Assembly: GCA_963971405.1 (NCBI GenBank)
Contig: OZ020492.1
Location: forward strand, 3,410,001-3,474,000
From: Psococerastis gibbosa
Lineage: Eukaryota; Arthropoda; Insecta; Psocodea; Psocidae
Direction of reading: 5' to 3'
DNA: 64,000 nt
Both the position numbers and the translations under genes were made by a program. Below the pieces are notes generated by a model. It searched no databases. It worked only from the letters and a program-made list of their open reading frames with translations, and was not told the DNA's origin. Positions 1-64,000 of the stretch are shown here, piece by piece (position 1 is the stretch's first letter; each line of letters opens with the position of its first letter).

Positions 1-275
1 TATATAATTTTGTTGATTCCTAGTTTGACCATGCCACAAAATGAATACAACTAAGTTTCGACACTGACTCCTGAATTAAGTAATAGTACCAAGTCAAATC
101 CTTAACCTCTCACAGATTCAGGACACTCAGCAGCTCGGTCCCAGGACGAGCTCAGGCAGAATCAGTGCAAGGGGCAGTGTATAGGTTGCCCCATGTACGA
201 CGTACCACTATCATCGGCTTACATTTCATGCCATTATAATGAACTAATATTAACTTTATACGGAAAAACGTGTTA
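1..275. other. no recognisable feature
   Basis: AT-rich sequence with no convincing reading frame, repeat or RNA gene. Confidence 0.5.
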
Positions 276-1070
276 AGCAATACATTATTGCTTTCCTGTT
301 AATACCTTAGTATAAGGAAAGCTAAGTGAAGGTTGAAATGTTCGGTTTTGAGAATAGTGGTTTTGACGAAATGTCTGACTGTCGGTCGGTCGGTCTGTCT
401 GTGGAGGGTTTTACTATCCAAAAACTAAAAACAAAATGGCTAAAACAATTACTTCGATCGATGATTTCTAAGTTCAGGCATGTTTCAGGTATTAAATAGA
501 GTAACAAAACCAAACAGGCATGATCTGCTAAATGGGATTTCTCCGTTTTTTTTAGTCAAACTCATTCTACTTCGAGATCGGCATGTTTCCTCTCTGTATT
601 TTCGATTACATTCACAGGGAATTTCATAGTCGTAGTTCCTGGCGTCATTCTTGGGATAATTTGGCTTGGCAACTTTCTTAGGGGTTCTTCGAACTTGAAT
701 TCTGTTCGGATGTTAACTTTTCGACCTATCTTCATAATCTTTATGGAGAAACCAGATATGTATGGCAGGAGCTAGTAGAATTGTTCAGAGGGCGGCTGCT
801 AGGTAATGACTGACAATATATGAAGGAAGTGAATACCCTCCATTATAATAGACTATAATAGGGAAAATGAAAGCTACAAACTAGCCCAGCGAAGAAAATT
901 GGATACACCCATCCGAGAAAAATCAACACCAGAAACCGTTGTCATCCAGCCATCAAATGACCATTTACACAACAGGCAATGTAAGTCCAATTAACCCTTT
1001 GTTAAATTATATTACATCATTCTCATGAACCTTTTCCAATAAGCATGTACGGGTTTACTCGTACCGGTCC
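276..1070 (-). repeat. dispersed non-coding repeat, copy 1 of 4
   Basis: In reverse orientation this matches the repeats at 59955-60735 (most complete), 32085-32480 and 38882-39000. Shared landmarks are an opening motif resembling ACCGGTACGAGTAAACCC followed by GTACATGC, and a segment containing TTTACGAAATGTCTGTCTG followed by a GTCGGTC/GTCTGTC run (here near 370-405). It contains no long open frame, so it is a non-autonomous element of unknown class about 0.8 kb long. Confidence 0.55.
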
Positions 1071-2597
1071 TTTAATTGGTTTTATAATAAGTTTATTCAG
1101 AAATAAAAGCTCAAGCTTAACTTAATAATTTTCTATTTAAGGGCAGTTTGTGCATTCATCCCTTACCCTTCAGGGCTCCTTTACTCTAAAATAGTGACTG
1201 TGCATACCGAACTTATTGTATAGAACTCTTGTTAACACTTACTCGGTATCCGATTCAGGTGTTATGGCGCGGACCACAACAGAGGTCTTGAAGCGGACTC
1301 GTTTCCGTGCCCTTGTCTCGCTGTTATCAGCCATCTAAAACAATGAGTGTACCTTTAATAGTTTAAAGATTTTACATTTAAATTTCCTTGTTAATATCTG
1401 GACCTTCTTTGTAAGGTCCTCGGGTTTCTGGGCAAAATAGTACAATGATGGTAGGTCAAATACGCAACCAGTCAACCAACATTTCCATACCCTAGAATTG
1501 ACACTGTAGAGTGTAGACATATATTTCAGATTTAGGCGGTCCCTGATGAAGGTGGAATGATATCCTTCGGTTCGGTAAACTATTTTCGGTTTAATCCTAG
1601 ATTCGGGTCCTACCATGAATGAGAACAAATCCATCAATAGCCCATTGCTAACCTTTCGGGTTTGTAGATAACTTGACTATGAATAGGAACGACCAGCTTC
1701 AAGACTCGACATGAAAGGTTACTTTTTCGTGGGGCTATCTTCAAAGGTATGGGAGAACGCGGCATATTTCTGGTCACAATATTAGTTGTTATGATGTTTC
1801 TCTGCGTGTTTCCCCTACCAGTTAAGGTGATACATTCTATGGGTTGGTAGAACCCAGGGCAGGGAGAATTATTCCATATATGCAAGCTGTCGAATCTCGC
1901 CCTTCTGTTTCATAGTCCAGTTCTCTATCAAATAGTATATTCCCGCCTGGGCCTTGACCTTAACGCTTCAATTTATTCATTAATTTATTATAATATTAAT
2001 TAATACTATATACAATACTATTTTCGGCGCTAAATAACTGTGTTACTTAAGGTGTCCGCCAAGTCCCACCAACGTAGGTAAAGTGGAAGCCAAAAGAACC
2101 AGTTTTTTTCATATTCCCATGATTCCTTCTTCAAAAACCAAGTGGACGCCACTAATAATACATATCTCATGTTCCAATTATGTAAGTAATTTCTTAACTT
2201 TATGTATAGAAAGCTTATAAAAAGGAAAATCATAGAAGAAATGGCTATTAGAGTATGCAGGATAAAGTGTTTATTACCAAATTGCGGTGACCAATGAGTG
2301 ACAAGACAGCTAATCGGTAATCATTCTTGTCACTCAAGGGTTACTTCATGTTTGTATTTGACAGTTAGCCCACCATACACTCTATTGTACGGATTTCAGA
2401 CGTACCCTAGCCCAGGATGCTCGTTTCCAACGATCAGAAAACGTCTTGTTCTTCAATGTGCGTCACAGACCTTCGTAGAACCTTCACTTTTCCCAACCAT
2501 TCAGTGACTACAATTTGTCGGCTACTTCTCCAAAGCTAAGTGTTGGCAAAAATGCGTTTAAACGTGTGTATACACTGAGACAGCTCAGGAAATTACC
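1071..2597. other. intergenic stretch, no gene recognised
   Basis: Minus-strand frames at 1335-1637 and 1634-1885 are open for 83-100 codons and nearly contiguous, but I recognise no family. They may be remnants of a transposon gene. The rest is AT-rich and featureless. Confidence 0.35.
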
Positions 2598-2996
2598 TGC
2601 AATCAAACAAACAGAGGTTGAAACGCTTTGACACACGATTCAAATTAAATTCATAAAAGAAACCGGCGAATAAAGTGAATATTTATTTTTATTTTAATGT
2701 CAGCAAATGGCCTTATCAGCGCTTTTAAACTGACCAGCTGCAATCAAACAAAATAGCAAATATCAGTGCAAATCGAGCAGTTGAAATACTTTGATAAACG
2801 ATGCCAATTAAATTCATCAAAGAAACCGGCGAATGTCAGTGAAAGGCCTTACCGCTTTTGGCATAAACTGACTAGCTGGAATCAAACAAAATAGCAGTGC
2901 GAATCAAGCAGTTGAAATGCTTTGATACACGTTGCAAATTTGTTCGTCAAAGAAACCCACAAATGTCAGTAAAATGTCATAAAGGTGCGTTTGGCA
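2598..2996 (+). repeat. three-unit tandem repeat, period about 140 bp
   Basis: Units begin near 2598, 2739 and 2877, each opening with a variant of TGCAATCAAACAAAATAGC and containing TTGAAATGCTTTGATACACG and AAAGAAACCGGCGAA variants. The units are clearly diverged, so the array is not very recent. Confidence 0.75.
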
Positions 2997-3525
2997 AAAA
3001 CTGCTATAAGTAGAGAGAAGCCACTATGTAACTGGCTGTTACACATTATCTAATATATGTAACCTGCTCACTCCGATGAAAAGAGCAAAATTGCAAATAA
3101 TAAGATAACTTCCGCATAATGTAACTTTACAAAGTGACATTCTTCATCAAGACCATTTGTAACATATAATACATACTTCAATACATACAGTATCTAACAG
3201 TAAATCAGTTAAAAACAGTAAATTTGCTCAAATGAATAGATTACTGAGGTACAGATCACTGACAGTTGTTATAAAAGCTTGTATGTTTTGGATCAATGCT
3301 ACTAAATTTAATCTATTATATATACCTGTGCCCCATTAATTTTTAGAATTTTAAAAATTTATTGTACTGTACTTGCCAATCCAGATTTTGTGCAAAGCGA
3401 TTACCATGACCGTGAGCCGGCAGGGGGGGAGGGAGCAGCTTTCGTGGCCAGTAGACATGCATAGCATATTATGTAAACGTATGAAGATGGCATCACTAAG
3501 ATTCTCAGACTTGTAAAATCTCCTC
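2997..3525. other. no recognisable feature
   Basis: Low-complexity AT-rich spacer. No gene or structured repeat seen. Confidence 0.4.
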
Positions 3526-3860
3526 CCACCTTCCGGGCTCTATCGGAAGCTCTCCTTTGCATTTTGAAGTCATCCAAAACAGGATGGCGTGGAAACAGCC
3601 ATGCTAGGCAGCGATAGGAATGTATATCTGGTGAAATTATTTGGTGAAATTCACACTATTTCTACTAGAAATGTTGGCGACGGTGTGTTGGTGCTGCAGA
3701 CGTCGGAATTTTTAAGGAATAGCATATTCCAAGACGGTCTATCCAAATATAATTCTCTTCGAAGGGATATCAAATTGGCTTCATCCTTGTTGAAATTTAA
3801 AAAACATTTACAAGAGGATGTGCGAAGTGGTTTACTCGATAAGTGGATGACTTAATATTG
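3526..3860 (+). mobile_element. 3' fragment of a LINE (CR1/Jockey group), C-terminus of ORF2
   Basis: The plus-strand frame at 3589-3855 encodes the C-terminal tail typical of these LINE reverse transcriptase proteins: a TRN motif, then RNSIFQDGLSKYNSLRRDIK and a final leucine/lysine-rich helix ending at a stop. The same tail, with TIFQDGISEYN, occurs on the minus strand at 63070-63258, so both belong to one family. Reverse transcriptase and endonuclease domains are absent, as usual for 5'-truncated insertions. Confidence 0.6.
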
Positions 3861-4404
3861 AAAGTGGTTGTTTTTTACTGGCATTCTTGCTATTTCTCCA
3901 AACACTACTACTACTACTACTAATGAGCAATGTTGGAAAACAAAACAAAACGTTAACCCCCTAGGTCTACGTTCATATTTTTAAAGAAAAAGCGAGTACA
4001 ATGTAACTAATACCCCTCCCCTTGGTACCTAATAGGTATGTACACGTTTTTTTTTTTTTCAACCATCTGAACACCCTAAAAAGTGCGTACCAAAGGTCAA
4101 AATTATGTTTATTTGCTTACCAATGCTTGCCGAGGAACGCGGACCATAGACAAATAACTAATATATAGATCGTCATTTGCCATAGTAAAAATTCACTGAA
4201 AATAAGAATTGATATTGGCAGCACTGTTTGACAAGGCCAGCTTCTGATTGGCTAACATAAGTACGCACTTCCATGCGTCTGCGCATGCGTCGCAATTGCA
4301 TAGTTATGTTTAGCTTATTACTAAGACTTTAAATTTACCTATGCTTAGCTTATGAGATAAGGTTTCTTTTTTCATCTTGTCCCTCTGTATGTATGGGTCA
4401 AAAT
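3861..4404. other. spacer with short microsatellites
   Basis: A short (ACT)n run near 3902-3922 and a T-tract near 4048-4060. No gene seen. Confidence 0.5.
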
Positions 4405-4770
4405 AATTCGTTTTTGAATTTCCTATAAGAAACGCATGGGGCCATTCTTAAAAAACCACAGGGAGCAACTTGCTACCTGGGACAACAAAAACAATATCAA
4501 TCCATTGTGAAATGATATTTTAGACGGAATTGAAATGTAATGTTCTTACATATATAAAATTTAAACTCACCATACTCTCATACGGTGCGTATAAGCGCAT
4601 GACAGTAAGTGAGTCTAATTTTATTTCTGCAAGAAGATTGCATTTGAATACCGGGTAAAATATCATTTTGTAATGAATTAACATTCTCTTTGTCGTCCCA
4701 GGTAGAAAGTTGCTCCATGTGGTTTTCTTATAAATGACACCATGGGTTTTTTACGGGAAATTCACAGGCA
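4405..4770. mobile_element. palindromic MITE
   Basis: The left half (from about 4410) is the imperfect reverse complement of the right half (to about 4768). For example GAGCAACTTGCTACCTGGGA at 4463 pairs with the sequence near 4695-4715, and TTGAATTTCC near 4415 pairs with GGGAAATTCA near 4757. The arms are about 160 bp and no coding capacity is present. The superfamily is not determined because no clear target duplication was found. Confidence 0.65.
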
Positions 4771-5859
4771 GATTACCGCGTTAAAGCATAATTAAAAAGT
4801 ATGGCAGGCTGAAAGAAACGGTAAAGACTGACTGTAACAATGTAAAAGCACTAATCCACTGATTCAGATGTCATGTCATTACAGTAACTTAGTACATTTA
4901 ATTCCATTGTTCGATCAGCCCTTACAGTTCCTCTGTGCCAGTGATAGGGTTTGCTCATAGCCTACATTACATTGACTTATCGTATAGTTTTTAAGTTCGA
5001 CTTATCAGGCGGTGAAGAGAAAGTACTATACCTACCTGACTTACAACCTATAGGCCTACATACCTAACTTACTGAGAACAGGTCTATCGCCAAATAATAA
5101 CAATACAGACTTCCATTAGGAAAGGATTAATACTTACAACCAACAACAGCACATTTATGTCTCATTTTAAAGCAAGTACAATACCTAGATGAAAATTATT
5201 AGGCCCATAATCACCGAATCGAAACGACCAACAGCAGAACTTGAGCTGACAACCTGCTGCAATGGGTCAGTGACGCACCTTCGTAAATCGTGACTGCCGC
5301 TTGGCTGGTACTGCTGATGTGTCTGTAACAACAACAACAATTTAAAATAATGACAATGAAGTACTATATTAATTATTAATGCTATACAAATGTTCGGCAA
5401 TTGACACTGACACAAAGGCAATAATGACGGACAAACTTCAAATAGCCATAACACTGAGATATAACTACTAACGATTACGGAACGAACGATAATGCACGCT
5501 CACATTGAAACAGATATGTTAACTGTAAAAAGAAATAGCAATAACTAATAGTATTTCAACAGCTTTCCAAATTCAAAAGTCGAAATCGTTGTTAGTGACA
5601 GTTGGTCAGTTGTTTTAAAAACAGATAGTGCCTTAAAAACAGAGTAACAGACAAAGACTGAAAGACAATAGAAATATATCCAATTTACACGTAAGTGTCT
5701 ATGGAACGCTTCTGCCATAACAACCAAGATATCAGGTTTTGTCCGTTGCCGACAGTGGCGCTCCTGGTGTATTTCCAGTGTATTTATAGTTCAGTGCTCA
5801 CTACGCATTCCGCATGATCTCCATTATTGATTTTGTTTTGTGTACTGGCGCACTTACTG
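4771..5859. other. spacer upstream of MRG15-like copy A
   Basis: No gene recognised. The minus-strand frames at 5185-5454 and 5545-5727 look like chance. The segment nearest 5860 may include the promoter of the downstream gene. Confidence 0.4.
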
Positions 5860-5962
5860 GCGTCCTGCCTGAGTTTTTATACGGGGTACCGGCATTATCA
5901 TTTCAGAAGGAAATTGTTTCAATAAATAACGATTAAAAATATTTAATAACATTGTACTTGCA

Positions 5963-8900
5963 ATGTTTTTTGCAATAGGTATGTATTTAGTTTTAATTTC
6001 GTTCGACTTGAAGTAATTGGTGGAATGACGCGTCGTAAAAATAGGAGCTTACAAGTTCAACTTCCTTTTATAATCATGGTTCGGAAGATGAAAAAGGATT
6101 GGGTCGATGAACGTCGTATTTTCTGTAAGAGGCAAGATGACGACAATCATTGGAATTTGGATGAAACATTCCTGATAAAAAAGACTAGACCCGTCTTATT
6201 TTTAATTTTAATTTGATATTCATTAAATCTCTTCAATGTATTTTATTCCTGTTTTATATACACAAAATTTTCAAACGTTAAAAGAACTTAAAGCTTAAAT
6301 TTATTTGATTTGCCCAGTTTCTTTTCAATTGCAGTATTTGACGGACAGAAATGTTACTACTGTTACAGTATTTCAGTATTTCCACCAGTCTTAACTAAGC
6401 CAACCGCCTAGGCATGTCGTCTTAGTTTTATGCATCGTCAAGTCACAAACGCTATTGTTCTTGTAGTTTTGGCTTAAAGATGGGTAGGAAATTTCTCTAA
6501 TTCATTAGGACCATTAAATCGAATTCCCAATATATCGTTTAGTGTAGATGTTGGGGGATATTCTACCACTTACGTGATTCACAATTGAGAACCCTCGTTC
6601 AGCTTCTGCGCTCCTCAGGGCTAGAACTAAGGCTCTTCTTACTAGCTTCAAAACCTAAGGTGAAGTGCGAAGCATGACCAAATAGGTTTGCACCACTGTC
6701 TCTCCCTTTACAGAACTCATCATGATGCTTCTGTAGCTGGATCCACTAACCATGCATGCCAATGAAATATTATGGGTACAGTAATAAGCTGTCTTCACTT
6801 TTGCATGGCCGTAACGCATTAAAAATCGATTTCTGTGGGGCTGGGATTAAAATTTCAAACATTTCGAAGTTCCCATTAGTGAATTTCTTCCCTCATTTGG
6901 TTAAAACTTCATGCAATAGCTTTCCAAGTACTCCTTAATTGTAGATAGCTCTTTTCCCTCACCCTTAACAGACTGTGATTGCTCGTAGTTGTCTTCAGAG
7001 TATAATGTGAGGACGGTGTTCGGACATTTTATCTCAATGTAAAACGTTACCAGCACCATCGACATTATTTTTCATTTTTTCTAAATTTTGAACCCTATTC
7101 TTTCTGCGGTCTTCCTTGAGTAGTCCCAACTTCGTTTGCCTGTTAAACCCGTCTAGAAGATTAAGTAGGAAATGTAGAGTTTGAACAAAAGCTCTATTCT
7201 TTATCTGGTTGGTCGGTCCCTTGCTTTTTGCCTAGTTTTGGCATTGAAATCCTTGTCCATGTTGCTTGCTTCAAGGTCACTCACCAGGACAAGCCGACAT
7301 TTCTTTATCCAGGGAATGGCTCCGAATTCGGAGGAAATCCAACTTTCCTTAAACATATATACTATGTCTCTTAAATCCAAATTCAAGACTAACGTCATTG
7401 CACTTTTGGAGCTTTCGGTACTATTGTAGAAGTTTGATATATTGTCAACTGTGTCTTCCACATTAATTATTTAAAGCGTATTTGCAACGGTTGAAAGATT
7501 CCGGTGTGCCATACGTACAGTGCAGTGATTACATTTGATACCGAATCGCTGCTCTTACTTTTTGTTGAGGCCGCTATGTTCACCCATCAGTGAATTTACC
7601 CACCGAAAGTGGCAACTAAAATAAAAGAAGCTTACAAAAAATATGAAGAACCGCATTCCAATAACAACTTTGACTTTAGCGAACTAAGGTTAGCTATCCC
7701 CAGCATATTTAACGTCCTCCCTTCTCCTTCCTCAGATCCGTCTTTAGTGAGATATTGAATTCTAGAGGCATATAAGCGATAATAATTTACCTTCTAAACT
7801 ACCTCAGAGAAGCAGTGGGTCATGAAACAGTAAAACATAATTCCCAATTCAATCAATCAATAGGCATTGTGTATTTTCCCATTATATTTTCTGTCCATTA
7901 CTATTACCCGAATTCCACTTTACTTTTTGTCCATTACGAGATAACGGAGTGTTATTTTACATTAATATTTTGTATTATTATTGTTGTATAATTTTCTTTG
8001 AAACTATTTAATTTTGCGGATGAAAAAAAACGCACGAGGCAATCCCAAAATGATTTTTGGACAGTAAACCATAATTTGTCGCGCTATGTATATGCGCCTT
8101 GGTCGAAATGGAGGATCCAGGGGGGGGGGTCAGGGGGTCATGCCCCCCCTAAATGAGTTAATTCATAAGATACCTAGTAAAAAAAAAAATTTAATAAAAC
8201 TCAACTTTTAAACAAGAAAAATTACCTTTTAAACTTACAAAAAACTTGTGACCCCCTAAATTTTCCACTGGATCCGCCCTTGCTTGGTCGTGAAGTAGTG
8301 GCCTGGGAAGTAGTTATTAATATTAATGAATCGTTATAATTGTCATTATTATTATTAATATTATCATATTATTTATGTTCGTTGCATTTTATTTGTCTTT
8401 ATTACTTGTGCTTTTAAAGCCAACATATACTATAAATGCGCTCCTGCGTATTATAAATAACTGCAACCAATTTTTTCGCCCTTATCATAATTATGGCTCT
8501 GATATTTAAAAAGAAAAATCTACATTTTCGATTGCCGTTCATCTGATATGTATTTTTATTGTATCAGGGGAACGGGTTCTCTGTTCATATGGACCTTTGC
8601 TTTATGATGCAAAATGCCTACAACATCGCCCCGGCGAGAATCGTAAATACGAATACTGGGTTCACTATGTAGGGTGGAAAAAGAGGTGAGTAAATATAGT
8701 ACTATATGTGTATTCTATAATCTACTAAACCTATAACCTACCCTAACCAGCTCAAGTTCGGACACTTGAATTTTTATATCACTTATTTTACAAAATTTTT
8801 TTTTTTCTTAAATTGCGACAGACTAATTTTTGTTTGACTATAATACATTAAAATATGGACCATTAGGTAGATTTTAAAGAAAACATTTTTGAACTTTTTG

Positions 8901-11900
8901 GAAGCATAACCTCAGGGATAATATTTGTTTCCACCCTTGCAAGGACTATGAAAATGATCCACTTCATAGGACCTGTTTTTTTATTTTTTTTATTTTTTTA
9001 TTTTAATTGAACTTACCGGGTCGAAAACCATACAAAAGTTGAAAACAATTTCATTTTTACAATAATAGTTGAAAAAGTTTCAATAATAATTTTTTTTTTT
9101 GTGATCATGGCTAGAGGAATCGCGTTATCCGCGAATTTACGTGAATGAGTGATAACGCTATCGTAACTTGGGAAAGGCGTATGGAAAATAGATGGCGGCT
9201 ACTCCTGGTAGAAAGCACTGTTCAAGATATTGCCTGAAAACACGAAAAAACCAGGAAAATCGTAGCTAAACGTACGGAAGGAACTATTCGGACAGTGACG
9301 CAAGGGGAAGAAAGGGCCCTTTAACGAGTGGCCTGATGCAAATGAAGGGATACTAGTGATTCTATTAATCATAAATGAAACCAGCTCACTGGCAAAAAAA
9401 ATACTGCAAAGATACTTGTCGCCAAACTTTGAAGAACATGGGGTTTCAATTTTACGCTGCTATGAAGAAATCGGCACTGACTTTGCGTCAAATGAAAAGA
9501 AGACTCGCTTGTGGAAATCAATGTTCAAATCTCGATTTATCCGACCAGACAACCCTGCGCCAGTTATCTTCTGACCGAATTTTGAATTGATTTCCACAAA
9601 CGCGTCTTCTTTTCATTTGACGCAAACTCAATGCCGGTTTCTTCTTAGCAGCGTAAGATTGAAACCCCATGTTCGTCAAAGTTTGGCGACAAGTATCTTT
9701 GCAGTATTTTTTACCAGTGAGCTGGTTCCATTTATGATTAATAGAATCACTAGTATCCCTTTTATTGCATCAGGCCACTCGTCCAAGGGCCCTTTTTTCC
9801 CCTTGCATCACTGTCCGAATAGTTCCTTCCGTACATTTAGCTACGATTTCTCTGTTTTTTTCGTGTTTTCAGGCAATATCTTGAACAGTGCTTTCTGCCA
9901 GGAGTAGCCAACAGCTATTTTCCATACAACTTTCCCAGGTTACGATAGCGTTATCACTCATTCGCGGAAATTCGCGGATAACGCGATTCCTCTAGCCATG
10001 ATCACAAAAAAAAATTATTACTGAAACTTTTTCAACTATTATTGTAAAAATGAAATTGTTTTCAACTTTTATATGGTTTTTGACCCGGTAAGTTCAATTT
10101 AAAAAAAAAAAAACAGGTCCTATGAAGTGGATCATTTTCATAGTCCTTGCAAGGGTGGAAACAAATATTATCCCGGAGGTTATGCTTCCATAGAGTTCAA
10201 AAATATTTTCTTTAAAATCTACCTAATGGTCCATATTTTAATGTATTATAGTCAAACAAAAATTAATCTGTCGCAATTTAAGAAAACAAAATATTTTGTG
10301 AAATAAGGGATACAAAAATTCAAGTGTCTGAACTTGAGCTGGTTAGGGTATTAGTATTAGTAGCTCACTTCCCTATAATGCATACAAAACAACAATACAA
10401 CAGCAACACAAAACTAGTTCAACATCTCTTTCATCTCAACTCCTTCAAGTTCTGCAACATACTTATTGATGGGATGAAACCCTGAACCCTAGTTGGCACG
10501 AATATGGGGACCATGCTAAGTTGTTTTGATTAATATTTTACTTGTAAATGCAGCCTCATGCGAATATTGGAGACAAGCAACTAGTTTGTACCCAGAACTT
10601 GCTGCCGAAATACTAAATAAAATATTAACTATTGCAGTACTCTCGCGTTGCCTCAGTGACTGAGGCTTACCTCTTGTTGTGTTCATCGTAGGATATTTCT
10701 TATATGACAAGAAATATTTATCAAATTAATTGACTATATTAGATCTAAAATGATAAATTACCATCTGTTTCGCAGATGGGATGAATGGGTAACTGAGGAT
10801 AAACTCCTTAAATACAACGATGAAAATTTACTGAAGAAAAAGAAAAAAGACACCCTACATAACCCAAATTCGAAGCGCGGGAAGAGGGTATATCGGCGCA
10901 GGGGCGACGACTTGGCCCAAGACCCCGATAACAGGTACTATTATTTTGAACCTTCTCTTTTCGTGATACATTCTTCAAATTATTTAATTGAACTATTTTA
11001 TAATAGGTGTTTAGATGTAGCCTTCATGGTTGGTTATGAGTCCGGATAGACATAAGTTACTCAGATTCTTCCCCATCGACCATGGTCAATCAACCGATTG
11101 AACTGAGAGCGGCGAGAAATGCTTCTAACTTCCCTAAATTTCTCAGAAACCATCTCTTAGAGAAAGCTTTCTACACTGTCACTGAGGCACTGGCACAATG
11201 ACAGAACTACCTGATTTTGACGATCTTTTTGACGATTTTATTTTATACTCTCATGTACGGTTTTGTATAATGTAACAGAAATATATTTATTTATTTATTT
11301 ATTTATTAACCAGACGCAACCCCTATCAACGTAGTTTTTTATTCCAAAGAGGATTGCTTTCGATGGGTTCATGTCCCGTGAAAGCTAAGCATATTAGGAT
11401 GATATCCGCTATGGGCTTCCATTTGTCTTGGAGCGGTGGTGTTGAATTCATTTTTTTTCTCGGATATGAACCATTCCTCCAAAATAAGGCTATAAGTAAT
11501 AATATATCACTGCTAAACATTCATATAGCTGATATAGTCAAGGTCTCCACGAAGAACTAAAATAATGCTTTAGCATGACGTCATGTCCTACAATATTTAC
11601 CCAGTCTTCTGTTCACATCTCAACAGATTTAATGTAATTAAGCAATTTAAAGTATATTTTACGTGAACAATACAACGTGCGATAAGACTGCACAATGGGG
11701 TTGTTAACTTTACAAATAAAATATGATATAATTTTTGTTCATGTCCATTGACAAGTAAATTTAATGCGATAAAAGTGCACGGAAACCTTGTATAGAAACC
11801 CAAGTCAGCTTTAAAAAACAATACAAAACTTATATGATTGTTTTTCAGGCCTTCCTCTCGACAGATTTCATGTAATTAAGCAATTTAAAGTTTATTTTAC

Positions 11901-13969
11901 GTGAACGACACAATGTGCGATAAGGCTGCACAATGGGGTTGTAGAAACCTAAGTTAACTTTACAAATAAAATATGATATGACTGTTTTTCATGTCCATTG
12001 ACAAGTAAATTTAATGTGTGGGACACAATATGCGATAAAACTGCACGGAAACCTTGTATAGAAACCTAAGTCAGCTTTTAAAAACAAAACTTATATGATT
12101 GTTTTTCAGGCCTCCCGAAAACAAAAAAGGAACAATCAGCCCATCAGTAGGAGAGCGGAGTGACACGCCAGAAACTACGCGTCGGGAAATGGGCGCCTTG
12201 GTTTGTGTTACAGTATTTAACTAGAATAGGGCAGCCTAGTGAATGTGCATTTGAGCATGGTCCCTTGAATTGCGCTCTGCTGGCGAATAAACAATGCAGC
12301 GTATATCAAGCATCTTTAGTATCATGTTCTTTACATTAAGATATACTTATAGTACTCCAATAACGACAATGCACTTGCGTCCTCTCGAGTGAACTGTTTC
12401 TTACACATTTTTTTTATCATTCATGCCACTTTTAAAGGCTGCCGACCACCTAAAGCATATTCTAGGAAATGTATTTGGTTTGCCTTAACGCACGTTGTGA
12501 AATGCAACTAACGTTAATTGCTGTTAATCAAGTACTTGCCGTATCATGAAGACATTAATAATGTATTCGTGGATGTATACAGCATAGTGGGCAACTGAGG
12601 TCCAATGGATCCCATATACGCACATTTCTCTTGTTCACTAATGAAGAAGTGTATTTTATTTAACTCCATCATGCACGGATTTTGTCGGTCGTGTCTACTC
12701 TTTATGTCATTTATTTATCGTATGATCATGTTACTTTATTGGGAAATTATTTACGTAGAGCCTTAAGTCAGCACGGATTGATTAAACGTGAATATAATTG
12801 ATTTTTGTTGGCCAGCAGATGGAGATACCGGACAAACTGAGGCCATGGCTGACAGGTGATCGACTACGGGAAGACAACCACATTGTCTCACCGGCTGCTC
12901 TCAGTATTGACATGTTTCTCAATAGGTTTAGGCTTACCAAGTGGAAAAGAGGCCCTATAGACGAGTAAGTCAATAAAAATAGTTTTATACTCTTGTTGGG
13001 TTCTTTAAAATAAACTTTTTTAAAGACTTGGGAGAGCAGGCGGTTATTGCATGCTTACCAGGTGGAGGGTGTGTTTAGTAGCTTGCTGAGTTTTTGTTGA
13101 GTGTGAAATTATATAATCTCATTAAAATTGTTCTTGTTATGTTAATTTCAGACTCTGGGTGTGCGAGAAAATTACAACAGTTCTTAATGGAGTGAATGAT
13201 TGGTTTTACGATGCGGAGCTGGACCAGCACTTAAGAATTAAGGCGAAACACCCAAAACTGCAGAAAGCATCTGAAATTTACGGTGTGAATCATCTGCTGA
13301 TATTTTTCGGTAACAAACACATTTTCCTTAATCTTTATAAGAGTAAACTTGTCTTTATTGAACATTTGAAATTCATTTTTATCATTACTTCACATTGTTT
13401 ATTGCTGTTGCACTAATTCCGGGGTCAGCAACATTTTTTAGTAGCTGAGCCAAATTTTGAAATAACCAGATTTAGATCTTTTGGAAGAGACACACACCCC
13501 AAACCTAAAAATAAAACAACAAAATTGATGGTAATTAACTTCGTAAGAAACACCTTACAAGTAATTAGGTAGTAGTCTTTAATATACGAATGTATTATTA
13601 AAAGAAGGTATCTGTCAGGAAGTGTCATGTTCATTTCCCATTTACTTTGTGTATAGAGCCGGTCTTATAGTGAAAAGCCGCACCGATTGGGCCAAAAGCC
13701 GCTTGCCGCTCGTGAATCTCAAGTTGCCGACCCCTGCCCTAATTGATAATCATGCATGTTTTTCAGCCCGCCTGCCCGGCATTCAGCTGATGAATGATAT
13801 GACAGGCGAAGAGAAATCGATGATGAACACCACCATCAAGTACATGCTCGAATACCTAACACACGTGCGTAAACAATGTTTTCCTGACGACACTCTCGCG
13901 AATATGCTGCCATTGTGGCCCGATCTGATCAAGTGGATTAAAAATAACCTAAAACTCTTTATTGGTTAG
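5963..13969 (+). CDS. MRG15-like: MRG15/MORF4L1-like chromatin protein, copy A (7 exons, 296 aa)
   Basis: Exons: 5963-5978, 8568-8685, 10776-10934, 12110-12200, 12819-12964, 13152-13309, 13767-13969. All introns are GT-AG, phases agree and the total is 891 nt with one terminal stop. Residues 7-60 are a chromodomain (ERVLCSYGPLLYDAKC..., then WDEWVTEDKLLKYNDENL). The cage positions known in human MRG15 (Y26, Y46, W49, W53) correspond to Y18, Y39, W42 and W46, all present, so binding of methylated H3K36 is plausible. A lysine/arginine-rich linker follows (about 65-95). The MRG domain runs from residue 129 (MEIPDKLRPWL) through KASEIYGVNHLL to the end. The family joins histone acetylase and deacetylase complexes through that domain. 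Exon 1 (MFFAI plus a split Gly) is assigned because the same ATG, phase and donor context recur in copy B, with an in-frame stop upstream at 5927. The MRG part is very divergent from canonical MRG15 and lacks a recognisable LLYKFERPQY segment. The homology is clear; expression and function are inferred. Confidence 0.82.
6480..7461 (-). mobile_element. decayed hAT-type transposase remnant in intron 1 of copy A
   Basis: Reading the minus strand, 6620-6560 gives LRSAEAERGFSIVNHV, the diagnostic start of the hAT C-terminal dimerisation region. Near 6540-6480 a different frame gives LNDILGIRFNGPNELEKF, matching the family's terminal segment. An open stretch at 7201-7461 could be upstream transposase sequence but has no motif I recognise. 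The frame changes between pieces, so it is non-functional. Confidence 0.4.
7462..8105. other. intron 1 sequence, nothing recognised
   Basis: AT-rich intronic DNA of MRG15-like copy A. No coding or repeat structure noted. Confidence 0.4.
8106..8282. mobile_element. short hAT-like MITE with G/C homopolymer ends
   Basis: A 177-bp insertion with inverted ends containing GGATCCAG / CTGGATCC next to G-runs and C-runs. It is flanked by a perfect 8-bp direct repeat CTTGGTCG (8098-8105 and 8283-8290), the hAT target-site size. The same family occurs at 53844-54012 and in the 38.5 kb and 41 kb clusters. Confidence 0.75.
8722..10362. mobile_element. 1.64-kb near-palindromic Tc1/mariner-like element in intron 2 of copy A
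   Basis: The left arm (8722 to about 9530) and right arm (about 9572 to 10362) are reverse complements with few differences and a loop of only about 40 bp. The ends read CTACTAA inward. Each arm carries a decayed transposase-like stretch (for example NMGFQFYAAMKKSALTLRQM near 9435) resembling the helix-turn-helix/KKP.LT..H region of Tc1-type proteins. Copy B lacks it at the equivalent place (43610-43630), so it inserted after the duplication or was lost there. Two arms with almost the same sequence suggest a fold-back duplication of one element end. Confidence 0.7.
11613..12118 (+). repeat. tandem duplication in intron 3 that includes a splice acceptor
   Basis: Two direct units of about 240-255 bp (about 11617-11854 and 11860-12117) share ATGTAATTAAGCAATTTAAAG, CACAATGGGGTTGT and the closing TATATGATTGTTTTTCAGGC. 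The second copy of TTTTTCAG is the functional acceptor of exon 4 at 12110. The first, at about 11848, is an identical decoy that would run into a stop within about ten codons. Copy B has only one unit. Confidence 0.8.
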
Positions 13970-15654
13970 AAGGAAACATCACAGCCGGCCAACTAACCGG
14001 TTCAAGACGAAGCAGTAGAGTCTGGGCTTGAAAGCGTACTTTCAAACGTTCCGTCAACATGTTTGGTTTCTGGTCCTTAATCCCTCATCCCTCCTCACAG
14101 TATAAATATTGATATGAGGACTTTTCTCCAGCCCGAAGTGATGGTAAAGGCGGTCATCCATTTTTGGGATACTGAACAAAAGAGGAGTATTCCGTTCCTT
14201 CCTACTTCCGTATAAGTTTCCTTCGGTAAGTTTGACGCCATTGCGGGGTAAAATTGTGTTTTTGGGACCAAACTGCTTATGACGTCACAGTCAGCTTTGA
14301 CTTAGGTTTGGAATGCGTGGCACCAAAAGTAAGTTTTCCTTGGTAAATGTGACGGCCGTTTTGTTGGTGCCTCTAGTTCTTTTCAACTTGCAAAAAACTT
14401 TCCTTACCGCAATTACCTTCTAGTGGAAAAGAGGGCTTTACTGTCGATAGTTGTCAATGACGTCATATTTATTGAGTGAATCTTACTTGGAAGTTGGTGG
14501 AAATGGCTCTTAGAAGGGTTTTCAATTTCAATCCATTTAATGACTCAACGATACCTAAGTTATGGAGGAAACCGGTAGTTGGATTGTAAGGGATTTGAAT
14601 TTCGAGAGGGGGGACGAGAGAAACTTCTATTAGTTATCTTTTAAGGTGTTATTTGCAATGTCAACAGCACATGTTGACGATACGTTTATAAGTCCGCTAT
14701 CAAATTGACTACGGCCCATCCGCCCAGATTCTACAGCCTTCTCATCTGACTGCGATCGAAGAAGCCGCTGTAATTACACTGCTTTTAATAAAACCCTTTT
14801 ATTACATTTATTATAGAGCTACTACAGCCATATGTATTTCTGTACAATATGCGTTTTGATTGATTGATGATAGCCTTAGTCTAGTGAAATCGGGTGCACG
14901 TATGGGAGCAGTAAGTGGAAAATTAGGTATTCAGTGCATGAATTCCTGGCTCAATGAACTATGAAGACTTCAAAAGATTGTATCTCGCATGCTCCACAGC
15001 AACAGTTTAGACAAGGGGATGCGCACCAATATTTACATTAATAGGAGGAGGAATGGGTGTGGAGGTAGAACCCACAGAACAACATAACATATGGTAGAAC
15101 CCTTCTAGTTCATGACTAGCTCTCTGCTAGATCAGCTTGATTGCCGGTAGATGTCTTCATTACCTTTATAGTAGTTTTGTTCTGGGTTGGAGGTTAACTT
15201 TTAGCCCATACATGTAGAAGTTCCGTGGTAAGTAGTTTCAGGTTTAGGTACGATATTGATAATCCTATTAAGAGCTGCTTTTTAAAGTTATGGGTTATGT
15301 AATGTTTCTCAGACTTATGTCTTCAGCCTAATCCAACAAAAATGTCATGCCCATCGAATTAAAGCCACAGTATACATTAAGTTTATTGTTTAGTTGAGAA
15401 AAACGCCAAAGTCACGGAAAAACATATTATTCTATTAATTATCTTTGTGAATTTAAGACATCGGCATCGCTCTCGATCTTCACAGTCACTTTATCATACT
15501 GGCTGTGCGATTTTTTTTGGTTTCCATAATATGATTGGTTGCAGAAAATCTTGTTCATCCCATACGGTACCAAGTAATATTTCCAGATCCAGGCGAAAAT
15601 TCCTGCAAAAAAAATTCAATGCATCAGGAATCCTAAATAACCTCGAAGACTAGT
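13970..15654. other. duplicated flank downstream of copy A, with Penelope-derived pieces
   Basis: This non-coding block is collinear with 49930-51480 and then 58145-58500 of unit B; for example TATAAATATTGAT, CTTTTCTCCAGCCCGA and GATACGTT followed by AAGTCCGCTATCA occur in both. Parts (about 14660-14745 and 14940-15030) resemble the terminal repeats of the Penelope element at 17.1-18.2 kb. No protein-coding gene seen. Confidence 0.6.
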
Positions 15655-15870
15655 CTTGGCATGTGTAGAGTAGTGGTACGGGGTCTGATTTTCGCTCGAC
15701 ATGTTGTAGGTTCGAGTCTCAAACTCCCTGCCTCTTCTGATTCGGAGGGCACGAAAAGCAGGCATTCCCGGTCCTTCCAGGTAGAGTGTTAGAGAGGGCT
15801 TAGTAGTCCTAACTCCGCTAATTTGGCTTATTAATAGTACACAAAGCCATTAAACCGATTTATTCGTTTA
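15655..15870 (+). mobile_element. tRNA-derived SINE, present in both duplication units
   Basis: GTAGAGTAGTGGTACGGGGT resembles a pol III A box, and AGGTTCGAGTCTC about 30 nt later a B box. The body continues with GGTAGAGTGTTAGAGAGGGC and CCTAACTCCGCTAATTTGGC. A diverged, truncated head sits at 58495-58560 in unit B, so it predates the duplication. The body recurs reversed at 43700-43815. Confidence 0.6.
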
Positions 15871-15959
15871 CTCTACATTGATCTGATTAGCATGAATGAA
15901 AACCGTAAGATATAGTGGTGACCCTTGGAAGGTGGTGGTGGTGCAAAGTTTGGGTTATT

Positions 15960-16260
15960 GGGCGGAAGTCCGGCTCTAGGTAGAGGCAAGAAATTGGGTG
16001 CACCCAGGTCTGACTGGTAAGCTATTCTGTTTGTCTGCGGAAGTTTTATTCAATATTGCGAGCAATATAATTGCAAAGGCGGTACGTGACGAAGCTATAG
16101 AATCCGGGAAGATAGGCCGTGGTCGCTCTTCATAACTTTTCGTCGACACCTTCAGTGGAACAGCTATAGTTGCTGCTGAGCCTCCATGATAAAATTTTCG
16201 CAGTTCCACTGAAGATGTTCATGAAATGGCTAGAAGTACTCTTTGAGAACGACCGCGGCC
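15960..16260. mobile_element. Penelope-like terminal-repeat fragment
   Basis: Contains GAATCCGGGAAGATAGGCCG, CACCTTCAGTGGAAC, GTTGCTGCTGAGCCTCCA and GCAGTTCCACTGAAGATG, all diagnostic of the terminal repeats of the element at 17060-18230, in a shuffled, decayed arrangement. Confidence 0.55.
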
Positions 16261-17059
16261 TATCATCTCGGATTCTTCTGCTTCTTCGTTGCAAGCTATG
16301 CACTTAATTACTTTTAAACGAAACTTAGCGCGGCGAACCTCCACATTAGGTATGTTGGAACATGCTGCAGCCCAGCGGGGTTATAGGATTAATCTTTTCT
16401 TTTTCGGCATAATGTACTCACCCAGCACCGCAGCTACAATGTAATAAAAAGCGTGCATCCTAGTAGCACTGACACGTTACTCTTATAATGTACTCTTTTC
16501 CTGGCTTTGAGCTTTGGAGTTTCCTACAGCGCTTTATAGGCACCCATTGGCCTTGGCCAACGCACGATTATAATGATCGAAAGAGCCTACGCCAATTATT
16601 TTTATGAACGCTGTAATACCTACCTATAAACATGTAATAGACCCATTGGCATTTACTAACGTAAATAGTAATCGAAAGGGCTTGACCATGTGGTCACTGT
16701 CGTGCCTAATCATTAACAAGAAGTAATTATAAGATATCTCTATATGAGGTACCAATTCTACAGAGTTACAGTTACGGTACTATAAATGTATTGCGCACCA
16801 TTAAAATTTAATTGGCAATAAGAACGTTTTGTTACGAAGTTATTATACTTACTTTCAATGCCAGTTATATAGGCCCTTACAGTAGGCGACCCATAGGTCC
16901 CTTTTCAAGGCCCTGTATGTGTGAGTACGATATGGAATTTTCAAAGTATCTTTTATTTGATATTAAATGTTAATAGGTCATGCTGAAGAATCTGCAATAT
17001 GCCTATGCAGCCAATCCAGGCCAACTTTCTTCACTTCCCCCAATATCACCCGAAGAAAA
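16261..17059. other. end of duplication unit A and spacer
   Basis: 16450-16550 (GCGTGCATCCTAGTAGCAC, then TTTCCTACAGCGCTTT) matches 58566-58648, the last homology I can see between the units. After that no gene or repeat was recognised. Confidence 0.55.
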
Positions 17060-18230
17060 CCTCCAATAGATTGAATAGAATGAAGAATCAGTAGAATCCG
17101 GGCTGATGGGCCGTGTTCGAAATGAAAGCGAACTTCCAAACGTTTCGTCAACATATGTGGTCGACATCTTCAGTGGAACTGCGTAGACTTCTAAGATTGT
17201 ATCTTGGAGGCTCAGCAGCAACTGTGTGGGCAGGGGGGTGCGGGGGGTGTGCTCTTATATTTATACCAAGTTTCGGGGTGGTGGGGGGTGGAGGCTGAGT
17301 CTTCCTCATACCTGATCGGCTCCCTACTACCTGAACCCGATTTCCGGATGATGATGACATCAGTTTCTTCGTTGTGGCTTTGTTTAAAGCTGGATACCAA
17401 ATTCTATTAACTTTCAGTCCTTCCTCCTTTCTATTGAAGTTGTGAGGGTGCTTATAGATCTCTATAGCTTCTCTGGTCACTACTGGCCTACTCTGCCTTC
17501 CGTTCATCAAAGGAGTCTCCGATCGCATAGGTAAACTCTTCTTACGACACAATGTGAAAACTATTTACAAGCCTACGAGACAACTAAATAGTTTGTACAG
17601 GTCAGCCAAGGATTGCCGGGACCCATTGACGTCAGCAGGTGTCCACAGGATTCCATGTTCGTGTGGAGAAGTTTATATAGGTACTACTAAAAGTAGCATA
17701 AAGACCAGGATTGATGAGCATAAACGAAGCTGCCGTCTTCTACAGCCGGAAAAATCTGCAATTGCTGAGCATGTTCTAACACAAACCAGTCACATAATAT
17801 GCTTTCAGGACGCTACAGTACTATCTACTACTTCTTCATACCACCCCCGGCCCCGGTTACATATACAGATCTATAAGCACCCTCACAACTTCAATAGAAA
17901 GGAGGAAGGACTGAAAGTTAATAGAATTTGGTATCCAGCTTTAAACAAAGCCACAACGAAGAAACTGATGTCATCATCATCCGGAAATCGGGTTGAGGTA
18001 GTAGGAGCCAATCAGGTGTGAGGAAGACTCCGCCTCCACCCCCCACAACCCCGAAACTTGGTATAAATATCAGAGCACATCCCCCTGCCGACACAGTTGC
18101 TGCTGAGCCCCCAAGATACAATCTTAGAAGTCTACGCAGTTCCACTGAAGATGTCGACCGCAGATGTTGACAAAACGTTTGTAAGTTCGTTTTCATTTGA
18201 CTCCGGCCGTGAAAGCCTTTGCTGTTACAT
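17060..18230 (+). mobile_element. Penelope-like element fragment: GIY-YIG endonuclease with inverted terminal arms
   Basis: The open frame at 17554-18021 encodes a GIY-YIG endonuclease of the kind fused to Penelope reverse transcriptases: GVHRIPCSCGEVYIGTTKSS, KTRIDEHKRSC, EKSAIAEH, then IYKHPHNFNRKEEGLKVNRI and WYPALNK. The reverse transcriptase is absent. About 330-400 bp at each end (about 17080-17470 and 17868-18215) are inverted copies of one another, both including the IYKHPHNFNRKEE coding end and the GCAGTTCCACTGAAGATG repeat. Inverted arms and 5' truncation are characteristic of Penelope insertions. It matches the Neptune/Poseidon style rather than the second Penelope element at 39-40.9 kb. 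Confidence 0.75.
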
Positions 18231-18477
18231 AGATTGAAGAGAACGCTAGTCGTTAAGTCGCATTTTTAAAACCCCCAGATTTTCTGATGGAAGGTGTTTA
18301 GATAATTAATTAGTATACTTAGGGTTGTTTTACTTACTGATATTAGTTGTTTTCTTACTTGTGGTGGTTTTCAACCTTTCCCGAGCTCGGTATGGAAGAT
18401 CACCTTTCTTGATATAGATTCTTGCATCTAAATTAGCTATGCAGAAGCAGTTGAGGATTAAATACTATGATAAAAGT

Positions 18478-18864
18478 TGTGGGGACCACTTAGTCCCACA
18501 TGTGTAATAACCAGTCTGCTTCCAGCTTCACCTTTTTCCCTTTAGATGGCGCTGTTCACATTCAGATAATTCAATATTCCTCAATCTTCCTTTTACGTAT
18601 TTATTTCTCTTATTCAATAATATCTTTAATCTACCCTCTGTGTCTCATCAGCTCCTTTAGCTGTGGACACAGAGTTGGTTTTTCTATATGGAAGCAGGCT
18701 GGATCAAATTCAATATTAATTGTAAGCATGTATCGTTCTCGTCTCACAGCTCATATTGTAACCACTGTGTGTTAAATTACTCTAACTTGAGTCGAAGCAC
18801 TGCAATACAAACCAATTCAAGTCTACACTGCCTATTCAATTGCATCGTCCTTCAACAAGCTACA
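18478..18864 (+). repeat. 5' LTR of the Gypsy element
   Basis: 387 bp, TGTGGGGACC...AAGCTACA, no visible difference from 23391-23777. Confidence 0.95.
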
Positions 18865-18897
18865 TTGGTGACCCTCGACAACGGAACAAGCAGCCTT

Positions 18898-19255
18898 CCA
18901 GATTCCAGTTCCAGCTCCAGTTCCAGCCAGTTCCAGCCAGTTCCAGTTCCAGCCAGTTCCAGTTCCAGCCAGCTCCAGTTCCAGCCAGCTCCAGTTCCAG
19001 CCAGCTCCAGTTCCAGCCAGCTCCAGTTCCAGCCAGCTCCAGTTCCAGCCAGCTCCAGTTCCAGCCAGCTCCAGTTCCAGCCAGCTCCAGTTCCAGCCAG
19101 TTCCAGTTCCAGCTTCCAGCTTCCAGCCAGTTCCAGTTCCAGCCAGTTCCAGTTCCAGCTTCCAGCCAGTTCCAGCCCGTTCCAGTTCCAGTTCCAGTTC
19201 CAGCTTCTAGCCAGTTCCAGCCCGTTCCAGTTCCAGTTCCAGCCTCCAGAACGTC
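18898..19255 (+). repeat. CCAGTT/CCAGCT hexamer-based minisatellite in the Gypsy leader
   Basis: About 350 bp of TTCCAG/CTCCAG hexamers arranged in higher-order units such as CCAGCTCCAGTTCCAG, lying between the primer-binding site and gag. Two forward frames and one reverse frame are open through it because the hexamer lacks stops, so the long frames here are composition artefacts rather than evidence of a protein. Confidence 0.85.
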
Positions 19256-19330
19256 TCATCCGGCCATAGGCGGTGGAAACCACCCCGGAGCAGCTACATT
19301 CACCGCAGCAGCACAGCCACAACCTGCAAG

Positions 19331-20206
19331 ATGCCGCAGACCACAGCCACAACCCCTACAGCTACGACCGCTACAGCTACGACCGCTACAGCTACAACTG
19401 CTACAGCCACAACACCGACACCCACGGCTACAACCAAGATGACAGGCCCTGCTAGTACGATGGCAGTCTCGGTCAAGCTTCCACCCTTCTGGACACAGTC
19501 GGCCAACCTGTCACCGGCACTGTGGTTCACTCAAGCGGAGGCTCAGTTCGCACTTGCTGGGGTCACAATGGAAACGACGAAATATTACCACGTCCTTTCA
19601 GCGCTCGACCAAAGTACCCTCAGCGAGATCTCAGATTTGTTAGCTGCCCCAGTACCAGTAAACCCATACACTGAGCTAAAAACGCAGTTAATCCAACGAA
19701 TGAGTCTTCCAGCAAGCAGTCGCATTCAGCTACTAATGTCGGAAGACATAGGGGACAAAACTCCCAGCTCTTTTCTCCGGAGACTGCGGGCCCTCGCAGA
19801 GAAAGCCATATCAGACTCGGTTTTACGCACCATTTGGACGTCTCGCCTCCCGCACGCTATACAATTGGCAATCATCGGTCATGATCACCTGTCACTAGGT
19901 GACGTCGCGAACCTCGCCGACAAGATGGCCACCATCAATTCAGCAACACGTGACCGGATTCTTGAGTGCACAATGGCCCCTGTGGACCTATTGAAGACGT
20001 TAACAGAGAACGTCGCGGCTCTACAGGCACAGTTCGCCGACAGATACGGACAACGTGCCACACAGCCACGGTTCCAGCGCCAGTTCCGTTCACCAGCGCC
20101 TAAACAAGACCCAACTTGGTGTTTTTACCACCAAACCTATGGGAGGAAGGCCAGAAAGTGCCAGCAGCCATGCAGATTTCCGAAAAACGACGATCGCAGC
20201 CAGTAA
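19331..20206 (+). CDS. gag: Gag of the CsRn1-clade Gypsy element
   Basis: 291 codons. After a threonine/alanine-rich start (encoded by a short CTACAGCTACGACCG repeat at about 19355-19410) comes the clade's signature [20 protein letters not shown], followed by EAQFALAGV and [11 protein letters not shown]. The C-terminus carries the unusual CHCC box ([19 protein letters not shown]) known for CsRn1-type Gag instead of the usual CCHC knuckle. Its end overlaps the start of pol in another frame, an arrangement this group normally handles by programmed frameshifting. Confidence 0.88.
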
Positions 20207-23200
20207 AGGCAGGGCCTGCCTGCGCCACTACACACCTGCTTAAAACCTCACATCGCCTTCTTATCACGGACCCTTGCACCAAGATACGTTATCTCATTGA
20301 CACAGGGTCCGACATCTGCGTTTTTCCACGTGCCCGTCTCAACCTACCGCTCCGTCGTACTCAACTCGAGCTGACTGCCGCCAATGGCACAATCATCAAT
20401 ACGTACGGAACAACAGCTCAACAACTGGACCTGGGATTACGACGCAGTTTCCGTTGGAATTTCATCATTGCCGATGTCACGCAACCCATCATCGGTGCAG
20501 ACTTTCTCGCAGCCTCTAATTTGCTGGTGGATCTCCAGAACTCAAAGCTGATCGACGGGACAACGCATCGCAAGGCGAACCTGTGTCAAAGCCCCTCCAA
20601 GCAACCTAGCGTTTCTACCTTAACAATACCGCACAGTACCCCGGCCAGTCTAAAAGTAATAATTGAGGAGTTTAGCGACCTCACGCGGCCGAGACAACCC
20701 ACAGACCAGGTCAAACACTTCACGGTCCACTACATTAGAACGACAGACGGACCTCCCGTCTCCGCTCGCCCACGCCGGTTGGCCCCGGACAAGTTTATTA
20801 TCGCCAAAAAGGAGTTCAACAACATGATCCAGACCGGCGTATGTCGTCCGTCCGACAGCCCATGGGCCTCACCATTACACCTAGTACCTAAAAGCGACCA
20901 TTCATGGCGCCCATGCGGGGACTACAGACGGCTCAATGCTCGAACAATTCCTGACGCGTACCCAGTCCGCCACATCGCAGATTTCAGTGCAGAATTGCGA
21001 GGAAAAACCGTATTCAGCAAAATAGACCTGGTCAAAGCATTCACCCAGATACCAGTTTCCAATGGTGACATTCCAAAGACAGCAATAAATACTCCGTTCG
21101 GCCTTTTCGAATTCCCATTCATGACATTCGGTCTTCGCAATGCTGCTCAAACCTTCCAACGCTTCATGGATAACATCCTACGCGACCTCCCGTGGGCATA
21201 TTCATACATCGACGACGTACTGGTTGCATCGAGTGATAAGCAGGAGCACGAATCACACCTACGTCAACTCTTCCAACGATTCCGAGAATATGGCCTAGTC
21301 ATTAATCCTAGCAAGTGTACCCTCGGCGTTGGGTCAATCAGCTTTCTTGGTTACCTCGTGTCAGCAGAAGGCACACAAGCCCTACCAGACAGGGTAAAGG
21401 CACTCACTGAATACCCTCTTCCAAAGACATTCAAAGATCTACGCCGTTTCCTTGGCATGATTAACTACTACCGCCGGTTCCTACCAAATGCAGCCAACGA
21501 ACAAGCACCACTCAACACGTTGTTATCTGGAGACAAGGTAAAAGGGAACGCTACGATACCATGGACAACAAAGCTTACCGAAGCTTTCAGCTCATGCAAA
21601 CACAGTCTGGCACGCATCACCCTACTCGCGCATCCAGATCATACGGCTCCGATTGCACTAGTCACAGATGCATCAGACACCAGTATCGGAGCTACAGTCC
21701 AACAACGGATCAACGATCATTGGCAGCCATTAGCATTCTTCTCGCAGAAACTTAAAGAAAACCAACGAACATGGTCCGCCTACGATCGCGAATTGCTTGC
21801 GGTACACGACGCCATTCGTCATTTCCGTTACCTGCTAGAAGCGCGCGCTTTTGTCGTGTATACCGATCACAAACCGTTGACGCACGCTTTTCAGAATCCA
21901 AAAACAAGTTGCTCACCTCGCCAAATGCGGCAAATGGAATTCGTCTCTCAATTCACCACGGACATCCAATACATCGCTGGGCAGGACAACATGGCCGCTG
22001 ATGCATTCTCAAGAATCGAAGCAATCTCTACTCCCGTATCTCCTGAGCAACTTTCTTCTGCTCAGAAAGACGACAGAGAACTCAAAGAGCTTCGGTCCAG
22101 TAGAAAGACGTCCCTCATCCTCGTTGATGTTCCCATTCCGGGCTCTGATTCAGTCCTTACGTGCGATTCTAGTCAAGACATACAACGCCCATTTGTGCCC
22201 AAACCATTACGTCGACAACTTTTCGAGCACCTACACAGCCTACATCACCCAGGAATAGCAGCGTCTGCTAACCTGGTTGCCCAACGCTACATATGGCCTT
22301 CTATCCGTAAGGATTGCCGCGCTTGGGCTCGTCTGTGTGTCAACTGTCAATTGTCCAAGATACATCGACACACCCTCACTGCGATTGGAACCTTTACTCA
22401 GCCTGACCGACGGTTTCAGCACATACACCTCGACATTGTAGGCCCATTACCACCGTCGGAAGGCTACACGTATTTGTTAACACTCGTTGACCGTTTCACG
22501 CGATGGCCGGAAGCCGCTCCTATGGTGAACATCACCGCCGAAAACGTCGCCAGAACCCTCATTTCCTGCTGGATCAGCCGGTTTGGGTGCCCGGAGACAA
22601 TTACTACAGATCGCGGCCGACAGTTTGAGAGCCATTTGTTTGCTGACCTGGCCCGATTATGCGGATTTCACCATGCACGGACTACCAGTTACCACCCTGC
22701 ATCCAACGGCATGGTAGAGCGTATGCACCGCTCACTCAAAGCCTCCATTATGTGTCATGCCAATGACAAATGGACGGAAGCCCTTCCGCTAGTTTTACTG
22801 GGCATGCGCGCCACTCTTAAGAAAGATCTTCAAGCTTCTCCAGCAGATCTGGTCTATGGTGAACCATTAAAACTACCAGGACAGATGCTGACAACTCCTC
22901 CTTCAAATCAGAGTCCGGCGGACACTCTCATCTCACTTCGAAGGAAATTCGACTCACTACGCCCCACTCGCGTCAAGAGACACGGGGCTCATCAAACATT
23001 CATCCCACAAGACCTTGCCAAGGCCACGCACGTTTTCGTGAGACAAGACCACGTCCGTGCTTCCCTCGAACGTCCTTATGCGGGACCATTCCCTGTGTTA
23101 AGTCGCACCGACAAAACAGTTACGATTTCAAGCCGCGGTCGTGCGGTTACTGTGTCAATGGACAGGGTCAAGCCGGCCTACATTAATGCCAGTACAGACG

Positions 23201-23379
23201 AACCGTCTCACCAGTCTACGATCAACCCCCCGCATCAGCATCCTGCTCAAGATAAACCTCAGGAGAAGGTCTCCTCACCACTTCCTGCCACTGACGTCGT
23301 GCCGACACCACCGACTCGCACCACTCGCTCAGGTCGTCACGTCCACGTTCCACGACATTTCTCCGACTTCCAGTCTTAG
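20116..23379 (+). CDS. pol: Pol of the CsRn1-clade Gypsy element
   Basis: 1087 codons. Protease motif LIDTGSD near residue 59 (about 20295); reverse transcriptase with [10 protein letters not shown] and YIDDVL (near 21207); RNase H with LVTDASD (near 21658); integrase with an HHCC zinc finger (HHPGIA...CVNC, about 22240-22350), then [15 protein letters not shown] and [11 protein letters not shown] as catalytic-core landmarks. The order protease-RT-RNase H-integrase places it in Ty3/Gypsy. No C-terminal chromodomain is recognised. Confidence 0.93.
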
Positions 23380-23390
23380 GAGGGGGGTAA

Positions 23391-23777
23391 TGTGGGGACC
23401 ACTTAGTCCCACATGTGTAATAACCAGTCTGCTTCCAGCTTCACCTTTTTCCCTTTAGATGGCGCTGTTCACATTCAGATAATTCAATATTCCTCAATCT
23501 TCCTTTTACGTATTTATTTCTCTTATTCAATAATATCTTTAATCTACCCTCTGTGTCTCATCAGCTCCTTTAGCTGTGGACACAGAGTTGGTTTTTCTAT
23601 ATGGAAGCAGGCTGGATCAAATTCAATATTAATTGTAAGCATGTATCGTTCTCGTCTCACAGCTCATATTGTAACCACTGTGTGTTAAATTACTCTAACT
23701 TGAGTCGAAGCACTGCAATACAAACCAATTCAAGTCTACACTGCCTATTCAATTGCATCGTCCTTCAACAAGCTACA
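23391..23777 (+). repeat. 3' LTR of the Gypsy element
   Basis: 387 bp, preceded by the polypurine tract AGGAGGGGGG and followed by the AAGT target duplicate. Confidence 0.95.
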
Positions 23778-24073
23778 AAGTAAACGATTTTATAAAAAGT
23801 ATAAAGTGCTGGTAACGTTTGGTTGCAGATGTACAGAGAGAGATTTTTGTGGACTTGCAAGTAGATGATAGTTTTTCATAGGTGGCGCACGAGTCGCCAG
23901 TCACAGGTTAGGCGCCAATATTTAAATTGTGCCTATATTGGGCCTCGGCAGAATGATTGAAATAAAGTAAAGAAGTAAGAAGTAAATTTGAATAAATTAA
24001 ATAATAAAATAGAAATATTATCCTACAGATTCTACTTGAAATAAAATTAAAATAAGAAAATAGAAATATTATA

Positions 24074-27000
24074 TTACTGGCCCTGCATTGGTACCAGCTT
24101 TAGATTACGAATAGCTCGTCTAAGTAAATTGCCAGAGCACATGACGTCTACCACTCTTGTGGTACCCGAATGGTCCGGATAGAGTTTAGTAATTTTGCCT
24201 AGTGGCCAAGTGCCTGGGACTGTCCCCAATTTAGGCACCCAAACTAATTGTCCAACAGACACATTATGTGTCTCTCGGGGCCATTTCCGTTTCTGGATTA
24301 GGGTGTTCAGTACAGTGGTGTGCCATTGCCTCCAGAATGCTGATGTAATTGATCTGAGTCTATCCCATCGATTTTTATATGATTCGGTAGACTTGGTTTC
24401 ATTATTTGGGATAAAGTCTGGTGAGCTAAAAAATGGTCCACCTATTAGGAAGGAGGCCGGACAAAGAAGGTAATCCGAATCGTCTTCGATTTGGGTTAAA
24501 TATGGTCGTGAGTTTATTAATGCCTCAACTTTTGTAAATAAAGTAATGTATTCCTCGTAATATAGGTTATTTGTGATAATGTTATCAATTATCCTACGAG
24601 CAATTTTTATCATTTGCTCCCAAGATCCAAACCATGGACTGTATGCAGGAATATGTTTGAATGTGACTGATCTGGAAGCTAAAGATGATAAGATTTCATC
24701 TTTATTAGACGATAAAAATTTTGAGTACTCGGTAAGAGCTTTTCCCCCGGCCACTAAATTCCCACCATTATCTGTGCGGCACAGGGCAGGCAGTCCACGC
24801 CTGGAAGTAAAACGGTCGAAGGCGGCAAGGAAGTCTTTCATGGACATTGACATAATAGGTTCGAGATGAACCGCTCGCGAAAATTCGCAAACAAATAGTA
24901 GAACCCATAACTTAGAAGTTGGTGAGTTGCGGCGGGAAGTGAGTTTTACAGGGTAGCTGCCAAAAGCATCAATCCCTACAGTACCTCGAAAGGGGTAGGT
25001 TTGTTCTGTACGGAATACAGGTAGGTCGCCTTGAATAGGGCTTGGCCTAGCAGAAGACTTCTTTGCACATGGCACGCAATTAAAAATTAATTTCTTCATG
25101 AGAACGCGACTTGAAATAATATAGAACTTTTGACGAAGTAGATGCAGACTTACGGAAGTTCCTAAATGAGCAGCACGTGCATGGTAAAGTCTACAGAGAA
25201 GAGTAGATAAGTTACATTTTTTTGGTAGTAGTATAGGGTGCTTTGCTGAATAAGGTATATTTGACAAGGTCAATCTTCCACCGACTCGCAGGACATTTTC
25301 GCCGTCTAGGAAGGGGGAAAGGGGAAGAAGGTGTTTTGAGGGAGGTTGTTGTTTCGTAATACGCTTGATTTCATCTTGAAATGAAATAGCTTGTTGGGCT
25401 TTAACAATGCAGATAATAGCGTTTTCGAGTTCTTGTACACTAAGCGGTGTGACAATTCTTTCATTGGGTTTTTTCTTGCAATTTGCTAAAAAACGTAGAA
25501 TGTATGCTACAGTTCTCTGAAGTATCGTAAAAGACGAACATTTAATTGTAAGTTGTACGATAGGATGCACAACACTTTCATCGTTAGTGAACAGGGTAGG
25601 CTGTAAAGGTTTATCAATTATTTTTATAGGATAGAAATTTTTAGATGACGGAGGCGGAAAATTCTGCCTAAGCAGTTCGGGTCCCTGAAACCACAGAGTA
25701 TTGTTTTGCAAAGCTTCAGGTTCGAGTCCCCTAGTTGCGGCATCTGCTGGATTTTCTTTTGATTGACAATGATGGAAAAAAGTAGGAAATCTAGCAGTGA
25801 GCTCATGGATAGCAGAAATTCTGTTGGCTTCGAATACTTTGAGGCGGTAAACTGGAATTTTTAAGTAATTAAGAGCAATCATAGAATCCGAAAAAATATA
25901 AGTACCTTGGATATTATACGGTAAGTTCCCAGCATGAAACCAGTTAGCGAAACGGGCAGCTAATTCTATAGCTGAAATCTCTAATTGTGGAATAGTGCGC
26001 CTAATTCGTTTAGACGAAAGTTTACTTTTTGCAGCGAGCAGTGTACTTTTATATTGCCCTGCATCATTTTTACATACAAGATAAGCTACGCACGCCCAAC
26101 CCATTTGGGAGGCATCTCCAAAAATGGTAAGATATTGAGCGGCATCAGGTATAGCAGCATATCGAATTATTTCTATATTCGACAGAAGGGTCATTTGATT
26201 TGTAAATGACGACCATTTATTGGCTAAATCGGTTGGTAAGTTTGAATCCCAATCAGTAGAGGTAGGATTATACCATAATAACTGAACAAAATGTTTAAGC
26301 CAGAAGGTACAAGGGTTTAATAGTCCTAGACTATCATAAAATCTAGCTAGGTAGCTAGTGCAGGAGCGGCGAGTAATAGGGCCTGTAAATGGTTCTATTT
26401 TAAATTTAAATTTATCAGTTGTAGGATCCCAATGTAATCCAAGTATTGGAATTGATTGCGATAATTGTACCATAGAATTGGCTTCAGGGTTGAGGTTTTT
26501 GAGTACCTCAGGGTGAGATGACAAAAATTTCCCAAGTTGGAAATTTCCTTTTTTCAGCAAATCTATTAGTTGATCAATGGCTGCTTGAGCATCGTGGTAT
26601 TGTATACTAAAAAAACAATCATCAATGAATCGACAGTATTTTAAAATAGTGGCAGCAAGGGGTAGCAGGGCTTCATTTTCCGTAATTAATTGTTGGACAC
26701 ATCGTAAAGCTAAGTATGGGCTACTGGTGAGACCATAACATAAATGTTGAATTTTACATTCTGTTATTTTTCCGGAGGCTGATACTGTACCAAATTTGTC
26801 CAATCTGGTAAAAATGTGAATTTTTTCAGCATCTTCGGGGTCTAGTTGTACTGATCTGTAGAAATTATCAATATCGCATGAGATGCACACGGGAAATGCA
26901 CGGGCAGCTGTAATTACGTAGTTAATGTCCCTCTGAAGCTTGGGACCGGACATCAATAAATCGTTAAAACTAGTTTGGTTATGTTTTGCCTTAACAGTTG

Positions 27001-29326
27001 GGTCAAAAACAATTTTCGATTTTCCAGAAGATTTTTTAATCACAATGTGCTGATTAAATATATAAGGATTAGCTATTTCAGATTTGGCAATGTGGCTTCT
27101 GTTAAAAAAGTCTTGCATGGTGTTAATATAGCTATCATAAGAACCGGCTGTTTTTTGCAGTCTTCTTTCGAGTCTTAAAAAGCTAGCATAAGCTATATTT
27201 TTGGTGGAACCAAAATTAGAAACAGGATGACGAAATGGCAATTTTACAATAAAACTCCCATTAATAGGGTCACGTTGATGTGATGAAATAAATTGTTCTT
27301 CCATTGCTAAGAATTCTGGGTCAATTATTTCATTTTTTTGTTCAGTATGGATTGATTCCCTTTCAAATAAATCTTTCATTTCGTCACAAATATTTCTTGA
27401 ATTATTTTCATTGTTAACAAAATTTGTTGTTGCAAAGAGAACGCTGGGGTGTGCCACGGGTATTTTCCCCATAATAATGTAACCAAAATCAGAATGGATG
27501 GGTTTTGGCCAATGTAAATTCGACTTATGGTATGTAGTACCATAATTATTAATAGGGTACGCAAGAATATCCATTACAGTAGACACTCCTAATAGAATTT
27601 CTATATTTTTATTGTCAAACGGCAGTGGGTCGGCCAATGAAAGTTTAGACAGAGTCTCCGCAAATTCTGATTGAACAGGGATAGAGGGAATTTCATGGGA
27701 TATCGACGGGATAACCTCAGGATACAGGTTAATCTTTTTATTATGATCAAATCTTGACACTATGGTGATACTTACAGATCCAAGACTTTGCAGCGTTAGG
27801 TTAGATATTCCAGATAGTTGGGACTTATTTTTGGACGGTTGAAGGCCTAATTTTCGAGCAGCATTGGCGGAAATCAAATCCAATGTACTTCCTGAATCCA
27901 GGACACAAAGTACATTGTGACAGAAGCCAGCTTTGTCTTTAACAAAGACAGTAAGCGTTCCAAGCCTAGTGGCATAGGAGGCAGCAGGTTTAGCAGGTTC
28001 AAAGCAAGTCATTACTTTTTCATGATCATTTTTGCTCTGTTTGGTAGGGGCTTCGTAGCGAGAACGCCATTGGGGGCAGGTTAATGAGTTATGAATGGCT
28101 GACTTGCAGTAGAAGCATTTGCGCTCACTCGTGCAATCAGGTGTTGCATGCTTCAGGGAGAGGCAGGAATTGCAGCGTTTAGTAGTAGAAACCCATGTGA
28201 CACGTTGGTCCAGTGGTAGTTGCAGAAAAGAAGCACATTTGCTAATTTTGTGAGATGAGGAGCTGCAATAGGCACAATTTTGCTGAAATTGGGCTTTATG
28301 CTGAGTAAATTGCTGAAATTGAGTTTTAGGCTGAGTAACATGCCAAGTTTTCTCTTTGGGTTGACTTTTTGTAGAATAATGTTGAGAATTATTTTCAACT
28401 ATTGGCTTTTCAACAGCGAGGAGCTCATGTGTATTTACCTGCTTTGTTACAAAGTTAATCAGGTCTTGAAATTGAGGAATAACTCCTGCGGGATTGCTCT
28501 GTTCAAATAACTTGCGGGTTAACGGGTCCAAGTTCTTGGAGGATAATGTAAGCAGTAAAAAATCAGATAAATCTGGAATAGAATTTAAACCTTTCAGTGC
28601 ATTCACGTAATCATTATGAATTTTCAAAAATTGTTTCAATGTATCAGCTGTTGCCCTTTTGGCTGGGACAAAATTAAATAATTCATTTGTATATGCAGTT
28701 GCCACAGTTCGTGGACATTCATAACGATTCTTTAATGCTGAAATAGCACTCATATAGCCTTTATCAGTGAGTGGGAAACTGCCTATTAGTGCGAGGGCGT
28801 CACCGGCTAGGGAAGATTGAAGGTAGAAAAATTTTTCAGCACCTGTAAGCGATGCATGAGTGTCGTAGACTGCATTAAAAAGTTTCATGAAACGAGGAAA
28901 ATCCTTGATGTCACCAGAAAATGGTGGTACCTGGATTTGCGGTAGGCGGACACTTGAACCAGAAGGTTGCGGGTTTGCGGGAGGCAGATTCGCTTGCTGG
29001 ATGCTAGCTGCTGATTTCGTAGCATCTAGGGCTTCATAATAACGGACGTTGATTGATTCTATCATTTCGTCGAATTTTTTGACTGTGGCTGAAATGTCTT
29101 TTTGGAGCTTGGGGTCATTAATTTCTTGGTTTACAGCACGTATGTCATCCTCTAGTTTGGATAATTCGGCGCGGAGAGTGACACACAACTGTACTTTGGA
29201 CCACAACAGAGAGACTTTATTTTTTGAATAAGAAATGACCGAATCGCGGACATAGGTAGTCCTAGTATACAGAGACTCCAGCTTGTCCACTAGTAATGCT
29301 AATTTATTCGCTGGATTATTACTCAT
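24074..29326 (-). CDS. BEL/Pao Gag-Pol polyprotein
   Basis: A single minus-strand frame of about 1750 codons. I take the methionine at 29326 (MSNNPANKLALLVDKLESL) as start, since 16 codons upstream to 29374 are unlike Gag. Domains in order: Gag with DUF1759-like helices; three zinc knuckles around 28280-28050; aspartic protease VLDSGSTLDLIS (about 27900); reverse transcriptase with DIDNFYRSVQL and FIDDCFFS (about 26620); RNase H with TIFGDASQMGW (about 26110); integrase with an HHCC finger (about 25150-25070), GIDAFGSYPVK (about 24970), DNGGN and WEQMIKIARRI; and a C-terminal VPKLGTVPGTWPLGKI segment typical of Pao-type integrases. All domain landmarks expected for the family are present in one frame. 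Confidence 0.93.
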   Translation of the reverse strand: MSNNPANKLALLVDKLESLYTRTTYVRDSVISYSKNKVSLLWSKVQLCVTLRAELSKLEDDIRAVNQEINDPKLQKDISATVKKFDEMIESINVRYYEALDATKSAASIQQANLPPANPQPSGSSVRLPQIQVPPFSGDIKDFPRFMKLFNAVYDTHASLTGAEKFFYLQSSLAGDALALIGSFPLTDKGYMSAISALKNRYECPRTVATAYTNELFNFVPAKRATADTLKQFLKIHNDYVNALKGLNSIPDLSDFLLLTLSSKNLDPLTRKLFEQSNPAGVIPQFQDLINFVTKQVNTHELLAVEKPIVENNSQHYSTKSQPKEKTWHVTQPKTQFQQFTQHKAQFQQNCAYCSSSSHKISKCASFLQLPLDQRVTWVSTTKRCNSCLSLKHATPDCTSERKCFYCKSAIHNSLTCPQWRSRYEAPTKQSKNDHEKVMTCFEPAKPAASYATRLGTLTVFVKDKAGFCHNVLCVLDSGSTLDLISANAARKLGLQPSKNKSQLSGISNLTLQSLGSVSITIVSRFDHNKKINLYPEVIPSISHEIPSIPVQSEFAETLSKLSLADPLPFDNKNIEILLGVSTVMDILAYPINNYGTTYHKSNLHWPKPIHSDFGYIIMGKIPVAHPSVLFATTNFVNNENNSRNICDEMKDLFERESIHTEQKNEIIDPEFLAMEEQFISSHQRDPINGSFIVKLPFRHPVSNFGSTKNIAYASFLRLERRLQKTAGSYDSYINTMQDFFNRSHIAKSEIANPYIFNQHIVIKKSSGKSKIVFDPTVKAKHNQTSFNDLLMSGPKLQRDINYVITAARAFPVCISCDIDNFYRSVQLDPEDAEKIHIFTRLDKFGTVSASGKITECKIQHLCYGLTSSPYLALRCVQQLITENEALLPLAATILKYCRFIDDCFFSIQYHDAQAAIDQLIDLLKKGNFQLGKFLSSHPEVLKNLNPEANSMVQLSQSIPILGLHWDPTTDKFKFKIEPFTGPITRRSCTSYLARFYDSLGLLNPCTFWLKHFVQLLWYNPTSTDWDSNLPTDLANKWSSFTNQMTLLSNIEIIRYAAIPDAAQYLTIFGDASQMGWACVAYLVCKNDAGQYKSTLLAAKSKLSSKRIRRTIPQLEISAIELAARFANWFHAGNLPYNIQGTYIFSDSMIALNYLKIPVYRLKVFEANRISAIHELTARFPTFFHHCQSKENPADAATRGLEPEALQNNTLWFQGPELLRQNFPPPSSKNFYPIKIIDKPLQPTLFTNDESVVHPIVQLTIKCSSFTILQRTVAYILRFLANCKKKPNERIVTPLSVQELENAIICIVKAQQAISFQDEIKRITKQQPPSKHLLPLSPFLDGENVLRVGGRLTLSNIPYSAKHPILLPKKCNLSTLLCRLYHARAAHLGTSVSLHLLRQKFYIISSRVLMKKLIFNCVPCAKKSSARPSPIQGDLPVFRTEQTYPFRGTVGIDAFGSYPVKLTSRRNSPTSKLWVLLFVCEFSRAVHLEPIMSMSMKDFLAAFDRFTSRRGLPALCRTDNGGNLVAGGKALTEYSKFLSSNKDEILSSLASRSVTFKHIPAYSPWFGSWEQMIKIARRIIDNIITNNLYYEEYITLFTKVEALINSRPYLTQIEDDSDYLLCPASFLIGGPFFSSPDFIPNNETKSTESYKNRWDRLRSITSAFWRQWHTTVLNTLIQKRKWPRETHNVSVGQLVWVPKLGTVPGTWPLGKITKLYPDHSGTTRVVDVMCSGNLLRRAIRNLKLVPMQGQ

Positions 29327-29625
29327 GGTAGGTAGATTTCTATTTTCTCTAAATATATAAATATAAAGATACAAAAAGAGAAATTAAATATCAGAGAAAA
29401 AAAAAGAATAATAAATAGGTTATAGTTAATAATTTATAACAGTAATAATGACTGATTGGCAAATGAGTAGCAAAGCAGTAACTTGGTATACCGTGTGACG
29501 ACAAGCACGGACAGGAATTGAGTACGTCTTAATAGAGCGATTTTTCATTATGAAAATAAAATTATACGAAGAAGAAAGGGGTTAAATTAGGACTGTAAAT
29601 AGGGGTTTTTTGACGAAGGACCAGA

Positions 29626-29958
29626 TAGATAATTAATTAGTATACTTAGGGTTGTTTTACTTACTGATATTAGTTGTTTTCTTACTTGTGGTGGTTTTCA
29701 ACCTTTCCCGAGCTCGGTATGGAAGATCACCTTTCTTGATATAGATTCTTGCATCTAAATTAGCTATGCAGAAGCAGTTGAGGATTAAATACTATGATAA
29801 AAGTAAACGATTTTATAAAAAGTATAAAGTGCTGGTAACGTTTGGTTGCAGATGTACAGAGAGAGATTTTTGTGGACTTGCAAGTAGATGATAGTTTTTC
29901 ATAGGTGGCGCACGAGTCGCCAGTCACAGGTTAGGCGCCAATATTTAAATTGTGCCTA
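29626..29958 (-). repeat. 5' LTR of the BEL/Pao element (uninterrupted)
   Basis: 333 bp on the right side of the minus-strand element. It contains the intact AAAAGTAAACG site into which the Gypsy element inserted in the other LTR. Confidence 0.93.
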
Positions 29959-29963
29959 GTGTT

Positions 29964-32084
29964 ATACAACCCAACTCTAAGTATGTCATTGTATTGTAGG
30001 ATCAATTATGGGACCAAGCTAGTGTTTAAAATATGGCGGGACTACAATCGAAAACAAGGTTTGCATTTTACCGAATTCCCATAATTGGTTTTATAATACT
30101 TTCTCAGCATACATCCCATATATCAAATTATTAACTAATTCTTCGGGTTTCACCTGTGGTAAGTTGGATTATTTCACCTGAGTTGTTGTCCATGATCTTT
30201 GGCTTTGGTAACGGTTAGAGGAGAAGTTTCAAGAACTTTCTAATTTTCGTTGGAAAAGGTATGTCCATTAGGCTGGTAATATATTGTCCATAATTTATTG
30301 CCAGGATAACTGCTGCAACAAAATTTAATAGATTGGTTAGAGCCCAGAATTAGTGAGACTAAAGTATTAACAGCGTACGTAGAGTTAGGCCTACTCACAT
30401 GATTCGACAGGTGGTGAATTCGTATCATGCAAGTTGCATTTGATGAATAATGGTTAATTGTTGGTCAGGTCAGAATAGATTCGACTTTCGAGAAACTGCG
30501 TGATCGTATAGCCATGACGGACATGAATTAAAGGAGGGATGAACTAAACGGCATTCAACCCTCGGGGTCGCGGTGAGAGGCGCGATGTCTACTCCTATAA
30601 GTGTACCAACGTCAACACAACCTGGTCCACAACAATAACACAAATACGTAAGCCTACTCCTTCAAGAAGATGCAGTCAGTCTTCCTCCTATCTATCACAT
30701 TCTGCTAAATAAAGTTAAGAAACGGTTAAAACCAGTCCACGTTACTATCGAGGTTGTAGTGCGTAAATAAAGATTTAGGCCTAACTAGCGGAGATGCCTG
30801 TCGGCTATCCTACCAAACTGTACGATGCATTTGCAGCCTGAGTGGCACTCCTCAGGTGCAGCACTCACTGACCACCGTATTCAGAGACATTATACTTAAT
30901 GAAGTACTGAGGTGGCGCTTTATAAATATTTACTTCCACTGTCTGAAATATTTTGTTGCGTTTGGTTAAGCCGCAGGCATGTTTGTTATAAAAGTTTACT
31001 TACCGATTTTCCTCTGGTCAAGGTTGTACATTTAATTAGTGCTGTAAAAGGTAATCAGCAACTCTGACTGTCTGTATACTAAATCTGTAATTAAGTTGCG
31101 GAGTCTCCTTTTAGTAAAGATTAGAATATAATTGTATTTTTTAAATTAGGGGTCAATAAGTCAGCTGGTAAAGTGGTAAATAAACCTTGCAACCTTGCTC
31201 CTCGCTTCTCATTGGCCATTGGCTAGTTGAGAAGGTCATGGCAGCGCGGCAACATAATCTCTGAATTTAAACTGTTGAGCGGGAAAATTTGTTACGCTAT
31301 TAGTTTACTATTTTGTAAATTCAGTTTTATTGAACTTTGTTTATTCTCTTTAAATTTGTGGCAAGCGTTAATATTTACATAATTATAATTGAATAAGGTA
31401 CCGAGAATTAGTATATTTTGTTTCCAGTTCCCTGAGATTTAGAGTGAGTCTCATAACGGGGTTGTCGAGGGAAGCCCTGCAGGCTGCAGCATAGACTGAG
31501 TAGCTGGGTAATTTTTAACATCCGTTGCAGAGCTTTTCCCGAAAACTGAGGTTCGGGTTTCTGACCGAAACCCCTGGCATACAGCTATCATAAATAGACT
31601 CATTGCAGTATGTATGTTGATATGTACCGTACCCCACATGCCGATGGTCATAAGAGGGCCTACATGCACAAAACAAAATAACTAAATTATATACACATAC
31701 AAATTGTATTCACGAATTAATTGTTAACTATATTATTATATTTAAAAGGTTCAGTCGAAGGCGGCTTTTAGCACATAGAAATAACCGCCCCCCCCCCCCT
31801 CCTCTCTGACGTGGACGGTGTGTGGTATAGCCGGCTTATCTTGAATTGACAGCAGAAAAATGACAGCAAACCGCAGCAGTTCCCCAAAACAACAGCGTGA
31901 CGGCACCGATGCTGTCAACTGCGTGGCCTACAACGGGGAGTTGAAAATGGACTTGGTTCTGCAAAGCTATTCATTTTACCCTGGTGGTAGCATTCATTGG
32001 CAGTAATTCTCATGTGCAATGTGATATGAGCGCCTCCCTGCAAAGAGATACACAGATAAATTAAAGAACGGGTACGAATGAACC
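29964..32084. other. spacer between BEL/Pao and unit B, no gene recognised
   Basis: AT-rich, with scattered short frames lacking family resemblance (for example minus 30240-30428 and 31451-31669). A C-homopolymer of about a dozen bases lies near 31788-31800. No RNA gene or structured repeat identified. Confidence 0.4.
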
Positions 32085-32480
32085 CGTACATGTTTTCCTA
32101 TTCATCAATTACGTCAGGTACCGCAATAGTTCCGTGGTTAAATAACGGCTGCTTATAGATTTGTTCTGTCCTAAACACTGGCTGTATCCATGGGAAAATT
32201 GTGTTGTAGAGAATGGGCCGGCCAATAATATAATATTACACAATAATAACGGTATGGCATGCAATGCATCGGGGGTTTGGGTTATCAATATTATTCCCTT
32301 ATAAATTCTGAAGTTAAAAGAATGCTACCTCAGAAAACTTATTTTTCAATTTTTCATGAAAATTTAGCGTTGACTGGTTTTTTACCCTCTGAATCCAGCA
32401 AAGGGGATGCGACCTTGTGGGGTTTGTTAGAATTAATAAGTATATATTGGAAGGCAATAAACAGCTCATGTGGTGATGGT
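32085..32480 (+). repeat. dispersed non-coding repeat, copy 2 of 4 (truncated)
   Basis: Starts with GAACGGGTACGAATGAACCC and GTACATG, then matches 60330-60450 around ATGAAAATTTAG...TTTTTTACCC...GGGGATGCGACC. It ends before the element's terminal segment. Confidence 0.5.
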
Positions 32481-32669
32481 GTGGCATGTACCTACACAAC
32501 AGCAATGATTTGAGCTTATTGGAGAAGGACTGATTGATGTGCTACCTGACGATAATCAAACTAAGCTGGCCTCATTGCAACTGAATGATAGCTATGGCGT
32601 AGGTCGTGGTAAATACAGTATAGCAGTGACACACTGGATTAATCAGACAGTGATTGTAGCTAGGGTTGC

Positions 32670-32858
32670 CAGGTGTTCGGTTTTTCACCGGACAGACCGG
32701 TTTTTCGTACCTTTGTCCGGTGAAAAAATAAATGCATGACCGAGCAATGCCTTGTTCGGTTTCGCTCGAGGGTGCCAAAATGTTTTTTTTTTCTGGAGGA
32801 TAGAACAAAATAAATTTAAAAAGTTTTTATGTTTCGTATGGTTCTGGCAACCCTAATT
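32670..32858. mobile_element. short TIR element, possibly hAT-like MITE
   Basis: Inverted ends TAGGGTTGCCAG (about 32671) and CTGGCAACCCTA (about 32857) enclose about 190 bp with no coding capacity. AGGGTTGCCA-type ends are common in hAT elements. No perfect target duplication is visible. Confidence 0.5.
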
Positions 32859-33162
32859 GTCACTTCGACTTGTTAACATGAGGATACATGCAGTTGATGA
32901 ATGAGCACCGCCAGACAGATACGTTGTTGATTACGTTTATTATTATTATATTTTACACTGACTAGCCTAGACCCAACATAAAATGTCAATAACTGCTTAG
33001 TTTCAGTGTGCAACACTACACTATGTCAAAGGATATACTCAACCGTCATTGCCTCCAACATGGTAAACTTGCCCCTGGCCGATGTTAATAGCTCATCTTG
33101 TAACAAAGAAGTTTAGGCTAGCACTGGCACAGAAATTTAGGAAGGAAAGAATGCAGCACCTA

Positions 33163-33312
33163 AGGCGGTGTTTGCACATACGTCAATCGTCAATGAGAAA
33201 TAGCCTATGGTTTTGACGTAGTAGCAGAATTTTTAGTATGTCTTTAATGTCTGCTAAACCTTCAATTTCACATTTCTCATTGACGATTGACGTATGTAGA
33301 AGCACCGCCTAA
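33163..33312. mobile_element. palindromic MITE, PIF/Harbinger-like ends
   Basis: About 150 bp. TAAGGCGGTG and TACGTCAATCGTCAATGAGA near the left are mirrored by TCTCATTGACGATTGACGTA and CACCGCCTAAGG at the right. TAA on both sides is consistent with the 3-bp TWA duplication of PIF/Harbinger elements. The ends resemble the larger MITE at 56845-57214. Confidence 0.65.
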
Positions 33313-34182
33313 GGCAATAGACAATCAATGATCTGAAGTTGGAGATCCTAAATAAGCCCGAGGCGCTTCTGTGTTTCAACAAGAACAACAACATAATTAC
33401 CATGATTGACCATCCAAACTTTTCTCCAATGTAAATCGTTTCTCTGCCGAGTAGACATTCCTACGCTAGGTTGCACATTCTTGATTCTTTACCCCTTTCA
33501 TTGGAATTCCAACAGTCTATAACAGGATTATCGCCAATAATTACGACGGAGAATTTGAATAATACCTTGCAGATCTCATATATAAGATAGAATAAATAAA
33601 TTATCGAAAATTGTTTAGCTTGTGTTCTGTTTCTGAATGTTATTATTATTATTATTACTCCATTTCTAATTTCCTAAATAATAATTTACATTATTACTAT
33701 ATTAGAAGTTCTTTGTTTACACCATCACTCATCAGCCAATCAGCCATAGTTGATAGTTTTACTGATTTATCTAAGGTAAGTAAGGTTTTACTATGTCTAT
33801 TTTGATTTTTGTCTATGGCATGCGTCATTGCGTCGCGTCGCGTATTTTATATAAATCCGTGGTCGCGTCAGGTGTCAAGCAGTGTGGACAACGAAATGGA
33901 AAAATTATAAATTTTTAAAAAAGTATAAAAACTTTTGCAGGTAAAATAATAAATGGTCATTTTCCATAATAATTTTATTCGAATTCTTTAAGTTGTTATA
34001 ACAATATAAAACTATATAACTTCTTAGTTTATATAGAAAAATGTCAAAAATAAGATAAGTAGGTTGGTACCAATGGACTTGTTTCTTGTTTACGACTTTG
34101 ACTTTACGGCATTTATTTGCGGCATTATCACTTTTGGTTGTAAATTGTTGTATTAGAAAACAATTAATAAAATTTACTTGCA
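33313..34182. promoter_or_regulatory. upstream region of MRG15-like copy B
   Basis: The last about 80 bp (GGCATTATCA to TACTTGCAATG) match the DNA immediately 5' of copy A exon 1 (about 5890-5962), marking the 5' edge of the duplication. A TATA-like TATATAAA at about 33850 could be a promoter element; this is inference. ATT-rich microsatellite at about 33642-33660. Confidence 0.4.
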
Positions 34183-37100
34183 ATGCTGTATTCAGAAGGT
34201 ATGTATCTGGTATTAATTTATTTCGACTTGGAGGAACTGGTGCAACGGGCCCACGACGCGTCGACGCGCCGTTGTGACTTGTGGCAAGAGTCTGAGCACT
34301 TTTTAACTGAAAAAGTTGAAATTGCAGAGCACGTTTTTGTAAAAATAAGTTTTTAAAAGTTCAAGTGTCTTTTATAAACGTGGTTCGGAAAAATTAATCG
34401 CTAAAAGCTAAATCGCTAAAAAAATTTTGAAACATTATTATTTTAACTACCTACCTAGCACTACTACACTCTGTCTACATCAAAAAGGGTTGTCTAGATT
34501 ATTTCCATGTATTCGATTATTTACATGGTTATTGTAAACACATAGATACCATACTTCGGACCAGTGCCGGGGTTGGCTATGGCCCCCCAACAAGCCACAA
34601 AATTGCAATAAATTAAAAAACTAAAGCAAATAAATAAACTTATCGAAATATTTGGCGGGAAATTGGAACGCGCCTTAGCATTAATGATTAATAGCCTTAC
34701 TCCATTCTATTTTGCGTCCAGTGTCAATATTTTATAAATGGTAGTGGAATATTCGTGCGAGGGTGCAAGACTTTTCTGCCGCAATTCCGGCCCAGGGGCC
34801 CCCACAAGGCCAAACCCGGCACTGCTTCGGACTCCCCAAAAGGAATGAAAGAATGATATATTAGGCCATTAAATATGCATACAGTACAGTACAATATTAT
34901 AGAAATCTGCTAGCCCTACGTCTACAATGGAAAATGCGTTGGCATCTCGCAACAACTGGCAGAATTTTCCGTGTGAACCAAGACAAAACAGTGCCCTAGT
35001 AGTGGTTGCTTATTTAGGAGTGGCAACTACACGCCCCGTCACATAGTCATCCTTGGACTACTGTGGCTTTTTTTAGACAAGTCTGCACTACCAGACTTGC
35101 CCCCACACCTTTCAATTATGCCACTGCTTGGTCGGGGACTGCTTATTCGTTATATTCGCAGCTAGCCACCATATCTGATGGCATTTTCGCTATCCGCCAC
35201 CAGCGACCCCGCTAGTAGCATGCAGCTTAACCCTAGCTATTTGATGATAGAAAGTTTATGAATAATTCCCGTGGAGCAAAACTGTGCAATATTGTAAGTT
35301 CATAAGAGAGGATGAAATAACACCAGCTAGTTACTTCTGTAACCGCTCGCCAAACAACTGATGAGTACATGCATGGACTTGATACATATATCACATCCCT
35401 CCCTCCGTAACTTTTGACGTCCTTGAGGGAAGACCTCCTATATGAAACGAAAAGTTTGTGTGTCTTCTCCGACACAACTTAAACTCGCGCACTACACTTA
35501 ATGAGTGTTCAATGCGCGCACCAGATAATGTCAATTATAAGTACAGTTTCGGAGTTTTTTCACCACCCGTCTTGTACGACGCTCAACTAAGGATGGCGAA
35601 ACTTTTCTGCTCGTCTCTGCTGGGATGTCTTGAACCGTCGTGTTGTCTTGTTGAAACCGAAATTGCCAGCGGTAAAGAATCCTCTAATTTCGGTTATAAC
35701 GAAGAGGTTACCTCTTCAACAAAAGTTAATTTAATGTCAGTGTTATATATATAATATAATACTTGTTGAAATGAAATCCTTGTCTCTGAAGGCAACACTT
35801 AAGTAGGCTCATGCGTAGAGCTTGCCTCTGAAATGATTTCCATCTCACTTGGTGGCTTCTGTATATGTTCACCAACAGAATTCTCGGAACAGGCTTCTGC
35901 CGAGTGTATGCACCGACTTGATACATACAGTATATCACAAAAACAATTTGATTATTTACAGATTTTGAAATAAAATAACTTTGGACAACTTATGACGAAG
36001 AGAAGCTCTGTTTTTTTGGAGTTGGAGGGTGTCCGTCCGAGCCTTGGCGGAAAGACGAATTAAGGCGAACTTCGATACAATTTTTTTTATTAACTGCGTC
36101 TCATGCAGGTCCTCCTCTGGGCCTGTGACTGTAGGGTGTTGAAATAGGGTCTCAAGTTCCAACAACTTCTTACTTACACTAATAAGTATCTTTTGTTGGG
36201 CTTCTACCCCACTCCCCACAACAGTCTCTGCTGCTAATGCTATCTTCAACACCCATGGCGTTGCCATAGTGAGCCCACCCCTATTAACACAATTGACAAA
36301 ACTAGTGTCTTTATTTTTGTTGATTTTACAGTAGGTATGGTCACTTGGGATATCGCCATCAGTGGTATTGTTGGGCACCAGAAGGCGTCGACAGTCCACA
36401 GAGTTCACTTTAGCTAACAACTGTTTCACAATGAAACCAGCCACATAATTTAAAATGTTCCTGGACCAGCATGAAATTTGGATTTTGTTCGCCCATTCTT
36501 CAGTTATTGTGCTGGCTCCGTCCTGTTGATGGTGTCCTTTGTTGGAGGGACTGAGAATTCCGCACACCTCATCATGCCCGGCAATTTCCCGTCGCTGACG
36601 GTGCTTTATAGCTCCTCAGCTGCACTTTCCTAACAGCTGACTTTAGCTGCATAACATTGGGGTGGTTGTTCCAGCCACCAAGACCTCTTATGTAATTGAA
36701 CAGAAGCTCCAAGTGGTCTTCGGACACCTTATAAGTTAATAAATATTTCAAATTACATGTAGAAAATAGTTTGGAGGCCAGTGAATGTACACTTTTTATA
36801 CATGTAACAAATCCTAGAGCGAACGGTTTCCGCCGGTGGCTCAAAATGGAATTACCGCTTACGGTTAATTCAGTCAGATATTCGGAGGTTTCCCCTAACT
36901 TTTCCAGTATAAAATCAATGTTGCAAGCTCTTATTGGCTGCTTGGATCCTTGAATTAAGCACATCAAATGCTTCGTCGATTCCAATAAAATGGGGGTGCC
37001 CACTTTGTTGTAGGACATCAATTGCGTCGCCAACGCCGCTGCTTAGTGTTTGGGCCGCAAGTGAAACATTCATTATTTTATTCCTGTAGTTGATGTGCCA

Positions 37101-40100
37101 ATTGTGCAAATTTAAGCCTCTCTTCCTCTTGCAAGGCAGCTAGCATTTCAATATATTTCCAACTATCCCTTCTTCAGACTCAAAATTTCTGAATTCCGCC
37201 AGCGCGTTTCGGGCTAATTTAAGCATATGGCACGCATCTAAAAATACAGTTATCCCTTCTGCCGTTTTGGGGTGTGGAAAGAAATTTGTTTCCGGCAGAG
37301 AGCAGCCCAACTTTCTTAGGGTGGTCAGATTCGACTGCGTCCCGTCGCAGGTTAATGACCTTACTGATACTCCGAAATCATGCTCAATTACTGCAGTGAT
37401 AATTTGAGTCTGCACGTCGCTATTTACCTTGTCCCCCAAGAAGTAAGCCACTAAAAGGCTGCGAATAGCTCACGACCTGTAAGAACAACGCTTCCCTAGC
37501 AACTACATCATTTTCTTGCCCTATTCCGGCTAGGTCTGTGTTCCCAATGATGCAGCCGCTTTTCCTTTCGTATATTTTTTGCGCTCTTATGGCCATTGAG
37601 TCAATAATTAGAGCCAAATCTTTTAGATGTGGCTTCACGACGGAATTTATTTTTAGATATTCTGTAACGCCATGTAAAATGCCAGGCTCACCATTTATTG
37701 AGGTTATCCACTTTGTGAGTAGTGACTTGTGGGGCAAGATCAAAAACTTCCTCACAAATTTGTTGGCCCCTGTGGAGTAAAAATGCAATGTAAGTGCGAA
37801 TTCTCCTTCGAATATCGCCTTCGAGTTCTATACTTCGTCAGATTGCTGAAATGGCTTTTGAGATGGGAAGAATCGGTAAATTTTCAAACGAATTCTCTAA
37901 AATATCGATTAGCTCTTGGTTTCCGAATGATTTCTTCTTTAATTCAGCAAAAATATCTTCCATGTTTGTAATTTTCTGTCTGAGTCGAAGTCTTTGCAAT
38001 TTGAGATCCGTGATGCGTTTTTTCATAGCTTCCTTCGTCGGCGAGGTAAAGGGGCTGGTCTGCACACTCGCATGTTTAATTGAAGAGCTAGCAATGTCAC
38101 TGACATCTACTTCCATCTGTTCTAATCCCATAACCTGGAAGTCAATGAATAAACACATCAGTTAACCCTTCAATTGTCAGCAAAATAATGAAAAGAAAGA
38201 AATTTACTATAAAGAACGGAACGAGTTAAACTGTACAAGCCAGCGGCCATACCAAGTTGAACCCACCAGAACAGAGCATGTTTCAAACTGCGACAAGCTT
38301 GGTAGTGTGCAAAGCAATGGCAGGGGAACATGGTCGGACATGATAACGTATAACGATAGACTATGCCAGTCAGTCAAAGTGCGTTTCGAGTTCTGGTCGA
38401 CTCCGAATTAATAGTGTGACTTTACTATGTTCCTCAAGTGGTTCGGAAACCACCCTCTCAGTCAACTAGCCTTCTCCCCGAGGAGAAAGAATCTGCCCTT
38501 AAGGTAGCTCAAGATGATAAACAGATTCCCTCCCCCCACCAAGGTGGCAGCAAGGACGGAGGGTACAGAGGGGGGGGGGGGGTAGCTGCTCCCCCCCTTA
38601 AAAAAAAAATTTGGTAAATTGCAATTGGTAATTGTAAATTGATTTATTACGCTCTGAGTTAATCGATCCTACATGTGTTTTTCCTATTTTGACCCACAAC
38701 TACACCCCCCCCCCCCACAAAAAAAATGGGCTGGTTTGGTCCCTGACTAGCAGGGTTGCTTAGAGCAGAAATGCTGAAAGCAGGCGTCGGAAATCAAAAT
38801 AAGTTGAACAGTACAAGACTAGCTATTTATCAATAATACATACAGATACATATTATTTTACAAGTATAATGAAATGAAAAGAACCGGTCCGAGTTTACTC
38901 GAACATGCTTTCCAATTTATCAATTAGCAGATGGAGAAAATGAGTAATTTCATGGTAAAGTTACTCAATTTAACACCTAAAACTAAAACTTGAGGCCCTT
39001 GAGGACCTACCCCAGTCTGCATCGATCGATGAAGGGGGTTAGACCGGGAACACATTTGCATCTTCTCCTCGAGTTGAGCAAGTCTCAAATCGCAGATAAG
39101 GTGTAACTGTGCTAGTGGGTTTCCCTCTGTAGATGGCAGTTCTCAACAAGGGCCTCAAGTATTGCCCCGATATAGGTCTAAACAAAAACACGTTAACCAA
39201 CTTAATGTCAGAAACTGAATTTAGCCTAAAAAACCTCCTTCATTTTTTGGTCTGGTTAAACTTCATAAACCCAATCAACCTATCCGCCCAGTAGTTTCGT
39301 ATAACAGTGCCCCAGCCAGCAAAGTAGCTAGTTTTCTCAACAAACACATTCGCGAGCTATCAAACTTCACACCCCGCCACAGCGTCAAAAACTCATTCGA
39401 GTTGGTTTCCCGCCTTAAGCACCTTTCCTTATCCAGCAATGCCAAAATCGTCTCTTTCGATGTCAAAAATCTGTTTACTAATATTCCCGTACCCGAAGTA
39501 CGTAAATTAGTTGCCCAGTCACTCTATCACAAGAATACGTCGAACAGCCTTATTTCTGAGACCCTCCTTCTGTTAGACACATGCACTCATCAAAACTATT
39601 TCCGTTTCGAATCCGACTATTACCAACAAAAAATAGGCCTACCTATGGGTTCTTCCCTTTCTCCCCTTCTTGCTGAAATTTTTATGGATAACTTCGAACA
39701 CAAACTTCTACTCAATAAAAATCCCCTAGTTAAATGTATATCTTTCTGGACAAGGTATGTGGATGATATCTTCTGCATTTGGACAGGAAGTAACAGACAA
39801 CTAGACAATTTCTTAAGTTTTATCAACACAATTCACCCAAAAATCCAATTTACCATGGAAGTAGAAGAAAACAACTCCCTGAACTTCTTAGACCTCACCA
39901 TCACCAAAAATAATAATACCCTAGACTTCAAGATATTTCGTAAAGAAACCCATAGCGATAATATAATCCCTGTTGATTCTTCTCACCCATTCCAGCACAA
40001 ACACGCAGCATTCCATAGTATGATTTTTCGACTCCTTAACATCCCTATGAATTAAACCAACTATAATAATGAATTAAATACAATAAAACAAATTGCCCAA

Positions 40101-43100
40101 AATAACAATTTCAATCTCAACCTAATAGACAGAATCCTACAACATCACAAAATCAAACACAACCTCAAACTAATTTACCCCCCAGAGAGATTAAACCCGG
40201 TAACCAATAAATCATATTTCAGGTTACAATACATAGAAAAAATCACAGAAAAAATAAGTAACCTCATTTCTTCTACAACAGACAAAACACCAGCCCCGTA
40301 CAACCGCAACAATTTGGCCAATAAACTCATGAACTGCAAAACCAAACCAGAAAAGGAAAAAAAAAGGCAATGGAGTTTATCGTCTAAATTGTAACGATTG
40401 TAACGCAATTTACATAGGCCAAACAGGCAGAAGCTTTAAAACTAGGGTCAGAGAACATATAACAGGTATAGGAGACACCAACAGCACATTCGCGAAACAC
40501 CTTAACTCGGAAAATCACACATTCGATCCTCACAATTGGACAGCCCTACACAAAATAAAGAAAAGTTACACTTTAAATTTTTTTGAAAATGTTGAAATCA
40601 AAAGAGCTTTACACAATAGGGAAAAATTAACAAACGACATAGCATTCACACAATCATCCCCTCTAATAGATCTAGCTAGTAGGTTAGGAATAGGTAACCA
40701 GCCACGCCCCCTCCCACCCCCTCCTCCCCCCCGCTCCCAGTCCTATATAAACCAAGGTTTCCTCTCCCTAGTCACATTTGCATCTTCTCGAGTTGAGCAA
40801 GTCTCAAATCGCAGATAAGGTGTAACTGTGCTAGTGGGTTTCCCTCTGTAGATGGCAGTTCTTGCCGAAAGCGCTCAGGGTTTTATACTAACACAAGTGG
40901 GTTTCTTAGACAAAGTTAATTTCTTAACGATTATTTGGGTTTTACTAATTCGGGTTGTTATAATAAGTTTTTGTTATTTTTTGTTTATTAAAATGAAATA
41001 CCACGAAGTCACGAGTAATGTAATTATTTATATTTAGTCCAATCTTGCCATGTTTGTCTATTTAATTGCATTGGGACTAAATTTGAAGTGTTCAACTTCC
41101 TAGTCTCCTACCTATACCAGGGGTTGATCCAGCCCATTGGGGGGGGGGGGGTAATTTGGTTCAAAATATAATATACATATGTAGTATCTATTACATTACA
41201 ACGTAATAAGTTAGGCAACTTACAACAGGCTAGCTTATAAGAATTTGGGGGCAGCTCCCCCCCTTCATCTGTCCTTGACTACACTTCAACTAGAATAAGC
41301 AGAATAGAATAAGAGTAAGTAGTCTCTCTGGCTAGACCCCATGGACGGACACAGGGAGACAGCTACCCCCCCCCCCTGGATCCACCCCACGGACGGAGAC
41401 AGGGGGGCGGCTATCCCATCACCCCTCTGGATCCACCCCATGGACGGAGACAGGGGGACGGCTATCACCCCCCCCCCCAAAAAAAAATTTCGGTAAATCT
41501 ATTTTATAAGTTAATTTTTATAACACGCTCTAATTTAATCGATACTACATAGGTTTTTCCTATTTTGACCCACAGCTACCCCCCCCCCCCCATGGGCTGG
41601 ATCCGTCCCTGATCCACCAACACCTGCATTCGAATTTTTAAAATTAGTATTAAAAAAATCGCATTGAACACAATGGAGTCAACCACTTCTTGAAATAATA
41701 AGCCAATTTGTCACGTGACCAAAAGTGAAGACATTTGTTCTGCATGGGCTAGGTGTCGTGATAGCGATCCATGTTTATCAATGTATCCAGCTAATCAGAG
41801 CAGAGGCCACGGTCACTCGCAGATGTCTTCTCACGAATTATTATTATTATATTCTCACTGTACGTAATTTTGAAAAAACAGTACATTTTTTTTTTTAAGT
41901 AAGTATTTATTAATCAAAAAACGCAATAGAATTAATAAATATCCAAGGGCACAGTAAGTGCACCCTGTGAAGGGGACTTGCGTCGTGGCCCTTATAACTA
42001 TTACAAAACAAAAACATTGCATATTACATTACATAACAAATAATTATAAATAATGGTCTAAAACACTTAAGTTCAGTAAAAGGCGTGTTATAATCTATTT
42101 TTTTTTTTTTTTTGTGATTGTTCTAAATTTTAAAAAACTGTCAGTATAATACCGTACTTTAATTTCCTTAGGCAAAGCATTAAAAACCTTGACGGCTCTG
42201 AAATTTGGCGATTGTTTAAAGTGCTCAACGAAAGGACGCTCTGTTTTTAAGTTATTGGCTACGCTGTGTCTGGTATGAAGGGCATGAGTGGAACTCACAC
42301 TATTTATTTGAGAATTTTTTAAAGTCAATAGCAGATTAACACAAAAAAAATGCAAAAAATGAGGCACCTTACAATCTTCATAAATTTTAGTCGTCGGGGT
42401 TCTACAAGGCATAAATAAAGATATTTTTAAGAACTGATCGATTGCTGGTCGGTATGTGGCGACTTAGGCACGTGTACGTACAAGCCCTTGCCTATGCAGA
42501 TGACGTAGTCCTTCTAGCAGATACTCCAGCAAAACTATAAAATGCAGTAACGGATTGGTCAGAAATTCTAAAGGAGAGAGGGATGCGGTTGAACCTATCG
42601 AAAAGCAGGTAACGATGGTGGCACGCACAGATGACCAGGTAGAGCCACTGATCGTAATGTGCATGGGACAACGGCTAGAGCAAGTGGAGAACTATAATTA
42701 TCTGGGCACAGCAGTGAACCAGACAGGCAAGCTCCAGACCGAAATAAGAAACCGAGTCCAAAAGACAACAGCAGCCTACTTCTCTACATGCAACACCTTT
42801 TTCGGCAAGAGAGCAGTCGAACGGAAGAAAAAGACCAGAGTCCAACAAGCCATCTTGAAGCCGTTTCTCCTTTACGGGAGCGAAAGCTGGACGCCTACAA
42901 CAAGTGACCTGAGTAAAATAAACGCGACTCAGATGAAGTGTCTAAGGCGGATTGCTGCTCGAACAAGGTGGGACCGAATCCGAAATGACCGCATCAGGCA
43001 AGACCTGCAATTGGATTCCATAGAGAAAAGAATGGAGAACTAGCAGTTACAATGGTTCGGCCACGTCCAAAGGATGGACGAGTACAGGACCACCCGGAGG

Positions 43101-46100
43101 TTGGCGGAAGCATGGCCTCAAGGAAGAAGACCCATTGGCAGACCGAGGACAACTCTTGAGGAAAGGATTGTACAACTCACCGGAGCATGAGGGAAAACAA
43201 TGGCCGAGCTCAAGGTGTTAGCGTCCGACCGGGGCGAGTTCCGAAAATGGGTTCGCGCACGCGGCACTAAGGGGGAAGAAGAAGAAGCGTTTTTCATGTA
43301 TTAATTAATTATGATTTTAAAGCCTACTTAAACTAGAACAATGTGCTCCTGCGTATTAGAAGCTACTGCAACAGATTTTCTCGGCCTAATCATGATTATG
43401 GCTCTGGTATCTAAACAAATCTACATTTTAGACTGCCTTTCATCTGATTGTTATTTTCATTGTTTCAGGAGAACGGGTTCTGTGTTTTTATGGACCTTTG
43501 ATTTATGAGGCTAAGTGCCTAAAGCATCGCATCGGCGAGAATGGTAACTGCGAATATTGGGTTCACTATGCAGGGTGGAATAAGAAGTGAGTAAATATAG
43601 TGGTATAGGTGTATTCTATAATATATGAGTAGCTTTATTTCCTATAATGCTCACAAAACAGCAATAGAACAACTTAAATATATATATGAATGTTGACGTT
43701 TTCATTCTATTACTAAGTCAACCTAGCGGAGTTAGGGCTATAAAGCCCTCACATTCAACTAGGTCTGGGGCCGCCTACTCTACGTGCCCACCTCCGAAGC
43801 ACGGTCAAGAAATAAGTGTCAGCTTATAACGAAACTAGTTCATCATCTCCTTCATCTGAATTCCTTCAATTTCTGCAGCATAATTATTGGTGGGATGAGA
43901 CCTCGGACCCTAGTGGGCACGACTATAGAAGTAATTTTAAGTTTTTTTTGATTAATGTTTGACGTGTAAATGTAGCCTGATGAGATTATAGGAGGCAAGT
44001 AACTAGTTTGTACAAAGAACTTGTTCCCCAATGAAATACTGCAAGATGATAAAACTATTGCAGTGCTCTCGCATTGCTCCAGTGACTGAGGCATATCTAT
44101 TGTTGTGTTCATCGTAAGACATTTCTTATGGGACAAGTAATATTTATCAAATTACTTGTCCACATTATATCTAAAATAATAAATTAGCCTCTATTTCGCA
44201 GATGGGATCAGTGGGTACCTGAAGAAAAACTCCTCAAATACAACGATGAAAATTTGGAGATGAAAGACGAAGTTAAGAACATACAATTACAAAATTCGAA
44301 TCGCGGCGGTAGGAGGGCACAAAAGCGCAGGGGAGAGGACTCAGACCAAGACTCCGAAAGCAGGTACTATTAGTTTGAACTTTCTCTTTTCATGAAACAT
44401 TTTTAAATTATTTGATTAAACTATTTTATTGTAGCTGATTAGATGTAGCCTTGATAGTTGGTTACGAGTCCGGCTAGATATAATTTACTCAGTTTCGTAC
44501 ATTGAAAGCTAAGTGCTGCCTTAGTGTGCCCCAACACCCACCAGGCTACTTTAGATGGATTCAGGTCATGTTATGGTTCTATTTACCATATAGGAGGCGG
44601 TAAGCCTGTTAAGTTTATATCCGCAGTGGGCTTCCATTTGTCTTGGAACGGTGGTGTTGAATTAGTGTCTTAATTTCTCTGATATTAACTATTCCACAAT
44701 GGCTGCAATAAGTTCATAAGTAATATTATATCGTTGTTACATTTTCATATAGCTGATATAGTCCATTGACAAAACATATATTTCATTTGAAGGACGCAAT
44801 GTGCGATAAAAATGCACTGAAACCTTGTATAGAAAGTCTGCTTTAAAAAAACAATAACAAATACGATTGTTTTTCAGGCCTCCCGAAAACGAAAGCCGTG
44901 AATCAGTAGTCAGCAGCCCTGCATCAGTTTGCAGCAGCCCTGCATCAGTTGGCAGCAGCGATGGAGATAGCGTGGTGGATATAGGCGCCTTGGTTTGTGT
45001 TACAGTAATTAACTAGAATAGGGCTCTCTAGTGAATGTACTTTTGGGCATGGCCCGTTGAATTGCGTTCTACTGGAGAATAAATAATACAGCATATAGTA
45101 TCATGTGCTTTACATAAGGAACATACAATACTCCTATAACGACAATGTGCTTGCGTACTCTTGAGTGAACTGCTTCTTACACTTTTTTTTGTCATTCATG
45201 CCTTTTACAAAGGCTGCCGTCTACCTAAAGTATATTCTAGGAAATGTGTTTGGTTTCCTTTAACGCACGTTACGAATTGCAACAAACGTTAATTGCTGTC
45301 CCACTTGCCATATCATGAAGACATTTTATAGTGTATTCGTGGATGTATACAGCATAGTGGGCAAATGAGGTCCAATGGATCCCATATACGCACATTTGTC
45401 TTGTTCGGATTTTGTCGTTCGTGTCTACTCTTTATGTCTTTTATTTACAGTATGATCATGTTAGGTTGTTGCGAAATTATTGACGTTGAGCCTTAAGGGC
45501 AAACCGGAGTCGCCGATATTCCATTTCTGTGCAAACTTCAATTTCTCATGAAATATCGAACGTAGAACAATGAAAAAATGCTGAGTCGCAAGAAGAATTT
45601 TTTCTCCTAATTTTGATAAATAGTAACATGCAATCATCAATACCGATCGGCTATAGTTAGTGAACTTGATGCGCAAAAAATAACGGTCACTTAGGAGTTC
45701 AAGTTGAAGGAGTTCATCAACTGTGGCGAATCGGGTTTAGTTATACTATATATCCAAATTAGGAGAAAAAATTCTTCATGCGACTCTATTTTTTCATTTC
45801 ATTTTTTTGCGTTCCATATTTCATGAGAAATAGAAGTTTGAACAGAAAATGGAATATGAACTACTCCGGTTGGCCCTTAATTCAGCGCGGATTGATTATG
45901 AAAGAAGAAAGAAAGAAAATGACTTTATTTTCCATATGGGCGAATTTTGGGCCTTTCGGCCCACTCTTACAATTAACCCATAATATTAATTTAAATACCT
46001 TCTATTTATAATAAAACTTAAAATAAAAACTAAACTAAAAGCGACCATTTCCACACCATTTATACAACATACATACTCATAAAATAATCCAGACACGTCC

Positions 46101-49100
46101 TCTTAAATTTATTTAAACTTTTTTCATTTCTGATTGGATCCTGTAGGGAGTTCCAAAGCCTCACCTTCTGCACCGAAAAGGAAGAAGATAAGGCTTGGGA
46201 TATATGGATTAGAAATGATAATTTATTTTTTTCTCTTGTATTCCGTCCATGGAAAGAGGAGAAAGGACGGAAAAGGGGTGTAAGGTAGGGAGGTGTATGC
46301 GTCTCAAGTACGTTATGCAAAGTACGGAAGATATGCGCATTTCTTCTTTCGTTGATTTTTAACCATTTTAATTTTTTAAAGTATTTTGGAATGTGTTCAT
46401 CCCTCCGCACTCCCACTACGTACCTTAAAGACACATATTCAGAGATTTTTGGAGTTTATTGGATTGATAGCCAGCCATATTTAATTGGACCACATCACAG
46501 TAATCAAAAATCGGCAGTATCAGAGATCGCACCAATATCGCCTTTGTTCTCTCTGATAGAAAATTTTTCATATTATACTAGTATAATACACCCATATACC
46601 CTTTTTCGTGTTAAATTTATGTGTGCATCCCAAGACAGGGTTTCATCGAATATGAGCCCTAGATTTTTGTCTACTTTGGAATAGGTTAACTTCCCTCCAA
46701 CGCTCACCTGAGCTCCCGCGGAAAGATCTACACCGGCCAGTTGCTTTTTTGTACCTATTGCCATGAGTTGGTTCTTTTTGGGTTTATTTGCAGGCCACAA
46801 GAAACTGCCCATTCGTTTATTTCGGTAAGTTGCCGAGTCATTTCTGTTACTGTTTTCTGCAGTTCCCGTTTCTGCGTCTGCTTATAAACCTGAACGACGT
46901 CTGCATAGCAATGGTATGAGGTGTCAGGTTGCATAACCTCATTTATGTCATGAATGTATAATGCAAATAGAAGTGGAGCCAAAATGCTACAGGCAAATTG
47001 ACCCACTCAGATTTTTGCTCCTCGGTGCCGACCACCCGCTGCTTTCTACCGACTAAATAAGAACGGAACCACTCCTGCGTCTCATCTGAGACGTTAAATT
47101 GACACTTTAATTTACATAATAAAACATCGAAATCCACTGAATTGAAAGCTGCACTAAAATCTAATAGGGTTAATAGAGTAATTTTTTGCTTATCCATGCC
47201 TTCTCTGATATCCTCTGTTATTTTGATTAAAGCAGTTTCAGTGCCATGCCCAGTTTTAAAACCTGATTGTAGCCTATCTAGTAGGCTACAATTTGTTAAG
47301 TACTCAGAAAATTGTTTCTTTACTAGTTTTTCTAAAACTTTGGACAGACAAGGGAGAATAGAAATTGGCCTAACATGGCCACATGGCAACAGACTTTACT
47401 TTGGGAAGTGGTTTTACAAGGGCCAGCTTCCAAATTTCCGGAAAATAATTTGATGTTAATGAACTGTTTACTATATCCGTAATACACGAAAGAGTTTTCA
47501 TTAGAATTTTTTTGATAAACTTGATGCTCACCCCATCGTTGCCTATGGCATTGGATTTTATGCTATAAATTGCCTCTTCAACTTCAGTTTCGGGCACTTG
47601 CTTAAGCACAAACTTTGGGAATGGACACAATGATCCCCTGCTATTTATACGGTTCATAGTTGCTGTTTTATTGTGCTTACTCATCTATTAGCTGAAACGA
47701 ACACACATTCATTCCTGGTGTCAGGTACAATAATGTCAATTTCCTAAGATCACTAAAATTACTAGCCATCGTTTCGCTTGACACCACTAAATGCCGTAAT
47801 CAGTTACAAGAGTTGCTGCGCGCATGGCCCTCTTGAGGGCAGGACAAGAAGGGTCCGCAGCACTGTGGTCAGTCACTGATTGCCTCGCTCTCACGCAGTT
47901 CGCACAACGGTACCTCGACTTATGCATCACAGTGCAGTCTTTATTCGAGTGATTTTCAGTGCACAACGAACACGACTGGACTGGAGCTTTGCAGTACTTG
48001 GCTGGGTGACCGAAACATTGACATTAGAAGCATCTGGTGACTGGAATGTGATCTACAACACGACAAGCATTGAAGCCGATGAAAATTCTTTCCCTCGACA
48101 GCAGACTTCGCCGCACGAGTTGTGAACATTGTGCATTGCAGATCACTGTCCCCGGACGCTTTGAGTTCTTGACAAGGCTCAAAAGTTTGAATTCGGACCC
48201 AAATAAGGCATCTTTGACATCATCCAAGTTTTGACGGAGTATAGCTTTCAGCAATTGTGAAGAGTTTAGATCATCAGGCACATCACAAATCTTCAGTCTC
48301 GGCCAGCTGGACCTGGACGGCTCAGCCTTAAGGCCGCAGTTTGTGATAGCACTGCTCCTCAGAAGTTTGTCGTTCTCAGCCTGTGAGGGGGTGGAAACGA
48401 TTACAGATTTTCCTGACTTTCTTAAACTGACTATCTTCCATCCTTCCGATCAACAGTGATTGAATATTATTGATTTTTGTTGGCCAACAGATGGAGATAC
48501 CGGATGAGCTGAGGCCATGGCTGGCGGGACATCAAATCAATGCGCTGAACGCCATTAATTATCCGGCTGTTGTCAATATTGACGCGTTTCTCGATATGTT
48601 TAAGAATAACAAGAAGGGAAATGTCACTAGGATCGAGTAAGTCAATAAATATAGTTGTCTACTCTTATTGGGTTTTATTTTTTATTTTGTTTCTTTTCGT
48701 GCCCATTTCGTTGCGGAGACGTTTGTTTTTGGATTGCTTCGCGATAGCCAAATATTTTATCCGATTTGCCCTGTATTTATGGCTTGGATTAGAGTCATTA
48801 TTGTAAATTAGGCCGATATTTTCTTTCACGTCCCCGAACGCGGACACATAATACCGGTTTTTGGATCACAGAAAGATAATAAATTCTAAGGCTTGGGAGA
48901 TCAGGCGGCTATTACATGCTTACCAGGTGTAGGGTGTGTTTTTTTAGCTTCCTGAGTTTCTGTAGATTGTTATGTTAATGTTGGAGTTTTAGTGTTATAT
49001 TTGGGTGTTGGTATTATTCGATTTCCGTGTTCAATATAATCTATTCTAATTCTGATTATGAATTTCAGAATCTGGGTCTACGAGAAAATTAAAGAACTTT

Positions 49101-49929
49101 TTAATGAAGCGTGTAATTGGTTTACCGGTGCGGAACTGGACCATTACATAGAAACAAAGGCGGAACACCCAACACTGCGGAGGGCATCTCAAATTTACGG
49201 TGTGAATTATCTGCTGATATTTTTTGGTAACAAAAACATTTTTCTTAAACATTTTTGTAAGAGTAAACCTGTTTTTATTCCACGTCTGAAATTGATTTTT
49301 ATCATTCCTTCACATTGTTTTTTGTTGTGACCCTGATTCTGGGGTCCCTTTTTTGGTAGCTGAGCCGAATTTCGAAGCATCGAGATTTAGATCTGTAACA
49401 GCCACACATACCAGACCAAAACATAAATCAACGAAATTAATGGTAATCAAATGTAAAAAAAAAAAATCAGCTTTCAGGTTATTAGGTGTCTTTAATTTAC
49501 GAATATATTATAATAGGAAGGTAACCATCTGGAAGTGTCATAATCATTACCTATTTAATTCTTGTGTATAGAGCCGGTCTTAAAGGGAAGATCCGCACCC
49601 ATTGAGTCAAAAGCCGCTTGCCACTCAGGAGCCTCACTTTGCCGGCCCTGCCCTAATTGAAAAATATCATGCAGGATTAATTTTTTTTTATTGCAGCTCG
49701 CCTGCCCGAAATATTGCTGATTAAGGATATGGTAGACGATAAGAAACTGCAAATGTACACAACCATCCAGGAGATGCTCGTGTACCTGACTACCATACGA
49801 AACATCTGTATTTCTGCCGAGATTCTTGAGAAAATGATACCAACTTGGCACAGCCTGCTTATGTGGATTGCCCGAAACCTAACGGTCTTCTTTAAACCTC
49901 ACGTCAAAGCATTACAGACGACCGACTAA
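34183..49929 (+). CDS. MRG15-like: MRG15/MORF4L1-like chromatin protein, copy B (7 exons, 315 aa)
   Basis: Exons: 34183-34198, 43469-43586, 44202-44363, 44878-44992, 48491-48636, 49069-49226, 49697-49929. GT-AG introns, consistent phases, 948 nt in total. Exon 1 gives MLYSE plus a split Gly leading into ERVLCFYGPLIYEAKC, as in MRG15 (an in-frame TAA lies at 34168). The cage residues Y18, Y39, W42 and W46 are present, with WDQWVPEEKLLKYNDENL closing the chromodomain. Exon 4 encodes a serine-rich linker with an internal 18-nt repeat (SSPASVCSSPASVGSS). The MRG domain starts at residue 138 (MEIPDELRPWLAG) and continues through RRASQIYGVNYLLIFF to ARLPEIL and the end. Its C-terminus is 10 residues longer than copy A. 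Intron 1 (9.3 kb) and intron 4 (3.5 kb) are swollen by transposons absent from copy A. Open frame plus preserved splice sites argue that it is functional; expression is unknown. Confidence 0.85.
34562..34824. mobile_element. hAT-like MITE with perfect 8-bp target duplication
   Basis: Inverted ends CAGTGCCGGGGTTGG and CCAAACCCGGCACTG, 263 bp, flanked by CTTCGGAC at 34554-34561 and 34825-34832. No coding capacity. Confidence 0.85.
34833..35950. other. intron 1 of copy B, nothing recognised
   Basis: Two similar short stretches (TGCATGGACTTGATACATA at about 35371 and TGCACCGACTTGATACATA at about 35908) form a direct repeat about 540 bp apart. No gene seen. Confidence 0.35.
35956..38160 (-). mobile_element. 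P-type (THAP9-like) transposase, decayed, in intron 1 of copy B
   Basis: Six successive minus-strand open pieces read through a P-element transposase: coiled-coil (about 38160-37840); HFYSTGANKFVRKFLILPHK and ITSINGEPG; LALIIDSMAIRAQKIY with a candidate catalytic Asp (about 37601); VSVRSLTCDGTQSNL (Asp about 37345); FLDACHMLKLARNAL; MNVSLAAQTLSSGVGDAIDV; IDEAFDVLNSR; YLLTYKVSEDHLELLFNYIRG. The order and motifs match THAP9/Drosophila P transposases. The zinc-binding THAP domain is missing, possibly in an upstream exon (a splice acceptor seems to lie at about 38132) or lost. At least three frame changes are evident, so it is inactive. Terminal repeats were not found. Confidence 0.82.
38166..38881. 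other. intronic spacer with a G/C-rich MITE fragment
   Basis: 38545-38757 contains AGGACGGAGGG, a G-run, GCTGCTCCCCCC, then TAATCGATCCTACATG.GTTTTTCC and a C-run before GGGCTGG..GGTCCCTG. The same order of landmarks occurs at 41340-41612, so it is the same hAT-like MITE family as 8106-8282. The remainder has no recognised feature. Confidence 0.5.
38882..39000 (+). repeat. dispersed non-coding repeat, copy 3 of 4 (partial)
   Basis: GAACCGGTCCGAGTTTACTC, ATGCTTTCCAATTTATCAAT and AATTTAACACCTAAAAC match 59948-60285. The second half is missing and a Penelope element begins just downstream. Confidence 0.65.
39049..40863 (+). mobile_element. Penelope-like retroelement with RT and GIY-YIG domains, direct terminal repeats
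   Basis: Direct repeats of about 95 bp (CATTTGCATCTTCT through AGATGGCAGTTCT) at about 39049-39146 and 40769-40863 are Penelope-style pseudo-LTRs. The reverse transcriptase is open at 39402-40055: VSFDVKNLFTNIPVPEVRKL, IGLPMGSSLSPLLAEIFMDN, RYVDDIFCIW (YVDD at 39756-39767), LNFLDLTI. Upstream pieces NKGLKYCPDIGL and LVKLHKPNQPIRPVVSYNSA lie in other frames. The GIY-YIG endonuclease is read from 40372 (GVYRLNCNDC...IYIGQTGRSFKTRVREH). The reading frame is interrupted, so the copy is inactive. It sits in intron 1 of MRG15-like copy B, in sense orientation. Confidence 0.85.
41118..41612. mobile_element. cluster of G/C-homopolymer hAT-like MITEs with internal tandem repeat
   Basis: Left end CAGGGGTTGATCCAGCCCAT and right end ATGGGCTGGATCCGTCCCTG (ends about 41611). 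Within it, about 41331-41475 holds three tandem units of about 51-55 bp built on GATCCACCCCACGGACGGAG and ACAGGGGG.CGGCTATC. It looks like one MITE inserted in or fused to another. Confidence 0.55.
41887..42425 (-). mobile_element. 3' end of a CR1/Jockey-group LINE
   Basis: A minus-strand frame (42412-42095) encodes the conserved LINE tail SVSSTHALHTRHSVANN, RAVKVFNALPKEIKVRYYTD, SFLKFRTI. A T-tract on the plus strand at about 41887-41900 is consistent with a 3' poly(A) tail in minus orientation. Confidence 0.6.
42440..43285 (+). mobile_element. 3' fragment of an RTE-like LINE
   Basis: QALAYADDVVLLADTPAKL (YADD box at about 42490) opens the fragment, followed by MRLNLSKS. A long frame (42555-43043) reads EQVENYNYLGTAVNQTGKLQ, LLYGSESWTPTT and ATQMKCLRRIAARTRWDRIR, then in the continuation WFGHVQRMD and GRRPIGRPR, the classic C-terminus of these LINEs. 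It ends in a GAA-rich tail (43272-43286). At least two frame changes and stops make it defective. Homology with unit A resumes just after the tail, at about 43290-43300. Confidence 0.75.
43700..43815 (-). mobile_element. tRNA-SINE body fragment, reversed, in intron 2 of copy B
   Basis: Reverse complement contains TCGGAGGTGGGCACG, GAGGGCTTTATAGCCCTAAC and TCCGCTAGGTTGACTTAGTA, matching the SINE body at 15735-15850. Absent from intron 2 of copy A. Confidence 0.6.
45497..45876. mobile_element. TTAA-flanked MITE in intron 4 of copy B
   Basis: 380 bp with imperfect inverted ends GGGCAAACCGGAGT and ACTCCGGTTGGCCC, flanked by TTAA (45493-45496 and 45877-45880). Copy A has the empty site CCTTAAGTCAGC at 12761-12772. 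TTAA duplication suggests a piggyBac-like mobiliser. A second copy of this end starts at 52483. Confidence 0.85.
45896..48457 (-). mobile_element. CR1/Jockey-group LINE with ORF1 and RT remnants, in intron 4 of copy B
   Basis: Reading the minus strand: an ORF1 with RERIFIGFNACRVVDHIPVT then CF.CQCFGHPAKYCKAP (48281 to about 47970), a gag-like zinc knuckle typical of Jockey LINEs; RT from 47684 with RPISILPCLSKVLEKLVKKQ, LLTLLDFSAAFNSVDFDVLL and a degenerate CYADVVQVY in place of .YADD; and the C-terminal LINE tail (46434-46060). The endonuclease is missing and several frame changes are present. The 3' end has AATAAA and a TTTC-rich tail in minus orientation. A short GATTGA occurs at both edges (45890-45895 and 48458-48463), and copy A has one copy (from about 12776). 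Confidence 0.8.
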
Positions 49930-51480
49930 CCGGTCCTTTGCTTCGTCTCAGCAGTTGACTACGCCTACTCTGGTATTCATAGCGAAGCAGTTGAGTCCGG
50001 GCTTGAAAGCTTACTTCCAAACTTTTCCTCAACATCTGCGCAAGACATCATCAGTGGCACTATGCAAACTTTAACGATTGTATTTGGGAATTCGCGGCAA
50101 CAGTTCGGGATAGGAGATGTGCTTGTAATTTTTTTCTGGTTCTACATGCTTGGTTTCTGGCCCCTGATGCTTAATCCCTCACCCCTTTTCACTGTATAAA
50201 TATTGATTTAAATCCTCCTTCCCGAACAGTTCCTGCGAAGTCTCCGAGATATCGTAATATCTTGGAGGTCTTCGTAAATGATAATTGGAAATTAAGACTT
50301 TTCTCCAGCCCGATGTGATTGCAAACGCGTGGCACAAAAAGTAAGTTTACCTGGGAAACTGTGAAAATGTACTTACAAAAACTTTCTAGTGGAAAAGTTG
50401 TCTTTACTGCCGATAGCTATCAATGACGTCTTATTTACTGAGTTAATTTTATTTGGAAGTTGATAAAAATGGCTCTTAGAAGGGTTCTAGTGTCTAAAGG
50501 TAAACATTTCAATTCATTTAATGGTTCAACCTTGCGTAAATTATGGAGGCATCCCGTAGATGGATTGTAAGGGATTTGAAATTCGAGAGGCGGGACGAGA
50601 GCAATTTCTATTAATTGGTCTTTTAGGGTGTTATTTGCAACAGCACATGTTTACGATACGTTCTTAAGTCCGCTATCAGACCGAACTCGGCCCGTCTGCC
50701 CAGATTCTACTGTAGAAGCCGTTGTAATTACACTGTTGTTAATAATACAATTTTTTTTTTTTTTTTTTGTAGAGCTACTAAAGCTATATGATAATATGTT
50801 CAGTTCTGAAGCGACTACGAAAAATTATGGTACTGGGTGACACTGGTATTTCATGTTAACAACAAACAATAAATCAGAGTAATGAACCAGTAGAAAACGT
50901 TTCGTCAACATCTGCAATTTATGAATAATTTAAATGCATTTTCAACGTCATTCACCCGAAAATTGAATCCAATTAAGTTCATTTTTCAAAATTTATATAA
51001 TAGCTTAAATTATCAAAAAACTGCATTTTGTAATTCTGGAGCTTCTTGTTCTGGTTTGAACAAACTATGCCACTAGGTATAAATAATCTGAATGCATTTT
51101 CAACGTATTTCACCCGATACCATTCAACCTTGATTTTTATATTTTCAGCTTACGTTTTCAAAACTAAGCTGAATTTTTTTTAATTAGTCGTTTTCTACAA
51201 ACAGCGGCACTGTATAAATACTCCCCTTCATTCAGCTGATATTGCGAAAAATTAACCAGAAACCAGCAATGAAAACCTTCTTGGCACATTGATGCAGTCA
51301 AAGTTTTGTATTGGTTCAAATGAAGTATGGTTTCACATTGACCAAAGCTCATCAGTCTGGATTCTTGCCTTACACCATTTCAGACTTGATAATGAAAAAT
51401 ATGAAATTTCGAAAGCATTTAGCACTCACGGTTCCTGGCTATATATAAGTAGATTTAGGTTCAGGTACGATGTTGATAAT
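49930..51480. other. duplicated flank downstream of copy B, with Penelope terminal-repeat remnant
   Basis: Collinear with 13970-15260 of unit A. 49990-50270 (GAGTCCGGGCTTGAAAGC, CTTCCAAACTTTTCCTCAAC, CATCAGTGGCAC) resembles the terminal arms of the Penelope element at 17-18 kb; unit A keeps only the first part. No gene seen. Confidence 0.55.
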
Positions 51481-52005
51481 CCTTCTTCTTCAGCCAACGC
51501 CCATCCTTGGCTGGTAGGCCATTTTACGCCGTGCCGCGTAATAGAGCTCCTGAGTCTCAGTTCGGTTTTCTACCTCGATGCCAGTGCAGCTGCATAGGTG
51601 ATCGGCATTCCCCTCCCCTTGGAAGCAGAGGGGGCATTCGGGTGACTCAGCTATACCTATTCTGTGCAAGTGGCTCTGAAGGTAGTCATGTTCTCTGGCC
51701 ATTCGGAACGCCGCCACAGCGATGTCCCGTCGCAAGTTGCTGGGGATGGTTCTTGCTAGGAGCGGTTCCCATCGTTTGCCAGCTGCTCTTGCTTTCCAGG
51801 CATCTCTGGTTGCGTTCTTGGCATTTACTTGAATTAGTCTGCAAGTGGTGGTGAAGGTGGGGGGATGCAGAGGTTGCAGTAGTAGACACCCCGCCTTTGC
51901 CAGTTTGCCAGCCTCCTCATTCCCACGGATGTCACAGTGGCCAGGGACCCATTGTAGGTGGATATCTGATACGGTTTGTAGCTCCAGGAGTCAAGACTGA
52001 CATTA
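51481..52005 (-). mobile_element. 3' fragment of a LINE with RNase H (R1/I-like)
   Basis: Minus-strand translation gives an RNase H segment (DIHLQWVPGHCDIRGNEEAG, KLAKAGCLLLQP) followed by LRRDIAVAAFRMAREHDYLQ, SHLHRIGIAESPECPLC and the C-terminal Cys/His motif (CPLCFQGEGNADHLCSC). A GAAGAA-type end at 51480-51488 marks the 3' terminus. The frame changes at least once. It interrupts the downstream homology block of unit B. Confidence 0.75.
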
Positions 52006-52050
52006 CCTGATTAGGTCATCTTATTAATCCTACTAAAGGCTGATTTTTAA

Positions 52051-52433
52051 TAGTGTACAGCCCATAGGAAATTGGCAGCCTGAAATGTAGACTTTATATT
52101 TTTTATTTAATTAACTAAGCATGTTATTAAAGATTTGGGTCATCAAAATTGTAGAAGACTACTTCATGCATCATATTATAAGATATTTTGTAATTTTCGA
52201 AATTGTAGTTTTTTCATAAACATGCAAATATTTTATAAACAATAACTTCACGTATAATCGATTTTAGAAAAAAAAGTTCTATTTCGAAAACTAAAAATAC
52301 CTTATTATATAATGCATGAAGTAGTCTTTTACAACCTTGGTGAACCAAATCTTTAATAACATGCTTAGTTAATTAAATAAAAAATAGAAAGTATTAAATT
52401 TCGGGCTGCCACTTTCCTACGGGCTGTACACTC
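52051..52433. mobile_element. palindromic TTAA-flanked MITE, copy 1
   Basis: Ends AGTGTACAGCCCATAGGAAA and TTTCCTACGGGCTGTACACT, flanked by TTAA at 52047-52050 and 52434-52437. The interior is palindromic too (GACTACTTCATGCATCATAT against ATAATGCATGAAGTAGTC). The second copy is at 61472-61844. Confidence 0.85.
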
Positions 52434-52482
52434 TTAAACTTAAAGGTTACATAATATTGCAGTATGTCTATTGTTTAGTTAA

Positions 52483-53311
52483 GGGCAAACCGGAGTGGGT
52501 CACGTGACTGGCTTGGAAATGACTGCAGGGGGTTGATAATAATCGATAGGAGCCATGAGGGACTAGTATACGCGTAGACATGCTTAAGCTTGGTAATAGA
52601 AACAATAAAAAGTCCTTATTTATTTAAGCTATCCAGCCAAACTAAAATTACTATTACTATAGGTCTCAAATTCGTGCATGAAGCATTTTAAAACATACCT
52701 CTTAGAACATTTTTATGTGCCCCACAGGGAAGAAAAACCTCCAACTTTTGCAATTTAATGCATATACCTGGAAATTTGACTGTAAAAAGCCAACAATATG
52801 TAAAACTGCAATTATTTGAAATAATACAGGTGAAATACGGAACAGGTACGCGACGCGGGGCTTTGTTTATAAAATGGATATTCAACCATCCCGTGGCTGG
52901 CCTAAATAACCTCTGAGTTTTCTTTTTAAAAAAAGGTTAATCGCATGCAAACAATTACTACCCAACAGAATTAATAAAAATTCCGGTTAGGCTTATCTTT
53001 TGGGGCGTATTCTCAAGTTACGCACAGTTAAAATGAATTATGATATAGATAGGGGTCTTCACAGTGTTCTTGTTATCGAGTTATACCTAGTTAAGTGTGT
53101 TACATAAAGCCATGTTAACACACTGATAACGAAGCTAACCAGCGTGCTATCCTAAACGCACTTCCAAGTTAAGTGTGTTATTTGTCTAGCGCTGCGATCG
53201 ATAGGACGATAGCTCAGGTTTGACCGCCGCCATCTTTGTTTCTGTCGACTATTTACTATTTTGAAAAATGAAAACGCGTTTTTTATTTTGATTTTAAGTA
53301 ATTATTTTCTA
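52483..53311. other. single end of a TTAA MITE, then unannotated spacer
   Basis: TTAA followed by GGGCAAACCGGAGTG at 52479-52497 equals the left end of the MITE at 45497, but I find no matching right end. The rest shows no gene. Confidence 0.45.
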
Positions 53312-55987
53312 ATGTCAGAAGCCGGAATTTTAATTAAGAAAAGAGTTAGAAAAGTCCCAAATAAAACATGGGGCAAGGAGAATGTGTCCATGCTTCTAGG
53401 GAATTTGACAAGACGGCAATTGAGGTAGCTACGTAGTCTACGTTCGCTATTTCCATAATTTCTTTAAAAATATCACAAAATCATGAGTATTTAATTATAG
53501 GGAGGTGGATTTCTTTGGTATACTACTGAAGATACTGTTGATATTTAGGTATTATGTTTACTTAGCGTTATTTAAGAAGAACTAAAATATTGATCAATGG
53601 GCCAGGTTACTCCTACAGCTGTTGTATGTGTCTTATTTATTTCTTGTCTTTATTAATTCGCTAATTACTAGTCTTAGAGTAGGCATTTGCTATATTTTTA
53701 GGCATGTTCTATTTGAGCCCATGCAAGTGCATAATTATACAAATGAGAGAGGCATCCCTGTTAAGCTCCTAGTATATTTTCTATCTGCATACAGAAGCCG
53801 GGTAGGCAACAATGTAGTGCCTAAACAATTGCAGCCTATGTGTCAGGGACGGATCCTTGGGGGGCGAACGCCCCCCCCCCCCCCCCGAGAAAAATAGCTT
53901 CATAGAATGGACTTTTGAAGGAAATTAAGAGGAATTATTACTCAAGTAAGGGAAACGCGATATTTTTCAGGCCACCGCCCCCCCCTGAAAACTTTTTCTG
54001 AAACCGTCTCTGCTATGTGTTGTTTTTGCAGAAACCGACAGCTCAAATTTTCTATACCAAGTTGATCGCGGACAACACGTTCCTAAGGGATTTCCCGTGG
54101 AAATTGATTAGGGACAAGATAAAAAATCTGAAACAAAAATATAAATTGGCCATAGATTGGCAGACCAACACAGGGGCAGGACTTGAAGATGATGACGCCC
54201 AGCAAACCATTCGAGGTAAAGAGTTTTTATTTCGCCTCTCACATTTTAACAACATTGACTCTGCATCGTAATTGCTGGCCACATGGCAGCTTCTCCCAAG
54301 CTGCTTATACGCTGTCATCATTTCTTCATGTCGTCGTAACGGATAATTTTTTATTTCATTTAGTTTTTGACAGTTTTTTAAAAATAAGTTACAAGTAGCC
54401 TTACCTATACATTTGTTATTATGGTTTAACAGCACGCATTTAGCTTTACAGGTTTATAAAATTACAAATTCATAAAGGTTAGTATTGTACAATTACAAAT
54501 ATATTGTAGTAAGGGGCAAGATACTGTTGGACTATGAAAGTAACGAAGCACTTTGTCTCTTCCAATACTTCTAACCTTAACAATATTTTTATGTTTACAA
54601 ACATGGAAACTTGGTCAGGGTCATCTGTAAATATTGTATACAATTGATATACTGTACATTTATGCAGTTATGTACATTTATCAAAGTAACAGTTGTCAAT
54701 CTCGTGGTTTACGTTACATTTTGGGGTGGTCCTCTCTTGACTTAAGTAAAGATGCAGTCCTGAACTTACTGTAGACCCTATGTATGTACTACATGGATAC
54801 ATTTTTTATAATTGTCTACTATTATACTAAATTTATTGAGTACCACCAGAGCCTCTAGCCCGTCCGGAAAACCAGCGTTACAACTCGAGAACATCAAAGG
54901 ACAGACTCAAGCAAGTACGCCTGGTTGCAGTTAAATTACCAGTGATCAAATAAGTGGCTGGATGCATTAAATGTAGCTCACTCTGTCCTATTAACCTTTT
55001 TTTTCTGTTGCACCAGTTTCGGAGGTTTTCCGGGTAGGTTAGCTTTAATACTCCTTCAATGCACAAAGGGATCATTGTGTGCAAACCTTATCGGTTGAGA
55101 AAAGGAAGACTGGTGACCGCCGAGAATGCAGTCGTCTTAAGTTATTAATTGTCCATGTCTCCCTTATTTCCAGAGAAAATGCTTCAAATGTGTCCCAACC
55201 TGGACGACATGCAAACCATATTCGGAGAAAGGGACTCTATAAATTTACAACTCCTGTTAGATACCGAAGAAGATGAAGGAGCGTTTAACATGAGTCAGTT
55301 GGAGTATCAGCAGCCATCTCCGTCGCCCCCACGTCCAGGGGCAGCCTCTCCACAGACTGCGCATATTATAGATCTGACCCCTGAAGAAGCGGTCATGATA
55401 ATGGTGACACCTTCGTGCAAACGCAAATTGGAAATGGCCCCAGGGTGCTCAAAGGTTAACAAAAAGGCGGCTGCAACTCCTGCAAATTCTTCAATCCGGT
55501 ATCTTGCTCAAGTAAGTTCCAATTGCAATGGAGACTGCTAAAATAAATCGAAGTTGCTATGCCTCTAAAATGAATATTTCTTGTGAAATTCTACCGATTT
55601 GGCCTAAAGCACGTTGTAGAAAGGTCAGCTCAGTGGAATAGCTATTCTATTGGTATTTTAAGGTTTAATTGTCAACTAACGTTTATTACTAGCAAAAGTC
55701 TAACAACTATTATTTTTCCATAGGTTCAGGAGGAACGGGTCAAATATCTTGAAAATAAGATGGATTGGCAACAAACCAGGGACGAGACGAGCCTAAAATT
55801 ACAGCGCGAAAGCGTGGAAATAGAAAGAATGAAAGTAGATTTGGATAGGGAGAAGTTCCAATGTGAAATGATGTTGAAGGAGAAAGAGTTGAATATGAAG
55901 ATGGCTTTGGAGAGGGAGAAGATTGCCAACGAATTGGAGTTAAAGAAATTCGAGCTGAAACTGAAATACAATCAACTAGAAAGCTAA
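53312..55987 (+). CDS. Myb/SANT-like DNA-binding protein, probably of a PIF/Harbinger element
   Basis: Exons: 53312-53424 (tentative), 54032-54215, 55174-55511, 55724-55987. The last three join in phase. Exon 1 (KRVRKVPNKTWGKENVSMLL) and exon 2 (FPWKLIRDKIKNLKQKYKLA, then IDWQTNTGAG) form a Myb/SANT-like domain. A Ser/Pro-rich middle (QPSPSPPRPGAASPQ) includes a possible nuclear signal (CKRKLEM). The last exon is an 80-residue charged coiled coil ending LKYNQLES. PIF/Harbinger elements carry such a Myb-like partner, which in known systems helps import and target the transposase; a convergent Harbinger transposase exon lies at 57226-57677. Exon 1 ends in a phase that does not fit exon 2, so an exon may be missing, the true 5' exon may lie elsewhere, or the copy may be decaying. 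A domesticated host gene (NAIF1-like) is the alternative. Confidence 0.65.
53844..54012. mobile_element. short hAT-like MITE in an intron of the Myb/SANT gene
   Basis: 169 bp starting CAGGGACGGATCC with a long C-run and ending CCGTCTCTG, flanked by the perfect 8-bp duplication CTATGTGT (53836-53843 and 54013-54020). It ends 19 bp before the exon at 54032. Confidence 0.85.
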
Positions 55988-56844
55988 TTTTTATTGGATA
56001 TCAGTGATACGTGGGAAGACTGTGTCGCAGAGAGGATATGTAGTAGCTACTAAGACACTTTTTGAAGTTCATCTCTTTTATTTATAATAAACCTAATAAA
56101 TTTATAATATATTTATATCCCAATGTTGTTGTCCCTTGGCCACTTTAGGTGCAGCTTCATGAACAACAATTACAACAAAACAAACCACACATTATTAAAT
56201 AGCGAGATAAGGATACTCGTTAATTAATTCACTAAATAAAAGTAATTAACGTTTCTATTAAGCTATCTGTCCGATAAACATAACTAATATCATTGCAGCT
56301 GATCATTTATCTGGCAGATACACCTGACAGGACCGTCATTGTTCTGCCCCATAATCATTTGAAATTGTTAGTAGTGGATTATTGAAATTGGGCCTTATTA
56401 CCTATAGTAATAATAATAATCAAAAGTTAAAAAAAAACAATAGAATTTTAATAATATACAGTTAACCAAAGAAAATACGTGGTTATAAAAAGACATACCT
56501 GTAGACGTAAATTGTATTCTAAAACTGACGTGACAAAACATGTAAGGTGAAGCCCGAGCGAGCTTTCTTATCGCGGATGACGTACTAAGTGCAGGAAGCT
56601 GAAGCTGAGCTAGTCAAATGGGTGAAAACACTGGAGGACGAAAAAAATAACTACCTATAGTATAGTCGTCTTAAAAATTACTTTAGTTCCTTATAATTGT
56701 TTGACAGAGATTACCAAAGATTTTGTAAACAACACTTATAATATTATTTTTGAAGATATGAAAATGGTTAAATACAGCTCCTAAAAATAATCAAATAGGC
56801 TCAGAAATCACACCCGGGCAACTGCAGCGGAACCTTGACGATAA
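55988..56844. other. spacer between Myb/SANT gene and MITE
   Basis: AATAAA-type signals at about 56086 fit the 3' end of the upstream gene. No other feature seen. Confidence 0.4.
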
Positions 56845-57214
56845 GGCGCGGTTTCCACCGACCTGCTAGTGCTAAATACAAATGGGGTGACGTGGTAACA
56901 GACATTAAAGACTTAGGCGGAGTTTCCACCGACCTCGCATTGCAGAATGCAAATGACATTGACGGGAATTTGAAAATGTTTGTACTTAACATATCTCATG
57001 AAGCCATTTTTTAATTTTGGTTTGTTTATTTGTTGATTTTACTCTTTGATCATTGATCAATTTTAACTATGGCGTAGAGTAAAACAAACATTTCCGTCAA
57101 TGTCATTTGCATTCTGTAATGCGAGGTCGGTGGAAACCCCGCCTAAGTCTTGAATGTCTGTTACCACGTCACCGTATTTGTATTTAGCACTAGCAGGTCG
57201 GTGGAAACCGCGCC
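56845..57214. mobile_element. nested palindromic MITE with Harbinger-like ends
   Basis: 370 bp. The outer ends are GGCGCGGTTTCCACCGACCT and its reverse complement; an inner pair, GGCGGAGTTTCCACCGACC (from about 56920) and GGTCGGTGGAAACCCCGCC (to about 57144), repeats the same end sequence. Outer flanks are TAA/TTA. The arms match nearly perfectly for over 100 bp. Confidence 0.8.
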
Positions 57215-57225
57215 TTATGATGACC

Positions 57226-57677
57226 TCATCTTTCCTTTAAGAGAAGCTGCAAGAGCGCTCGTCGTTTACTGGCTCCAGCAGTATCATCAAGTTGATCCCG
57301 GTGGTGGTTCTCATCATCATCATCTTCACCTATATTTCCTATCTCTGTATTCTGTAATTTAATCTGCTGTAATGATTCAGTCAAATCATCATCTCCCGAG
57401 CATATCAACATATTATGCAATATACATGCAACTGTGCTCCATAAGCATGCGTAATGTAGGCTACTGACTTCATTTATTTGCACTTTTAACAGTTTCAAAG
57501 AGTTGAAGCGCTCTTTGATAATCCCAAAACAATGTTCAACCCTGACACGAAATGTTGAAAAATTTTTATTGAACGAAGTTTCTTGTATGGTGAGGGCCCC
57601 ACCTGGGGGCTTCTTGAACGGAGTTACAACCGCCGAAGTCACGCGACATGCCGTATCTGCTGCCAAACACTGCATGC
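57226..57677 (-). CDS. PIF/Harbinger transposase, C-terminal exon
   Basis: The minus-strand exon opens after a good acceptor (TTATTTTTCAG) and encodes AADTACRVTSAVVTPFKKPP, FSTFRVRVEHCFGIIKERFN and ACLWSTVACILHNMLI, the second half of a DDE_4 (HARBI1-type) nuclease. The acidic D of the AADTA motif and the E of RVEHCFG correspond to catalytic positions. A Gly-Asp-rich tail ends KER-stop. The N-terminal half, including the first catalytic Asp, is absent; a Gypsy 3' fragment begins 44 bp upstream of this exon. Convergent with the Myb/SANT gene. Confidence 0.82.
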
Positions 57678-57720
57678 CTGAAAAATAATTGCCAGGGTTC
57701 CGGCAGATGGACATTTCTCA

Positions 57721-58144
57721 GGCTTCCAGTCTTAGGAGGGGGTCATGTGGGGACCGCGCGGTCCCACATATATAATAACCAGTCTGCTTCCAGCTTCACC
57801 TTTTTCCGGGTAGATGGCGCTGTTCACATTCACACAATTCAACATTCCTTAATCTTCTTTTTATAAATTTATTTCCTTTATTCAATAACATCTTTAAGCT
57901 ACCCTCTGTGTCTCATCAGCTCATTTAACTGGAGAACAGAGTTCTTCTACATGGAAGCAGGCTGGGTCAAATCCATTATTGATTGTAAGCATGTATCATT
58001 CCTTTCACACACCTGATAGATATTGGAATCATTGTTTGTTAACTCTCTCTTAACTTACTCAAGTGGAGTCGAAAACTTCAATACCAATCATCTCAAGTAT
58101 TCAACCAATCAACCGTCCATTCAATTTCATCTACTCGACTCCTA
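57721..58144 (+). mobile_element. 3'-terminal fragment of a related CsRn1-clade Gypsy element
   Basis: Begins with CTTCCAGTCTTAGGAGGGGG, the pol end and polypurine tract of the 18.5-23.8 kb element, followed by a clearly diverged LTR ending near CTCCTACA. Only the 3' end survives; it is older than the intact copy. Confidence 0.8.
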
Positions 58145-58650
58145 CAATCCTATATTAAGAGCAGCTTTTTAAACTTACGGGTTACGTAATATGTTTTCTT
58201 CTATAGCTTAGAAAAACGTCAAATTCACGGAAAACCTTATTCCATTTATTGCCTTTGTGAATTATTATTTAATAAGTACATGCATATTGTAAGACAACGC
58301 CATCGCTCTTGATCTTCACAGCTATATTACACTGGCTGTCCAGCTGTTGTTGGTTCCCATAACGTGATTGGTAGCAGACAACCTTGTTCATCCCATGCGG
58401 TGTCAGGTTATTGATCCAGATACAGACAAAATTCCTGCAAAACAAATTTCAACATATCAGTTAATCTAAATAATCTCATTGACTTTAGCTAGGGCATGTG
58501 TAGAGTAGTAGTAAGGAGTCTGACACTCTGACTGTCACACAAAAGGTTGTTGTTTCGAGTCCCGTGCGTGCATCCTAGTAGCACAGACACGTTACTATTA
58601 TATACTCTCCTTGGGTTTGAGCTTCGAAGTTTCCTACAGCGCTTTTATAG
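58145..58650. other. last block of duplication unit B, with SINE head
   Basis: Collinear with 15255-15730 and then 16450-16550 of unit A. Includes the tRNA-like GTGTAGAGTAGTAGTAAGGA and TTTCGAGTCCC (58499-58562). Confidence 0.65.
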
Positions 58651-60993
58651 TGTCAGAGCCTTAGCTCCAACTTACTCATATTTCTCACCATTCAGTATTC
58701 TGATGTCTGATTACGCCACTGCCGTTGCATTTGGCTAGGTCAGTGCTGCATAAGCGACAATAGGCTTTCCTAGGAATGAGCATTCAGCAGTCTGGCCCGA
58801 CGTCAGACTGCCTATAGGCAACCGAGGTATTAAATCGGAGTAAGTTCGGAAAACAGAGGCAAAAGGAGTCAGGAGAAGCTAGAATAAGCCAGTGTATATA
58901 GGGCCTATATCGTATATCGTCTTAATTAGTTTTATTTTAATAAGTCTTTTTTATCTGCGTGTCCCGGTGGAGTGTTTATTTGGTAAGTTTATATTATATT
59001 ATTGTCTAAAAGGGATTTAGTTATAATTTTTTACTTAGGCTAAGTTTTCCTATCATATTATCTTATAACCCAACTACCGAGCCTTAACAATAAATAAGGG
59101 CTCAACAAACTGGTGGCAAAGTATTTCTTACCCCCTTCGAATTGATAAACCAAGTAATTTTATTATATTCTGATTTGTCAATTATTAATTAAGATACTAC
59201 CGTATTATAAAAAATGATATATTATTTAATGAGAGGCTCTTGTGTATTTTTTTAAAAGAAAAGTTAAAAATAAATAGAAATATATATAGAAAAAAAAAAC
59301 AAAGCTTGACCAAACCAAGAGTGTTTAAAGAAATTGAAGGCCCCTCAGTCTGTCAGTCAGCCTTTTAGTCTCTGAAAGACTGACCGAGGAGAACGGGTGA
59401 TACCCGTTACAACAGTATTGTTAATTAATAGTTAAATTGATGTAATGTTTATGTAATCGTTAATTACTTCATTTACCTTGAATTTTTAGAGTGGCAAATA
59501 GGCCTAATCAATAGATTAACACTGATGATTTAATTTATATAATAAGTAAGCTATAACTAATATTACCAAATTTTCTTATTTTCTTAGGGGTAGCTCAATT
59601 ATTGCACCGTCACCGAAACTAAAGTACAATAAGCAGTGGCAGAGCCAGGGGGGGGGGGGTCAGCTGGGTCCGGACCCGCCCCCCCCCCAAATTTAGCAAA
59701 ACAGCAAATTTTTTAGATATTTCTTTTAAAAAAAAATATAAAGTTATCGTCTGCAAGACCAAAATTTGTTTGCTCACACACTATATCAGGCGGTAGAATA
59801 CCTTTCCCCAGTGTTTAAGCTTACACGCACCTTAACTCCCTATGTCTGGAGTAAAGAGAGTAAAGAGAGCCAAGAAGGGTTTGAATCTCTTCAAAAGGCT
59901 CTAGCACATAGGACACCGGGACACGCAGATAAAAAGACGCATTAAAATAAAACGAACTGGTCCGAGTTACTCGAACATGCTTTCCAATTTATCAATTAGT
60001 AGATAGAAAATGAGTAATTCCATGGTAAATAATTTTCCTATTGTTAAATTTCGGACATGTGGGGGGGGGGGGTTTGTCCACCTGACGTCACTGGAGGTGA
60101 AGTAAATTCTAGAAAGGTCAGACATTACATTACATTACATTACCACACAGCAATAATGGCAGGGCAAGCAATGCATTTGAGCGTGAATTTTCATTTTTTC
60201 AAAAACATCTTTTTTGCACAAAACCAAATAGTTTTTTGGGAAAGCAACCTGTCCGGTTTCGTTACTCAATTTAACACCTAAAACATGCCAGAAGGTAGAA
60301 ATCATCGATAGAAAGCTTTCGCATAAAAAAAATTTTTAGTCATTTTTCATTAAAATTTAGTTATTATTTTTATTTTTTTACCCCCAGAAGAAAACTATCA
60401 AGGGGCATGCGACCCCCTGCATTTTGTCAATATTAATAACCACTACAATATATGTGAATTGAAAAGAAATCGTTGGAGCCGTTTTCGAGAAATAATTTTT
60501 TTAGGCGTTTTTTGGAGTTTTTTGATAATAAAACTTCCCAAATTTCATCAAAATCGACCGAGTAGTTTGCCCGGAAATTGATGAACAGACAGAGCGACAG
60601 ACAGACATTTCGTAAAAACCACTTTTTTGGGTTCCTGGGACCTCAAAACGTGTAAGTCCATTGAAAACTCGGAATCGAAAATTTGGACCATCACAAAGCT
60701 TTCCTTCTACTACGCATAAATTGGAAAGCAATAATTAAGACGATATATATACACTGCTTATTCTAGCTTCTCCTGACTCCTTTTGCCTCTGTTTTCCGAA
60801 CTTACTCCGATTTAATACCTCGGTTGCCTATAGGCTGTCTGACGTCGGGCCAGACTGCTGAATGCTCATTCCTAGGAAAGCCTAGTGTCGCTTATGCAGC
60901 ACTGAGCTAGCCAAATGCAACGGCAGTGGCGTAACCAGACATCAGAATACTGAATGGTGAGAATATGAGTAAGTTGGAGCTAAGGCTCTGACC
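58651..60993. mobile_element. 2.3-kb element with long terminal inverted repeats
   Basis: 58651-58920 (TGTCAGAGCCTTAGCTCCAA onward) is the inverted copy of 60740-60993 (ending TTGGAGCTAAGGCTCTGACC). The inversion continues inward: 58920-58975 matches 59915-59955 reversed, the right arm being split by the repeat at 59955-60735. The interior has no recognisable protein. It may be a fold-back or non-autonomous DNA transposon of unknown superfamily. Confidence 0.7.
59955..60735 (+). repeat. dispersed non-coding repeat, copy 4 of 4 (most complete)
   Basis: It interrupts the right inverted arm of the surrounding element, which defines its edges. Starts ACTGGTCCGAGTTACTCGAA and ends in TAAATTGGAAAGCAATAATT. 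The sequences TGCTTTCCAATTTAT near the start and ATAAATTGGAAAGCA near the end are inverted relative to each other. Confidence 0.7.
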
Positions 60994-61471
60994 AGGGGGC
61001 TTACTTTAACAAAACAAAATAGCTACATTTATTTAAAATATACAAACTAATTATTTATTAAAGTATTACATTTGAATTGGCAAACAGAAGAAGGTGGGTT
61101 TTAGCAATTTTGACCAATGTTCTCACAGATACGCTGGTTTGGTGAAGATATATGATCTTCTTCCTTGTCCCTTCAGAAATTGGTATTCCTCTAGAGTCTA
61201 GGCATTGTTAAACTTAAAAACAAAAGTGTAAATTTTCACTCTGCAGTATAACAGAAATGGATAGTCCGAAAATGGACTGCATATGAACAAGCCGCCTACC
61301 GTCTTAAGTAACAGGGCACCCTCTAAATCCTCTAATTTCGGTCACAGGGTACCCCACTGACCATAGTTAACTCAGCAAAAGAAAATTGCATTATCCTGCA
61401 ATGAGAAGCTGCGCTGTCCCCCAGACATTACGATCCGACTAGGCCCTATCAGGTGTCCAGTTACGCTTCAA
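60994..61471. other. spacer, nothing recognised
   Basis: No gene, RNA or repeat structure noted. Confidence 0.4.
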
Positions 61472-61844
61472 GAGTGTACAGCCCGTAGGAAATTTAGTAC
61501 TTTTTATTTTTTATTTAGTTAACTAAGCAAGTTATTAAAGATTTGGCTCATTTAAGTTGTAGATGACTACATCATGCATCATATAATAAGGTATTTTTAA
61601 TTTTCGAAATTGTAGTTTTTTCATAAAAACGATTTTACACGAAAAGTTATTGTTTGTAAATTATTATCGTGTTTACAAAACACCTACAATTTCGAAAATT
61701 AAAAGTACCTTATTATATGATGCATGAAGTAATCTTCTACAACGTAAATGAGCCAAATCTTTAATAACTTGCTCAGTTAATAATTAAATAAAAAATGAAA
61801 AGTATTAAATTTCGGGCTGCCAATTTCCTACGGGCTGTACACTC
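61472..61844. mobile_element. palindromic TTAA MITE, copy 2
   Basis: Same ends as 52051-52433 (GAGTGTACAGCCCGTAGGAA and reverse). The right flank is TTAA and the left flank TCAA, one change from the expected duplication. Confidence 0.8.
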
Positions 61845-63069
61845 TTAAGGACCATGAGCTTCCAAAACACTCGCCCATACTGGATGTAGCCCTATGAAAA
61901 GCAGCTCTGGAGACAATCCATACATATTACCCAGCCCAAGAATGACTCCATATATACTCCAAAGAATATTCCATGTAACAAACACGTTAAACGGGGCTCG
62001 GTACATCCCAAACATCTTCCAGGTATCAGTAGCCGTTGGAGGCTCAATCACACGACGGAGAGGTAGCAGAAGAAGAAGAAGAAGAAAGTTTTCAGGCATG
62101 TAGGGCCCCACCTCGCCCACGAAATGGTGACAGCCAACCTTGCAGAGAGATCCAAGTTGCCTCAAGCCTCCCTACGCGAGCAGAGATCAAGTTGCTACCT
62201 CCCGAAATGTATAAACGGAAGGGTTAAGGGTCTACCTAATGAGGCATTGGACCCTTATCAGACAGATAGCTTTTTGTTATGTATTTAGTTAGAGAGGAAA
62301 AAGCCACCAGGCACCAAAAAACCTCTCCGGTGTTTATATGCTGCCGAAGCATGTGGATGTGTAAGCAGTTAGTCAAAGACAGCTAGGAAGACAAAAGAAT
62401 ACAGGAACGCCTCTTCGAGAAGAGAGATAGCTATGCAGTAAAAATGGTCCCTAGAAGGCCTAGTATGTATAGATAGTAAGACAGTAAAGGAAATTTTCAT
62501 TTCCTTCAAATTATAGATTTACAAGAAGGTGGTTAGTATGTTCATATTTCAATCTACTTTCAATTTTAGAAACATCCAGTCCAACAATTTATTTTGCTCT
62601 TCATAATTTTTTAAAAAACAGTAAAAAAGCTATTTAAGACTGCCGCACATTAGTGGCTGAATGGCTCCCCATCGCCGACGCCAAAAAAAAAAAAAAAAAA
62701 AAAAAATGTTCATATGACTTTTCCATCCAGTGTGAAACGTCCGGTTTCAACACAGTTGTACTTAGCCTGTGGAGGTAGCAGCAATCTACGAATCAGCTGA
62801 CATACCAGCTTTTATCAAACCCATAAGACAGTATTTCGAATAGATTGCCAGGTAGCAATTATGTTGCGGCATTGAGAACCACAACGGGCCATCCCTACCA
62901 AGCTGTACACTACAACTGCATTGGAGTCTGCAATTCATGAGCATGCAACCTTATGCGGATACACGACATAGTATGTTGTTGTTGTTGTTGAAAACTTAGA
63001 AGTGAAACACTTATTTGTTTAAAACAGTTCACAGTTCAGTCCTCTAATTGTCTTTCATCCATGCTCAGC
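61845..63069. other. spacer with simple repeats
   Basis: A GAA/AGA-rich run at about 62067-62088 resembles LINE 3' tails, an A-tract lies at about 62680-62706, and (GTT)n at about 62975-62990. Minus 61845-62165 is open for 106 codons but resembles no family I know. Confidence 0.35.
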
Positions 63070-64000
63070 TCAGTCATATATATTATATTCGGAGATTCCG
63101 TCTTGAAATATTGTCTTCCTGACGTGACTACCACTAGTAGTTAGATTTTCTCGATTTCTCGTCTCGTAGGTGTGCCTTTCTTGGTATCTCATAGTTAGCG
63201 CTAGGTACTCGGGTGTCAGACCTTTACCGATTTTGAATATAAATGTCATAGTGTCCAAGTAGAGGTTTTCTTCAATTGCTAACCAATCTTATTTCATCAC
63301 CATCTCCTTTATAGGTGCATCCTATTCCGCTCGCAGAATGATTCTCATGGCTTGATTTAATATTTTCTGGAGTTTTGATGTGTTTTCTTTTGACGCTTGA
63401 TACCAGAGAGAAGAACAGTAATTAAAATTAGGTTTTAAGAGTGCCATATATATCTTTGTGGGTGCTGTGAGACAGTATTTCAAACGTCTGTAAATGGACA
63501 TTTTCTGCTTCAACTTGTTTATGACATAGTCGTAGTGTAGCCGTAACATTAGTTTATCGTCGATTATGACTCCCAGGTACTTCATAGAGGGGGCCACTTC
63601 AATCTCTTGCCCATGCATAACGATTCTACGTATATATTGTAATTTCATTGTTTTTTACTTAAAATCATGGCTTTCGTCTTACTAGTATTTATTATTAGTT
63701 TATTCACTTCTAACCAATGGCACAATCTTGAAATGTCCTCGTTAATTTTTTGGATCACTTCATGTTTCAGAACATACATTAAGAGCAGACTTATTGACGC
63801 CTCACTATATAATTTGGATGAGTACGACCCCAGGAGCTGGACTATTTAAGTACCTCCTCCTTCTTCCGTACAAAACCCTCTCGGGTTGCTATTTTTGTTT
63901 GACACGGTCGATCCGGCTCTGGCTGGTCAGGGACTCTAATTTTTGTATTGTATTGTATTGTATTAGTGTCCTCTCCTTCCAGGTACATAAGGGTGTCGTC
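63070..64000 (-). mobile_element. CR1/Jockey-group LINE reverse transcriptase, running off the window
   Basis: Minus-strand translation: DDTLMYLEGEDT at 64000-63965 (the catalytic DD of YADD, cut by the window edge); an unrelated about 150-bp stretch with a TATTG microsatellite; SEASISLLLMYVLKHEVIQK, HWLEVNKLIINTSKTKAMIL (about 63815-63665); MKYLGVIIDDKLML, KPNFNYCSSLWYQASK (63648-63322); and the terminal tail with TIFQDGISEYN (63258-63070). Several frame changes mean it is inactive. Same family as the fragment at 3526-3860. Confidence 0.75.

Follow-up and report, generated by a model that had tools for sequence, protein, structure and literature searches.

Several histone-modifying complexes have MRG15 as a common subunit, and the protein is regarded as strongly conserved. 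The HP1 family of chromatin proteins contains no MRG domain to our knowledge. For rhino, a member of that family, positive selection has been described in the hinge and the shadow (interaction) domains, and four of the five HP1s of D. melanogaster are described as constrained (PMC1183528). Positive selection has also been described in a chromosomal complex of insects, condensin II; in that work, Mrg15 is called an important cofactor, and the Mrg15-binding motif of Cap-H2 is well conserved in 18 Drosophila species (PMC6759200). MRG domains bind FxLP-bearing partners across an extended surface or hydrophobic groove (PMC8701324). Among the open-access papers listed, no report of positive selection on MRG15 paralogues was found, which is weak evidence of absence given that subscription papers lay mostly outside this scope.

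The window, the whole stretch of 64,000 nucleotides that was analysed, corresponds to C20:3410001-3474000 in the 409-Mb genome of Psococerastis gibbosa. It harbors two homologous blocks, each with one MRG15-like gene copy, termed A and B.

8384-16535, plus strand: duplicated block around copy A; its aligned noncoding pieces are about 0.16 diverged from block B
8568-8685, plus strand: copy A exon 2, first part of the chromodomain (GERVLC...GWKK); AG/GT splice sites, open frame, Pfam
10776-10934, plus strand: copy A exon 3, end of the chromodomain (WDEW...) and basic linker; splice sites and frame, Pfam
12110-12200, plus strand: copy A exon 4, linker; the most diverged exon, with 36 of 91 aligned sites differing from B
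12819-12964, plus strand: copy A exon 5, start of the MRG domain (MEIPDKLRPWL...); splice sites and frame, Pfam, block alignment
13152-13309, plus strand: copy A exon 6, MRG domain; splice sites and frame, Pfam, block alignment
13767-13969, plus strand: copy A exon 7, end of the MRG domain and stop codon; splice sites and frame, block alignment
43287-58645, plus strand: duplicated block around copy B, lengthened by insertions
43469-43586, plus strand: copy B exon 2, first part of the chromodomain; splice sites and frame, Pfam
44202-44363, plus strand: copy B exon 3, end of the chromodomain and linker; A is one codon shorter
44878-44992, plus strand: copy B exon 4, linker; exceeds A by 24 bases, in frame
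48491-48636, plus strand: copy B exon 5, start of the MRG domain; splice sites and frame, Pfam, block alignment
49069-49226, plus strand: copy B exon 6, MRG domain; splice sites and frame, Pfam, block alignment
49697-49929, plus strand: copy B exon 7, end of the MRG domain; A is 10 codons shorter

Joined together, exons 2-7 form a single open frame of 291 codons in A and 310 codons in B. Exon 1 of A and B was looked for and not found, and the gene models comprise exons 2-7.

Further copies were found by family and protein searches of the genome. Copy D (C20:3160195-3165555) is a recent duplicate of A that is 96% identical to it over 7.1 kb and has an intact frame. Copy F, on C19, carries open MRG exons 5-7 with intron edges near-identical to those of A, from which it differs at 3 of 33 sites where intron 4 ends and at 5 of 50 where intron 6 begins. 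In copy E (C20:16148600-16162599), exons 2-3 of the chromodomain precede several repeated exon 4/intron 4 segments, and no MRG exons were found in the 14 kb read there. An additional exon-2 match is located on C20, and tblastn with A and B detected no third copy within 100 kb on either side of the window. The contig C12 contains three MRG15-like genes, a, b, and c, of which b and c were used as a control pair. Their noncoding divergence, taken from the aligned pieces around exons 5 and 6 only, is 85 of 514 sites (0.165), as compared with 0.163 for A and B.

Several other features accompany the copies. Exon 4 of B contains a short in-frame tandem repeat (SSPASV.SSPASV) that gives the longer linker. 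In copy A, the 3′ end of intron 3 and the splice-acceptor region of exon 4 are tandemly duplicated (11618-12116; 82%, 266 bp), and D matches here too. Intron 2 of A harbors a large near-palindromic element (8739-10350; opposite-strand self-match of 89% over 1631 bp) that is present in D and unmatched in B. Intron 4 of B appears, from an alignment gap, to carry an insertion that is absent from A (about 45500-48460); a minus-strand frame within it (46943-47395) resembles reverse transcriptase. A possible last exon of another duplicated gene lies on the minus strand at about 15426-15605 and 58260-58440; its frames are open in A and B, and the counterpart in D of the former is interrupted by a 371-base insertion. 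The region 18299-29958 is taken up by nested retrotransposons, in which a presumably Gypsy-like element (identical 387-bp repeats at 18478-18864 and 23391-23777, ORF 20104-23379) apparently sits inside the terminal repeat of a presumably BEL/Pao-like element (ORF 24074-29383, minus strand). Both insertions look recent, given the 100% identity of their matching repeats. Penelope-like reverse transcriptase and GIY-YIG-like frames (39225-40818 and 17458-18021) as well as a Harbinger/HARBI1-like transposase fragment (57226-57717, minus strand) were named by eye.

A and B are intact chromodomain plus MRG-domain genes, in agreement with the MRG15-like identity that the initial annotation had assigned to them. 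The chromo-barrel/Tudor-knot domain is recognized above cut-off in both copies by the Pfam Tudor-knot and MSL3_chromo-like models (PF11717 and PF22732), and the MRG domain (PF05712) scores 40.7 bits in A and 34.2 bits in B at a cut-off of 22.8. The closest solved structure to B in a search of the PDB is human MORF4L1. Among 5.8 billion proteins, the best 10 of 56 matches to B show 30-35% identity over 86-93% of its length, and the 8 of these 10 with a named organism come from lice, wasps, and a sea squirt. The residues Y, Y, W, and W, which we take to be the aromatic cage for methylated H3K36, are present in A, D, B, b, and c. The chromodomain is well kept, with 28-32 of 35 strongly conserved columns retained in A, B, and D. 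In the MRG domain, the same copies keep 10 of 24 such columns in exon 5, 12-14 of 27 in exon 6, and 2-4 of 16 in exon 7; the numbers for b and c are 17-18, 17-20, and 10-12, respectively. Over half of the strongly conserved MRG columns are thus replaced in A, B, and D, the exception being exon 6 of B (14 of 27 kept). Aligned to ten animal MRG15s, A shows 28-30% identity over the whole protein and short deletions in the MRG half. The C-terminal PPEYHRK-type tail that most of these ten proteins carry is absent from A, B, and D, and also from b and c. The absence of the tail and the replacement of most conserved MRG columns mark A, B, and D as diverged paralogues rather than MRG15 orthologues.

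The frames and splice sites, described as intact at the outset, are so throughout exons 2-7 of A and B. When the neutral evolution of A is simulated at 0.187 or 0.37 substitutions per site, a mean of 5.9 or 9.3 internal stops accumulates, and only 8 of 5000 and 0 of 5000 simulations, respectively, stay free of stops. In the noncoding alignment of A and B, 21 of 33 indels break the frame of three; 5.7 frame-breaking exon indels are expected and none is seen (p=0.003). Both results point to reading frames that are kept by selection. A decay of the copies as pseudogenes is unsupported.

The noncoding sequence of A and B differs at 493 of 3032 sites (0.163), with single segments ranging from 0.07 to 0.21 except for one 8-site segment without differences. 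The divergence of exons 2-7 is 0.16, 0.26, 0.40, 0.33, 0.20, and 0.35, and it rises abruptly at the borders of exons 3, 4, 5, and 7. Most manual counts of the initial annotation are reproduced. Exon 5 (146 bp in each copy) differs at 48 of 146 sites, and the stretch CTTGGGAGA...CTGAGTTT of intron 5 is close to 90% identical. The codons of exons 5, 6, and 7 contain 27, 23, and 37 amino-acid-changing and 2, 3, and 8 silent differences (27, 23, and 36 against 2, 3, and 7 by eye), where the silent-only tally undercounts synonymous change because codons with multiple hits hold synonymous differences too. The 15 differences in the first 105 ungapped sites of intron 4 are likewise found, but this stretch adjoins exon 4 and not, as had been stated, exon 5. 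At the sites that do touch exon 5, 2 of 30 differ in intron 4 before it and 4 of 38 in intron 5 after it.

Exons 5-7 taken together differ at 151 of 507 sites versus 534 of 3220 other sites (Fisher p=1.7e-11), and when the exon mask is shifted circularly, 24 of 4094 shifts reach this excess. For exons 3-7 the corresponding values are p=4e-16 and 15 of 4094 shifts. The claim that the exons differ more than the introns stands for exons 3, 4, 5, and 7, but not for exon 6 alone (32 of 158 sites, p=0.23; 1367 of 4094 shifts) or for exon 2, which is at the noncoding level (19 of 118). CpG hypermutation of the exons does not account for the excess, as non-CpG sites still differ at 192 of 656 positions in exons 3-7 versus 467 of 2972 in noncoding sequence. 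There is no excess of transitions either (102 transitions and 126 transversions in exons 3-7, 236 and 257 in noncoding sequence).

Such a pattern could also arise if gene conversion had acted on the introns, making them alike in the two copies, while the exons retained an older and greater divergence; the primate colour-vision genes provide a precedent. Such conversion would agree with exonic silent sites that also exceed the introns and with the slight overdispersion of noncoding differences at 100 columns (p=0.03), although none is detected at 30 or 60 columns (p=0.26 and 0.25). However, noncoding divergence is near-uniform in the introns, the 3′ flank, and beyond, and the flanks outside the gene have not diverged further. 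The lowest divergence is found in the 30 and 38 sites next to exon 5, whereas hitch-hiking around protected exons would predict the opposite. Moreover, the control pair b-c has an equal silent-to-noncoding ratio with conserved proteins. The conversion of introns alone, which had been put forward at the start as evidence that would speak against selection, is accordingly unsupported and appears very improbable.

Pairwise Ka/Ks alone was judged too coarse for the question, and codons with gaps were dropped from the pairwise counts. By NG86, exons 5-7 of A and B contain 33.5 synonymous and 115.5 nonsynonymous differences (Ka/Ks 0.91), and Ka/Ks is 0.69 in exons 2-3. By maximum likelihood, omega reaches 1.24 (0.79-2.00) in exons 5-7 and 2.06 (1.08-4.30; LR 4.23) in exons 5-6, which are a post hoc subset. 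With dS fixed at the noncoding level, dN of exons 5-7 becomes 2.3 times the neutral value, but dS itself is higher than that level (p=0.009). A matched comparison of the two pairs covers 224 shared codons and leaves out exon 4, which is not alignable to b and c. In these codons, pS is nearly the same in A-B (0.281) and b-c (0.285), whereas pN is 0.251 versus 0.092, mean Ka/Ks is 0.87 versus 0.27, and the nonsynonymous to synonymous differences are 134:39 versus 49:40 (p=0.0003). A and B stand out by their nonsynonymous rate, which has risen to about the silent rate. Silent exon sites exceed noncoding sites in both pairs, with an odds ratio of 2.02 (p=0.0023) in b-c and 1.99 (p=0.0007) in A-B. 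Part of the excess of exons over introns is thus a general feature of these exons or an effect of which introns stay alignable. Exons that change faster than introns, taken initially as a signature of diversifying selection, cannot alone carry this meaning, since the constrained pair b-c shows the same at its silent sites.

A branch model fitted to the tree that joins A, D, B, b, and c assigns an omega of 1.20 to the A/D/B clade and of 0.32 to b and c (heterogeneity p=1.6e-6). Exon 4 is again left out of the trees and junction codons are dropped. The value of 1.20 for exons 2, 3, and 5-7, calculated without F, is not different from 1 (p=0.36). For exons 5-6 the clade yields an omega of 2.01 (p=0.027 versus 1). 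When F is added, omega is 1.11 for exons 5-6 (p=0.64) and 1.23 for exons 5-7 (p=0.24), neither of which differs from 1, and the value near 2 for exons 5-6 is not upheld. The expectation that Ka exceeds Ks in exons 5-7 is not borne out for the domain mean, be it by NG86 (0.91), by pairwise likelihood (1.24), or in the clade with F (1.23). The comparisons indicate that purifying constraint on the MRG exons of the A/B/D clade has, on average, been lost, and that b and c, which are as diverged as A and B at silent and noncoding sites, are held under purifying selection.

A mean omega near 1 is what relaxed constraint by itself would produce. Extra copies that are partly dispensable and still translated would let the MRG domain drift at the neutral exonic rate around a conserved remnant, and the excess over introns would arise because alignable introns underestimate that rate. 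The silent exon sites of the constrained pair b-c, which also exceed noncoding sequence, fit this explanation, and so does the recent pair A-D. Over all exons, 19 nonsynonymous and 2 synonymous changes separate A from D, and the nonsynonymous rate of 0.0276 for this pair is not different from the noncoding rate of 0.0203 (p=0.21; 98 of 4827 sites without the inverted repeat at 8739-10350, as used in the tests, or 170 of 6384 with it). Exon 7 contributes a single nonsynonymous change; exon 5, with 7 nonsynonymous and 1 synonymous, lies above noncoding sequence (p=0.011, uncorrected).

Relaxed constraint alone is, however, at odds with the site models. For the four sequences A, D, B, and F and the 165 codons of exons 5-7, M2a is favored over M1a (LR 15.6, p=0.0004) with 31% of the MRG codons at an omega of 4.6; these models do not include recombination among paralogues, which can mimic site-wise selection, and are part of several tests made. 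The preference for M2a is lowered but persists when multinucleotide changes are allowed (LR 9.8, p=0.0075), also if F is then removed (LR 13.6, p=0.0011), and across the models about 30% of the exon 5-7 codons have an omega of 4-7. By pair, M2a is preferred in A-B (LR 14.0, p=0.0009) and not in b-c (LR 0.55, p=0.76), a single, less changed pair with less power as a control. In the A-B pair alone, selection is not demanded once multinucleotide changes and a free silent rate are allowed (p=0.22). The two top-ranked codons are located in exon 5, six and eight residues after PWL, and encode R/Q/N/T and D/E/L/N in A/D/B/F, respectively. Furthermore, the intact frames are very unlikely without selection on the protein. 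Some of the gene must therefore be under constraint, and sites above 1 are then required to bring the mean close to 1. Relaxed constraint as the only process is possible, though we would not expect it to be the full explanation. Positive selection on part of the MRG domain can be proposed with moderate confidence. Of the diversifying selection that the initial annotation had read from the locus, the site models with MRG codons well above 1 retain a part, whereas the domain mean stays near 1 and the intron yardstick is misleading.

Exon 7 does not follow the other MRG exons in every respect. Its third positions differ at 28 of 67 sites, and the ratio of its dS to Ki is 3.4 (p=0.0003). A silent divergence this high is seen in 0.1-0.2% of simulations in which dS is set to Ki, and even at a 2.1-fold rate 2% of runs reach its third-position divergence. 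These values would be explained if conversion had overwritten some exons, chiefly exon 7, with the sequence of a more diverged paralogue and so raised silent and replacement divergence together, and more paralogues are indeed present in the genome. A general 2.1-fold rise of silent and replacement change, whether by exon replacement or by hypermutation, is nevertheless rejected for exons 5-6, where 99.9% of simulations reach or exceed the observed third-position divergence. Exon replacement also needs breakpoints near splice sites, and the silent change at conserved amino acids of exon 7 amounts to 8 of 30 codons versus 3.9 expected (p=0.03, uncorrected, for one of six exons). Replacement of exons is considered unlikely overall, although exon 7 may have been partly replaced, and the high silent rate of exon 7 means that one process may not fit all exons.

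The reading that we prefer, with a probability of roughly 0.6, is that after duplication one MRG15 clade retained its histone-reading cage, while positive selection together with relaxed constraint acted on its MRG domain. The histone-binding half would continue to read methylated H3K36, and the MRG half would have been altered repeatedly by positive selection against a background of relaxed constraint. The altered half may then bind changed or competing partner proteins, so that the copies would dock different proteins. A tentative extension, which we hold to be doubtful, concerns the whole expansion (A, B, and D on C20, F on C19, the relic E, and the exon-2 match on C20). It could form a fast-evolving set of adaptors in genome defence or meiotic conflict, in which each copy reads the same histone mark with an MRG face remodelled to keep up with an antagonist or a shifting partner. 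One clade selected in its docking domain next to an equally diverged clade under constraint would amount to a natural experiment, in which a chromatin adaptor changes partners and keeps its histone mark.

Compared to the MRG15/MORF4L1/Eaf3 family, A and B share the chromodomain with the Y-Y-W-W cage and the MRG domain, but their MRG half differs by its deletions, its replaced conserved columns, and the missing tail. The closest precedent is rhino within the HP1 family (PMC1183528). Like the A/B clade, rhino is a member of a conserved chromodomain family; it belongs to another family, however, and has selected codons in its chromodomain too (PMC1183528). Its case also drew on population data and ovary expression, whereas A and B are known here from sequence alone (PMC1183528). 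The dynamic history of duplicated chromatin readers in insects is shared with the HP1 gene family of Drosophila (PMC3380853). In the condensin II complex it is the Mrg15-binding motif of Cap-H2 that is conserved, whereas at this locus it is the MRG side that diverges (PMC6759200).
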